A stretch of 64,000 bases of DNA. Source: Tetradesmus obliquus. Lineage: Eukaryota; Chlorophyta; Chlorophyceae; Sphaeropleales; Scenedesmaceae. The translations under genes and the position numbers were made by a program. The notes under the pieces are model-generated. The model was not told the DNA's origin and did no database searches. It saw nothing but the letters and a program-made list of their open reading frames with translations. This document shows, in pieces, positions 1 through 64,000 of this stretch (the stretch's first letter is position 1; each line of letters starts with the position of its first letter). The DNA is taken from contig CP126192.1 in NCBI GenBank assembly GCA_030272155.1, positions 8,776,501 to 8,840,500 on the forward strand, read 5' to 3'.

Positions 1-170
1 CAGCCAGTACTTGCAACGCCTTCACCTGCACCCGCACCTGCACCAGCAGGGACACCACATCGCACTGTGAGGCACAGATATGGCGGATGCATGAGCTGTA
101 TGTTGCGTGGCTGTGTGTCCAACACCCCGGGTGCGGGGCCCGCACTCTGCTGTGCTTGTGGTGCTTGCAG

Positions 171-363
171 GTCAGCCTGCACCCCAGCTGCCTTGTCAGC
201 ATCACTGTGGCAGCCAACACCACAACTGGGGGCGATGAGTTTGCAGTGACGGGTGTGGCGGTGGTGCCGTTTACTAAGGCAGCACCGGCCAGCTGGATTG
301 ACACAGTGGACATGGCAGCTACCAGGGCGGCGGGCGCCCAGCTGCCGATCAGCTGGCCATGAC
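171..363 (+). CDS. Possible terminal exon, product unknown
   Basis: A CAG acceptor at 168-170 is followed in phase 0 by an open stretch of about 63 codons ending in TGA at 361-363. The peptide has a beta-strand-like, Thr/Val-rich character (for example VSITVAANTTTGGDEF and FAVTGVAVVPF) and one Asn-X-Thr site. It could be the last exon of a gene that begins left of the window, or an unrelated open stretch. No family is recognised and no upstream exon can be seen in the 170 bases available. From about 364 to 1269 I see no exon I can defend. Confidence 0.25.
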
Positions 364-1269
364 ACTGATTAGTGCTTATAAGCACTGGCAGCTGATGCGC
401 GCCCCTCATGAAGCAATAATGCATCAATGCACATGCTGGGCATCGGTGCCCCATGGAATGTGACGCGGTCTCACCTTCAGCGGCGGCCCAACCGTATAGA
501 AACGTATACAATGGTTATGCCAAAGCAATCATCCTCCACTTTGATCATAAACAGTTGGTATGTTGTTGCTGCCAATGGCCTGGCCTCTCTCTGTAAAACC
601 CCATATCTCTGGAAAACCCCACGCATCACCTACTCAGTCAACCACTCAGGCTGAGTTAGGCACAGGGTGACAGCTGCCCAACTGCCAGCATTGAATCTGT
701 GGTGCACCAGCCTGGTGCCACCACCGGGTGCCTTGAGGCACGAGCTGGTGTGTGCAGTTGCATGCCATGCCGCCGGCATGTTGGCCGCATGTTGGCAACA
801 CCATGATGGTGCAGCCTCAGGTTCCGCGTGTTGACTGGTCTAGTATTCTGCGTCACAGTTATGTCCTGCAATGCTTGAACTGGTAGTGAATTGCTGCCTA
901 TTTCAACCTGGAAGTATGGTGGCAGTTTTGTGCTGCGTTTGCCCAAACAGCCCCGGCCCAGCACCAGTTGGAATCTCCAACGCCCAGTGGTGAGATGCCA
1001 GCAGCAGCACCTATGTTGGACACTGCATCGACAGCAGTTTTGTTGGACGTGCCAGTGGTGACCAAGCCACGGGCACTGTCAGCATTTCGTACAACCAACC
1101 GAGCTGCACAGCCGCGCCACACTGCTAGGCACGTTAGTTGCACACATCAGCTTACACTCAAAAACCCCAACCATGCAAGCCATTCTCACGAGCGCCTTGA
1201 AAGGCTAACCAGATCTCAAGAAACTGTAATGATCATTATCATTGTTGTTGCGCCGCATGTGCACTGCAG

Positions 1270-4200
1270 GGCCTGTGCCGGCCAGGTCACCCCCAGCGGC
1301 AGCAGCTGCCAGGCCTCCTGTGCACCTGGCTATGCCAATGTAGCCGCCACAGTGCGCGAGGCCGCGTGCCTGAACGGAGTGTGGCGCCAGCCCACAGGAA
1401 ACATGAGCTGCGTCCAGGGTATGCACTGCTGCAGCTGTTCATGTAGATGTGCCTGCAGGTGCTCTGAGTAGCCTGCCATGCACCAGAACACCTGCTGCTG
1501 GCTAGACAGAATAATTGGCTCCTGCTTAGCCTCCCCAGGGGCGAGGGAACATTGCCTGCCAACGGTCTGGCAGCTGCTTTTCAGCAATGTGTGTTGCTGA
1601 GTTTGATATGCTGCTGCTGTGCCTGGAGGCTGCCGAGAGGTCCCAGCATCACTCACCATACTGCAGCTGCCACCGGCCACGCCCAGTAACCTGCGTGCTG
1701 CATCCTGCGGGGATGTTGAATGCTTGATTAAATGTTTTATGCCACCGTGTGAGACTGCTGCTGTTGCTGATGGCGTCCTGCTTTGCGCCCTTGCAGGCAC
1801 TGCGCCCTGCCTGCAGCCTCCGCCGTCTGCCTGGCTGCCCTTTGCGGGCAAGTGGGACTGCAAGTTCACGCCACATGCAGCAGCCTGCACTGCCAGCTGC
1901 GATGCACGCTACACCAAGAGCGGCAACACCCTATCATGGTGCTACAATGGTGTGCGCCCGTCACATGCATTCACTGATATGCCACTGAGCCAGAACACGG
2001 CATGTGCTGCACTTGGCGCGTCTGCTATATAGGGTACATGTATGTGTATAATGCATGTGCATGTGCTTGTGCTTTGTGCTTGGTGTGGTTGTGTTTTATT
2101 GCACAGGAACAGCTCACAACTGTAAGACAGGTGCACGTGCCTGTCGTAGCGCTCGACTCGAGTTGCGGTCTGCTGCGCTGCGCTGCCGTTACAGGGCAGT
2201 ATCAACAGCCGGCAACCAACATCACCTGCACTCCTAATGGTGAGTCTGCTGCATCCTGTGGTGCGCAGCGTCCGGGGGGAGGGGAGTGCAGGGAAGAGGG
2301 GTGGTGGTGCGTCGGCAGGCAGGGGTCCTGCTAGTGTGCATACGCCTGCCACAACATATTGCCTGCAGGCACGGCTTGTCGCGTGCGAACCTGCATGTTC
2401 ATTTATCAGCATGGCCACATCAGCGGCTGCACCCACCACAAGCGCCCGTCACCTGCTGCTGCAGCCTGCGGCCTCCCTCCACGCATGCAGATGTGCCTAT
2501 GTACAGCAGTTCCCGAGTGTGTATACATGGATACACTTGCCGCTCCTACTCAATTGCAACTGCCAGCTCTAGCTGCCCGTGCAATTCACTTTGTGCACCA
2601 CAAACTGGCTAAGCCGCACGTATGCCTGCAGAAGCTTGTGTGCAGCGGGTGTGTCTTCTGTGTTGGCCTACTGCAGAGCTTAACGCGGTGCTTGCTGTGC
2701 CGCTGCAGGCTGCAGCAGCAACCCGGGGCCCAACTTGACCCCTAACGCCCTCTGGGCCTGCAAGCTGCCGGCTGTCCACGGTGCTAACTGCACTGCAAAC
2801 CAGAGAGTACCAGTACGTCCATTTTGGGCACGTACTACGTATCGTACGTACGTAGTACGCGTACTTCTTGAGTACGTAGTGGGAGTACGTGGGCCAGTGC
2901 TGCAGCAGTGCACGTGCACTAGGGCTTGCTGATCAGCAGTGGTCATGACCACTGTTGTAACAGCCCCACTGTAACCTGCTGCTCATAGAAGCGTGCCAAA
3001 CACATTGGCAGGTCTCTGCTCCTGACAATATCCTGGGTCTTGAGTACTTTACTGGCAAACAGCGCGGCAATGTCGACAATCAGCATCTCGTCTGACACCC
3101 CAGCCGCAACCGCGGCCAGTGATGCTTGGATGCAGTCTGAAAACCCTCTCGACCATTGCGAAGTTGTTGAAAAGGTGTCTTCTGGCTACAAGTACAAGTG
3201 CAAGCACTGCGGCAAGGATTGGAAGGGCTCAGCAACACGCTGCTACATTCACCTGACTGGAGACACAGAGCTGGTGTTGTTGGGTACAAACTGGTTGTAA
3301 AGCGTTTGCGGGTATTATGATTGATCGGTGCATGCGTTGGTGACAGGAACAGGCAAACGAGGCAAGCTGCCTTGCCGGGGCACCGACAGTCTGCACCCAA
3401 GGTATCGATCTGTTTCACCGGGGCAGTAGCAAAGTTAATGCGCTTTATAGCAACACAGATACGATGTGCAGCATGACGTATCTTGTCAGCCAGTTGCGAC
3501 TTTGCAACTGACAGTGCAGTGCAGGCATGACCCCTGGCACCTGGGCCTTGTGACTGCTTAAACGTGGCCCTTAAGCGGTCTCAACGACAAGGCAGGTGTC
3601 AAACACATAGTTTAATGTAGTTTATAATGTTAAGAACAGTCTGTAAGCCTGCTACAGGCCAGCAGCACTTGCAGCAGCAGCCACAGCAGCAGCAGCGTAC
3701 TGCCACTACGTACTGGCCCTGCCAAGGCCGCGTACTGCGTACTCAGAGTACGTACTACGTCCCGGACGTACTGACGTACTGGTACTCTCTGCTGCAAACT
3801 GCAACGACACAGGCACTTCCTTCGCATTCTACCCGACTGTCGCCACATGCAAACTTGGTGGGCAGGCTGCTGTTGATTGCGTGCTGCTCTGCAGTGTAAA
3901 AATGGACAGTCTAGTGTCCAGTGTCCAGGAAGCACAATGGCAGAAGAGCAACCAGTACATACACACACACCATTCACGATTCTTTGCTGACAGCACCAAG
4001 CCTTTATTGCCAGCTGCTTACACAGACTGAGTGTAACTGTCCTATCTGTATGCCGCGTCCAGCACGTGTGAAGAGGCAGCAGCAGCTATAACAGCAGCGA
4101 CAGCAGAGACACAGCAGTCGTGGTGTGCTGCTTGTGGCTTAGTTGCAGTGCACAAACTATGTGAAATGTTCTACTGTGGCTGCTGTGCTGCAGGCGGTTG

Positions 4201-5407
4201 GGTGTATGCCGGAGGCACCTGCGCTGGTGAATGTGAGTCCCTCTTGAACGCTGGCTGCACCAGATGCTGTACAGATGCTGTTCACCTCCGCCAGCCACAG
4301 CAGCTGCAGGTCATCATGAACTGCCAGGCACTGCATGCAGCAACAAGCATTCTGCTGCGCAGCACAAGCCTTTGAGTGCTGCTGGTGCTGTGCACACATA
4401 ACCACAAACACACAATCCTTGCACGCCAACCTACAAAAGCATGTGTGTTTGCACGAGTGTACGAGGCATCTATTGGCGACTGTCTGTTGCTGCAGCTGCA
4501 GCAGTTGCCACCTATGATTTGAACTCTGCTGCTACTGCTGCTGCTGCTGCTGCTGCCACATGTTGCGCTGCTGGTGCAGCTGTCAAGGTCTATTACCTCA
4601 GTCTGATAAGTAAGGGCATCGCTTACTGCATGCACAGCACCAGGGCACCTGAACATCACAGCAACCACGCAGGGATGCAGAGCGTCCACAGGTGATTGCA
4701 GTCTGTGGCAGCTACATCACTTCTGGCCATGATTCAGTAATGAAGCCGGCTGACTTCAGCAGTGCACCCAACCATCATGTTGGCACAACTTCTGCAGCAT
4801 GGACTGCAGCAGCAAGCGTATGCGACTGCAATCTTGTGTGGAAGCACAGGGCATGTGCAGTGTGTGCTGCTGCTGCTGCCGTGCGAGTCACGCGGCCGCA
4901 CTACAGGGACTTGCAAGCACCCTGCCAGCATCTGGCGCACTTGCTTTGGCTCACAAGCAACCAACATCTCATCCCAGACCATCATGGCATTGTTTGCGGC
5001 CTGTGCTTCCCTCTCTTTGCAGGTTCTGCGAAGGGCAACGTGTCAGTGCTGTGCTGCACGCGTGGCAGCAGCTATGCAAAGACCGGCAGTAGCACCGCCA
5101 AGGCCAACTGCTTCAAGCATGTGCGGCCAGGCGCTGCAGGGCCCCAATGCGCCAAGGCCTCCGCTGCCTCTGGCTTTTTTGATCGGGGGCCGGGGGCTGG
5201 CAAACTGTTCCTTGCTCAGAATGCCAGCAGCTGCACTGATGCGGTTGGTGTTGGCAGCGTGAGGGTGTCATGTCCTGAGGGTGGTGCAGCCAAGAAGCTG
5301 CTCTTCAAGCTCGTCACTCCTGCAGCGTACAGGTGAGCTGGCGGCAGGCAATGGCGCATGTGCGACTACCAGGCCCATAATCAGCAGCATTTTGTGGCTG
5401 CTGCTGC

Positions 5408-5443
<36 letters not shown>

Positions 5444-6502
5444 TGCTGCTGCACTGCCGCCATCCGCAGGGGCATGTCTTTCAACGTTGCACAATGTGCT
5501 GAGGTGCTAGCAGCGCTGGCCCTGCACCCTCTGCGCTGTCAGCCCTGGCTTCATGTATTCGTGTTGTCTTCTGCAAGGCAGTGATCACTGAGCTGCTTTG
5601 CTGAAGCTGCTGTGCAATGTCCCTCGCCGCGCCTACCAGCTTAAGACCTTGCCATGCAATTTTCCTCCTGCATGGCTGCCCACACAACTGCACCGCTTCA
5701 GCCCTGCCAAGGAACTGCCTCGCCAACACGCTTACTCCTGTCTGCAATGCACGCTGCCGTTGCTTCTGTTGCTGCTGTATGCTCTCTGCATTTTGCAGGT
5801 CCTCTGAGAGGCGCAGCGCCTACAGCGCGACCGCTCACTGAGCTGCTGTTGCGTCTGTGCTGCTGCACTGTGAGCGTGCAGGTCCTTTGAGAGGCGCTAC
5901 TGGGTGGGCTGCGCAGCGCCACCCTCTTCAGCATACTGATATTCATCCTTGACCAAACCTTCTGCATCACCCGCTATAAGTATCCTCAACGTTTGGGTTG
6001 TCACGGTGTAGGCTGCAGCAGTGCTGCAGGGTTCAACCCAAATGACCCAAAAGGTGAGTCAGCTGAAGCATGGGTACTTGCAGTCTATTTGATCACAGTG
6101 CAACTGCTGCAGGTCCAACACTTATCTTGTGTCACAAATGAGCATTTGGTGATTGACAGCCCACGTTTGAAGGTATCATCTCGGCACATAGTACACGGTC
6201 CTAAGCAACTTTGGTGAGTGTAGCCGCTGCAAGTGCTGAATAAGTTGTTTTGGCATCTATTGAGCGCAAGCTGTGTGTTTAGGGTCGCTTTTGGTGCGCT
6301 CCTGACAGTGTCGGAGATAGTATAAACGTGCCGATTTCGAAACCAGGCCTGTGAAACAGGCAACCGACCTGCCATCCTGCTGGCCTTCTGTTTCTTTGTT
6401 GCAGTATTTGTTGACGATGAAGACGCTTCTGATGGTGCTGGGGCTTCTGCTGCCCCACCTCCTGGTTCCCCTGCAAGTGCGACCCGCACGCGTGTTGTTT
6501 GA
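1270..6502 (+). CDS. Modular cysteine-rich type I membrane protein (5' end not found; interrupted by a hAT element)
   Basis: Exons read: 1270-1418, 1797-1949, 2107-2239, one starting near 2369, 2709-2800 continued at 3800-3857, 4194-4232, 5023-5332, 5470-5503, 5894-6053 and 6405-6502 (TGA). Most ectodomain exons enter and leave in phase 1, typical of shuffled extracellular modules. They carry a loose sushi-like pattern: Trp-X-Cys, then Ala-X-Cys-X-Ala-X-Cys, then CxNG or a QPxxNxxC tail (WDCKFTPHAAACTASC, WACKLPAVHGANCTAN, GVWRQPTGNMSC). Exon 5894-6053 encodes a hydrophobic segment (SATLFSILIFILDQTF) followed by basic residues; the last exon gives an acidic, Pro/Ala-rich tail (VFVDDEDASDG). 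The sum is a secreted ectodomain, one membrane span and a short cytoplasmic tail. Ligand and role are unknown. The start and signal peptide were not located, and exon 2107-2239 does not keep one frame throughout, so the gene may be a decaying copy. Confidence 0.55.
2801..3791 (+). mobile_element. hAT-superfamily DNA transposon, internally deleted
   Basis: The 991-bp element has perfect 18-bp terminal inverted repeats: CAGAGAGTACCAGTACGT at 2801-2818 and its reverse complement at 3774-3791. It is flanked by an 8-bp target duplication, CTGCAAAC, at 2793-2800 and 3792-3799. Eight-bp duplications, CAG-type ends and a BED zinc finger are hAT hallmarks. Both ends hold many ACGTAC-type words (2829-2892 and 3697-3780), as expected for subterminal transposase-binding arrays. 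The only coding remnant is a BED finger at 3070-3300; no DDE catalytic domain or dimerisation region is present, so it is non-autonomous. It lies inside an exon of the cysteine-rich gene. The perfect ends and duplication suggest a recent insertion. Confidence 0.93.
3070..3300 (+). pseudogene. hAT transposase N-terminal fragment (BED zinc finger)
   Basis: ATG at 3070 opens 76 codons ending in TAA at 3298-3300. Residues about 41-66 match a BED finger: YKCKHCGKDWKGSATRCYIH supplies the Cys-X2-Cys pair and the Gly-X-Ala-Thr-Arg...His-Leu segment seen in plant hAT transposases. The final Cys/His ligand and everything downstream (catalytic core, RNase H fold, dimerisation domain) are missing, because the rest of the 991-bp element is too short and not open. 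Alternatively the open stretch is a first exon whose downstream exons were lost in the internal deletion. It could bind DNA at most. Confidence 0.75.
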
Positions 6503-6935
6503 CCGTTGCGCAGTAGCTGTTTGAAACTATCAACACGCTCTGCACATATTATTGGCGAAATGCAACTGCACATCAACTCGGTGAACCTTAGCAGCCAGGG
6601 GCACTGCTGCACCAGCCCAGGCCCCATCTGCCTGCAGGCACACCCGCCATCTGGCAGGCACAGATCCTCTGCATACTGCCGCTGCATGCAGCTGCGCAGT
6701 CTTACAGTAATAGATGAATTGCAGCTGCTGTTTCTGGTACCATGTGTTTGCTCTCTACAGCTTGCTGTGGCTGTACCCACCAGCCGTGCAGTCACTGCTG
6801 GCCAACAGTCTGTGTGCCTGCAGAGGCTGCCCTTGCATCCACTGCTGCGCAGCTTGCACCGTGTTCCCACAATAACAATAAATGCTACTTCTATGCCACC
6901 TGTGTTGACTTGCGGCTGTTTGCGTGCTGCTGCAG

Positions 6936-7440
6936 GCCCGCACGCTGCACGCCAGCTGGGCTGGTGACGCCGACGCAGCCGCGCTGCTGGCAGCGCTGCA
7001 GGCCACACCCGACCAGCGTGCCGCAGGCTCTGCCACTGAAGTGAGGCTGGCCAAGCTGTTTGTGCAGCATGCTGCTGCCTTTGACTACCGCGGCCCTGCA
7101 GAGTCAGCGCCAGCCGCCTACCTGGCAGTGTCCTATGAGATCCAGGTAAGGCATAACGGGCAGCGCCAGCAGCTGCCAGCTGCGTGCCAGGCTGCACAGC
7201 TGTCTTGCTGCCTGCTGTGCCGAAAGCTAGTCACTGCCACATACTTGCTGCGCAGTGCATACCAGGCTATACTGCTGCCTGCTGTGCCGGAAGCTGGTCA
7301 CTACCAAACACTTGCTTCCTTTGGTCGGCCATGCATGTGGAATCTGCGCAGCCTGCCTAGTCTGCTGCTGCATCTGCTGCATCTGCTGCATCTGCTGCAT
7401 CTGCTGCTGGTGTTATCCACTCCAACCAACGCGTGCTGCT

Positions 7441-7476
<36 letters not shown>

Positions 7477-8629
7477 CCCTGCTGCGCCCAAATGTGTGTG
7501 TGTGGCTTGCAGCTGAAGGTGACTAAGGTGATGCTGGACAAGGCACTGGCCCTCATCATCAAGTGGGGGGTGAGTGGGGGACGGGGCTGAGGGGTGCAAA
7601 CAAAGCTGCAGGCCTTGTACAGCCTGGTGTGCCTTTGTAGACTGCAGTTCAGGATTTTTGCAGCCAGTTACGTAACTGCTAGGGCTGCAAACAGCCCTAG
7701 CACAGCTCCAGCAGCCAAATGCGCTGCTGCACCACATCTCATGTCTGCTTGTTGCGGAAGGCGGTGGCGGACATCCTGTCTGGATCAAGCAATTGTCATC
7801 TGCCGCTGTCAATGCCAATGCCTCTGCCTCTGCCGCAGAAATAAACGTTTATTATACTCGCCTTCACACCCTGACCTCCACGTGCGCTTGCCGTCCCTCC
7901 TGCCTTGTTGCCGTCTCTCCTGCTGCCGGCTGCTGCTGTTGCTGCTGCTGCAGAAGCTGAGCCTGGTGGCTGACATCATCGGCACCTACATTGCCACACC
8001 CAACCCGCTGACAGGGGAGCAGAACAATTGCGGCGCGAGGCTCACGACAGAGCTGGAACCCGTGATGAAGCTGCTGGTGGAGGCCAACTACACAGCGGCT
8101 GTGAAGCAGCTGGTGGACAAGTTTGTGCATGCTCCAGAGGGTGGGCAGCAGCGCTCAAGCCTGCACTGTGCACGCTGTTTTGTGCCGGCTGTGCGACAAG
8201 TGGGCCGGAGGTTGCGCCTGGCTAGCTGCTTGCTGGCTGCACATCACTTTTTGGCGGGGCCTGTATAGGCTACTATATGCGACGAGGCCCTATGTTACGG
8301 AAGTCTACTGGATACTGCTCCTGACATCGTTTGCAAATGAACCTCCAACTCGTGCTTGCCAACCGACCTGTGCACCATAATAGAACTGCAGTTATAAAAT
8401 GACAACTCTCTCTTTGCACTGTTGCGTACCACATACTACTAGCCTCTTTGCATTGCAACCCTCAATTCTAGCAGTAGCAAAACAACTCGTGACACCACCA
8501 ATTCCCAATTCCCAGTTCCCTAGGCCCCGCCGTGTGAGCACAGCGCATTTATTTTATGCATGCTGCTGGGTGGTATCCTCAACTGTGCAACAGCCAAGCA
8601 GGGCATCGAATGCAAGCCATGCTCATTTT

Positions 8630-8693
<64 letters not shown>

Positions 8694-9795
8694 TCCGTAC
8701 AAGTACCTGGGCACGTGCGCACCAGACCTGGCCGCGGTGCTGCTGTCCCTGGCCGGCATGACCTGCCCTGAAGCCGGCTACCTGGTGGCCCCTGCTGACG
8801 TGGCAGTCAACGCAAGCATCCCTGGGCCGTCCGGTGTGAGCTTCGGCCTGAAAAACGTGTCCTGCATTTATGAGGCTGGCAAGTACGAGGACACCGTGGG
8901 AGCTCTGCTGGGTGGTGCACTGATGAGCGAGCTGCTCTTGAGCAAGGAGGCCTGGCTAAAAGGGAATGGTACTGCGCTGGCGTTTGAGATGACGCGAATG
9001 GCCTTCACAGTGCTGCAGAGCGGCAGCTTCCCCGACTGCGTGGCAAACTACGTGAAGTACGAGCGCAAGTGAGTGGGGGAGGTGCACGGTTGTGTGTGAT
9101 CTGAGCAGGAGTTCTCCATTTGCAGCAGCTAACGCTAGCGCTAGCGCCGCAGACGTCAATCAGCGACCTGCAATAGCAGCCGACACAAGCTGCCTCCGTC
9201 TTCTTTGCTGCACCATCCCGCAATCCTGCCATCTTCTTGTGCACAGCCAATCATGGTGTGCTGCTGCTGCTGCTGCTGCTGTGCTGGCAGGATCCCCAAG
9301 ACCAGCTTCCCGCTGGTGTCACCTGCGGTGCGCCCTGACTACTACATCGGGCCCCTGATCCTCAACAGCACAGCGGAGAGCGCCGCTACGCTCTGCTACG
9401 CCACTGCCTTGCTCAGCTTCAAGCCTGACACTGCTGCAGAGGCACAGCCTTGGGAGCCGTCCGCCTTAGTACAGGTGCTGGTCAATGTGTGGCTGGCCAT
9501 GAGCCGCGAGGTGCGCAACGCCACAACAAGTGGCCTCACCCAGGCGCAGGTGGACAGCCTGTGCGACACGCTGCACCACATGCTGCGCTTCAGGGGCAAC
9601 CCAAACCGCTTCTCACCCATCGACATGTTTGACCCCGCCCAGTACCAGTGTGTGCTGAACCCCGCCATTGAGCCTTGCCCGCCTGAGGGTGTGGCCCCGC
9701 TGGCGGGTGTGAACGGCACGCGCTGGTTCAAGAGGATGCCGGAGCTGGCCCCTGGGCATGACCTGGGCTCTGAGCTCTTCCCCTGCAAGGCCTAG
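6936..9795 (+). CDS. Unrecognised protein with N-glycosylation-type motifs (5' end not found)
   Basis: Five exons join in frame: 6936-7145, 7513-7569, 7954-8140, 8693-9068 and 9291-9795 (TAG). The joins are well supported, with GTAAGG/GTGAGT/GTGGGC donors, TGCAG or CCAG acceptors and agreeing phases. They encode about 444 residues, beginning ARTLHASWAGDADAAALLAA. Several Asn-X-Ser/Thr sites (NVSC, NGTA, NSTA, NATTSG, NGTR) and about a dozen cysteines suggest passage through the secretory pathway. Exon 2 (KVMLDKALALIIKWG) looks helical. No family is recognised. The first exon or exons should lie between 6503 and 6935 but no start is convincing. The intron before exon 4 ends in a (CTG)19 tract. 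A TGTAA motif about 240 bases past the stop could be the polyadenylation signal. Confidence 0.7.
8632..8689 (+). repeat. (CTG)19 microsatellite at a 3' splice site
   Basis: About 19 uninterrupted CTG triplets end two bases before the AG acceptor of exon 8693-9068, so the triplet run occupies the place of the polypyrimidine tract. Lengths of such runs are usually polymorphic. Confidence 0.95.
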
Positions 9796-11970
9796 CAGCC
9801 TGAGCGGCTGCGACACGGGCCTGCGCCGAGGCTTGGCTGCTCTTTGAAGGATGGGCAGTGGCAGGAAGTTTCATGCTGTTTGATTTGGGATAGCAGTTGC
9901 TGTTTGTACACGTTGATTGATATGTGATTCGCATTCTGTGGTGCACAGTTGGGACATCATTGAACAGCAGCATCGTTGACTAGCTTTCGCTGTATTGCCG
10001 ATGCCCCTTGGTGGACAACGCATGCAGCCGTACCGCGTGTAAAGCTGCACATACGCATCAGGGGTTGGAGATGAAGCATCCCTGCATTGAAGTGTCACTG
10101 GTTACACACCCTAACCGCTCACCTGCGTTGCTGGTAAGTGTGATTGACTACCTGGGCGTTTTCATTGACAAATGTGGCAGCCTGTCCGTTTGAATTTGAT
10201 GTTGTGTTGCCCACAAGGACCCCTGGCATCTAACTGTGGCACTGTCCATGTCGCATGTGGCACACTAGCCCATTGACGTGTGCCCGCTTGCTGGGCATTG
10301 CACAGATCTTTAAGCACCAGCAACCGCAACGCCTGCATGCATGTACGCACGCTCAGCGTGCCGCAGTATCTTGCCTTGAAAGCGTTCCTGCAAGAGCATA
10401 AATGTGTTTGCTTTCTGCCCACATGCTGACAGTCATGATTTGAGGCATGCAGCCTTGCTTTGATGCAGTACCGTTACTTGTGCAGTTTGTGTTTTTGTGA
10501 CTGGGATTGTGCACAATGCCTGGTATGCTGAATTGTATCAGCAGTACATGTATGTATGTTTAACAGCGCTTCTGGGGAAAGAACAGCGCCTCGCGTGTGT
10601 GCCACTTAAAAGGCTACAGCCATTTTTCTCTCAGCTTTGCGAATGAGCTCTTTTGAAGCCCCTCATCCTGATTATCAAGTTGCAAGGCTGGTCGTAACGC
10701 TACTTGATTATGAATACGTGTACAGATGCATCTGCACAGTTTTGCTCAGAATTTGCAATGGCACACGTCTGCTTCAACAGCATCATCTGCATAAAGGCGT
10801 GTGTCCTATGTTGTGAAGACAGAGGATGCCAGCACGCGATATCATTGTGCCTGTTGTTTGCTTGCCAGGTGATGGGAGCAAGGAAGTACTGTTCACAACC
10901 ACATTTGCCATTACACACTAGTGAATGCCTGTGCTACATCTTCACCATGGGTTTGCTTGCAGCCACATCTGCACCACCATCACCACTGCCCTGCGACGGT
11001 TGTTTGGGTGTGCTATGCGCAGCATTGCACAGACCGCTAGCACAGGTTGCCGCGCTTGGTTTGTGGCTGCGCTTTCATTGTCTACTGAGCTCAGGGTGAC
11101 TTGAGCCTCAAAACAGCGGCTGCCTAATGAGGTGTTCTGTATGGATGGCAACTGGACCCAGCACAACATCAAAGGTGTTTGCGGAGGACGCTGACTGCTC
11201 TTTGCCTGAGTGAAGCGTACAACACATAACATTGGAAGTTCCAAGTCGGACCTACACCAGGCCATGTTGTTGTGGTTGGGCTGTCGTATGAGCAGCTGGG
11301 TCCTGCATTTAATGAAGATCTGAAAATGTGAATGCAAAAGGACGAATGTATGGATGGCCCAGTGCTGAACATCGGCGTGAAACTGTCATTTTCCATCTGC
11401 AGCGCAGCTGCGTTGTAGGACTCTGTCACATGGCCATGGGGCACCTGCGCTGTTAGATGCCTGGCGGTGGTATAGCACCGTGCACCAGGGTTGCCTGCAT
11501 GAGCATGCTGACACGCTGCCGACCCGTGCTGTAGCGTTGCAGGCTGCACCGTTGACACTGAGCCAGAGCCATGCACACCCGTACACGTTTGTAACGTTAC
11601 CATGGTCATAAGCACCTCCTACCATGGTCATAAGCACCTCAGCGTAAAAAGAACAAACACACCCGTGGTAGCATGACCATCCGAGTACCGTAATCCACGC
11701 GCGCTGAAAATGCTGGACACGTCAGAAGCAGACACAAGAGAAAGAATAAAGAGCGCAGCGTACAGCCGACACGGCGCTGCACATACTATACGAGGATCGC
11801 AAGATGCAGCAGCATGTCACGCTGCTGAAACAAGTGCCAGCTGCAGCAAAGCCAGAGCGAAGCACACTCCGCAAGCTGCAGGGCGCTGCGGGACTGCCCT
11901 GCTGCAGCAGGCAGCGCCTAATAGCTGTGTGCGGCCATCTGCCCTGCACTGGCCTCCGTGATGGGCTGCT
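9796..11970. other. Intergenic, convergent gene ends
   Basis: This lies between the stop of the unrecognised gene and the stop of SEC61G, which point at each other. A TGTAA at about 10037 is a candidate polyadenylation signal for the plus-strand gene. Open stretches here have no recognisable family, no consistent splice structure and no Gln/Ala-rich codon pattern like the real exons around them. I see no gene. Confidence 0.6.
11598..11640 (+). repeat. 21-bp direct repeat, two copies
   Basis: The same 21 bases (core ACCATGGTCATAAGCACCTC) occur at 11598-11618 and 11620-11640, a 22-base period. No function is evident. Confidence 0.9.
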
Positions 11971-12748
11971 TCACCCGCCGACGATGATCTGGTTGATGGG
12001 CTGCAGACAGCAGCAGCAGCAGAGCAGCAGCAGCCAAAAGCAGTGAGTGTTGGGCCATAGTTTACATGGTATCTCTTTGGCTGCTGCCACGTACATACCC
12101 AGCTTCACATGCAGGCTTGCAGGACAACAAACCACCAGACCGCTGCACTGCTGTGCACTTGCACCCACTGAAAGCATCACAAGAACTATGCTGACTCAGC
12201 AGTGAAGAACTGCCACAAGGAATCGTGATTGGCACAAGCAGTATCAGCGCAATTGCCGCAGCAGAACAAGCTCTGCTGATCAGCAGTACAGCGGGCATGC
12301 TGTGCTGCCAGATGAAACAGCAGTTGTGCTGTGCTGTCATGTACTCACAATGAATATAAGCTTCACGAAGAAGCCGATGAAGCCCATCAGGATGAAGCCA
12401 ATGGCTGTCTTGGATGTGATCTTGTTGAACTCTGCAGCAGTTGCAACAGCAGTGTGCAGGTCAGAAAACAACCCACCCAGGCGTCATCAGCGCAACGACC
12501 ACACTGCACTGCTAGCGGGCCCTGCTGCTCGCCTAGTAAAGCCTTGACTGTGTGAGTGCTACGCCTGTGCAGTATGAGGCCACATCTGCGAGCTGTTTGG
12601 CCCGGGAAGCGCTGCTGATGGCGTGCGAGAGGACCTGTAAAGCAGCTGCCTCACCCTTGCGATCCGGCTTGGTGCAGCGCTTGACTAGACGGATGCTATT
12701 CTTTGCAAAGTCCTTGAGGGGCTTCACGACAACGTCGGCGTTCTCCAT
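11971..12748 (-). CDS. SEC61G: Sec61 gamma subunit of the ER translocon
   Basis: Three exons on the minus strand, 12748-12655, 12431-12349 and 12000-11971, join in phase to 68 residues, the normal size of Sec61 gamma. This is the small tail-anchored subunit that clamps Sec61 alpha in the ER protein-conducting channel. Diagnostic blocks are all present: the amphipathic stretch with [14 protein letters not shown] at about 18-31, the single membrane span with [20 protein letters not shown], and the C-terminal [12 protein letters not shown] at 12748 is chosen because it gives the usual short acidic N-terminus ([10 protein letters not shown]). Donors are GTGAGG and GTGAGT; acceptors are CTGCAG. 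Nothing looks damaged, and this is among the most secure calls in the window. Confidence 0.97.
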
Positions 12749-14562
12749 GCCGGGCAACTTGTGCTTAACTGACTTCTGCTAGGGGCCGGTGCACTCGGAT
12801 GAGAAACTCCAATAGCTTCCCTATGATCAAGCCAGACATCGTGCTCGGTCGACAGAGCTGCACAGGTATTCAAGCCTGGGCAACAGACTTCTCTGGTGTT
12901 TCTGTTACACCTGGGACCGGCCAAAGTATCGGTCGCGTCGCACTCGATATGTCCTGTACTATTTGCCTCGTTTCAACTAAAAACAGTGCCGCTCAAAGCC
13001 TTCCGACTGTTCAGTTGTGTCGCGACAGAAGGTGCCTACTGCTTGAGCACACACCGACCTGCGCCTGGCTTGCCTCGATCATGTGCATCTCCAATTCAGA
13101 CGAAGTGTCAGACATTGTAAGAAGCTTCGTGAAGACGGTTACAAGGAGCAATTCTGGCCTATATGCTGTACATCAGGTGGGTGAGGGGGGCCTCAGCCTG
13201 CCAGGAAATCCCTGCTTGAAGCATATCATGGCATGTGCTGGCCCAAGCCGCCCATCAACCAGCACGATTCCAGTACAGCTCAATGTAGAGATGCATATCA
13301 TCTGTTTTAACCATCCTCATCAAATTCAGAACATGTCTGCTGATGAAGCCAGCACCAGCATCAACCACAACCTGCCAGCGGCAGATGGCACACTTCACAT
13401 CACACCCTGCACCGCCCTCACACACAGCTGCGCAGCGAACAGCCGCATTAAATGTTCAAGAACATGCGTGTTGTTGCCAAATGAGTTCAATGTACCTTAA
13501 CCATGCATGCTAGCACAGCACTGTCTGTGAAGGTGCAGCAGTGCGCCCTCTGCCTTCACCAACATGCCGCATGCCTCCGAGGCACAGCCCTGGTGCCGAT
13601 CTCAGTAGCCAGTCCTGAACACAGCACGCACATAAAAGCGTGGCCAAAACCTCACCACGTCTGCACCCAAGCCTGCTGTGGTGCCTTGAATAAACCAGTC
13701 TGGTCCTGCTCGATGCACAGCCGGCGTGCGTTGATGTGACTGGTGTCAACGGGGCTGACAGATATGCACGTGTTACGAGTTTGCATGCGGCCATCTGCCC
13801 CGTCAATGCAGTCACTGTCAAGCCTCGCTGTCATCCACACATGCACTAGTCACACTGCCACCACAGCCATAAACACACTCATGAGCGTTGGAAGACGGCT
13901 CTGACTCAGCTGCACGCTCCTAGCATGGATGTATGTGGGAGTCCCAGCTTGCGCCATGCAGCCTATGTGCATGCACAAAACTGCAACCACGCCCACAGCA
14001 CGCGCGTCCTCAGCAGAACCCCCCTGTACGAGCAAAGCAGCGCACCAGCACCACGCCTGCAAGCTGTGCCGCCAGGCTGAGCTGCAGCCATGTACAGACG
14101 CCTCAATTTCCAGCAAGCGTGCTGTGCTGCTATCCGTACCGCAGTGCTGACTGAGCGTTTTCTACTGCAGCTGGGTGCAGCCTGCAGCTGCAACTTGCCC
14201 ATCGAGCTGCGAGCCTCCCAGCGCACACAATTCGCACTGTGGCATCCGTGCTGCTGTTTCCCTGCTCAGTCCTCTCCTGCCAGTGTGAACACCTTGTGGG
14301 GTGTGGCCACCACCAGTGCGTCGCCCCGCGCGCCGCCAGAGATGGGCGCGTACCTGCGGCAGCAGCAACAGGAGCGGTGCGACAGCTGTCAGCAGGTACA
14401 CATGCAAGGGGCATGCAACAATCAAACAACGCAGCAGTGCTGAAATAACAGGATACCACGTGTAACAGCACCTCGCAATGCAGCGCACACTGTCACAGCA
14501 GCCGCTGCGCCCGCCACCAACCACGTCCGGCCTGGCCGGTGTCCCACTGCACCTGTAGTGCA
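12749..14562. other. Intergenic: SEC61G upstream region and VID27 downstream region
   Basis: The 1.8 kb between the SEC61G start and the VID27-like stop holds the SEC61G promoter near 12750-13000 by position and the 3' flank of the VID27-like gene. A 234-codon open stretch at 12799-13500 was examined and not accepted. No other gene is seen. Confidence 0.5.
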
Positions 14563-17500
14563 TCAAGTCACCGCTATCATATCAACAGCGATGTTGGACC
14601 AGGTTGCATCAGCGGCGCACCTGTCGTGCATGAAGTTGGAGTCCACCACGTCCTCGTCCTTGGCGTTGAGCACGTAGTCCATCACAGTGGGCAGGCCCCC
14701 AAAGCTGGTGGAGGACGATACAGCGCTCTTGACCCTGCAGGAAGGCGCAGCAGCAGTAGCGGCAGCAGCAGCAGCCAGCAACATGCAAACGTCAGGCAGA
14801 GGCTGTGATGCTGCGGTACACAGCAGCTGCTGGCCAGTAAAGCACGCGCACGCGCAGTTTGGTGTGCTGAGCAACTTCTGGAAGCGTGCACAAAGCACCG
14901 CAACAGCAGCAATAGCAGCACCAGCACCAGCACCAAAAGCGTGCAGAACCAGGTTGCCGCGCCGCACCTGCGGAAGTTCCAGATCACGGTGTGCTTGCCG
15001 CAGCTGGCCACCACCCATCGCTCCTGGCTGCCCGCCTCCGTGACCCAGGTGAAGCGCCCGCTCTTGAGCGGCTTGCCGCCCGTGGCCAGCCTGTCCTCGG
15101 GCTTGAGCCGCAGCAGCCGCGGCAGCGCCAGCCGCCCCGCGCCCTTGTCGGTGAAGGCGGAGCGCTCCTTGCCTGCGTTGGGGTTTGAGGGGGTAGGCCA
15201 GTGGGGGCAAGAGCAGAGATACACGCATCAGTTTGAGTGGTGCCAATTGTTGGTGGTTTGGAGGCAGCAAGTGGCAGTGCGCGCCGCAAGATGGATGCGC
15301 GGTGCCAGGCGGCGCACGCACTTTGCACGTACACATCCATGCCAGGTCAACCATACAGCTTGCCAGCAGCAACCACGGCTGCAGCTCACAAACCACCTGC
15401 AGCAGCATGCCCCTGCAGTGGTGCCACGGCTGTGCAGGGGGCCCCAGTCCGACTCGCAAGTAGTGCACGCTGGGCACATTGCTCGAAGATGAGGCGATGT
15501 CAAGCTTAGGTTTAGTGCAGTGCTGCCAAGTCACCGTCCTCGTTGCTGAAGGCTGCCTTGACCACCATGAATTAAGCAGCTGCAGCTGACAAAGCAGCAG
15601 CAGCAGCAGTAGCGTGTGCAGTGCTGCCAAGTCCCCTCACCGTCCTCGTCGCTGAAGGCCGCCTTGACCACCATGAGGTAGTCGTCAGTGGTGGCCAGCA
15701 CCCAGGAGCCGTCATACGTCACGTCCACAGCAGTGATGGGCTTGCCCAGGCCAGGGATGGACGTCTTGGCCTGCGTGGCATGACAGCACGAGCAGTACAA
15801 AATCAAACAGGTCACTGAGTTGCAAAAGTGCGAAGAACACCAGCTGATGAATGCAATCGCCTGCCATCGACGCGCAGGACTACACACTTGCACCACCACG
15901 CCATAAGTAACAAGCATGTGCTGATTGCCACAGGCAGAGACACTGTCAAATCCCATCGGAAGCACCAACCACCAGCCGCAGCAATACGCAACACCAGCGC
16001 ATGTCTGCATGTACTCGCACCGTACCTGCGTCAGTGTCTTGCTGCTGTACAGCCGAATCTTGCCGTCCCTGCTGCCCACCACCACGTGGCCCGCGCCGCT
16101 GGTGGCCATGCAGGAGAAGTTGGTGCCGCGCGCAAAGTCCTTGCCGCCCGTCCACTGCACGATGGGCGAGGCATCGCCGGCCTCCTGCAGGGGTGGTTGG
16201 TTGATGGCACACACAGCACAGGTGCTGAGTTGGGCGCAGCCATCAATGCTGCGTGCGCATGCGTCCATGCTAGGACCAAAGAGAATAGTTTGCAAGCATA
16301 CATAGTCAGCCAGATGTGCTGAAAACGCGTGCAGCACCATTCTGCTACCATGCCACCACAGCATCACCCTTGTTTGGCGACCGTAAACGTCAAGAAACAC
16401 AGTCATGCAGCACTGTGTCCACTGCATGTGCAGCAGCTGAACCCCTAGGCTGTGCATCACGGCCCACCCCCTCACCTGCACCACGCCGCGCGGGTCGCGC
16501 AGGTCCCACTTGCACAGCCTGTTGGCGTCCAGCCCCAGCAGTGTGTTGGTGCCGTCCTCCAGCTGCGCAGCCTTGTGGTCGTGCGCGATGTCGGCCTGCA
16601 GCAGATGGGCAGGCAAGACATACAGACAACATACCAAGATAAGTGTAAGACCTTGCAGGAAACCTTGGGGCAGCACCTCTCAGGCACTGCAGGCTAAAGA
16701 CACAGCATCAGTGAATGGTGCTGGCTGCAACCTGGCTGCAGGACCGAGTGAGCGGAGCAGCACTGCACTCATCAGCGTGGCACATGGGCTGCGCCTAACT
16801 CAGCACCAACATCATGCAGCTGTCATGTGATGGAACCCAGAGCTGCATATGCAGCCCTAATAAACAAAAAAAAAAAAAAATTGCAATGCCAGCTGTGCAC
16901 CTGCGCCCTAGCCTCATCTTTGCCGGCTGCGCGCGCACCTGCGGGATGTCCACGGTGTCCTTCTGGAAGGTCCACTCGCTCACAATCTTCTGGTACTCCA
17001 CGTCAGCATGGAACAGCTTCGTGTTGTCCAGCCCCGGCGACAGCATGTTCATGCGCGTCTCGCCGTTGGCCAGCAGCACCTTGCCGGGCGTGAAGCTGGG
17101 CGTGCCGGGCGTGCCCGGCGGGCCGCCACGCTTGAGCGGCGTGAAGCTGAATGCGATGCCTGCGGCGCAAGCAGGCAATATAACGACAACATCATTAAGC
17201 AGCATTGCTGCCATATGCAGAGCCACCCGCGGGCGGCCGCCCTTGTCCTGCATGTTCTCCCTTGTCCTGCATGCTCTGCCTTGTCCTGCATGCTCTGCCT
17301 TGTCCTGCATGCTCTGCCTTGTCCTGCATGTCCCCCCCTTGTCAGATTCTGTCATTTCATGCAAGTTCTCTGTTGTCCTGCAAGGCATCCAGGCACGCTG
17401 CAGCAGCAGGCAGACCATGTCACCACCTACTGCAGCCCCCCACCCCCCACCCCCCACACACCAACCACACACCTGTGTCCTCAACGCCCGCTTCCACGTT

Positions 17501-19370
17501 GCGCATCACGTCAAACGTGGCGCCGCGCCGCAGGTAGGTGTTGCTGTTGGCGCCGATGATCATGCCCTCAATGGGCGTGCCTGTCTTGGCTGGCGTGGCC
17601 TTCTCCCTCATCTCACCACGCGCGGGGCGGTCGGGCGTGGCATCAACCTGCAGCGTACCAAGGAATGCAGGGCCACACGCCAGTGACAGTGAGCAACCGA
17701 ATCTGGTTTTAGTAGCAGCAGCTGCTGCTGAAACTGCTGACGCTCTAGTCCTTCCAGCACGCCTAAGCCCCTGCCACCCTGGCGACATCAAGCCGCAGCC
17801 TTGCGGCACCAGCTGCCATCTGCATGCAATGCACATTGCCCAACCAGCCCCGCGCGCCTCCATCAGTGCTGCTGCTCAGCTTGCCAAACACACCCGCCAC
17901 GCAACTGCACAGCTGCCATCTGCATGCAGTGCACACCGCCCAATTAGCCCCACGCGCTTCCATCGGGGCTGCTGCTGCACTGGCTGCTGCTGCACTGGCT
18001 GCTGCTGCACTGGCCAAACACACTCGCCAGTCGACTGCACCCGGTGCCATCTGCATGCAATGCACACTGCCCAACCAGCCCCACACACCTCCATGGGTGC
18101 TGCTGCTGCGCTGGCGTCCGCGTTGAAGAAGAGGTTCTTGAAGTCGCCCAGCTCCTTGTCTGCCTTGGCAGAGTCACGCCCAAAGCCGTACGTGTTCTGG
18201 AACACGTCGTCCTGCAGGAGTGCAGGAGTGGAGAGAGAGGGGGCACGTTGCAGGTGGCAGGGCCAGCGGTGGTGTGCACGTCAGCGGCAGAGCAAGTCGA
18301 TGAACACAGCGGTGCAAGTTGCGCTTGCAGGAAACAGGCAACCGCAAGTGAGCACTGCGCCTGACTGCTGCCTTCTGCGGGCTTGACTGGCAATTTTGCA
18401 TGCACAGGCAAACAGGGCTGGGTGCATCTGCACAAGTTCAAGCAGCAGAGGCACAAATGTTTGTTGCAGCTGCTGCCACAGCTGCCACTATCCTTGCAGC
18501 TGTCTGAGCTGCATACCCTCCTTGTACAGTAGCAGCACCCTCGAACAGCACTTGCAGGCAGGCGACACCCAAGCCCCCTGCTTAAAACCTGCGACATGCA
18601 CAACCCCACACCCACCTCCAGCTCCGTCATGAAGGCGCGGTATGACTCAGCCGAGGGGAACTTGAGCGCCCACAGGCCCTCATTAGCAGCAAACGTCACG
18701 CGCCGCGCAGCAGGGTCTGCCACGTAGCTCAGCGCATCGTCTGCGCGCGTGTCGATATCCCCTGCATCCACCTCCAGCCAGAAGTCCGGCTGCTTGCCGC
18801 GCGCGTCTTCGTTTGCGTCGTAGAAGCCTGGGCAGGCTCGCGAGGAGGTCAGCTCCCATTTGCCGCCGGAGCCTGCCTTGATGAACTGGTAGAGCTTGAT
18901 GCCGGGCGCGGCCTTGCAGGACATGGGGAGGAAGGAGGCAAGGACGTCAGGGTGAGACAAGACATATGCACGTGAACCACTGCAGACAATGAGTGCTGAT
19001 GGTGCCAGGGGAACACAGGCTGCGTGTGAACAGACTGGTCTGCACATTTGGCCCTAGTGTATCTGCTGCTGCAAGTGCCGCCTGCGACAGCAGCGTGCGC
19101 TGCTGTGGTGGGGTGGCTACAGCAGGCGACACTGAAATGCACTGCTGCTGGTATAGTTCAACTTGCAGCGTTCAGGCAACAGCAACCAGCAGTCATGCAG
19201 CAGGCGGTGCATGCATAGTACAGATGCCCTGTCTGTGCATGTGCACATGCATGCATGTATGCCGCGTCTGCTTGCCTCACCTCAGGCTGTGCTGCAGCTG
19301 CTGCCTCTTGTTCAACCTCCTGCTGCACTTCGTCTGTAGCTTGCTGCAGCTCACTGGTGGTGTTGCCCAT
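14563..19370 (-). CDS. VID27: VID27 / CYPRO4-family protein
   Basis: Ten minus-strand exons join in frame to 563 residues: 19370-19281, 18912-18616, 18211-18089, 17647-17473, 17159-16939, 16595-16476, 16184-16026, 15770-15641, 15172-14968 and 14734-14563. Residues 1-30 start MGNTTSELQQ, a myristoylation-type Gly-2 like the MG-start of plant CYPRO4/DEM proteins. Residues 31-170 match the N-terminal PH-like region (LYQFIKAGSGGKWEL, ANEGLWALKFPS). From about 250 on comes the VID27 beta-propeller: KLFHADVEYQKIVSEW, NTLLGLDANRLCKWDLR, GKIRLYSS, IPGLGKPITAVDVTYDGSWV, KHTVIWNFRRV. The family is conserved in fungi and plants. Yeast Vid27 was linked to vacuolar import and degradation of FBPase, but its biochemistry is unclear. 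Length is normal for the plant type. Introns 3 and 8 contain copies of the preceding exon end. The start is 520 bases from the divergent wax synthase start. Confidence 0.92.
15521..15571 (-). repeat. Intronic copy of the end of VID27 exon 8
   Basis: About 50 bases repeat the last coding bases of exon 8 (TGGTGGTCAAGGC, TTCAGC, GACGAGG) and the donor border seen at 15630-15675. The copy keeps a GT after the exon-like segment and lies about 100 bases downstream of the true donor in sense orientation. Confidence 0.85.
16864..16880 (+). repeat. A-run after AATAAA, within VID27 intron 5
   Basis: A run of about 15 A residues follows CCTAATAAAC on the plus strand, opposite to the gene. It resembles the tail of a retroposed RNA copy, but no body or flanking duplication could be recognised. 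Confidence 0.5.
17242..17332 (+). repeat. 19-bp tandem repeat, about five copies
   Basis: The unit CTTGTCCTGCATGCTCTGC is repeated about five times with few changes, inside intron 4 of the VID27-like gene. It is a short minisatellite with no evident function. Confidence 0.9.
17815..18120 (-). repeat. Tandem copies of the VID27 exon 3 end and donor, about 110-130 bp units
   Basis: Three imperfect units share CCATCTGCATGCA and CTCCATS-type cores. The right-hand unit contains the real end of exon 3 (18089) and its GTGTGT donor. The two units to its left, in the intron, repeat the same Ala-rich exon end (APME in translation) and the bases after the donor. The middle unit also has an internal triplication of a GCTGCTGCTGCACTG block. 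Confidence 0.88.
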
Positions 19371-19890
19371 GCTGCTGCTGTGTACAGGCTAGGGCCTGCT
19401 GCTTGAGTGCTGTGGAGCACAAAGCAGTGCCTAGCAAGCCTAGACACAACGGTGTAATTTTTTATCTACTCCTAGCACTTCGATCTACTGGCCAGCATGC
19501 GGACGAGACAGCACAGCACGCCACCACTGCCTGCAAGGATGGTGACAGCCCTAACCGATCTGTTGAGCACAAACTCGGGTTTCTCGTTAGTGGAAAAACC
19601 AGAAAAGTTTTGTATCTGTTAATCAAATAGCATGAAACCCAGAGCAAAGCACGCCGGGGGAGCAACGCGGGTGAATGATGCACCGCACAAATGCACGCGG
19701 CGGGCTGAAAGGCATGCACACGTATAATCTCGATAGTAAGATTGAGAGTAAACGTGGGTTGCCAGACTGTGGCGTTCGACTCAGAATTTGAATGGGTGCC
19801 CAGGGTTGAGTGTGCTGTGTTTCAAAGGCCACCCATTCATTTGTCTACTGCCACCATTGGCCTGTCTTATCCTGTACCTGTCAACGACCG
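19371..19890. promoter_or_regulatory. Shared upstream region of VID27 (-) and wax synthase (+)
   Basis: These 520 bases separate two divergent start codons and must hold both promoters. No clear TATA box or other site could be assigned by eye. Confidence 0.4.
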
Positions 19891-22197
19891 ATGCTGATTC
19901 CTTGGTGTTGCCTAGCCGGAGCAGCTGTGCACTATGTAGCCGTTGCAAGGCATGCCCCTCATGGGCTCAGACGCCTGCTGGCCTCACTGCCGCTGTTGAT
20001 CTGCTTGACAGCACTGCCCTTTGTTCATGAGAAGGTGAATACCCTCTTTCATTGCTCAAATAGAAGCAATAATACAGCTAACAGTAGGCTCTGAATCAGC
20101 AAGACCAGCGGCACCAGGAGCTTGAGCAGTGACTGCCACATTCCAGTTTGCAGCTGCTGCGAAGCAGCAATGTTGCCAATTGCTGCAATGGCAGCACAGC
20201 CAGTAAGACGGCAGCAGCAAAGTCCAGTCCCCTGCAACCAATCAACCGAGAACAGCATAATCATGACAATGATTGCAGGCGACTGTGCGTGGATCGCTGG
20301 CATTCGTGACAACCTGGCTGTCCAGCTTCAAGGTACTACGCAGCAGGCACTGGTCAGCTGGCAGATTCCGGCAAGCAGTGACTGAACAGGCTTCCCTGTT
20401 GCACTTTTCCACACTGTGTAACCACTGGTCAGCTGCAGCAGCTCAGGTGTTTGTCTTGGCAGACAGACATTGCCAGTTACGGCAGATGCAAGCTGCAGCA
20501 GCAGGTACACTTGCATATGGGAACTGATGAACATGCTGCTGCTCACGCTTACGCACCCACCACCACTGTGTGCATATGTGTTGCAGGTGCTGGCAGCTGC
20601 TGTGGGACGGGGCCCGCTGGCGCGCCACAACACCACAGCAGCACAGCACGCAGCGCTACTGCTGCTGCCACTCAATCCTGCAGGGACAGATGCACCATGC
20701 AAAGAAAGCTGTGTCAGCAGCCAAGCACAGCCTGAACCAGCAGCAACAGCTGTGCCCGGTGCCAAGCCAGGCAGCTGCCAGCCGGCTTAGCAGCACGTGC
20801 TGCTGAAGCTTGCAGCAGCATATGGCGTCATCCTGCTGCTGCAGGCCGCCCCTGGGATGCCAGCAGCAGTGCGGCACGTCCTTTACGGTGAGACAGCTGA
20901 TATGCAGGGAACAGCAACACACAGACATACCCACTGTGCGAGCGCCGCAGATTGCGTGTAGCAGCATGGTGATTCCAGCCATTAACGTGCATTGAGAGAG
21001 AAGCGCCCGTATTTCCCAGGCACTTGTCTGAGCGTGCTGCACATGCATGCAGCGCTGCGGTAGTTCTGCCACACAACTGCCTTGCGCCGCTTTATAACAC
21101 AATACCTGGAAATCCTTTGAGTCACTGCCTGGCGTATGCTGCGTCTGACCACTTCTTCCCCGCCCTGCACCCCCTGCAGCCGTCATCGTGTGGCTGACTG
21201 TGTCGCTGCTGGAGGACGTGCCGTCAGCACCGCTGCGCCCGGCCCTGGGCCTGCAGCTGTCACCCTGCATGCGCCAGCCCTACAGGTCAGCAGGCCTGGC
21301 CGAGTTCTGGGGCGGGCGCTACAACCTGGTGGTCAGCAGCACGCTGCGCTACAGCGTGTTTGAGCCGCTGCTGCAGGCGCTGTGCTGCTGCGGTGACACA
21401 GTGAAGCATAACGCACCCAGCACTGGCGATGCAGCAGCTAGCAGTGCAGGCAGTACTGTGCGTGCTGCGGAGAAGCAGCAGCGGCCTGCAGTAGAGCCGC
21501 TGAGGCAGGCGCTGCGCTGCTGTGGTAGCAGCAACACCGTGAAGGAGGAAGGGGCAGGAGATCACAACGCGACATGCAGTGCTGCATGCGGTGTGGGAAA
21601 AGCGAAGCAGGATGCATGCACCGGAAGTCAGCGCTGCAGGCGCTGCTGGGTGGCGCGTGCTGTGGCGACCACTGCTGCCTTTGCAGTGAGCGGGCTTATG
21701 CACAAGCTGTGCGTGTGGTGAGTGGGGCGATTGCAGTGCTTGAGGGTGCTGTTGGCAGCTGCGGTAGTCATCAACTTCTGCAGCAACCCATTGGTCGAGT
21801 GCTTCAGCAGCTGCTGTCAAGGTAACTGCATATACCAAGCACACCTGCTGCCAGCTGAGGCACTCATGTAAGTTGCAAGTATGCAACTTTGCACGATATC
21901 ACACCCCAACCCAAACATGGATGTGTGTGAAGAGTGCCCCTCCTGGGTTGCTGGACGCGCGCTGCTGCGTCATTAAAAGTGCTCTGCACTGCCTGCAGTG
22001 GCAACCTGCTGACTTGCATCCAGCTTGCTGACCCTGTCCCTGCCCTGCTGCCGCCTGCCTGCAGGCACATGTGCCAGACCAGCTACGTTGCAGAAGGCAA
22101 GTTCCTACCAGGCCGGCACCTGCTGTTCTTCCTGCTGCAGGCGCCCCTGCTGCTGCTGGAGCGGCATGTGCTGAAGTGGCCGGCAGCAAGCAGCACT

Positions 22198-22246
<49 letters not shown>

Positions 22247-22485
22247 TGGGACCAGGACATCGGCTGCAGAAGATTGGGATCCAGCCTGCCCTGCGGGTCC
22301 GCCTCACCCGCAGCTGGCAGGGGGTGCAACGCACTGTCGTGACGTTTGCTGTGCTTGCCATTCTGGCTGAGGTGCTGTTCTGGCCGCCATCTGAGGTGTG
22401 CAAATCAGACTTGAATGGGGTGGCTGAGATTGCCGACGGGTTGGCATGGCTGCAGCGTGCGCTTGCAAGCATTCTTACAATATAA
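19891..22485 (+). CDS. Wax synthase-like MBOAT acyltransferase, with an in-frame TAG
   Basis: Exons 19891-20034, 20279-20332, 20587-20887, 21180-21717 and 22065-22485 join in phase to 486 codons including the stop. The family transfers acyl chains to long-chain alcohols (wax esters) at the ER. Landmarks follow the plant wax synthase order: an N-terminal hydrophobic block (RRLLASLPLLICLTALPF), VTTWLSSFK then GRGPL, the signature SAGLAEFWGGRYNLVVSSTL, the block with the putative catalytic His (AFAVSGLMHKL), and C-terminal spans (LLFFLLQAPLLLLERHVLKW). Two oddities stand out. TAG at 20788-20790 lies in frame inside exon 3, in a variable loop between two conserved blocks. Exon 4 also has an internal duplication. 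A very short intron around the TAG is possible; otherwise this copy is interrupted. A (GCA)16 run encodes poly-Ala. TGTAA near 22608 may be the polyadenylation signal. Confidence 0.85.
22198..22245 (+). repeat. (GCA)16 microsatellite coding for poly-Ala
   Basis: An uninterrupted triplet run inside the last wax synthase exon, read in the Ala frame between two conserved hydrophobic blocks. Confidence 0.95.
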
Positions 22486-23401
22486 TCGAACGAAGCTACG
22501 TGCGCACCACGTCCGACGCTGAGCCTCAGGTTGAACCTTGTGCGGTAGTGGCAGGTTGGAAGGCGGCTGCAGCTGGCACTGCATGCGTAGGTGCACTGCT
22601 TGTAGGCGTGTAACAGCTAGACTATGGCCCTGCGCTTTAAGGGACTCAGCAAACAATGACGAGACGTCGTCGTGCCAGTGCCTTGTGGTGTACCGTGCCA
22701 ATTTGGAATAAGGCTGCCCGTGATTCTGCGTGGGGGCGGTTGCGGCACACTGGTTCCGTGCCTGGAATATAATTTTTGTCCGAGCTCGAGCTCACGTGCT
22801 TATGGTCACCAGCACCCATATATTGCCAGGCCCCATTTACAAAACAGTACTAGTGGCATGGCTGTGGCGGTAGCTGCAGCCTACGCCGCATAGGCCATCG
22901 CCCATGACATCCCCCAAAATGCCACCTCGACAGCCGTCTCAGAGTAGCAATCCACTGACGCCTGCCTGCAAGCCCAAACAAATCATTTGCCCCATCCACC
23001 ACAACAGCCATCGACAAGCCACCTTGTTCTGGTCAATCGAGCTATATGCAGCGCCAGAGTCAACTATCAGTCTGCTTTAGAGCAGCCGTACGACTTGTGA
23101 CTGTACACGTTGCTGATATGTACGCACGTCAAGCAGCCGCTGGCAATGCATCACTGAAACATATGTACATCCAACTTGTTGAAACTCACATGCACTGCCT
23201 GTATGATGAACATCAATATTGACGACTGCGGCACTGTATACCTGCCCAGATGCGGCATGCAGCAGAGGAATATGTGCTGCTGCATGTGTCTCATCACTGG
23301 ACCAACATCAACAACACTGCGGCACGCGGTGCTGGCATGCTGCCACGCTAGCCGCGCTTCAGCACCAAGCGAACGCCAGTCCTCAGTCGCCAACCACCGT
23401 A
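22486..23401. other. Intergenic, convergent ends of wax synthase and RecN
   Basis: There is no supported gene. TGTAA near 22608 (+) and its complement TTACA near 22829 (-) are candidate polyadenylation signals for the two converging genes. Confidence 0.55.
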
Positions 23402-25282
23402 TCATTGCCTGTCTTGCTGGCTCATGTGCATGCCATGCTGCGCTGTAGCTGGTGGTGCATCTGCATTGGCAGCAGCAACGCCAGCAGCAGCAGCTGCAGC
23501 ACTCAGGCCCAACAGCCACCTGCTGGTGCTTGCTGCATCTGCTGCTGACTCGCTGCTTGTGCTTGCTTGGGCCTCAGCAGCTGTGTCAGCAAGGTGCTGT
23601 GCATTTGGGGCCGCTACCCCATTGCTGCCGTTGCTGCTGATGCTTTCCCAGCTGGGGTGCGCCTCATCAGTGCTGCCAGCCGCTGCTGCAACTGCTGCCA
23701 CTGCCGCACTGCCGCCACCCACTCGCTCACTGGCAGCCCCATCAGCACTGCTGGTTGCAGCATGACCCAATGCATCCCCTGGCGGAGAATCAGCAGCAGC
23801 AGCAGCCGCTGCTGCTGCTGCTGGCTGTTGCATGTGCGCTGCTGCATCTACTGCTGCATGTGTTGCTGTCGCTGCTGCTGCTGCAGCCAGCATCTCTGCT
23901 GCCAGGTGCATGCCCTCAGCCTGCCCCAGGCCCAGCATGTCGGCCAGCTCAGCTTGGCGCTCAGCAGGTGATGACAGCGTCCTGAAGCATGTTATAACGC
24001 GGCCGTCGTCTGCCGCCTGCTTGTGCACCTGGATGTGGCGGCTGGCGTGCGCAGCAACCTGCAGGCGCAATGTCAATGAGCAGGTGCATGGTGTATTGAG
24101 CAGGAGTATTTTTTGCACACGACTGACGAGCCTCACACCAGATGGACAAGTCCACCAGCATGAGCTCATGCAGCACGCACATGCGTAGTATTGAATGCAT
24201 ACCTGTTTCACCTGGTTCAGCGACCCTTGCTACAGCAACTCAATGTGTGCAGTGCCACAGTTACCATGACAAAGCTGTGCGGACCAAGCTGCATGCAAAC
24301 CCCAGACAACCCTCATCCTCCCACCTGTGGCGTGTGTGTCACCATCAGCACCTGGCAGGCTGCGCGCGCCTGCCCCGCACCCCCCACCAGCCCCGCCAGC
24401 AGCCGCCCCACAGGCTCGCCCAGCCTGCTGCCCAGCCCAGCATCAAGCTCGTCCATCACCAGCACGGGAGGGCCCACAGACACCAGGCCATCGCTGCTGC
24501 TGCTGCAGTCAGCAGGTGGTGACTGCTGCTGCTGTGATGATGCAGCTGCTGCAGCAGCAGCCGCAGCAGGTGCTGCCTTGAGTGCCAGCATCACGCGTGC
24601 CGCCTCGCCGCCTGAGGCAGTGGCAGCCAGGGGCCGCAGCGGCTCAGCAGGCCCCGCAGACAGCAGGAAGGTCACGCTGTCCAGGCCAGTGGCTGACAGC
24701 CGGAACAGGCCGCTGCCGCTGCTGCCAGCAGGGGCGTCACTGCTGCTACTGCTGCTGCTTTTGTCAGTGGTGCTGTCGCTAAACGAGCTGCTGCCAGTGG
24801 CTGTGAGCAGGGGCTGCGGCTGTGCTGAGGTGGGTGCCAGCACTGCACGCGAGGATGGGCCAGCCTAGTGGCAGGGAGGCAGCACAGAGGACAGACAGCA
24901 GTGTTGTCAGCAGCTACATGTAGCAGGTGTGACAGCAGCTCGTGCATATGCATTGCTCGACTGATGGCGGCACCACCGCCCGATCAACATGCGACAGCAC
25001 CCACCCCCACCATGGCTTGCAGGAAACACACTGGCTCATGCCTGCAGCAGCAGCAGCAGCAGCATCCTGATCCGCACCTGCTGCTCAGCCGTCCCCGCAG
25101 GCGACCAGGCAATGTCCACGGCAAACCTGCTGCTGCCCATGGCCAGCTGACCCAGGCAGCCCTGCACGGCCTCTGACAGCGCGCCTGCTGCGCCGCGCCG
25201 CGCCTGCGACAGCGCCAGTGCCGCGCTGCTGATGTCTGCCTGCAGCGCAGCTGCCTCAGCGCGCCACGCCTCCGCCTGGCCT

Positions 25283-25316
<34 letters not shown>

Positions 25317-28300
25317 GTGGGTGGCGCCAGGTCAGAGCAGCACACGCAGGGTCGCAAAACAGCTGGGGACCGGATGCTGCTGCGTCCCACATGCAGGTTG
25401 GGGCAGAGACCGTTTGTCAGCTGCTTCTGCAGGCAAGCAATGCTGGCCCCAGCGGGCGCTGCACCCCGGGACACCCCCCTCCGCCCATGAACCCTACCTC
25501 TGCTCTCGTTGTACTGCTCCAGCTCGTCTGTCCACCCAGCAAGGCTGGCCCCAGCAGGCGCCGCTGGTTATACAGAACACCAGCTATCTCGTGACACGTG
25601 ACAGTCCGTGTTGTGGCGGCTTCAGCAGCAACGCAGCCAGATCATGCAGCTACACCCCCCTGCAGTTCCTGCGCACATCCTGCGTGCACAAATCACCACC
25701 GGAATCATCCCTGACCACGCTGTAGCACTGCCTGCCAGGCTGGACCTTCCCCATGGCCGCACCTATGCTGGCGTAGTACTGCTCCAGCTGGTCGCTCCAG
25801 TCCTCCGCCATCTGCAGCAGCTGGCTGCTGCCACGCGCCCTGAAGCGCCTACACAGCCGCTCCAGCAGGTCAAGCCGCGCTGACAGCTCGGCAGCCTCTG
25901 AAGGGGAGTAGTCAGCGGAGGAGGCATAGGAGGAGAGCTGCGGTGGTGCAGATGCGGCAGGACAGGGAGTGTGAGAAAAGGAGTGCGTGAAACAGGCGAG
26001 CAACAGCAGTGAGGAGCAACAGGAGCAACAGGCGAGCAACAGCAGTGAGGAGCAACAGGCGAGCAACAGGCGAGCAACAGCAGTGAGGAGCAACAGGAGC
26101 AACAGGCGAGCAACAGCAGTGAGGAGCAACAGGAGCAACAGGCGAGCAACAGCAGTGAGGAGCAACAGGAGCAACAGGCGAGCAACAGCAGTGAGGAGCA
26201 ACAGGAGCAACAGGCGAGCAACAGCAGTGAGGAGCAACAGGAGCGAGCGCCAGTACAGGTGCATGCCCGCTTGTGTGGGCACAAGAGTTGTAGGTGTGCC
26301 TGGCAGCAGGCACACGGCAAACACTTGCACACACAACTGTGCACATGACCCTACCGCACCAGAGGACATGTTCTAGGACCAACTGCAACCACTCGCAATG
26401 TACATCCTCTTGCCCCAACAACCCCACCGCATCCACCCCACGCAACTGCCCTTCTCCGCCCACCTGTGCCTGCGCCTCAAGCAGCGCCTCCTGGGCCACC
26501 TCCAGCTCCTCCAGTGCAGCAGACGTCACGGCAGTGGTGGGCAAAAGCAGGCACACCCTCTATTGCATATTGGCACATGCCCGCACAGCGCCAGCAGACC
26601 TATACCACCCACAAAGCAGCAGCTCCCTGCATGCCTATTTTTCTCCCACCCCACAGTCAGACGATCTCTGCTCACCTGTGCTTGTGCCTCAACCAGTGCC
26701 TCCTGGGCCACGTCAATCTCCTCCAGCGCAGCAGACCAGCCCTAGGCCAGCTGCAATAGCTCCCTTGACACCTCTTCTTTCCCCAACCCAGCCAAACCCA
26801 GCTTCTACCTCAACCGCTCTCCCGCCCACCTGTGCCTGCGCCTCAAGCAGCGCATCCTGGGCCACCTCCAGCTCCTCCAGTGCAGCAGACAGCGCCGACA
26901 CGCCAGCAGCGCTCGCCTCTGCCTCAGCAGCATCGTCAACATCATCGTCACCTTCTACGCCCTCGCCCTCTCCTTCATCATAGTCATCTGCCTCTGCTAC
27001 ATACTGCTGCTCTTGATCTTGACTGCCGCCAGGGCTGCCCAACCGCCGCTGCTGCTGCCGCCGCTTGCTCCGCTGCTGCTGCAGCAGCCGCAGCTGCGTC
27101 TCCTCAGCAGCCAGCACCCCCCGCAGCTGCCCAGCCACCAGCCGCAGCGCCTCACTCAAGCTTGGCGGGCCAGCCCCGCCCCCGCCGCTGCCATCGCCCT
27201 GGATTCCGGCCTGCACTGCTGCTGCTGACTCAAGGCAGCTGCGGCGCGACTCCAGCGCAGACAGGCGTCGCCGCAAAGAGACTTCCTCGCCTGCAGGCAG
27301 AGCAGTGAGAGCACGCACAGAGTGGTGTTTCTACACGACTGTGCCTGGTGGTGTGTAGCGGGGTTGCTGACAACACGGCTGTGGAAGTATGCGCATCACA
27401 TGCGCACTGACTCACGCCGTTGCTGCACCATCGGCAAGCATGATGCCCCACCCTGCTGCTCATCATCATCATGTTACCCATCAAGCCATAGCATCAACGC
27501 CATCGGCCCCGCGCGCCAATGGAGCAGCAACAGAAAGGCACACTACACCATCATGTTTGAAAAGGAGCACTACACCACCCTGCTGCTGCATTCTAAGCAG
27601 CTGCCCTTCCTCGCAACACACCCACTCAACTGGCAGTATGCCTGCCCTGTTGACCTAATCCAGCCTCCTCTGCAGTGCTGCCTTCCACCACAGCATTTGT
27701 AACCCCGCTGCTGCACACCGGGCAGCAGGCGTGTCCCACCTGGCAGTATGCCCGCCCTGTTGACCAGGTCCAGCCTCCTCTGCAGCGCTGCTTACAGCCA
27801 CAGCATCACTAGCAGCATTAAAAACTTTACTGCTGCACACCAGGCAACCGCCCCTCCCCACCTGGCAGTATGCCTGCCCTGTTGACCAGGTCCAGCCGCT
27901 TCTGCAGCGCCGCCCGCTCAGCATCATCCCCGAGGGCCTCAGCCTGCGCCAGCTGCGCTGCTAATGTGGCGAGGCGCGCCTGCTGCGCTGACAGTGCGGA
28001 AGCGGCAGCAGTGGTGCCTGTCAGGTGGCAGCAGCGAGGCAGGGCACGGCAGGGCAGCAGCAAGTGGTGAGCCAGGGGTGTGGCTGTGAGCAGTTAACGC
28101 ATGCAGCCGTGATTCGTAAGCTGGCAGCGCTTTCAGATCATGCAGATGAAATCTGGCCATATGATGTCGCTGCAAAATGTAGGCTGTAGCCTGCACGGAC
28201 TGCAGCCGCAGCTAGCAGCCTGCACATACGGCACACCAAACGCTAAGCAGCAGTAAAACCACAAAGCCGCCACCACTGCCGCCAGTGCCGCACGCCACCC

Positions 28301-29584
28301 GCCCCCGCACCCCACCTGCGATCCTGTCCAGCAGCTGCAGCTGCGTGGCGGCGTCGCGCAGCGCCAGCGAGGCGTGCTGCCCGTTCACATCTGCCAGCAG
28401 CGCCCCCAGCGCGCGCAGCACGCGCAGGCTGCTGGCCACGCCGTTGATCAGCACACGGCTGCGCGTGGCAGGGACGCCCGCTGCCGCCGGCAGGCGCGAG
28501 ATCTGCACGTGGCACGCGTGGTGTCAGAATGACGTGCAGAGGGGTAGGAGTTTGCAGTAAAACCGAAGGATGGAGGCTGTGCAGATGCATGCGGTGTTGG
28601 TGGAGGTACCTGTGCATTGACTAGGCGGCTTCACAATGCTGCCAGCTGCCTGCCAAGCGCTGTGGCTGCACCCCAGCAAAGATAATTTCATTGGCATAGG
28701 TGTACTGCTGCTGCATCCACCACCAAGCACTGCGCTTATCCCTCCTCTCCTGTCGCTCACCTCACGCCTAATGTGTATCACGCCACCTCCACTGCTGCTG
28801 CTGCTGCCCTCCCCGCCAGGCAGCGCCCGAGCAGGTAGCCCCATCTCCCGCAGCAGCGCACTTGCAGCCGCTGCTGCGCCAGGCGCGCACCACCAAGCCC
28901 CTTCAACCACAGCCACCTCAGCGGGCGGCCGCACACAATCAGCTGCTGCTGCTGCTCCCAGTAGCTGCCCTAGGGCTTCCAGCAGCACACTCTTGCCTGC
29001 GCCACTCTGCCCGCTGAGCGCCACTAGGCCGGGGCCTAAGGGCACAGCAGCGGAGGGCACCAGCACAAAGTCACGCAGCCGCAGCTCCTGCACAAGCAAG
29101 CAAGGTAGCGGCGGGCGGCGGCAGGCAAGCTGCAGTGGGAACGGTGGCAAGATGCAGTGTGGCGATTGAGCGGCACCAGTGAGAGGCTCAGTGCTGCTCA
29201 GCAGGCGCATTGCTGATGGTCAACGACCGCATTGAAGCAGCTGTTTATATCGGCCATTGTTGCGCAGAGCGCTGGATATCCCTGATGGTAAAATGCTGTG
29301 CCAGCTGCTGCCGCTGTGTCCCTGTTGTGATTGCTGATCATGCGCACAGCGTGCCCTGCCGCACATGCAATGCCCATTAGCTGACCGCCCACCTGCAGGT
29401 ATGTCAGGTGCTGGTGCTCAGGAGACACTGGGGGCCATTCCTCGCTGCTGCCAGACACCACAGCTGTTGCAAATGCACTGCTGCTGCTGCTGCTGCTGCT
29501 CACTGCAGTGCCAGCTGCAGCTGCGGCCCTCGCATTCCTGCTGGCATGGCAAGCTGGCGTTGACCGCTGCTGCTGGTGCCGCAT
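23402..29584 (-). CDS. RECN: RecN-like DNA double-strand break repair ATPase, probably organellar
   Basis: Nine minus-strand exons join in frame: 29584-29393, 29087-28761, 28502-28316, 28017-27862, 27290-26830, 25937-25763, 25280-25078, 24864-24325 and 24058-23402, giving 965 residues. RecN is an SMC-like ABC ATPase that gathers broken DNA ends in bacteria; plants carry a nuclear organelle-type copy. Visible motifs are Walker A SGQSGAGKS in exon 2, LADVNGQHASLAL (the bacterial D-x-x-GQH motif) in exon 3, coiled-coil arms in exons 4-7, LRPLAATASGGEAARVMLAL (ABC signature), VLVMDELDAGLG (Walker B/D-loop) and VTHTPQVAAH (H-loop). Bacterial RecN is about 550 residues; the excess is an Ala/Ser-rich N-terminus, Gln/acidic insertions and a 150-residue Ala-rich tail. 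The N-terminus (MRHQQQRSTPACHASRNARA) resembles a transit peptide. An in-frame ATG at 29746 would add 54 residues. Introns 4, 5 and 6 carry copies of exon ends. Confidence 0.93.
25490..25535 (-). repeat. Intronic copy of the end of RecN exon 6
   Basis: The bases that encode DQLEQYYASIG at the exon 6 end (25763-25800) recur here as a DELEQYNESRG-coding stretch. An AG followed by GTAGGG sits where the true exon has AG followed by GTGCGG, and both borders are phase 1. Flanking bases (GCTGGCCCCAGC) are also repeated at about 25440 and 25550. Confidence 0.82.
25990..26252 (+). repeat. 36-bp minisatellite in RecN intron 5
   Basis: About six units built on GAGCAACAGGAGCAACAGGC and GAGCAACAGCAGTGAG repeat with a 36-base period; one unit is shortened. 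Because 36 is a multiple of three, the block is free of stops in several frames on both strands and yields spurious long open stretches. It sits between exon 6 and the exon-end copies of intron 5. Confidence 0.95.
26461..26736 (-). repeat. Two intronic copies of the end of RecN exon 5
   Basis: Copies at 26461-26525 and 26671-26736 repeat the exon 5 end at 26830-26886 (ALEELEVAQDALLEAQAQ in the true exon; ALEELEVAQEALLEAQAQ and EIDVAQEALVEAQAQ in the copies). Each copy keeps a GT donor after the CACAG end (GTGGGC or GTGAGC). Confidence 0.9.
27629..27786 (-). repeat. Two intronic copies of the end of RecN exon 4
   Basis: Copies at about 27739-27786 and 27629-27676 repeat the exon 4 end at 27862-27906, including the LDLVNRAGILP-coding stretch. 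The nearer copy is bounded by CTGCAG and CCAG/GTGGGA, so it looks like a 40-base mini-exon; since 40 is not a multiple of three, including it would shift the frame. The farther copy has lost the donor GT and carries an in-frame TAG. Confidence 0.9.
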
Positions 29585-30797
29585 GGCTGACCGGGCATGG
29601 CTGCATGCTGCCAATGTGTGCTGCCGCAGCGCATGTGCAGCAGCATGGCGGCGCTGGCACAGGGGCCTGCTGCTAGGGACCAGGCCTGCAGCGAGAATAA
29701 AGACAAGGCAGCCGTTTGGTTCGGCGTGCTCGCTGCTGTTATGCATTTTATTAACTGTGACAGGCAACCAAGGTGCTTGGGTAAGGAAACAGCAAGCTGG
29801 GCCTGCCTGCCTCACCAGCTGTGGAGCTGTTGCTGCTACCAGTGACAAGGGTTGTTCGAGATGCGGAACGCCTGGCCAGCATGGGCTCTGCTCTCCACAA
29901 AGTTCGTTTTCAGTAACTTTTGGTGCTCTATTACTGCTGAGATCGGGCCAAGCAGGCCATGCAGGTGGAGCAGTAGCACCGGAAAGAGCGAGTCCAAGGG
30001 ACAGGCAGCTGAGGAAGCTTCACAGCAGTTGCAGCGGTACTGTTGCTTGCAGTATGAGTGTTTTAGTATTCAACGTGTGCAGCTGAACAAACCTAGAACA
30101 GCAGGCTCGCCGTGTGCTGTAGAGGTCAGGGTGCTTGAATTCCGATTGGCCGGGGTCTGCAACTGTTCTGCAAAGCTACTGAAAGTGTTGACTGATCAGA
30201 ACCTGCCCTGGCGTGGAGGTCACCACCGCGGACGGTGATGGTGAAAGTGACAAGTGTTCAAATGTACTCCACTGCTGGACTTCCAGCTCCACGCAACCAC
30301 ACAGCTGAGAGCAAGTGCTTCCTCAAACAGATGACTGCTGTAGGTGTGAAAGAGTTTTTGGCTTTGACAGGCACGCTAGTATGCGCAAATGGGGCGTCAT
30401 GAAAGACAGGCACTGCAAGCCACTGTCCACAAAGTGCTGATACACAGTTGCCAATTGTTTTATGCTGCGCTCCATTTTGCTTCTATTCTTTATTTCATTG
30501 ACTAAGTATGAAACTTTTGCATCTGAATGGCTCAAGCAGAGCAGGCTGTGATGACAGCTGCTCTGTTACCTGCTCTGCTGGTCTATCAGGCTGGCCCGAC
30601 CCGCTGAAACAAGCATACCACATACTGAAAACCCCAATCCACAAAATTATCACTTACTGGCTGTTGATTTGTGTATTGCAAGGACGTACAGCGCCTGGTG
30701 ACACCGGTTGTGTACACTTGACGCCATCAACAAGCCAAAGTCTCGTCATTAAGTTTATTTTATTGGTTTGTTGTACCTAAACAGTACCGATTATAGA
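29585..30797. promoter_or_regulatory. Divergent upstream region of RecN (-) and the DTW gene (+)
   Basis: About 1.2 kb between two divergent starts; if the RecN start at 29746 is used it is 1.05 kb. TTATAG lies five bases before the DTW ATG, too close to be a TATA box. No gene is seen here. Confidence 0.4.
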
Positions 30798-30817
30798 ATG
30801 GCGTCAGAGAAAGGCGG

Positions 30818-30865
<48 letters not shown>

Positions 30866-32787
30866 CGAGGAGCAGCAGCAGCAGGGCCCTAAGAAGCGTG
30901 CCGTGTGCGAAAGATGCACGTAAGTACGTAGTTGTAAATACTGTCTCTTCAGCACGCAGCTGCCACTGCTGGATTGGACCTGCATGCGCTGCTGAGCTGT
31001 GACCTGCTCCCCTCTTGCTGCTGCAGGCGGCCACAGCGCGTCTGTGTGTGCCCTGCCTTGCCAGGCCGCCCCATCAAACTGGCAGGCACAGTGGTGGTGC
31101 TGCAGCACCCGTTTGAGACCAAGTGAGCTCCGCATGTGATGCAATAGCTGTCCCACAGCAGTCGCAAAATGACACACACGCAGCACGCGCCACATTTGAG
31201 TATGCTTATCACACTGCAGGCAAGTGAAGCATCACAGTCTGGCCCACACGTGCTTTGCCAGCTTCACGTGGCAGCGCCCTGTGGTGTGCTCAGCAGCTCA
31301 CGGCGCCTGCCCTCGCTGCTGTTGCAGAAAGGCGCTGGCCACTGTGCCGCTGCTGCCACGTGTGTTGCACCCAGCCAGCCTGCTGCGCCTGGTGGGGCGG
31401 CGGCTGCTGCCGGGCGCCTTCCCCCGTTTTGATGCGCTGCTGGCACAGGCGGGGCAGGCAGGCGCGCCCGTGATGGTGCTGTGGCCAGGGCCAGGTGGGT
31501 GGGTGTGACGCATGTTGGTGGAGATACATGGGATGTGCAAATTGCATGCGTTGTCAAAAAATACGCATTGTGTGTTTTTGGGTTGCGCACCCCTGATGGT
31601 GCTGTGGCGAGGGCCAGATGCGCGCGGAGTGAGGTGGTACAGCTGACACTGCAACTAGCGTGCCATACACACGGGACCAGTGCCATGCTGTTGGTTGGGG
31701 TTCCCGCATGAGCATTCACACAGCACTGTAGATGTGCACAAAGCTGTTGGCTGTGCAGGTCACATATCAGGTCACCTTGCTGCTATGACAGCAGTACGCA
31801 GCATTCACCTCTGCTACCTAACCTTGACCCCTGTGGTTGTCCTGTTGTGCCTGTGCAGGTGCGCGGTGCATCACAGATCTGCAGCTGCCACAGCTGCGCA
31901 AGCACTGCAGCCTTCAGCAGCAGCAGCAGCAGCAGCAGCAAGCGCAGGCGCAACCGCAGTGCTCTGCTACGCAGCAAGTCTGCAGTCAAGACACACAGCA
32001 TCTGCAGCAGGAGGAGCCTATGCTTGCAGCTGGCGCTGCTGACGCTGCTAGCGCCAGCTTGAAGTATGTGCTGGTGGTTGTGGATGGCACCTGGCAGCAG
32101 GCCAAGGAGATGTTTGGTGTGCTGCAGCACTGGCTGCTGGGGCCGGGCGGCTGCGCGGTGCAGGTGCAGCTGCCGCTGACACATGCACATCACAGCAGCA
32201 CAGCAGCTGCGGAAGGCGCAGCCACACAGGAGCTCAATGCGTGTGGGAAGCAGCCAGCTGCCCTGCAGGAACAGGAGCATATTCAAAGCGTGTCCGGCAA
32301 TCCGGCAGCAGCAGCAGCAGCAGCAACGGATGTAGCAGCAGGTGTCGCAAGCCTGTCACTGCAGCCTGACCCCACCTGCCGCTTGCGCACAGAGCCTCAC
32401 GAGGGCTGCACCACCACCTACGAGGCCATAGCACAGGCTGTGTCACACCTGGAGGCACTCGCCTGGCGGCAGCAGCAGCAGCAGTGTGGCGATGGGCAAG
32501 CACTGCAGACCGCGCAGCAGCACTGTGGTGATGGCCAAGCACCACAAAGTGAGGAGCAGCAGCAGCAGCAGCAGCAGGCGGAGCTGCTTGCTGCGCTGCT
32601 GCGGCCGCTGCAGCCGATGACACAGCTGCAGGCCTCCTTCGACCCTGCAGTCAAGGCGCGCAGCCAGCAGGGCAGCAGCTGTGTTGCGCCCACGCGCACA
32701 CGGCTGGGGCTGGGCCGTAGCGTGCAGCTGCAGGCTGTTGCATCCAAGCCAACTGTCACTAGCTCGGAGCTGACTCAGCCTGCGTGA
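30798..32787 (+). CDS. DTW-domain tRNA-uridine aminocarboxypropyltransferase-like protein
   Basis: Four exons (30798-30919, 31027-31122, 31328-31494, 31859-32787) join to 437 residues. DTW-domain proteins (bacterial TapT, human DTWD1/DTWD2) move the 3-amino-3-carboxypropyl group of SAM onto tRNA uridines to make acp3U. The family Cys signature spans exons 1-2: CERCTRPQRVCVCPALPGR at about 37-55. Next come VVVLQHPFE, a TVPLLPRVLHPASLL block and LWPGPG, then VVVDGTWQQAKEMF at about 199-212 carrying the DTW-type core (D-G-T-W), and CRLRTEPHEGCTTTYEAIA near 302-320. Residues 8-33 are poly-Gln from a (CAG) run, and long Gln/Ala-rich insertions separate the conserved blocks, so the protein is about twice the usual size. 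Intron 3 contains a copy of the exon 3 end. Motifs are intact and the gene looks functional. Confidence 0.92.
30822..30864 (+). repeat. (CAG)14 microsatellite coding for poly-Gln
   Basis: A pure triplet run eight codons into the DTW-domain protein, read as poly-Gln. Confidence 0.95.
31585..31620 (+). repeat. Intronic copy of the end of the DTW exon 3
   Basis: About 36 bases around TGATGGTGCTGTGGC and GGGCCAG repeat the exon 3 end at 31460-31494. In the copy the donor position reads AT instead of GT. Confidence 0.85.
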
Positions 32788-33995
32788 CTGTGCCAGGGGC
32801 CTGGCAGGGCCCAGGAAGACCATCACGTGATGGGCTGTGCACAGTCTAAGACCGATGCCGTCAGCATGCATCATAATGATGCTGTGGTGCCGCTGTCACT
32901 GACGCAGCGCATGGTGGTTTTTGGCTGGGCCCGTAGGTGCTACTATAGCGGACATGGTTTTCCAAATTGTTTATTTGAGCAGCCCTGACTGCAGGACGGG
33001 TGGCCACGCAGGGTACAGACACACATGTTGGCAGAATGCGGCGGCTGTGGCAGCAATGCTGACGTGATGGGCTGTTGGATTGTTGGAGTGCTGGAAACAC
33101 ATTGGCTGGATGGGTGTCAGGACCTTCTTGATGTGTCTTTATCTGGAAGTCGAGTGGGCTGCACACTGTGTCCCTGTTACATGCTGTGCCAAGTTGCGCA
33201 CATACAGGTAACGCGTCAAACCGACTTGTACCAGTACGACCACGCCACACTCACCATCATACACATGATTGTCATGTGGGGTGCCGTGCTCTAGGCTACA
33301 GCAGCGTATGCATGCATGTTTTGCCTGGGCCCCATGCATGGCATGCTTCTGGTGGGTACAGCCCCAGTTTGTAATGTTACCTCGAACTGACTCAGTAGCT
33401 GAGCTAACTTGGCAAGCTGCAGTAACGGTCCACAGCTGATCTTTCTGCACCCCCGCTACAGCATAGGGCGCAGCCACCGCGCCTTGTGAAGAGGCCTCTT
33501 CAGCCGCCACTGGAAGCCAAGCGCAACACAGACAAACATAGTTGCAACACAGACACTGTCTGGCAGGCAAACTTTAAACTTGAAGTTGTCTTGGCACGAG
33601 AGCTTGGTAAGCTCAAAGCTAGGATCAATCCTTGAGCCACCAAGACGGCTGTTCCACTCCTGTGGCTGGCCCCACCACAGAACGCCACACTTTCACATTT
33701 CACATCTTGCAGACACGACAAAAGAAACCACACTCAATTTGCCAACACAAAGCAGAGGCAGCCAATGATGTACACGGAGTCCTGAGCTGCTCAGCAATGC
33801 GCTGCCGCTGCCAGCGGCATCAGTGATGCCATCATGGCACTATCCCAAGTGCAACTGTCACTAACACCATTGCCGTTGAATGAGGATGATTGGATTCAGT
33901 GACAGTGGTGGCTGCAGCTGCTGTGTTCTGCTGCCCGCCGTCCCCGCGAGGTCACACTTCCACACTGTCAAGTTGCGGCCAGCCGCTTGCCAGTC
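32788..33995. other. Intergenic, convergent ends of the DTW and LCAT-like genes
   Basis: No gene is supported. TGTAA on the plus strand near 33371 and on the minus strand near 33177 are candidate polyadenylation signals, which would make the two 3' ends overlap slightly. Confidence 0.5.
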
Positions 33996-34042
33996 TTAAA
34001 CCTCGCGCGGCGGCAAGGCTGCGCTGCTGGCTGCTGCAGGTG

Positions 34043-34074
<32 letters not shown>

Positions 34075-34325
34075 GGCTCCTGCCCAACAGCGCCCGGCAA
34101 TGCTGCTATGCCTACAAAGCCAGGCACTTGCTGCTGCAGGCCAACAATGCCCTGCCACGGTGCATTGGAGGCAAACGGCTTGGGCCGTGCTGGCACACCA
34201 ATCACATCATCACTTGTGGTCACCTCGATCATGTCTGCCGTCCTGTTGGCAACCGCGATCACATCAGCAGCTGCTGCGTCATCAACTGTTGTGTTTGCTG
34301 TGCCCTGAACGCCTGGCTCATCAAC

Positions 34326-34356
<31 letters not shown>

Positions 34357-35071
34357 TCTGTGCTGTTGCTAACCATGCTGCTGCTGTTGCTGCTTATCGC
34401 GCTGGTGGTGTTGCCGCTGTCAGCGCCCGGCAGCCCCAGCAGCCGCCCCAGCACCAGCCCCAGCTGTGCCAGGCCGTCGGGGTGCTTCAGCACCTCCAAG
34501 TGCCCGTAGTCGCCCAGCTCGGTGATGTTGGCCGACTCGGTGACCCTGCAATGCAGGCGCAAAAGATAGGCGAGCGTACAGCCATTGCGGTTCAAAGAGC
34601 AGGATACGCAGGCCAGGTGACCCTAACAGCACTCAGATGTGATGTTGAACGACTCAGCGACCCTGCAGTAGTGGTCAGGGATCAGTGCAAAGAAAAGGGA
34701 TAGATGAGCACTTCAAACTTCCTGGTTCAAGGAGTAAAACAGGCAGGCTGTGTGCACTCTAGCAGCACTCAGAGCGGTTAGGCTAGCTTGCTGCTGCAAA
34801 GCTTGCAGTACCTGTCAGAGCTCGAGCGCTGGTTGGCTGGCACACGACTTGCCAACCTGGTGATGACAGCACAGCAACACTGCCAAGCACATCAACACAG
34901 ACCTCTGAAGGCTGGCGCACCACCCCCCCGCACCTGTAGCACTGCTTGAGGCTCTGCATGCTGACGGTGCCGTCACCGCCTGTGGTGACCAGCGGGCTGC
35001 TGCTCAGCAGCGGGCGCTTCTCCTTGATGTTGGGGAAGGCCCACGTCAGCGTGGTGGGCTTGCCCACGGCT

Positions 35072-35105
<34 letters not shown>

Positions 35106-36271
35106 CAGTCAGAAGATGGCACGACTGGTGTGAAGCACAGTGAGTGACTGTTGCAGCTGTGCCAGCTCGAGTCATGCTGGCCGCATAAACAGAAACTACT
35201 TGGCAGACCACAGCTGCCTGGTTATCTCTGCTGCAGCTGCTGTGAGTGCCACAGCTGCGGCGTAACTCATTGCTGCTTTACTTCAACTGCCGTATTCACT
35301 CTGTACGCATGCACCTGGCTGTGCTCACCATACATGCAGTGCACTGGGATGTCAGGCACGTTTCCTTTGGCCAGCAGCGCGTCCAGCTCGTGCACCTGCT
35401 TCCACGCCTCGCTGCTGACGCTGTCCCCGATGTCCTGCATCAGCTCCTGCATCATGGACGTGGTGTACGTCTGCTTGCCAGTCACCACGATGCGCCGGTT
35501 GCGGCCGTATGCACTTGAATATGGCAGCAGCATGGACAGCCCAGGCAGGCCTATCGTGGCCTTATAAAAGATGCTGGAGATGTAATTTGACACCAGCTTG
35601 TCAATGTTTAGGAAGCTGGCAGTAGCAACTGCAGCCTGGCCCGCCTTGGCAGCTGCGGCCTTGGCAGCAGCAGCAGCAGCCTTTGCTGCCGCCGCCCGCG
35701 CCTGCTGCCGCTGCACCGGTGCCTGCACGACCTGGCCGTCCTGAGCAGTAGCAGCCGCTATGCTCGCCATGTCTTGGTCAGTAGTCGCCCCGATCAGATC
35801 CTCACCCGCTGCTGCTGCTGCTGCTACTGCTGCAGCATCTGTCACAGCATCTGCGTCGGCATCTGCCTGTATGCTGGCCACTGCCACCGCCACGTCAGCG
35901 CTGTGGCTGGCCTTGACCTCTGCTGCTGCGCGCGCCATGGGCATCTTGACCCAGTCGTTGATGTTGAAGTCGACTGCGCCCATGCGCACAGCAATGGCCT
36001 GGTCGGTGGTGCCGCCAAAGGGCGCAGACACGGTCACCAGGCCCTGCACGTAGCGCGCCCTGCACAATGCGCATGTGGAGCAGTGGGAGTGGGATGAGGC
36101 ATGATAGGTGAGGTGAGAGGTGGTACATGGTGGACACGACTATGCAGGCAGCACCTGGTCAGGCATGATGCCTGGATGCATGTGCAGGGATAGCAGGGAC
36201 ATGACACCCTGTCCAGCATCTAGCTGCTGCTAGTAATGCAGTCGTGCTTTGCAGCTGCAGTCTGCTTTTGT

Positions 36272-36311
<40 letters not shown>

Positions 36312-36955
36312 GCTGCTGCTGCGTCAGCCGCTCACGTCCAGCGCGGGTCCCTGTGCAGCAGCGCCAGCGACACCAGCCCCCCCATGGAGTGCCCGATCAG
36401 CACAGCCTTCTTGCCGCAGTTGCCCTCCACAGCAGCCTGGATCTTGGCCGACAGCGCCCGCATCTGGCCAGCCCGCTCAAGCCCTGACAGGTGCAGCCGC
36501 CAGTCAAAAGGTGCGCCAAACATGTCCTTGCCCAGAGTGTAGTTGAAGTTGGCTGCCAGGTAGCTGGTGAGGTTGCTGTAGGAGGACTGCCACAGGCCGT
36601 ACTCCGTGCCTGAGCTGCCGCCTGGGTCCACTGTGACCTTCACGCCGCGTGCGTTGCTGAACCTGTAGCAGCGCAACCATGAGTATGAAGCCACACAACA
36701 CTCGGCATCAGTTCCCTTCTTCTTGCATTGCCGTGCTGTACAGGGCTGTACAAGACGTAAAATGAAGGCAGCTGGGAATGTGACCTGGCAAAAGTGCCGC
36801 CCCCTTATTTTCGCTTTGCTGCTGTTACAGCAGCTCATGTTATTGCCTGCTGCTGCTGCTGCTGCTGCTGGTGCTGTTGCTGCTGTCCTGGCTGTAATGC
36901 CTGCTGAATCCATTGCCTTCAGAGCGGCTATGCAGGTTCAGAGTCAGCTGCTGCT

Positions 36956-36998
<43 letters not shown>

Positions 36999-37664
36999 CG
37001 CACACCCACCTGCGCGACCTTGGGCTGTAGCGCGGCTGCACCATGTACATCCAGCAGCCCAGGCCGGTGGGAAGGATGGAGCCGGCTGTGGGCGGCCACA
37101 CGGTATGCATCTTCTTGCGGCCCAGGCAGGGCGTGCCTGCCGCAAAGCCGTTGTAGGTGGCGTTGATCTGGCTGGCCATGATGCCTGGACCAGCAGCAGA
37201 GCGGCGCGGTGCGGGCGGCCAGCATCAGCATGGCGACAGCAGCAGCAGCATCGGCGACAACTATGTGTAAATTCTGCCTGTTTAGGAGCACACTGCCAGC
37301 TGCAGATGTTTACACACCGTGGATTGCTGCCTTGGTGAAGTGCTGGTGAGTTAATGAGTGCCACGCGTATCCTTGCACATGCACTTGCTGCCAGCTGTCA
37401 CAGCAGAGCTGCTCTAAGCTCAGCAGACCAGGTGGGTACTGCTGCTGCTGTCACTGCTGATACGCAGTTACATCGATTGCACAACCGCATGGTCACGCAA
37501 GTGCTCGAGGACAGCCAGCGGCACACTGGCCAGCGAGAGCAGCACTCACCTGGCAGGATGATGAGCGGGTGCTTCGCATCCTCACAGTTGTCCGCTTGCA
37601 CTGCCTGAGCCAGTACCAGCGCCGAAACACCAGCAAACAGCGCCCATCTCATGGTATCGGCCAT
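33996..37664 (-). CDS. LCAT/PDAT-family phospholipid acyltransferase or phospholipase, secretory
   Basis: Six minus-strand exons (37664-37550, 37184-37010, 36662-36336, 36059-35329, 35069-34934, 34545-33996) join to 677 residues. The family takes an acyl chain from phospholipid and passes it to a sterol or other alcohol, or to water. Residues 1-24 form a signal peptide (MRWALFAGVSALVLAQAVQA core). HPLIILPGIMASQINATYNG crosses the first intron and matches the conserved entry strand. Catalytic residues are visible: Ser about 189 in IGHSMGGL, Asp about 482 in GGDGTVS and His about 510 in DYGHLEVL. GAPFDWRLHL and the post-Ser strand VTVSAPFGGT also fit, and Asn-X-Ser/Thr sites occur. Plant LCAT1 is about 430 residues; the excess is an Ala-rich insertion in exon 4 and a Ser/Gln-rich tail. 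I cannot separate LCAT1, PSAT and phospholipase A types. Intron 5 carries a copy of the exon 6 start. Confidence 0.92.
34638..34670 (-). repeat. Intronic copy of the start of LCAT-like exon 6
   Basis: About 30 bases repeat the exon 6 start and its acceptor (sense CTGCAGGGTC then TGAGTCG and AACATCAC) roughly 115 bases upstream of the true acceptor. Matching words beyond it (GGTTCAA, CAGCACTCAGA) show that the duplicated unit is about 115 bases long. Confidence 0.82.
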
Positions 37665-38058
37665 ACTGCGTGCTGCGTGGTGATGGTATGGCGCCTTACA
37701 TATCAGCAAGGCTAGACGCGCGCTGTACCTCTGTCAATTTTCAACAGTACATTTTAAGTGTTATTTTTGTACGTAATTGACAGCAGCCACCGCCTGCGAG
37801 CTACTGCTGGGTGATGTAGTGCTTACAGCGCAGCGCGCCCGCAGCGCAGGCGATCGACTAAGTGGTTGTGTATCACTATCAATGCTGAACACAGTCTACG
37901 TGCCAATTTAGGCCACAATGAATACCACCTCAGCAACAGATGCGCTCATGACATGGTTCGCGCCTTCAGCAGCAGTACGAATTGTGTAATGTGACCACGC
38001 CTTGACACGAGCATATTCGTCCCATCATGAAGACACTTCAAACACGCTTTCAACAACC
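37665..38058. other. Upstream region of the LCAT-like gene and 3' flank of the next gene
   Basis: Both flanking genes are on the minus strand. The segment should hold the LCAT-like promoter and the end of the LON-like transcript. A minus-strand TGTAA near 37827 is a candidate polyadenylation signal, about 230 bases past that stop. Confidence 0.45.
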
Positions 38059-38661
38059 TTACAAACTGTTCATCGCCAGCTGCGTCGCCAGACTGGAACG
38101 CATTGACACTGCAGTGTCAAGTGCCTCTTCCAGGCGCAGCCCCAGGTCGGTCATCTCCAGAACAGCCCTGCAGCCATCCTCAGGGGACCTGCTGCTGCTG
38201 TTGCTGTTGGATAAGGCATTCGCTAGGCCCTTAGCCGCAAAGGGTGTGAAGGACAACCTCCAGGCCCTCTCCAATAGGTCGCTGTCCAATGCCACAGCGG
38301 CTGCTGATGACCTTGCATCATCCAATAGCCCCTGCAGCTGGCACCAGCCCAGCAGCTCCTGCAGCTCATCAGCAGCGTCATGCTGCACCAGCAGCTGCTG
38401 CAGCTTACCGCCCTGCTGCCCATCCGCCACTGCCGCTACTGCATCCGCAAGCTGCTGCAGCACCTGCAGCAGCTCGGCTGCCGCGTCCTGCACCTGGCTC
38501 AGCGCTCCTGCCACATCGCTGCCGGCAGGAGCTGTGCCGGCATTTGCTGCTGCCAGGTGCTGCTCGAGTGCTGCTGCCCGCACAAAGTAGGCCCAGCGGT
38601 CCCTCAGCAGGGCTGCCTGGGCCTTGCTGACAGCTGGGTTGCTGCTGTCAAGGGCCTGCAC

Positions 38662-38703
<42 letters not shown>

Positions 38704-40053
38704 CAGTGCATTGTCAACAAGCTGGCACAGTAGTCACATGTTCTGCTACTCTGGCTCTGCAGAAATGGTAGGTTCTAGTAGACACCACAGCGTTTACTAC
38801 AGTGGTGGTTGAATCTTGACTGCTACAAAGCCCAGCCGGGGTCGCACATGCAGCCGAGCAAGGCACACATGCTTCGCAGCCAAGCAGACACATCTTATGA
38901 AGGGTAAACACACAGATACTTGCAAGCATTGTACACATCTGTGATTGGCCCTGCCCCCCTCACCTGCACTGCCACCCTGTCTGCCACCACCACGCGCACC
39001 AGCGCCCTGCTGCTGCCTGGCAGCCGCTGCAGCCCCGCCACACTGCCCAGGCAGGCCCAGCTGCCTTTCTTAGGGGCAGCCAGCCTCCTCCTGCTGCTGC
39101 TGCTGTCGCTGGGTTCGAAGCAGCAGATGATCACCTGAAGACACGGTTGCAGTGCAGCGGCACGCAGCTGCTGTTGGCTTGGATGTGTGCAGAAGCAACA
39201 CTGTAAGTCCTGCAGGTTCAGGAGCTATGGACGGCAACCTATGAGCACGGGTGTGCCATCTACTTTTTTGAGTATGACTGCAACAGTTGTTGCCATCCAT
39301 TGGCATTCATGGTGTCATACCAAGGCTTGCACTGCTAGCTGAAGGCACAGCTGCTTGCAGGAAGGCAGACTCTCGAACCACAGCACAGCATCTTCTGCAG
39401 GTGTTCGCGCCCTGCCTCACAGGCACCCTGCGTGTCATGCACTTCACCAGCATGCCACCAGCAAGCACTTAGCAGCAGGCCTGCAGCTCCTTGCTGCCCG
39501 GCCAAGCCATTCGCACCCGCCCCCTGTCTGCGATGATCTGCTCCAGCTGCTGCTCAGGCACATCAAAAAGCCGCCGCTCCCCAGGCACCACCAGGGCTCC
39601 TTTGTCAACTGCTATGACGCTGGCAGTGAGCGTGGCTGCCCTGGCCTGCTCCCTGCAGGGCGGCACGCACACAGCGGGCCAGCAGGGAGGCTTCATACAT
39701 GAAGCAGGGGGTACGCCGACGCATTCTGAGATGTGATCATATATGCAAACAGCTGAAAGTGAAAGCCACAAGTTTTTATTGGAGATCAATGTGCATGGTG
39801 TTTGGCTGCAGTTGCAGACTGTGCAGTGAATTCAATACAGCGCCAGGGCAGCTGCAGCGCACCTGAGCTGGCCGTCAAGGCCCCTCACGGGGCACTCTGT
39901 TTGGATGAACTCACGAATGCTGGGCAGCCGCTGAGCATTGCAACGTACACGACCACGAAAACTGCTGTGACGTCCTGGTGCAGCAGCTGTCCGTGATCTT
40001 GCCACCAAATTTAGCTGCTGCTGCTGCTGTATCTGCTGTCTTACATGTGCCAT
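38059..40053 (-). CDS. Plastid-type protein with a LON substrate-binding-domain-like region
   Basis: Four minus-strand exons (40053-39863, 39652-39517, 39134-38964, 38655-38059) join to 364 residues. Residues 1-50 are basic, Ser/Ala-rich and free of acidic residues (SRTAAAPGRHSSFRGRVRC), a typical chloroplast transit peptide. Residues about 75-165 (GALVVPGERRLFDVPEQQ, then WACLGSVAGLQRLPGSSR and ALVRVVVADRVAV) follow the beta-strand order of the LON N-terminal domain, where G-x-V/I-A...LP.GR...V.G..R is usual. The C-terminal 200 residues are helical and Ala/Gln/Leu-rich, ending near MTDLGLRLEEALDTAVSM. There is no AAA+ or protease domain, so this would be a stand-alone LON-like domain protein. 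The family assignment is a judgement from pattern; the exon structure itself is secure. A (CAG)14 run ends at the last acceptor. Confidence 0.7.
38662..38703 (+). repeat. (CAG)14 microsatellite next to a 3' splice site
   Basis: In the sense of the minus-strand gene this is a CTG run that ends just before the acceptor of the last exon (38655). Confidence 0.95.
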
Positions 40054-40400
40054 GTTTGCCGAACGTTGGAAGACGCAGCAAACAAGCAATAACAAAAGAT
40101 GTGGTTTGGCAGTGAATGATCGGGTCCGAATGGGCCTCGGTGGCCCACTGATAGAGGCGAGCCATGCGTGTCGAGAGCCCTAGTCAAGTGACAGTTGGTG
40201 AAACATTCAAGATACACTGACAGTATAGCGACGATGTTATGCAACATGTCTATGTGCAGGGAGCGCAGTTGAAGTATAGGCACTGCCGAGACACTTACGG
40301 TGTTCACAGGCTGTGAATCGCAGCTGTGACTGCGGAACATCGATCTGACCTCAACATCGAGCAAAGCATTGTTTTAGCGTACCGAAAACATCACTTCGCC
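40054..40400. promoter_or_regulatory. Divergent promoter of the LON-like (-) and giant-protein (+) genes
   Basis: Only 347 bases separate the two start codons, so both promoters are within it. No site could be named with confidence. Confidence 0.45.
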
Positions 40401-41331
40401 ATGTACTGCCTCCATGGCTGGCCAGTGGCCAGGGGTGCAGCAGCAGCAGCAGCAGCAAGGCAGCAGCAGCAGGGCAGCAGCTTGCGTATTCGGCCATGCA
40501 GACCTGTAAGTGGCCCTGCACAGAAAGGAACATGTTATTTGAAAGTGTATATAATGTTTTGTCTATGGTGTCACTGGCCATGCTGTGCTGTGTGCCGTGC
40601 AGGTGACACATGTCACAGCGCAGCTCACCAGGCGCACCGCTTGGGCGCCTGTCAGGTGCTCGCCAGCTGATGCAGGTGCCAACAGCAGCACAGAGCAACT
40701 ACCGCAACAGAGCTCTGGATCAGTACAGCAAACACCACTGCCGCTGGTTGCTGCTGAACCAACAGCCACAGCTGCACCTGGAGCCAGTGCAGAGCAGCTG
40801 CTGCAGCAGATGGCAGGGCAGCAGATGCTGCTGCTGCAGCAGCAGGTGACGCTGCTGACGCAGCTGCTGCAGCAGTCCCAGCAGCAGAACGCTGCACTGG
40901 CGGGCCAGGTGCAGCAGATGACGCAGGAGCTGTCAGGCATTAAGCAGCAGCTGCAGCAGGCACCAGCAGCTGCTGCCCCTATGGCACAGCCGCCAGCAGC
41001 CGAAGACACCACTGCACAGCCGCCAGCAGCCGCAGACACCATGTCACAGCAAGTGCAGCAGCAGGAAGCAAAGCAGCAACCACAAGCGCATCAGCCACAG
41101 CTCCGCATGCAGGGCGCTGCTGCAGCTGGTGCCCCTGCTGTGCGCAAACAGGCAGGGACAACAGCTGCTGTGCAGCCGGCATCCGCGCCTGCAGCGCTGG
41201 CAGCAGCTGCGCAAGGGACCCCAGATGCTCATGCAGCAGAGCACCCCGCAGCAGCCCAGGCAGCTGCAGCGCCTGCAGCCAGCACACCCCCACAGGTCAG
41301 CTCTGTGTCTGCGTCCGACAGCAATGGCCTG

Positions 41332-41383
<52 letters not shown>

Positions 41384-43123
41384 GCAGTGCAGATGGCACT
41401 GTGCCTGCTGCGCATGCTGCTGCCAGACCTGCCAGCCCTGCTGCCTCAGGAAGCGACTCTGATGCAGACGCAGCGGACGTAGCACCTGGAACGCGGCAGG
41501 AGCTACGCCCACGCGACGATGAGTTTGCGCGGGCAGCATACAAGTGCAGGAGGTGGCAGCTGCTGCGCACAGTGGTGGAGGAGCAGCAGCAGCAGCTGCA
41601 GCCGTGGCAGCTGCTGCTGGCGCTGCGCCACCTCAGCGCACTGACCAGGGGTACCTGCACAACGCACAGCAGCAGCAGCAGCAGCAGTAGCCAGCAGCAG
41701 CATTCGTCTCCTGAGGACTTTGGGGTGAGCCTTGTGCAGCGACTGCTGCAGCACCCTGCGCTGTTTGTGCCAGCCGCGCCAGGCCTGGCCTGTAGCCTTA
41801 CCCCTGAGGAGACGCTGCAGCTGCTGCTGGCAGTGGCTGGGCTGGCCCTGAAGCTGCCTCCCTCCTGCATTGAGCAGCTACAGGCGCTGTATGAGGCTGC
41901 ATTGCAACACGCCATGAGTGCTGCTGGACCGCAGGACGAGCAGCAGCAGCAGCAGCAGCAGCAGCCGGGCGACGCTAGCTGGGTGCTGTCTGCCGACCAG
42001 CAGGTGCAGCTGCTGGGTTGCTGCCTCATGCTCGGCCTGAGGCCGCTTCAGCAGCACCTGCAGCTGCTGGCTGCACTGCAGCCCTCTGAAGTTGCCAGCT
42101 TCAGCCTGCTGGGGGCAGCACTGCTGCTGCTTACAGCAGATGCCCTGCTGGCAAAACGCATGCTGGGCAACCCAGCAGCAGCAGCAGCAGCAGCAACAGG
42201 TAGCTTGCCTCCCTCACAGGCACAGGCAGCTGTGGGAGAGGCGCTGCCTGGCCTGATGGCGGCAGCGCTGCAGAGGCTGGCCACTGGAGGCTCACGGCAG
42301 TTGAACTCGCAGCTGGGCGCGCAGCGCATGCGGCAGCTGGTGCTGCTGCCGCTGTCGCGGCTGGCATCAAACGGGCAGCTGCAGCTGACTGCAGACACGC
42401 AGCAGCAGCAACAGGAGAATACAAAGCTTCAGGGTGGTGATGGCAGTAGCAGCAGCAGTTCAGCCAGTGCCGACAGCAGCAAGGCTGGTGCCAGCAGCAT
42501 GCCAGGGCTAGAGCTGGATGTGTGCACTGCACTGCAGCACGCCATTTGTGATGGCCTGTACGCGCAGCACCAGAAGCAGCAGCAGCGGCAGGAGCGCCAG
42601 CAGCAGCAGCAGCCGGGGCGAGGGAGGCGTGGCGGCAGCAGCAGCGCCGCGCGTCCTCCACGCAGCCCAGCAACAGCCGCAGGGCGGCCAGCCCCGACTG
42701 GCGATTGGTCTGCGCTGACAGCCGCTGCAGCGCTGCTGCTCATGCGCGGTCAGCTGGGCTGCCTCATCATCCCCCGCTGCCTGCCTGTGTTCACGGCAGC
42801 AGCAGGCACGCAGCTCAGCAGCCTGCCTGACCACATGCTGCTGCCACTGGTGCAGCTGGTGGCAGCCTCAGCAGCAGCGCAGGCGGAAGCTACAGCGTCG
42901 CAAAGGGAAGAGCTGCGGCAGGCGGACGAGCGCTTCAATGGGCAGATACCCGGTCATATCGTGATGCAGCAGGAGCGGCAGCAGCAGCAGCGCAGGGGCT
43001 ACGGGCGCTGGCGCAGCGCTGTGCTGGCCCACCTGGGCAGTGCCACCAGCAGGATGCCGATAGACCAACTGCTGGGCTGTGTGGTGGCACTGGCACAGCA
43101 CCATGCGCAGGAGGCGCAGCAGG

Positions 43124-43159
<36 letters not shown>

Positions 43160-44213
43160 GCGGTCATGCAGACAGCGATAGCTTCCTGCAGGAGTGCATC
43201 AGGGTGATAGATGCAGCATTAGAGCGCCACGTGGAGGCACTTGAGGGTGCAATCAAGAGTGCAACCAAGCCGCAGCAGCACCGCCAGCAACAGCCGCAGC
43301 TGCCGCTGTACAGCAGCCAGCAGCTGGCGGTGCTGCTGCCTCAGCTGCAGCAGGCAGGCCTCCAGCCTTCCTCTGACACAGCCACTGTCCTGCTGAAGCT
43401 CATCATGCTAGCCCCGCAGCTGCAGCAGGTGGCAGCAGAGGCGCGCTTGGGTGCGCCTCAGCAGCAGCAGCAGCTGGCAGGCCTGCCTGCCCTGGCGCAG
43501 CCTGCTGACCTGGCGGCTGCTTACACAGCAGCTGGGCAGCTGCGCAATGCACCAGATCCGCAGGTGATGCAGCAGCTGGCTCAAGTGCTGCAGCCAGCAG
43601 GGCAGCCGGCACCAGGTAAATTAGGCGCCACCTGGTCGTCGGCTGCTGCATCATCTCCAGCAGCAGCAGGTTCTGTCAGCGCTTCTGAAGCCTGTGCCCT
43701 GATCTGCTCGCTGGCACCAAGTACAGAGGAAGATCAGGCCGAGGCAGCAGCAGCTTCTTTTAATAGCAGCATAAGCATCAGCAACCGCGCCAGGCTGGGT
43801 GACTATGCCTTTGCAGTGTACCAGGGCATCAGCCAGCTGCAGGGTGGCCAGCTGGCAGCACTTGTGGCAGCACTGGCTGCGCTGCAGGTGCCCCTGGCTG
43901 AGCCACTTGGCCCCCGCTCTCTGGATGGCAAAGCCAAAGTAACATACGGCATGGTGCTGGCTGCGGCAGCTTCTGCAGCTGCAAGGCCGGCTACATTGGC
44001 TGCTACAGCGCCTGATGCAGTGGCACAGCTGGCAGCAGGGGTAGCGGCATTAGGTGGCAGGCCAGATGGCGGCTGGTGGGCTGCGCTGCAGCAGCGGTTG
44101 GCGGGGCAGCTGGGTGCTGTGAGTGGGGCGCGGCTGCAGCAGCTGCTGGGGGCGCTGGGGGCGTGTGGCGTGCGGCCTGGCCAGGAGTGGCTGCAGGAGG
44201 CGGGCCAGGTGAG

Positions 44214-44279
<66 letters not shown>

Positions 44280-46217
44280 TGCTGGGTTGCCGCCGCCTCA
44301 AGCTCTTTGCTGTTGACAGGAGGTGCTGGAAAATTTTTATGAGCGTCGTGTGTTTGTTGGCTGTTGTTGAAGCTGCAATTGCCGTCTGCATAAGTCATGT
44401 TAAAATGTACATGTGTTTTGTTGGGAAAATGTCACGCAACTGTGTGTTGCTTGGGGCGGCTGGCGTGTGGCGTTTGGCCTGGGCAGCAGTGGCTGCAGGA
44501 GGCGTGCCAGGTGAGGGGTGGTTGCTGCTGGGGTGACACCTCTTTGGGGCGTTGCTGGTGATAGGAGAGGTTTCATCGAGTGCATGCACTTTGTGTGCTT
44601 TCCTACAGAGAAATAGCTGTTGTGTTCACGCAGTTTCCGGGCAAAGCTCCCATGACAGTAACAGCCGACCCAAACAAAACTGCTTTTTCTTGAATACTTT
44701 CCACTGCTGTTGCTGCTGCAGGCCACACTGGCAGCATATGACAGCAATTCAGGCAGCGACGCCGCCTCCCTGCAGGAGCTGCGCCAGCAGTCCTGCAGCG
44801 CATCGGTGCGCCTCATCGCCTGCAGCTCACTGCTGGTGCAGCTGGGCGCAGCAGCGCTGCCGCAGGGCCTGCAAGAAGCTTTGGTGGCAGCTGTGGATGC
44901 ACAGCTGCTGCAGCCCTTTGCGGACGGGGCAGCCAGTGCAGCATCACCGCTGCAGCCGGCTGCTGCTGCAAGCCTGCTGGCAGACGCAGGCTGTGCACTG
45001 GCGGATGGGGGCTGTACAGAATTGCCTGAGGGCTGGCTGGCGCGCTATGCTGCTGTTGCTGGTGCGCTGCTGCCTGCAGCGTCCGGTGACGGCTGCTGCC
45101 GGCTGGCTGCTGCTGTGGCTGGGATTGGCTGCACGCTGAGCTCAGCCTGGCTGAGGGAGCTGACCCGCCAGGTGAGGCAGCGGCTGAACCATACAGCGCG
45201 GTTTTTAATTGTTGGATGCATGCAACAGGTATCCACCGCTCAAGCCTGCGCAGCAGCAGTTTTGTTGCATGTGGTGCTGTTGTCGGGGCGGTCTGCTGCT
45301 GCGTCACTGCTGTGTGCTGCGGCTCATAGTCTGGGCATCCGTGTTTCCTTGCACACTGCAAGCGCCTGCGTGAGCACATGAATCTGCATTATTGCGTGCA
45401 TCCACTGCTGCACGCACCCACTGAAACCTCCGGCTGCTGCCTGCCACCTGACCGCACGTGACTCTCTGCAGCTTGATGCCAAGGTGGCGTCAGCAGGCAG
45501 CAGCAGCATCTGCGCGGCCCTGGCCGGCCTGGGCCAGCTGTCAGCAAGGCCATCAACACTCATGGCCAATACCCTGGTCATCAAGACACAGCAGCAGCTG
45601 GCAGCAGCACCTACAGTGCACACATCTGCTCCGGCCATGCTGCCTGGTGGCCTGCTTGCAACTGACCTGGCTGCTGCTGCGTGGGCGCTGGCAGGCGCTG
45701 AGCTGCGGTTGCCACCCAGCTGGAGCTCGGCAGCAACAGCGCACCTGGCAGCAGCTGCAGTAGTGCTGCCTCCTCGAGCCCTGCTGCAGGCGGTGTTTGC
45801 AGCAGCCAGCTGGCACATCAAGCTGCCGAAGCAACTGCTGCAGGCGGTGCAGGGCCTGGATCAGCAGCAGCTGCAGGCAAATCAGCTGCTGTCACCGCAG
45901 CAGCTCAGCATGGTTGTCTCTGCACTGCTTGCAGCTGGCCAGGCAGTACCTCAGGCACTGGTGCTGCACCTGCCGGAGAGTGCAGCAGCAGCTGCAGCTG
46001 CAGCTGACAGCCGTACAGCAAGTCAGGCGCCACCAAGGCTGGCAGAGGCGCTGTGGCAGCAGGCGCGCAGCCTGCTGTCACAAAAGGAGCAGCGCAGCAG
46101 CATGGATGTGGATGTGGTGGCAGCGGCTGTGGCTGGCCTGCAGGGCCTGCAGGCGGCAGAGCTGCTGGGCTGTATGAAGCCACCTGAGCGGTGGAGCACC
46201 TTGCTGCAGGCCTTTGC

Positions 46218-46251
<34 letters not shown>

Positions 46252-49200
46252 CAGCAGCCAGGTGTGAGTGAGTTTGTAGCGCGAGTAGCAGCAGCAGTGC
46301 AGCAGGCGACCAGCACAGCTGCTGTCAGTGCCGGCGGCCCCTCTGCTCTGCTGGCACTGGTGGCGCTGGGCGCAGAGGTGCAGCAGGCCTGGCTGGCAGC
46401 GGTAGTGGCTGATATGAACGCCTCGGCTGGCAGCAAGGCCAGCTGGTTCAAGCAAGCCAGCGCTGCTGAGACGCTAGCATACTTGCAGGCACTGGCAGCA
46501 GCAGGGCAGGCAGTGTCCATGCAGCAGGTTGTGGCCCTAGCCAAGTACCTGCCAGGCAAGCTGGCTGAGCTGCCAGCACCACAACTGGTGCTGCTGCTGC
46601 AGCTGCTGCCTGCCGCTCCGCTGCCGCCTGCTGCTGGGACGCCAGCAGCTGGCAAGCACAACCCGCAGCTAAAGCAGCAGCAACTGGCCGTTGAGGCAGT
46701 TGCTGCAGCTGCCATGGAGCTGCTGCTGCAGGCAGCAGAGCAGGGGCAGCTGCATCAGGCACAGGCACAGCAGACCATCGCTGCTCTTGTGCGCCTAGGC
46801 AGCAGGGCTCTGATGCAGCCACTGGATGCTCCATTAGGTGACAGCAGCCAGACCAAAGAGCAGAAAAGCACCAAGAAGGTGCAGCAGAGCCAGAAGAGCT
46901 GGGCAACTATTGAAGGTGTGCTGCAGCTGCTGAAGGCCGCACTAGGCAGCCCTGAGGAGCAGCAGGCAGCTGCTGCAGGTGCCAGTGGAGAGCTGGTGGG
47001 TGTGCCCTGCCTGCTGGGCTGCATGCAGCTGGCACAGACGCTGCCGCCCGCCAGCCGCTCACCTTCGCTGCCGCAGCAGCTGCTGCAGCTATTCGTGCGC
47101 GAGCTGTCCCAGCAGGATGCGCAGCTGCATCCACACATCGCCGCGCAGCTCTTCTGCCCTGCAGTGGCAATGACAGTGACCCTGACCCCGGCTGTGGCGA
47201 CCGGCAGTGAGCGGCCAGATCAGCAGCTGGGCGGCTGCCTGGTGCAGTGCCTGGCTGATGTCGAGGCAGACTGGCAGGCTGTGTGGCCCCTGGAGCTCAC
47301 AGCGCTGCCCCGTATGGCTGCCAATGTGCAGCTGGAGCTTGCAGAGCCGCAGGCGTTTGTTGATGCTGTGCTGCTACGGCTGCAGGAGCTGGCCAAGCTG
47401 GCTAAGGCCTCACAGGCTGAGGCAGCAGAGGCAGTGGCTGCTGGGCGCGGGCCCGGGCACTTGTTGCAGGCTGCTGTGCTGCTAGTGATGAACAAGCAGC
47501 ATGCAGAGCCGGGCAACAGCACCTGGCAGGGGCTGGCTGACCATGTTGTGGATGCCAGCAGCAGCAGTGCAGTTGGCGCAGAGCAGCAGCAGCAGGCGGT
47601 GATACCTCTGGCTGCGTTTGATGCTGCTGATGAGGCAGCAACAGTGCTCGGCAGCAGCATGTCTGCGGGCGAGCTGTGTGACATGCTGCACTGCTTCTTC
47701 ATGGCTGACCAGATACAGCGGCCAGCCCCTTGGCTGGTGCCAGCGCTAGAGAAGTTGAGCAGGCAGAGTGAAGCAGCAGCGCTGAGCGCCAACCAGCAGC
47801 AGGCTCTGCTGGTGGTCATGTCAGCGCTTGCTGTCAAGCCGGAGCAGCAGACGCCAGCCATGCTGCAGGTAGGCTGCGACATTGTGTTTTCCCTCTGTTG
47901 CTTTATGGGTTAAACGCCTGCGGGAGGTGTGGGAAGTGGCAGGACAGCTGAGCTTGCCGTGCTGGTTGGCTCCAACTGATGCAGATGCTCGTATGTCAGC
48001 TACGGGTTTGTCCTGCTGGAGGCAATTTTGTAGCATGTATGCACTGCTGCTTCTGGTGGAAACCTGCTACCAAAGTCCACAATGCGACTTCTGCCTCCCT
48101 GCGCTGCTGCTGCAGGCGGTGTTGTCCGCCAGCGGCTCGCGCCTTGAGCGCTGGCCCGCCGCCATGCTGCCCTTCACCCTTCAAACACTAGGCAGCCTGG
48201 CGCTGCGCTGGGCGGGGCAGCTGCCCGAGCCGCTGGAGCCCCTGCTGCTGGCCTGGCAGGCGGCGGCTGTGGCGGCGCTGCAGCCGCGGCTGCACCTGCT
48301 GCCTGCCGCCAGCTATGTTCAGATGCTGCTGGGCTGCTCGCGGCTGAAGCTGGGCCTGCAGCAGCAGCTGCAGCAGGAGGTGGACATCGGCAGTGGGCTG
48401 GATACAGATGGCAGCAATGATCAGCAGCAGCAGGGGCAGCAGGCTGTGGATGCCTGCCTGCGTGCTGCGCTGCTGCAGGTGTCTGGCCTGCTTGATGAGC
48501 TGGGCCCTGATGACTGCGTGCTGCTGCTGGCTGCGTATGGCGCCGTGGCTGGCGTGGGACCTGCGCTGGGCCAGGAGCTGATGGCGCGCCTGCAGCCACA
48601 GTTGGGGTGAGAGCGGTCTGAAGTGGGGATGCAGGGCACTGTGCTGTATGCTAGGCAGATGCTTTGCCATGCATTGATTGTGGGGCATGTGATGCGACAG
48701 CGGCATGTGCTGTTTCGCATTTAGATTGCACGCGCAATGCTCTGTTGTATAATGCTCGGATGCGTTACACGGTTTTCGACCTGTTTGCCGTCCTGTTCAT
48801 GTGCTCTGCCTGTTGCGCTTCCTCTCTGCCTGCTGCAGAGAGCTCAGCATCGACCAGCTGGTGGACGCCCTCAATGCATTCGCCAAGTGCCCGCAGCAGG
48901 CGCGGCCGGAGATGACGCCAGCCTGGCTGGATGCCTTCCTGCAAGCAACAGGCAGCCACATGCAGCAGGCTGCACAAATCAGCGCGTCAGATTCAGCAGC
49001 AGCCACAACCGGCGGCTCTGGTGTGCTGCCGCACCACTTGCTGCAGCTGGCCCTCGGTGTGCCACACCTGCCAGCACTGCCACCACGCGCATGGCAGAGC
49101 CAGCTGGTGCTGGCTGCAGCAGCCTTGTCACGCGACTTTTCCGCACAGCAGGCAGCAGAGATGCTGATTGCGCTGGCTCGCTGGAAGCAGAGCCTGGCAG

Positions 49201-50153
49201 CCCACATGGCACCAGGCAGCAGCAGCGCTGAGTCAGCAGCTGCAGCACATGCATCCTTCGCATCCTGCCTGCCTCTGTATGACAGCTTGATGCTGGTAGC
49301 GTCCAGGGCAGGCGGCATCGCACCGCCTAGCGTTGGCACTGCGAACGGCGGCTTGAGTGTGCGGGTGGTACAGGCGCTTCCTGAGGCCCTGCGGCAGCTG
49401 CAGTGGCCAGCTGATGAGGCAGTGGTGCAGGCAGTGCTGGGCTATCTGGCTGCCTTCAGGCAGATGACAGCTCAGGCAGCTGGCAAGATCCAGGGTGCAC
49501 TGCTGACGGGCGAGAAGCAGCTGCAGCAGCTGCATGATGATCCCAGTGGCGCTGGCAGCAGCACCAAGAAGCAGCGTAAGGGCAGCTCCCGCGGCAAGCA
49601 GCCGGGTGGCAGCAGTAAGCAGGAGCTGCTGCAGCTGCAGGAGGAGGTTGACAGGCTGCACCAAGCCACGGAGCAAGCTGCTGCGATGGTGCAGGGCCTG
49701 GATGCAACCGCAGACGACTGGCAGCAGCTGCTGAGCCCCAGTGCTGCTGATGGTCTTGGAGCAGATGCAGCAGCAGCAGCAGCAGCTGCTGGAGTCGCAG
49801 CGGCGAGCACTGGCGGAGGTCCTGGGTTTGGGAGGGGTGATGAGGACCGCCTGCTTGGGGGCCTTGACGTGGATGCGCTGATGGCTGGCATGATGCAGGC
49901 GGCTGGCATGCCACAGCCACCAGCAGCAGCAGCAGCAGCAGCGGGGGCACCAGCAGCTTTCTATTCAGGCAGTGGCGCAGATGTAGATGTGGATGTGGAT
50001 GTGTCCAGTGAGCTGGACGAGCTGCTGGGTGGGCTGGCGATGATGTCGGAGCTGCAGGGCGCTGGCTGGGAGCTGCTGGCTGATGATGAGGGCGAGGAGG
50101 GTGGTGGGGCTGGGGAGGAGTACATAGACACGGTTGCTGAGGATGTGGTGTAG
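40401..50153 (+). CDS. Giant Gln/Ala-rich helical protein, probably organellar (2787 aa)
   Basis: Six exons (40401-40505, 40603-44208, 44722-45171, 45472-47868, 48116-48606, 48839-50153) join in frame to 2787 residues. The N-terminus (MYCLHGWPVARG, then Arg/Ser/Ala-rich to about residue 60) looks like a transit peptide. The bulk is Leu/Ala-rich helices broken by poly-Gln and poly-Ser. Helical units recur around L..L...G..P...W: LLGALGACGVRPGQEWLQ, GGRPDGGWWAALQQRLAGQL, AWALAGAELRLPPSWSS, SMVVSALLAAGQAVPQALV. This is the style of FASTK/OPR-type organelle RNA-binding repeats in chlorophyte algae, but no RAP domain or canonical PPPEW motif is visible. The last 250 residues are different: a basic patch (TKKQRKGSSRGKQPGG), a coiled coil (ELLQLQEEVDRLHQATEQ) and a very acidic end. 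The function is inferred only. TGTAA near 50346 fits a polyadenylation signal. Intron 2 contains a copy of the exon 2 end. Confidence 0.8.
44216..44278 (+). repeat. (GT)n microsatellite, about 31 units
   Basis: A pure GT run begins a few bases after the GTGAGG donor at 44209, so the first part of intron 2 of the giant-protein gene is dinucleotide repeat. Confidence 0.97.
44450..44530 (+). repeat. Intronic copy of the end of giant-protein exon 2
   Basis: About 75 bases repeat the exon 2 end at 44145-44208 (GCGTGTGGCGT, GTGGCTGCAGGAGGCG, CCAG) and the donor GTGAGGGGTG. The copy keeps an intact GTGAGG after CCAG and lies 300 bases downstream of the true donor, beyond the GT run. Confidence 0.92.
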
Positions 50154-50977
50154 TTCATGGTGATGCCCGGACTGTACACGGACGCTGCATGGTGCTTTGC
50201 TGTGCATTGCAGGTGACTTTTAAGTCAGAACTACTGCATTGGATGCCTGCTGTGCCAGCACTGGGTGGTAGATGTTGTGATGGCAAAGTCTTTAGGCATG
50301 TGTTATGATATACATCGATGTACATGGATGGCGTGACTGTTTGGATTGTAACATGTTGAATTTCAACCAAGGCACTGTGCGACTGTCTCACAGCAAGCAC
50401 TGCCTTGCTTGGCAGCTGACCCATTGACACCATGACGCTGTTACCAACTTAGTCTGTCAAGGTGCGCCGCCTTCACAGCAACACCATGGTGTGCCACACA
50501 GTGCGTTACATAGTAAGAGCTGTGATTTGTTGCTATGTCCCAACCTGCCACCGACCAGCACTAAAATCCAATGTTTCCACCAACCCGACCTCAAGTAACG
50601 TTGCTTGGCCCTGTCAACAGAGTCCTTGGAGGCGCTGCAATCCATGCCTCAAAACTACAGCGCTCAACCTGCCACAACGCTGACTACATGCAAAACTCGC
50701 ATGCATGCATGCATCATGCACAGGGGCGCCGCAGGCTGTGACTGCCTGTGCCAAGTCAGATATCACGACAATGAGCCTGGCACAGTGAAACCTGTCCACG
50801 ACGACACCACACACAACACCAGCGGCAGCACTACCAAAGTGCTGCCGTTGGTGTGACATCGCAGAGTGTGACACGAGAGCCTAGTACCGTTCAACAAAGT
50901 CTGTAACATCTGGAACTTCAATGTATGCAGCTGTAGCAGTTGCATCATACGCCTCGTGACTGCCAAACGTAGCTGCA
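50154..50977. other. Intergenic, convergent gene ends
   Basis: This lies between the stop of the giant protein and the stop of the 280-residue protein. It holds candidate TGTAA signals for each (near 50346 on plus, near 50505 on minus). No gene is seen. Confidence 0.5.
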
Positions 50978-52012
50978 TCACTTGAGGAAGGGGGGCAGCG
51001 GCAGCACCCGCCGTATGAGCCCCCACAGCGTGCTGGCCCCTGTGCGCTGCCCGCTCTCGATCACGTTGGCCAGCTGCTTGGACGTCTCGCTGACCTGCTT
51101 GTACACCTCCCATCGCGCTGCTTCTTGGGCCTGCGTGATGAAGGCCTGCGCCAGCAGCCGCGCACGCTCGTTGCCCTCAAGGGCTGACAGGTTGGTGGGG
51201 TCGGCGTACAGCTGCTACAGGGAGGAATAGGAGGGCGGGCAGGGCAGGAGCAGCCCGGGGTGTAGGGCATCGCATGTGTACATTTCGCATCCAGCATATG
51301 CGGTTGTGGTTGGGACATGGTTGACTGTCAAGATGGCAGTGTGTGGGTGCAGGGAGATGGAACCGCAACACAACTTGCGAAGACCAGCAGGTCAGCCGGG
51401 CGCTGGGCTGCATGCTGGCCGCTGCATACCTATACTTGGTGTGCTGCTGCGACAGCACGCTGCTAACATTCGGTGGCTACCTCAGTCATCACCCAGCTGC
51501 GCCGCCAGCCCTGCATGTACACCAGCTTTCACAGCCGCTGCCCCCAGCCCCTAGCTGCCGCGCCTCCCACCTGCATGACCTCCCAGCTGACGTGTACGTC
51601 TGCCTCGCGGCCCTTCTCCACCACAAACTTCTCAAAGTCTGCCAGGCCCTTGGCGGCCGCCCAGGGCGCCACTGTGGCGTCCCACTCGCTGGCCAGCAGC
51701 CTGTCCCGCAGCTGGCGCTGGCTCTCCATGTAGCCGCTGCAGCAGCAGCAGCAGCGGCAGCAGCAGCAGCAGCAGCAAGCCAGGTCCCCTTCGACATTGA
51801 CATGTAGTGGCGCAGTCTGCAGCCTTCAGGCGCGTGCAGTGCATATGCAAGGCTGCAGCAGCTGAGTTAGACATAGACTACAGCCTACGCCCACTGCGCT
51901 GAAATCTCAACGATTGCCATCATCAACCACCACTATGTTTCAACATCACCTCAACTGGGTGCTGCTGCCGCTGCTGCTGGCCGCCGCCGCTGCTGCTGTC
52001 GCCGCCGCCAAC

Positions 52013-52044
<32 letters not shown>

Positions 52045-52681
52045 TGCTGTCGAGCTCACCTGTTGATGAACTTGGTGAATGCCGGGTGCAGCTGCTTCAC
52101 GGTGTCCTCAGCGGCGTCCTCCATGGCCTCAGCTGCCTTCTCAGTCACACGCTCCGTGGTGCTGGCAAAGCCTGCGCACGCGGCCAGCACAGCAGCGTCA
52201 GCGACAGAATCAGCATTAGCTGCAAGCCTGCCACCATGAAAAAAAAAACGAAAAAACGTTTGAGGAGTGTGCACCGCCTGGCAAAGAGTTCTGAGCATTA
52301 CAGTGAAGGCTGGCGCATGTACAGCTGGTACTGTCAAGGCAGCTGGCAATGCCGGTGGGCACACGCGTCACAAAAACGTGCGGGGACCGAACACTCACCA
52401 CGCAGTTGCCTTTCCAGAACATTGAGCCGCTGTGCAGGCGCCATGCAGCGTGTGAGGCCAGCAGCCAGTGGTGTCTGTGCAAAAGTTGTTCCTCCACTAG
52501 CTGCTATGTGCTGTGAGCTGCTTTGACCGGTGGCAGCAGCAGATACTGGGGCAGCAGCAGCAGCAGCAGCAGCAGGAGTGCTAGCTGCACTTGCCAAGCC
52601 GAGGGTCAGTCGCACAGAGCAGGCAGCAGCACTTGGGAACTTCAATAACAGCGATGATAGCTGGTGGCAGGTGTGAGGCAT
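50978..52681 (-). CDS. Unrecognised plastid-type protein, 280 aa
   Basis: Four minus-strand exons (52681-52399, 52219-52060, 51736-51571, 51211-50978) join in frame to 280 residues with clean donors (GTGAGT, GTGAGC, GTGGGA) and CAG acceptors. Residues 1-90 are Ser/Ala-rich with scattered Arg and few acids (LSSLLLKFPSAAACSVRL), as in chloroplast transit peptides. The mature part is charged and helical: TTERVTEKAAEAMEDAAEDT, SGYMESQRQLRDRLLASEWD, ADFEKFVVEKGREADVHVSW, ARLLAQAFITQAQEAARWEV, and a basic Pro-rich end (RRVLPLPPFLK). There are no cofactor motifs, and no membrane span is evident apart from a weak Ala-rich stretch near 100. I do not recognise the family; it is probably a conserved algal plastid protein. 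It shares a 395-bp divergent promoter region with the DUF506 gene. Confidence 0.75.
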
Positions 52682-53076
52682 GCTGTAATAGGGGCAAGCA
52701 CACTATGGTGCTGGGTGAGGTCAAACTCCGGATCGGGTGGGAGAGCTCAGCTACGCGCTGGGCTCGTACAGAAGCATATAGAAAATGAATCACTGACGCC
52801 TTCAGGTGTTACTGCAACGTAGATGTCTGTCACAGCTGACTAGACGCACGATATACCCGCGCACCTGGCCTGTCAAGAATACTTCAGCAGTGCTGTTCCC
52901 GGCCAACCAGCACAATCTAGCCGCACGAGCTTTCGATCGAATTATCGTCTTTGATCAAGACTTTCATTACCACGCAACTCCGACATCATGGCCTAGTGAG
53001 CAGCACACAGCAGAGATGCTCTTCTCCCTCTTTGACCCGCCAATTCCGACGGCACAGCTTTGTGCTTTTAGATTAA
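52682..53076. promoter_or_regulatory. Divergent promoter of the 280-aa protein (-) and DUF506 gene (+)
   Basis: These 395 bases between the two start codons must carry both promoters. No specific element was identified. Confidence 0.4.
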
Positions 53077-54868
53077 ATGGCGAGGAGCAGCGGCGTGCAA
53101 CAGCAGCAGCCGAGAGTCAGCAGCCAGCACACAGCAGACCAGGCCATGGCCGACGGAGATAGCTTGAAGCGCAGCAGCGACAGCCAGGCTGCTCTGTCGC
53201 TGCTGTTCAGTCTTGATTCAGGAGATATTGCAGAGGTAAGTGGCCGGCTGCTGCCATGGTCAGTAGGGCCGACCCTCAGTATTTTCACGCCTTTGCTGAC
53301 GCAGTGTGCGTGCCTGCAGAAGCTGGGCGGCAGCGTTCCCGACGGCCTACATGAATATGACCCAGTTATGGAGGTGCAGCGCATCAAGGCGACCGTAGCA
53401 GCTCTCAGTGAGCCGGAGTGCAAGGTAGGAACTTGTTCTGGATGCAGAAGCTGCTGTGTGATGGCAGAAGGCAGCAGGCGCTTACCGCAGTCCTGTTGCA
53501 GGATACATCAAGGGTGTTGTGTTAGCTGTTGGTCGCCTGAGCATCTTTTGTGACGACCGCTGTGCAGTCCAGTACTAGATTGTTCTACTGCAGCTGGAGC
53601 GCGCTGCTGATTGCTATGTTGCCGTGGCTGTCATTGCTTTCCTGCTCTGCGCACAAGCAGCTGGCTCGCGCAGTGGCAGAGGCCAAGGCCAGCAGCATCC
53701 TGACCACCGGCAGCGTGCAGCTGGGCCATGTGGGCAGCTACCTGCGCAGCCGGCACGGCTACCTGGTGGCCATCCGCCACGCCAACGCTGTCAAGCGGCC
53801 GCGTGCATACCTGCGCATGCTGCAGCACACGTACCTGGTCATACGAGGCCTGGAGGGGTTGGAAGGTGAGGGGGCTGGACAGGCACTGCTAGCACCTAGT
53901 AACCGGGGTTACCTGCCGCTGCAAAAAACGTAGCTTGGCAGCTGTAGCTGTCATGCGGCACCCTGCAGTATGCTCACACAGCGAGCTGCCACACATGCGC
54001 TTGCCAGCAGTTCTTCAAGAGTACTTCTTCATGCAATAGCTGGTTGTTTGCAGCAGCGGGCACTGCTGGTACTTCCTGCTTCTCTTGGCTGTTGTGCACT
54101 GTGCAGAGGGCCTCTGCACCTCTGGCTGAACCCATGCTGCTCAGCGATGCTTGCCTTTGTGCCTGAACAGTCCAACTTACCGGTGCTATGCCTGCCCTGC
54201 GCCTTCTCTTTCCTGCAGGTGTGGACGTGCTGGTGGACCTCAACTTCCGCGACCACTTCGTGCTGCCACACAGCACGGGCTGGTACGCCAAGCTGCTGGC
54301 AGCGCTGCCGCACGACTGGGTGGGCACAGCAGCAGCGCTGGCGCCCCTGGTGGGGCTGATGTCAGCAGGCATGCGGCTGTGCTTCAAGCAGGCCGGCGTG
54401 CCGCTGCCGCCGTGGCGCGAGGGCCGCGCAGTGCTGTCGCGCTGGCTGCCTGAGGCGTACGAGGAGGAGGCGCCGCCACTGGTGCCGCTGCCTGATGGCG
54501 CGCTGCGCCGCATGCTGGCGCCCTACCACGGCGCACCCTTCAGGAGCGCCCTGCAGCGCGCAGCGGCCGGCGAGGCGCAGCTGGCCGCAGCTGGCGCAGC
54601 AGCAGCAAAGCCACGGGGCATGGCAGTGAGTGAGCAGCAGCAGCTGTCCAGCAGCAGCAGGCCGCCGCTGCCGCGCCCACCCAGCGGTGTGGCGTTGGCG
54701 ACAGCATCAGTCAAGGCAGCGGCTGCAGGCGCTGCTGCCGGCGCACAGAAGGCTGTTGCAGGTGCTGGCCACAGCCACCATGCACACCTGCCAGATGTGC
54801 CTCGCAAGATCATTGTGGGATTCCCAGATCAGAATGTGCTGCCAGCAGCAGCAAGCAAGTGTATCAAG

Positions 54869-54899
<31 letters not shown>

Positions 54900-55041
54900 T
54901 TGACGGGTGTCATGACGTAGATGTGGAGGGCAAAGCAGATGCTGGTGTGCTGGTGATCAGGCAGCAGCACTGTGCTGGCAGCGACCTGCAGCCAGTGCCT
55001 GCAGCCAGCACAGTCAAGCCGTGGCAGCCGCTGCAGCCGCT

Positions 55042-55076
<35 letters not shown>

Positions 55077-55696
55077 GGCATGGTGTTACGCTGCCGGCCA
55101 CTGCTAGCGCTGCTCCAGGCGCATTGGTGGCCCAGCAGCAGGGGGCTGGCGGGGAGGCCACTGTCCGCAAAGGCAGACCTGCGGGCGGGCTGGTAGCGCT
55201 GCAGCAGCCTGTAGCAGTCACAGCTGGGTGTATCGGCAGTGATGGTGCTGCTGACAGTGCAGCGAGCGCCGCTGCACCAGCATGCACAGCTACTACTACC
55301 AACAAACCACCAGCAGCCACAGCTGCAGCAGCATCGGCTCAGCAGCAGCAGCCGTCGCAGCAGCAGCGGAAGGGGCTGTCGCATGCGCCAGTGCAGGCGC
55401 TGGCGCGGCCCGCCTTCACCTCCGCCGTGGGTGTTGTTACCGCCACATGCAGCAGCACCTCCCCTGCCGTTGTTGTGCCAGAGCATTTCTCGCGGCAGCT
55501 GCAGCAGCAGGAGACGCTTCCTGTGCTGGAGCAGCAGCAGCAGCATGGCCAGGCCAGCTGCGTTGCGCAGGTGTGCAGTCAACCTGCAGCAGTTGCTGTA
55601 GCTGGTGTGGATGCCAGCAACAGTGGCCTGCGCCAGTTCAAGACGCTGGACCAGCTGCTCCCGCGCATCAGGACCATCCGGATGGGAGCGGCTTAG
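53077..55696 (+). CDS. DUF506 / PDDEXK-like family protein with a long low-complexity tail
   Basis: Four exons (53077-53235, 53320-53424, 53661-53865, 54219-55696) join to 648 residues. The conserved region ends near residue 225 and matches plant DUF506: GYLVAIRHANAVKRPRAYLR, TYLVIRGLEGLEG joined across intron 3 to VDVLVDLNFRDHFVLPHSTG, then YAKLLAALPHDWVG and PLPPWREGRAVLSRWLPEAY. The Asp-X-Asp-Phe/Asn-X-Arg strand and the PPWR motif are the usual family landmarks; the fold has been proposed to be PDDEXK nuclease-like, and the biochemical role is not established. After about residue 230 the protein becomes Ala/Gln/Ser-rich with poly-Ala and poly-Gln runs and no domain. The GYD..C.S.W block usual in land-plant members is replaced by a divergent sequence. 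ATG 53077 is the first in frame and gives a plausible start. Confidence 0.85.
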
Positions 55697-57597
55697 CAGT
55701 GCCACTCAATCGATATTTGTGGCTGCAAGCACAGCGCACCATGATATGATGCTGTGTGTGTGCCGCCTGAAGCATCGTTCAGGCAGTGTTTCTTTTCAAT
55801 TCAAGTCGTGTAGGCTATGTTAGTGTGTCTAGGCTGTACCTTTGTCAGCCGCTGCACTCTGCTGCTGCACAGCAGCTCCGTTCACACATGTGCTGTCTTT
55901 GCCTGGCAAGCACCAGCAAAGTGTAGCATTAGCAATCACTGTGCACAACCAGTGCGTGCCTGTGCCGAGTGGCGCCTGCACCAGTGCAGATTGTGCACTG
56001 GCTCAATTCGTGCGCTAGACTCTTGGCAGCAAATGGCCCTCTGCCAGGAGGCTGACCATACCCACTGTGTCTGCGTGCTGTCAGCAGCACACCACATGCA
56101 TGTCAGCTGCACGTAAGGGCACAGCCTTCTGTATAGTGTGCGTGTGGCGTGGGTGGGTGCGGTGCGCGGTTTCTGTTATGATGAAATGGCGTGCCATCAT
56201 GGACGCCTCTGGCAGGCGTGCTCCCCCTGTCTTGCTGTTGTGCAGCTGCGGCTATGTTCACAACAGCAGTGTATCGTACTGTCTTAGCTGCATTGCTTAT
56301 GCTTCGGACCCCCTTGTGGTGGAGGCGTGGTGTGCCCTGCAGGTGGCTAGTGCTGTTCAATCTTCATTTATTGTTCTGTGACTCGCGCTCGGCACAGCAT
56401 CACATCGTGCCTGCAGCCCTGGCTGGGCTTGCCAGGTTTTTCATGTGACTGCTGCGTTGCCGTTGCCGCGGTGTGTTGACTGCTCACAGCAATGTGACGG
56501 TCAAGCACTTTTCGTGACCTGGAACTTGTGGTGGATGCGTGTTCTTGATGTGTGCAGCTTGCTGATTTGGCTTGTGTGAGGGGTGCCCTGCACTCACACC
56601 GAGCTGTCATGGCAGCATCACTGTGTGTGTATGGGGGCGACTTGTTTGCCACTTTAGGATAGCCGACCGCGGCTGTCACACGCGCCGGCAGTCAACTTGA
56701 AGCAGTGCGACAGCAGTGCGGGACTCTCACTGCAGATGCATAATCAGGCTGTGTCTACATCCTTCGTGATTGACATGCTAGATGGTGGCTCTGGCACACC
56801 AGATGTGGTCTGCATATGCATGGCGTAGTGGCCATTGCAGAGTCGCGGACTGGCACTACACCTGCCACGTGTTGACAGAGTTCTTGTGTTCAATTGTGCA
56901 GCATGTGTCTTGCACCCCATCACCTTCCTCCTAAATGCATGGTGATGTCATACAGTAGATCCAATCGGCCGCTGTGGACATCCAGCATGCATGGCGATGT
57001 CTGTGTGGGTCATGCGCCAGTGTTAGCCTGTGCTTGGCAGGTGTGTATGTATACGGCTGTAATACAGCTGAAGCAACAGCGCATTGCCATGTGTTGCTGC
57101 AACTCTTGATACTGCTCTGCCCTGAGTGGATGCAGAATGGTTGTGTTTGTGTGCAAGTGCTTGGACCAGAAGACCTGGTTATGTCTGCACGCAAACACTA
57201 CACTCAGGCCTTGATTTTTCAACAAACGGGCTGCAGAGCGCTTACCTGTTTCGATATGGTGCTTGGCGCGCTGTATTGTTGCTGTTCGTGACCTGGCTCT
57301 TGCGGGGAACGCTGAGTGCAGGAACTGCATGCCGTGCTGCGCAGCAAATCGATCTCTTGAACCCCAGCTGTGCACCATATTTGTAAATCGAACCTTTGTT
57401 CTTGTCAAAGCGGAGTTGATCGCAGCTGACGCTCTCGCAGCGGACACCTTTCGTGCGATAGCTGACACACCCCGCAACTGTTGCACCAACGATGGGTGAC
57501 AAGGGATCCCAAACTCTACGTGCTGCAGGGAACCAATGAACATTCTTTGAGCAGTTGAACGTCGATATTTGGATTCATAAACTTACCAGGCGACCCA
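55697..57597. other. Intergenic region, 1.9 kb
   Basis: No exon chain, family match or mobile element could be seen on either strand. Short open stretches do not share the splice pattern or codon character of neighbouring genes. It includes the promoter of the small secreted-protein gene at its right end. Confidence 0.5.
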
Positions 57598-58847
57598 ATG
57601 GCTTGCAATTCAGTGTTCGCGGCAGCAGCTGTGCTTGTGCTACTACATTGCATCCCTGCAAGTGCTCAACGACTGACTGGAAACCTTACAGGATCAGGAG
57701 CTACGTGTATACCAGATGTCGCCTTCTCTGCTGGCACCGGACTGGGGCAAGGCTGTGCAGATGGCGAAGCGTGCTGCACAACTACAAACACTTGCGTAAA
57801 GAGGTCATCTTGCTCGGAATTTATGCGTATATGCCCACCTCCATCATGCGGCAAGGACACCAACTTTCAAGATACAGAGGTGGGTGTAGGTGCCATCTCC
57901 AGGCAGCTCTGGTGCTTCTGGCAGCAGTGCTGGTGCTGCTGAGCGCAAAGAACGTTGTTGGAGGAGTTAGTGGCATGTTTAAAGAGATGCGTGGCTTCAT
58001 CACTAGCACACCGGTAGTCACCAGTCTGGACAGTGGTCACCCAACCTGGCAAGTCTCACTCACAGCTCGGCAAGCTTGTCACAGAGGCACGCATGCCAGC
58101 ACAGGCGCCAGATGCATTGTCTTGCGACTGTAGTAGTAGTCTTAACTGGTGATACGCAGCAGCGTTCAGCCAGTGCTGTGTGTTGTACATGTGAGCACTA
58201 CCCACGGCCTTGCCAGCTGGCTGCAGCTGGCCACGCTGCTGACACAACCCCCACTGCCCAGTGCATGCTGCCTTGCAGCAGGTCAGCGACCAGCGCTGCA
58301 CCAAACTTATGGTATTGCTGCAGCCCCTAAATTTTGTGTTTCTTCTGCTATACACTGCTGTCTGTCTGCTGATGCTGCAGTGCCCGGCTGAGGTCAGCAA
58401 GATCTTCAAAAGCCCTAAGAACCTCAAGTGCCAAAGCAGCAGAGATGCCATATGCTATTCAAATGGTACTGCAATGGTGGTGTCGTGCACCAACGCAGCA
58501 GGGTCGCTAGTGGCCACGCTGTCGGTGAGCACAGGCATTGGCGCTGCTGCATGCAAGCATTCTGGCGCAGCATGTGTATGCATAGCAGCAATGAAACTGA
58601 AGTCTGACACTTTCAATGAAAAATGTGCCATGGAGGCATCTTCCAGCATGTTTGTTCAGTGGCTTGTCCTGCGTACATGTTCCAAGAGCATCAAAGGTCA
58701 ACAAGATCTCATCAAGCTACACGGCAATGTAGCATAGTGTACAGGTTGTGCAACTTGCTTACGGAGTCTGTCGATTGCTGCTGCCTGTCAATGCAGGTGC
58801 TGTTGCTGGCGTCGCTGGCAGCCCTAGCAGTGTCCCTCCTTGGATGA
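57598..58847 (+). CDS. Small secreted cysteine-rich protein, probably GPI-anchored
   Basis: Three exons (57598-57879, 58381-58524, 58797-58847) join in phase 0 to 158 residues. Residues 1-23 are a clear signal peptide (MACNSVFAAAAVLVLLHCIP ending in ASA/Q). The mature part has about 13 cysteines in a pattern that suggests a disulfide-rich surface domain: CIPD, GCADGEACCTTTNTC, KRSSCSEF, ICPPPSCGKD, then CPAEV, LKCQSSRDAICYSNGT and VVSCTNAAG. The C-terminus is a short uninterrupted hydrophobic stretch (VLLLASLAALAVSLLG) with no tail, preceded by small residues (NAAGS), the arrangement of a GPI-attachment signal. A cell-wall or plasma-membrane surface role is likely; no family is recognised. 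Exons 2 and 3 are short but their phases and borders agree. Confidence 0.75.
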
Positions 58848-60480
58848 GCACCCCTGGCAGCATAGTACATGGCATGGCAGTGCTTGTGACGGCCAATCGC
58901 ATCACGACTGCATGAAGCAGTGGCACTGACAGTGACGGGTTCCAAAGTAGTTGTGTTATGCTGGCGCGGGTTTCACATCTTGATATCATCGTGGGTCACT
59001 TTGAACTGGCAACACGCTGTGCGTCAAGCAAATTTGCTTGCTTTCGTGCTCACACGGTTTTGTGGGGTAGCTACACGTGACATAGAGTCAAGGAGCACTT
59101 CAATGGGCCCAGCAAAACTTCTTTTGCAAATGCACTCTGCGTCATCATGATGTTCTGCAGTTTTCAGCAACATGATAGAGTTTTGATGACATGTTGTGTG
59201 CTACATTGTGATACATTGTACATGGTAACATGAGGCTTTCAGGATGTACCAGTGCGTTGTGTGGGATTCAAACGCACCAGGTTACGCAACGATCCACCTC
59301 AACCCCTGCGCCCCGACCCAAAATTTAAATATCACACAGAAACATTACACAACCAACCTTACATCAGCGCAGGGCTTGCAGGTGGAAAGCCACATCAGTA
59401 ATGCCCGTGACACACCTGCCATTCCAGATTGTGTCTACCTAGCTCGGCTTAGGCCCAGCTTAGGTCAACGTGCAACCTATGGCTAAGAGGAGCACCAGGC
59501 ACAGGCCGCAAATAGACAGCAACCACCCAGCAGGCTGGGGCACACGACCTCGCCCAAGCCGTTCCAAGCCCAACAATTATCATGCACCCTCACTGAAACC
59601 CTGCTAACCTGCAACCCTCAAGGAAACCATAAACCCTTGCTTCTCCTGCAACCTCCACCCTTAGACCCCTTAACCCTTTCCCTTGCCACCCTTGCCCCGT
59701 TCCTCTCCTTTGAGCCGCTGCCTGCAGAGGTGGGTGTAGCTGCTGCAGCAGCCTCAAGCTGCTGAGCACTGCTGGCGCGTGGTGGCACGCTGGGTTTACT
59801 GCTGGCTGCCCAGCTGGCTGCTCGCGACATCATGCTGGCTGCCCTGCTGCTGCCGTTCAGTTGCTGCTGCTGCTGCTTCCGGCTCCTCCTCCCGGCCTGC
59901 GCAACCCCCTACTTCATCTTCTTCTGCTTGGTGAGCTGCTTAGGCTGCTCATCATCAGGCGTTGCTGCTACTGCTTCTGTGTTGACTCAGCACCAGCAGT
60001 CTGCTGATGACCAGCTGTTGCAGCAGCATGCTCACCATCAGCATAACTGCCAGCCACACTAGCAGGCACTGAAATCGCCTGCCCCTCAAGCTGCTGCTTG
60101 GCCCCTGGCTGCCCTGCAAGCCTGGCAGCTGTCCTGACAATCGGCTGCCCTGCACGCCTAGCAGCTGCCCAGGCCCCCGGCTGCCCTTTGCGCCTCTTGG
60201 GCTGCTGCTGCGCAGCTAAGGTTGCGCGGCAACTGCTGCCTAGTCAGATGCATGGCCTGCCTTGTCAGCGTCAGCCCCCGCCTTGCTGCCATCAGCCACC
60301 TGCAATCGGTGCAATAGAGCAGCAGGCAGATGTGAGTCTACTGTCCCTGGTCCCAAGTGAAGCACGTGAGGCATTCACCACGGCCACAACACCTGCACAA
60401 TTTGCTTATAACTTGACGCTGCGCCATAACTTCACCAACATGTGTGCAGCCACGTGGATGCGCTGTTAATGCTGGCACAT
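58848..60480. other. Intergenic; low-complexity, partly repetitive stretch
   Basis: At 59600-60250 the minus strand reads as short basic, Ala/Gly/Gln-rich peptide with a loose AARxAGQPG-type repeat (for example RRAGQPIVRTAARLAGQPG), without a start, end or splice structure I can support. The rest shows nothing. The right end is the insertion point of the LTR element. Confidence 0.4.
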
Positions 60481-60725
60481 TGTAACGACTGAGTCTCAGG
60501 GAAGCGTGGAAAGAAGCTAAAAAGGGAGTTAATAATATTGTGTTAAGCCCGTGGGGATATACGTCGCGTACTCGTGACATAGAATACGTCCCCTCCTACA
60601 TTGCAGGGCCCATGTAGTTCTCTTCTCCCAACGACCCCGGATAGGGCCTAGGTCATATGTGTTATTGACCAACGGCACGGCTCTCACGAAGACCCTACAG
60701 TATAATATAATACTGTATCGTTACA
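60481..60725 (-). repeat. 3' long terminal repeat of the chromovirus
   Basis: The 245-bp LTR begins and ends with the 8-bp inverted pair TGTAACGA / TCGTTACA, which includes the universal TG...CA ends. The polypurine tract lies directly upstream in the element's sense. It is short for a plant-type Ty3/gypsy LTR. Confidence 0.88.
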
Positions 60726-61036
60726 TACCTCCCCCCTTAGGTAGATTGACTGCCCTCAGTCAATACCCAGAGGATGCAACGTGTATGTTGATATGAACAT
60801 AGATGGCCATAAACTGCTACAGCTGGCAGCTGTACAGTAGGGGTCACCACCAGAATCACTCCCCAAACTACAACCAGGTTGCAGAGAGCTAGCATAGCAC
60901 CCTTGAGGATAGATTACACAACAGGCATCGCTCCCCCAGTTGCAGTACAGCACCGAAGTGCGTGATCCCAGTCAGAGTGTAAGCAGTAAGCTCAGTGACA
61001 CCAAGTCACCACACTCGTTGGGTCCGTAGTGTGTGT

Positions 61037-61076
61037 ATAATGCCGTAGAAGGCAGTGAACAATGCCGTAGAAGGCA
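61037..61076 (+). repeat. Short direct repeat in the element's non-coding segment
   Basis: ATGCCGTAGAAGGCAG occurs twice about 22 bases apart between the polyprotein end and the polypurine tract. Confidence 0.85.
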
Positions 61077-64000
61077 GCGCGCGCGTAAATTGATAAACAA
61101 ACTCACACACCAGTAGCCGCGAAACGTACACGCTTCGAAGAGCGCACAGGCTGCAGACCACCATCTGCAGTACGTTTCTGCTTATTCGTGCCGGCTCCTG
61201 CTCTAATACGAGCAAAGTACTCATCAATCTTGTCCTGGCAATTAGAACAATTGCGACCAGGCTCCCATGTGTTGTTGCTCTCATCATAGCCCTTCCACTT
61301 GATGAGATACTGCCTCTGCAGAACAGGCGTCCTTGCCTTGTTCCGTTTTCTCCTCACACGTACATCCCTGTGAGCCAAAACCGACTCAACCTCGTACTCT
61401 AGCTCACTCTCAATGAGCTCAGGTACAGGCGGGGGCTGCACTCGACCACCATGCTGATAAGCCTTCAGCAGTGACACGTGAAACACGGGGTGGATTTTGA
61501 GGCTTGGAGGCAAATCCAACTTGTAGGCCACTTCATTCACACAATGAAGTACCTTGAAGGGGCCAATCCACTTTGGCAACAGCTTGTGTGTTCCAGCTGT
61601 CTTCACCTTGATGTTCTTGGTACTCAACAGAACTTCATCACCAACTGCAAACTGCAGTTCCCTCCTGTGTGTATCAGCATACGCTTTCTGCCGCTGCTGC
61701 GCTGCTTGTAAACACAGCTTTGCGCGTGCAACTGCAGTCTGAATGCGTTCAGCCAGCGATGTTGCTGAATCACAGGTAGCATTGGCAAGCGCAGCGCTTT
61801 CCTCCCCCCTTGGAACAAGCAAATCCAGAGGCAGGTAAGGCCGCTTGCCGTACACCAGCTCAAACGGCACAGAGTTGATGGATTCATGATAAGAGTTGTT
61901 GATGGAGAACTGCACCATCGGCAGCAGAGAATCCCAGTTTGTCTGCGTGGGATCTATGTAGTGCCGCAGCATGTCCTCCAGCACGCGGTTCACGCGTTCT
62001 GTGTTGCCATCACTCTGTGGGTGGAATGCCGTGCTCATGCCGTGCTGAACACGCATCTGGGCCACAAAAGCCTTCCAGAATTTGCTTGTAAAGCGCACAT
62101 CACGATCTGTGACAATGGAGCGGGGTACACCATGGTTTGCCACCACCTGAGCAACAAAGATGTCAGCCAGGTGCTCAGCGCTCACATCATCTGCACATGG
62201 CGCCAGGTGCACCATCTTGGACAGCCTGTCAACGAAGACGACAATGGCTGTGCAACCTGCAGCAGTCCGTGGCAGGGACACGATGAGGTCCATGCTGACT
62301 GACTCCCAAGTGTCACCAGGCACTGGCAGAGGGCGCAGCATACCAGCAGGTTTCTGGTTACTGCTTTTGTTGCGCTGGCAGGAGTCACACTCCTTGACAT
62401 ATTTTGCAACATCACGTGCCATGCCAGGCCAGTAAAAGTAGCGCTGTACGTTCTTCAACGTGCGCCTGGTCCCTACATGACCAGCGTATGGCGCATCATG
62501 GCACTCATGCAGTACCATCTGCTGCAGCGCAGCATCCGCTGGCAGCACCAGCGTCTTGCCTCTGTAAAAGAGACCATCCTTTTCTGTCCAACCGCTTGCA
62601 TCTGATGCAAACGTGTTAGCGGCGCATGCTGCACGCAGCCTCGCCAAGAAGGCAGAGTTCTGCAGCATCGCGGCCTGGACAGATGATGCTGTCAACACAC
62701 CAACATACGACACCAATCCAGGGTCAGAGTCAACAGCAGGGTGACGACTGAGTGCATCAGCCACCACATTCTGCTTACCAGGCTTGTAATTCCATTGCAG
62801 CCTGTGACCCTGTAGCGCTTCAAGCCACCTGGCAGCCCGCCGTGACTGCATGGTGTTGGTGTCGAAGAAGGTGTTGGGCTTGTGATCTGTGAACACCTTC
62901 ACATCTCTGCCCTCGATGTAACAACGCCATTTCTTGACGCAGTACACCACAGCAAGCATCTCAAGCTCTGTGGGTGAGTAATTCCGTTCTGCTGGTGTTA
63001 GCTTGCGCGACTCAAACGCAATCGGATGCCCATTCTGCATCAAAACACCAGAGACACCCAAGTATGATGCGTCACACACCATTTCAAACGGTTCCTGACT
63101 GTGCCAATCTGGTAGAGTCAACACAGGTGCTGATGTCAGCAGGTCTTTCACTTTGTCAAACGCTGCCTGACATTGTGGCGACCAGCGAAAAGGAACATCA
63201 TTCTTCAACAGGTCAGTCATAGGATGTACCACCTGTGCATACCTCTTGATGAACTTCCTGAAGTAATTCGTCATACCTAGGAAGGAACGTAGGTGTGAAA
63301 CATCATTAGGAACAGGGAAGTCTTTGACCGCCTTCACTTTGGCAGGATCAACACGAACTCCCGCTGCACTGACAATGTGCCCAAGGAACAGCACCTCCTG
63401 CTGGTAGAAGGAGCACTTCCAATGAGCAGCTGTCAAATTATGTTGCTTGAGAATGTCGAGCACCATCCTTAAGTGCTTTTCATGTTCAGCTTCGCTTTTA
63501 CTGTAGACGATAATGTCGTCTAGGTACACCATGACGAACTTGTACAGGTGCTTTGCAAACAGTTTGTTCATTAGGCTCTGGAACGCTGAAGGGGCGTTAA
63601 CCAGACCGAAACTGAGTGTTAGGTATTCATAGTGACCGAAGGGCGTCCTAAACGCCGTTTTTGGCACGTCACTATCAAGCACTTTTGCCTGATGATAAGC
63701 TTGACGAAGATCGATCAAGCTGAACACCTTTGCACCTGTCAAGTGATCGAGCATCTCGTCTATTCGTGGAAGAGGAAAGGCGATACGCCTTGTCAATCGA
63801 TTAATGGCTCGGTAATCGATGCACATACGCAGTTCGGTTGAGCGTGGTTTCTTCACAAACAGCACTGGAGCACCAAACGGTGACAGTGAAGGCTGTATGT
63901 AACCTAGCTCAAGCAACTGCTTTATTTGCTTTTCCATCTCTTCCATTTCAGCTGGCGAATAGCGGAACATAGGTCGCAACACTGGCGACGCACCTGGCTC

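Follow-up and report, generated by a model that had tools for sequence, protein, structure and literature searches.

Copies of exon edges inside the adjoining introns of Tetradesmus obliquus genes

The window analysed here, i.e. a stretch of 64,000 nucleotides from contig CP126192.1 of T. obliquus (GCA_030272155.1, positions 8,776,501 to 8,840,500), holds among others a VID27 gene, a RecN gene, a DTW gene, an LCAT gene, a gene for a giant protein and a cysteine-rich gene, all of which carry local copies of exon sequence, putative in the last case (Table 1). The exons of VID27 were fixed by the database protein P0001, those of LCAT by a complete ORF and those of RecN by the translation of the joined exons, which shows 100% identity to the deposited P0122 over its whole length. 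All copies named in the original prediction were recovered, namely those in VID27 introns 3 and 8, three RecN introns, DTW intron 3, giant-protein intron 2 and LCAT intron 5, as well as the short pair of the cysteine-rich gene, whose match at a putative exon at 5.8 kb amounts to only 20/21; all but this pair were measured a second time. The predicted sets of three ordered copies, the original being counted, correspond to VID27 intron 3 and two RecN introns.

Table 1. Original exon edges and their intronic copies in the window (positions are those of the window).
Feature	Position	Strand	Separation	Splice dinucleotide	Basis or remark
VID27 exon end and intron start, original edge	18037..18115	-			donor at 18088; P0001; HSP to 17806-17884
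VID27 intron 3, copy 1	17910..17952	-	131	GT to GC	
VID27 intron 3, copy 2	17806..17884	-	231	GT to GC	
VID27 exon end at intron 8, original edge	15637..15672	-			donor at 15640
VID27 intron 8, copy	15531..15566	-	106	GT intact	
RecN exon end, original edge	27859..27914	-			donor at 27861; P0122
RecN copy 1 of edge 27859..27914	27737..27806	-	122	GT intact	
RecN copy 2 of edge 27859..27914	27627..27696	-	232	GT lost (TT)	
RecN exon end, original edge	26822..26890	-			donor at 26829
RecN copy 2 of edge 26822..26890	26665..26736	-	154	GT intact	
RecN copy 3 of edge 26822..26890	26453..26524	-	366	GT intact	
RecN cassette exon, 96 nt (spacer and copy 3)	26464..26559	-			in deposited isoform P0121, absent from P0122
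RecN exon end, original edge	25761..25799	-			
RecN copy of edge 25761..25799	25496..25534	-	265	GT intact	
DTW-gene exon end, original edge	31462..31497	+			reading frame only
DTW intron 3, copy	31585..31620	+	123	GT lost (AT)	
LCAT exon start and acceptor, original edge	34522..34550	-			
LCAT intron 5, copy of acceptor edge	34639..34667	-	117	AG intact	
Giant-protein exon end and donor, original edge	44151..44218	+			reading frame only
Giant-protein intron 2, copy	44453..44520	+	302	GT intact	
Cysteine-rich gene, short copy	5794..5814	+			putative exon
Cysteine-rich gene, second member of short pair	5877..5897	+			

Across 26 introns of five genes, 8 of 52 exon edges are copied inside their own intron (score at least 18), as against 1 of 1760 mismatched combinations of edge and intron, from which neighbours within one gene were excluded, and none of 62 reverse complements. 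The check that had been proposed, a comparison with shuffled pairs, hence reveals a strong excess in the matching orientation for the genes of the window, and since mismatched pairs hardly ever match, it is not brought about by similarity of low-complexity sequence. This set omits the cysteine-rich gene, the gene at 7-9.8 kb, the first DTW intron and those introns of RecN and the giant protein that could not be resolved; the RecN introns 25762-25281 and 25077-24865, although not individually resolved, were retained because the joined translation equals P0122. With low complexity masked, the window further contains 40 non-redundant ungapped direct matches at lag 15-1000 (score at least 18), compared to 2 each at lags 5000-5985 and 20000-20985 and 3 inverted ones. 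TRF reports just VID27 intron 3 (periods 100 and 131) from among the edge-copy loci between 14 and 45 kb, and by this criterion of tandem-repeat software the loci are not ordinary minisatellites.

The pattern had been located at 14563..44721, where it does occur, but these coordinates are too narrow, as all four stretches examined show it, with a higher density on the other contigs, C1, C3 and C5, than in the window. The suspected wider occurrence thus extends well beyond the window: 79 local-duplication loci were found in the 311 kb sampled (0.3% of the genome), i.e. about 25 per 100 kb, and Markov-1 random sequence gave 0 and 1 HSPs where real sequence gave 117 and 42. After removal of low-complexity sequence (11-16% of each block) and of pairs with a lag <60, an HSP length <30 or overlap with a better pair, 107 pairs were kept. 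Lags >700 were excluded from the coding-overlap, splice-position, gapped-extension and codon counts, the last of which additionally exclude lags <80 and coding overlaps <21 bp; the use of a simple coding-potential track was confined to the placement test and to counting codons. Coding overlap was found in 68 of 104 pairs, with about 40 expected under random placement. In ClpR2, a gene picked for its array, 8 of 10 resolved edges have copies, two unresolved introns being left out. A donor bias is not claimed: the window has 7 donor-side and 1 acceptor-side copies (p=0.07), but the ratio in ClpR2 is 4:4 and a codon table of 50 pairs holds, by hand count, 30 donor-side and 20 acceptor-side ones.

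Of 27 exon-to-intron matches in four genes, 25 take in the adjacent exon edge (within 6 nt), with an exonic part of about 24-86 nt, and none of the 27 reaches the other end of the exon (first and last exons cut at 150 and 170 bp). The duplicated unit is contiguous across a splice border, as in RecN, where the unit 27813-27913 extends well into the intron, and this fits local duplications that cross one splice border. These matches lie 103-663 bp from their originals, in introns of 388-1480 bp, and across the sampled loci the offsets show a sharp lower limit near 100 bp. Head-to-tail repeats that exceed their own period in length make up several of the multi-copy arrays. In 14 of the 43 listed pairs with an identity of at least 0.90, homology covers <70% of the offset after gapped extension; some of these are non-adjacent array copies, and clear two-copy examples are C1 19096, 67540, 74719 and 74971. 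About a third of the high-identity pairs therefore look spaced rather than tandem. With splice matrices built on 28 introns (three donors and one acceptor being out of register), conserved donors with the exon inside were found within the last 10 bp of the HSP in 24 cases versus 8 in the wrong orientation; the acceptor profile along HSPs has no end peak. That homology always ends at the splice site is only partly true, as donor-end cases are a minority of pairs.

The expected link between copies and longer introns was found: introns with a copy (score at least 16) have a median of 468 bp (n=9), those without one of 291 bp (n=17; p=4e-4). Table 1 of PMC5966456 gives a mean intron of 462 bp for T. 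obliquus and of 230-302 bp for four other green algae. Intron birth by tandem duplication of an AGGT border, which had been put forward as a possible route, is not supported, because that model needs a copy separation equal to the intron length and 0 of 27 separations fit. No newly born intron was seen; the database proteins of VID27 and ClpR2 give no sign of a gained intron, and the exon added by the RecN cassette is confined to a single deposited isoform. According to this annotation, a RecN copy serves in the cassette exon, whose acceptor is supplied by the spacer, which agrees with the idea that spare splice sites are created. An ongoing process, as originally proposed, appears plausible from the 97-98% sequence identity between copies in arrays.

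From our point of view, the findings are probably best explained by frequent short local direct duplications in T. obliquus genes, with survival of those that cross a single exon-intron border, subsequent decay and rare recruitment as cassettes. Such duplications would arise with an offset of about 100-150 bp, and then multiples of it. Where one crosses a single border, the copied edge and splice site would become intron because the original splice site stays in use, so that each event would lengthen the intron by about 100-150 bp, whereas duplications within an exon or spanning a whole exon would be lost because the protein is changed. The copies would afterwards decay largely like neutral DNA, in keeping with the 4 of 11 window copies that have lost their splice dinucleotide and with the codon changes listed below; some arrays may be re-amplified or homogenised, and now and then a surviving copy could be taken up into a cassette exon, for which RecN is the example. 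Beyond this, one could speculate that duplication is active and tied to genes, has a physical minimum step of about 100 bp, repeatedly copies edges outward, is the main cause of the introns being longer than in relatives and seeds cassette exons, a proposal that we regard as tentative and rather less likely to be true than false.

Several observations count against the duplication-and-survival explanation. The spaced pairs are not predicted by simple tandem duplication with equal decay and would require that the exon part underwent conversion, that introns turn over fast or that filler was added during copying. Intron-only pairs are, by our own reckoning, rarer than expected under even duplication, and the floor near 100 bp is not accounted for. 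Moreover, mismatches are more codon-periodic than expected by chance (largest class 473 of 926; null 438.3 +- 8.3, with 467 as the maximum of 2000 shuffles), and there are pairs whose differences are almost all synonymous (synonymous to non-synonymous 6:0 at C1 74971, 7:1 at 82702 and 5:1 at 37305), more so than a neutral copy should be.

The copies could instead stem from templated insertion, in which a break in the intron is repaired by copying the edge of an exon close by, with unrelated filler added, so that copies are spaced from the start. The spaced pairs as well as sharp ends and unrelated spacers, as judged by eye, point in this direction, and so does RecN copy 3, which at 26456-26524 is identical to the exon end at 68 of 69 positions despite its larger separation, while the intervening copy 2 shows about 85% identity. 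Random templates should, however, include exon interiors, whereas almost all matches include the adjacent edge, and several arrays are fully head-to-tail; we consider templated insertion unlikely.

Still less probable is an artefact of assembly or polishing, by which two diverged versions of a locus (haplotypes or mixed strains) were joined head to tail at conserved exons. It would be in line with the sharp offset floor, the unrelated spacers, homology that ends near splice sites and the pairs with only synonymous differences, and one assembly is the source of all DNA examined. Yet at least one non-synonymous change is present in 40 of 50 pairs (hand count from the codon table), the splice dinucleotide is lost in 4 of 11 window copies, and a second RecN-like locus did not turn up when 871 bases of RecN were used as a query. 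A lag-67 intron-internal pair, which is below the floor and not of the main class, is common to both members of a segmental duplication with 97-98% identity. Long T. obliquus introns are also reported from a 1,368-scaffold draft (PMC5966456, in a table that is silent on copies), and the deposited RecN annotation has a copy as an exon.

That the copies are maintained as functional alternative exons or regulatory decoy sites seems very improbable to us. The splice dinucleotide is kept in 7 of the 11 window copies, the RecN cassette exon stands in a deposited isoform, mismatches are codon-periodic, and only 2 stops occur among the 212 changed codons (of 815 in 50 pairs). Against this, the other changes comprise 109 non-synonymous and 101 synonymous ones, four copies have lost the dinucleotide, the copies are partial exons, and each edge occurs only once, with no copy, in P0001 and P0166, which are the database proteins consulted for VID27 and ClpR2. 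That all copies are coding-constrained or haplotypic is rejected as a general rule by the same codon-change counts. Mediation by the CAG/CTG microsatellites that abound here, runs of which lie in some spacers (VID27 intron 8, C1 19096), can practically be dismissed, as runs of at least 4 units occur in 12 of 74 spacers, matching the 13.1 +- 3.0 of nearby random windows.

Introner elements are a case in which one process changes many introns of a genome, and the sequences of different introners are akin. In T. obliquus a single process would likewise change many introns, but its arrays are each private in sequence, as the mismatched pairs indicate. PMC4974935 describes how, in the potato RdRp gene, a tandem duplication across an intron-exon boundary doubled the acceptor and exon start, by which this one gene acquired a new intron and a small additional exon; in T. 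obliquus the border is crossed in the same manner, but donor edges are copied too, local-duplication loci are numerous and no new intron was seen. Homology along the whole separation, the head-to-tail feature of the potato type, is present in several multi-copy arrays, and in the spaced pairs homology covers less than 70% of it. AGGT intron gain, as outlined in PMC3443670 and PMC2891723, also yields duplicate splice borders by local tandem duplication, but there the duplicated exonic unit itself becomes the intron, whereas the unit in T. obliquus spans a border that is already there and does no more than make the intron longer. Tandem exon duplication with mutually exclusive splicing (PMC9013439) likewise places exon sequence beside the original but copies whole exons; copies of a whole exon with both splice sites, the mark of mutually exclusive exons, are absent from the 27 T. 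obliquus matches. No description of the edge-copy pattern in Tetradesmus was found in titles and abstract openings of the papers that searches of CC-licensed PMC literature listed, and a search of the main text of the S. obliquus genome paper (PMC7590803) for the terms intron, exon and tandem returned nothing.

If the density holds genome-wide, T. obliquus would offer thousands of natural experiments on duplicated splice borders, which bear on the choice between copies, on intron growth and on the origin of new exons. In a genome where boundary-crossing duplication is common, the lengthening of introns and the birth of exons could be measured directly, for instance by comparing the two deposited T. 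obliquus assemblies, and the sharp minimum step of about 100 bp represents an unexplained constraint that acts either on the mutation or on how well it is tolerated.

A search for local repeats that made no use of gene models (ungapped matches of score ≥18, low-complexity sequence masked) returned 40 non-redundant direct matches at a lag, i.e. a distance between copies, of 15-1000 in the window, compared with two at each of the far lags examined (5000-5985 and 20000-20985) and 3 in the inverted orientation. The loci at which the original prediction had placed degenerate copies of exon edges, including the splice border, within the adjoining intron were recovered among these 40. The window corresponds to C2:8776501-8840500 in an assembly that comprises 104.66 Mb in 17 contigs; the RecN gene of the window matches the deposited OEZ86_001261 proteins of Tetradesmus obliquus (Scenedesmaceae, Sphaeropleales), and contig C2 ends 7.35 kb beyond the window end. 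Beside the window, stretches of contigs C1 and C3 (100 kb each) and of C5 (30 kb) were searched, and the repeat pattern is stronger there than in the window block, with 104, 124 and 45 matches of score ≥22, respectively, versus 36 in 81 kb including the window. At this score, five far-lag controls gave no match and the inverted orientation 0-2 in the C1, C3, C5 and window blocks. In a separate comparison, Markov-1 random sequence yielded 0 and 1 matches against 117 (C1 block) and 42 (window block) in the real DNA. The presence of edge copies within introns is confirmed and extends to the other sampled stretches. Predicted coding sequence is overlapped by at least one copy in 68 of 104 pairs, where random placement in the same blocks would give ~40. 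The four blocks contribute 33, 21, 14 and 11 loci with a lag ≥80, or 79 in 311 kb, a total that takes in some loci other than edge copies; scaled up from a sample of ~0.3% of the genome, this would correspond, as a rough figure only, to ~26,000 loci genome-wide. That the copies were produced by the assembly itself is unlikely but keeps a small probability, as all analysed DNA comes from one assembly. The window also contains a long open frame (Table), which, from its motifs, is a putative Ty3-like LTR retrotransposon.

Features discussed in the text, with positions in the window unless a contig or sampled piece of DNA (L number) is named
Feature	Position	Strand	Description
ClpR2 gene	L004:7466 to L005:2546 (C1:1017466-1022546)		copies at 8/10 resolved exon edges
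Exon duplicated outward at both edges	L010:4680-5240 (C1 block 74680-75240)		~190-bp exon
Ninth copy-bearing intron	VID27 14620-14354		weak match, score 16, separation 68, under ~100-bp floor
Long open frame, reverse transcriptase / integrase type	61103-63982	(-)	reading frame

Exon edges were set by database proteins for VID27 (P0001), RecN (P0122) and ClpR2 (P0166), by a complete ORF for LCAT, and by reading frames only for DTW and the giant-protein gene. When donor edges (-80 to +10) and acceptor edges (-10 to +80) were each compared with their own intron, for 26 introns of the five window genes, 7/26 donor edges and 1/26 acceptor edges had a copy at score ≥18; this score was reached by 1 of 1760 mismatched edge-intron pairs and by 0 of 62 reverse complements, controls computed over 31 introns with ClpR2 included. 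In ClpR2, which lies on C1 and was picked for its array, copies occur at four of five donor and four of five acceptor edges of the five resolved introns, and the end of the last exon including the stop codon is also duplicated downstream. The postulated lengthening of introns is borne out insofar as the median length in the window is 468 bp for the nine introns that contain a copy at score ≥16 and 291 bp for the 17 others (p=4e-4).

All exon-to-adjacent-intron matches of score ≥18 were catalogued in VID27, RecN, LCAT and ClpR2 (n=27). The adjacent exon edge lies at most 6 nt from the match in 25 of them, with an exonic portion of ~24-86 nt, and the two interior matches are short and located in ClpR2 introns that have edge copies too. 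None of the 27 reached the other exon end (first and last exons trimmed to 150 and 170 bp). We therefore regard the copies as events contiguous across one splice border; random exon pieces as their source are ruled out by the 25 edge-adjacent matches and whole-exon duplication by the failure to attain the far exon end. One RecN intron with two edge copies also contains a 36-bp minisatellite (25991-26244, 7 copies, 98%).

It had further been pointed out that tandem duplication of a segment with an AGGT border is a proposed route of intron gain. A tandem duplication across an intron-exon border is described to have created an intron in a potato RdRp gene (PMC4974935), and in the model based on an AGGT border the duplicated unit itself becomes the intron (PMC3443670). 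In T. obliquus, in contrast, the copy separation equals the intron length in none of the 27 matches and no new intron was seen, and hence the copies do not fall under the AGGT model.

With regard to spacing, the 107 independent pairs with a lag of ≥60 and a length of ≥30 show a sharp minimum lag of ~100 bp across the whole sample, alike for pairs with and without coding overlap: 8 pairs have lags of 60-89, none 90-99, 11 100-109, 8 110-119, 12 120-129, 9 130-139 and 3 140-149, with additional groups near 220-280. Lags below 100 occur in 4/68 coding-overlapping pairs and 4/36 others. On the acceptor side, an inner acceptor may require a minimum intron length to accommodate branch site and pyrimidine tract. 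A duplication inside an intron at 7199-7249 and 7266-7316 has a lag of 67, under this floor; it occurs in either member of a segmental duplication of 97-98% (L023 856-3808, window 5930-8856) and must therefore be older than the latter. Close to the C2 end and outside the window, there is a direct repeat with units of 248 bp at 98% identity and lag 366 (L024:3186-3433 and 3552-3799).

Head-to-tail repetition across several periods is found in multi-copy arrays, for example in the C1 block at 19320 (period 118), 44782 (120) and 67955 (108). At 44782, the array spacer is, by eye, similar to the flank beyond the last copy, a likeness that would fit an old tandem duplication re-amplified later. Homology covers <70% of the offset in 14 of 43 pairs of identity ≥0.90, and spacers appear unrelated at C1 19096, 67540, 74719 and 74971. 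For the exon duplicated outward (Table), the first 70 bp are copied upstream and the last 70 bp downstream, again with spacers unrelated by eye, and all codon changes in the upstream copy are synonymous (6:0). For such spaced pairs, either conversion keeps the exon part similar while introns turn over rapidly, or some events add a copy together with filler.

Codons were compared with the exon in the 50 pairs whose coding part measures ≥21 bp; among the 815 copied codons, 101 changes are synonymous, 109 are non-synonymous and 2 create a stop. The synonymous share of 48% exceeds the ~37-44% that we reckon if the copy of a constrained exon were neutral, which suggests slightly more constraint than neutral; mismatch codon periodicity is likewise above shuffles (the largest class has 473/926, against 438.3 ± 8.3 under the null). 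Individual pairs range from nearly pure synonymous (C1 74971, 82702 and 37305) to nearly pure non-synonymous (C5 9068, 0:9; RecN 25496, 0:5). The splice dinucleotide (GT or AG) is retained in 7/11 window copies and gone in 4/11. Regarding the use of copies, the VID27 protein P0001, with 573 residues in an uninterrupted frame on contigs of at most 3240 bases, presumably stems from spliced RNA, since the gene spans ~5.1 kb here, and it contained no edge copies. Similarly, every edge occurs once, with no extra copy, in the ClpR2 proteins P0166, from a second T. obliquus assembly, and P0167-P0169, from three relatives. RecN has two isoforms in the deposited annotation; the 32-residue insert of the annotated isoform P0121 corresponds exactly to 26464-26559 (-), 96 nt that take their acceptor from the spacer and their donor from copy 3.

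The mean intron length of 462 bp in T. obliquus, versus 230-302 bp in four other green algae (PMC5966456), agrees with a lengthening of introns, without proving edge duplication as its cause. Overall, the edge copies are best read as the outcome of frequent local duplication in this alga combined with the survival of those units that cross a splice border.
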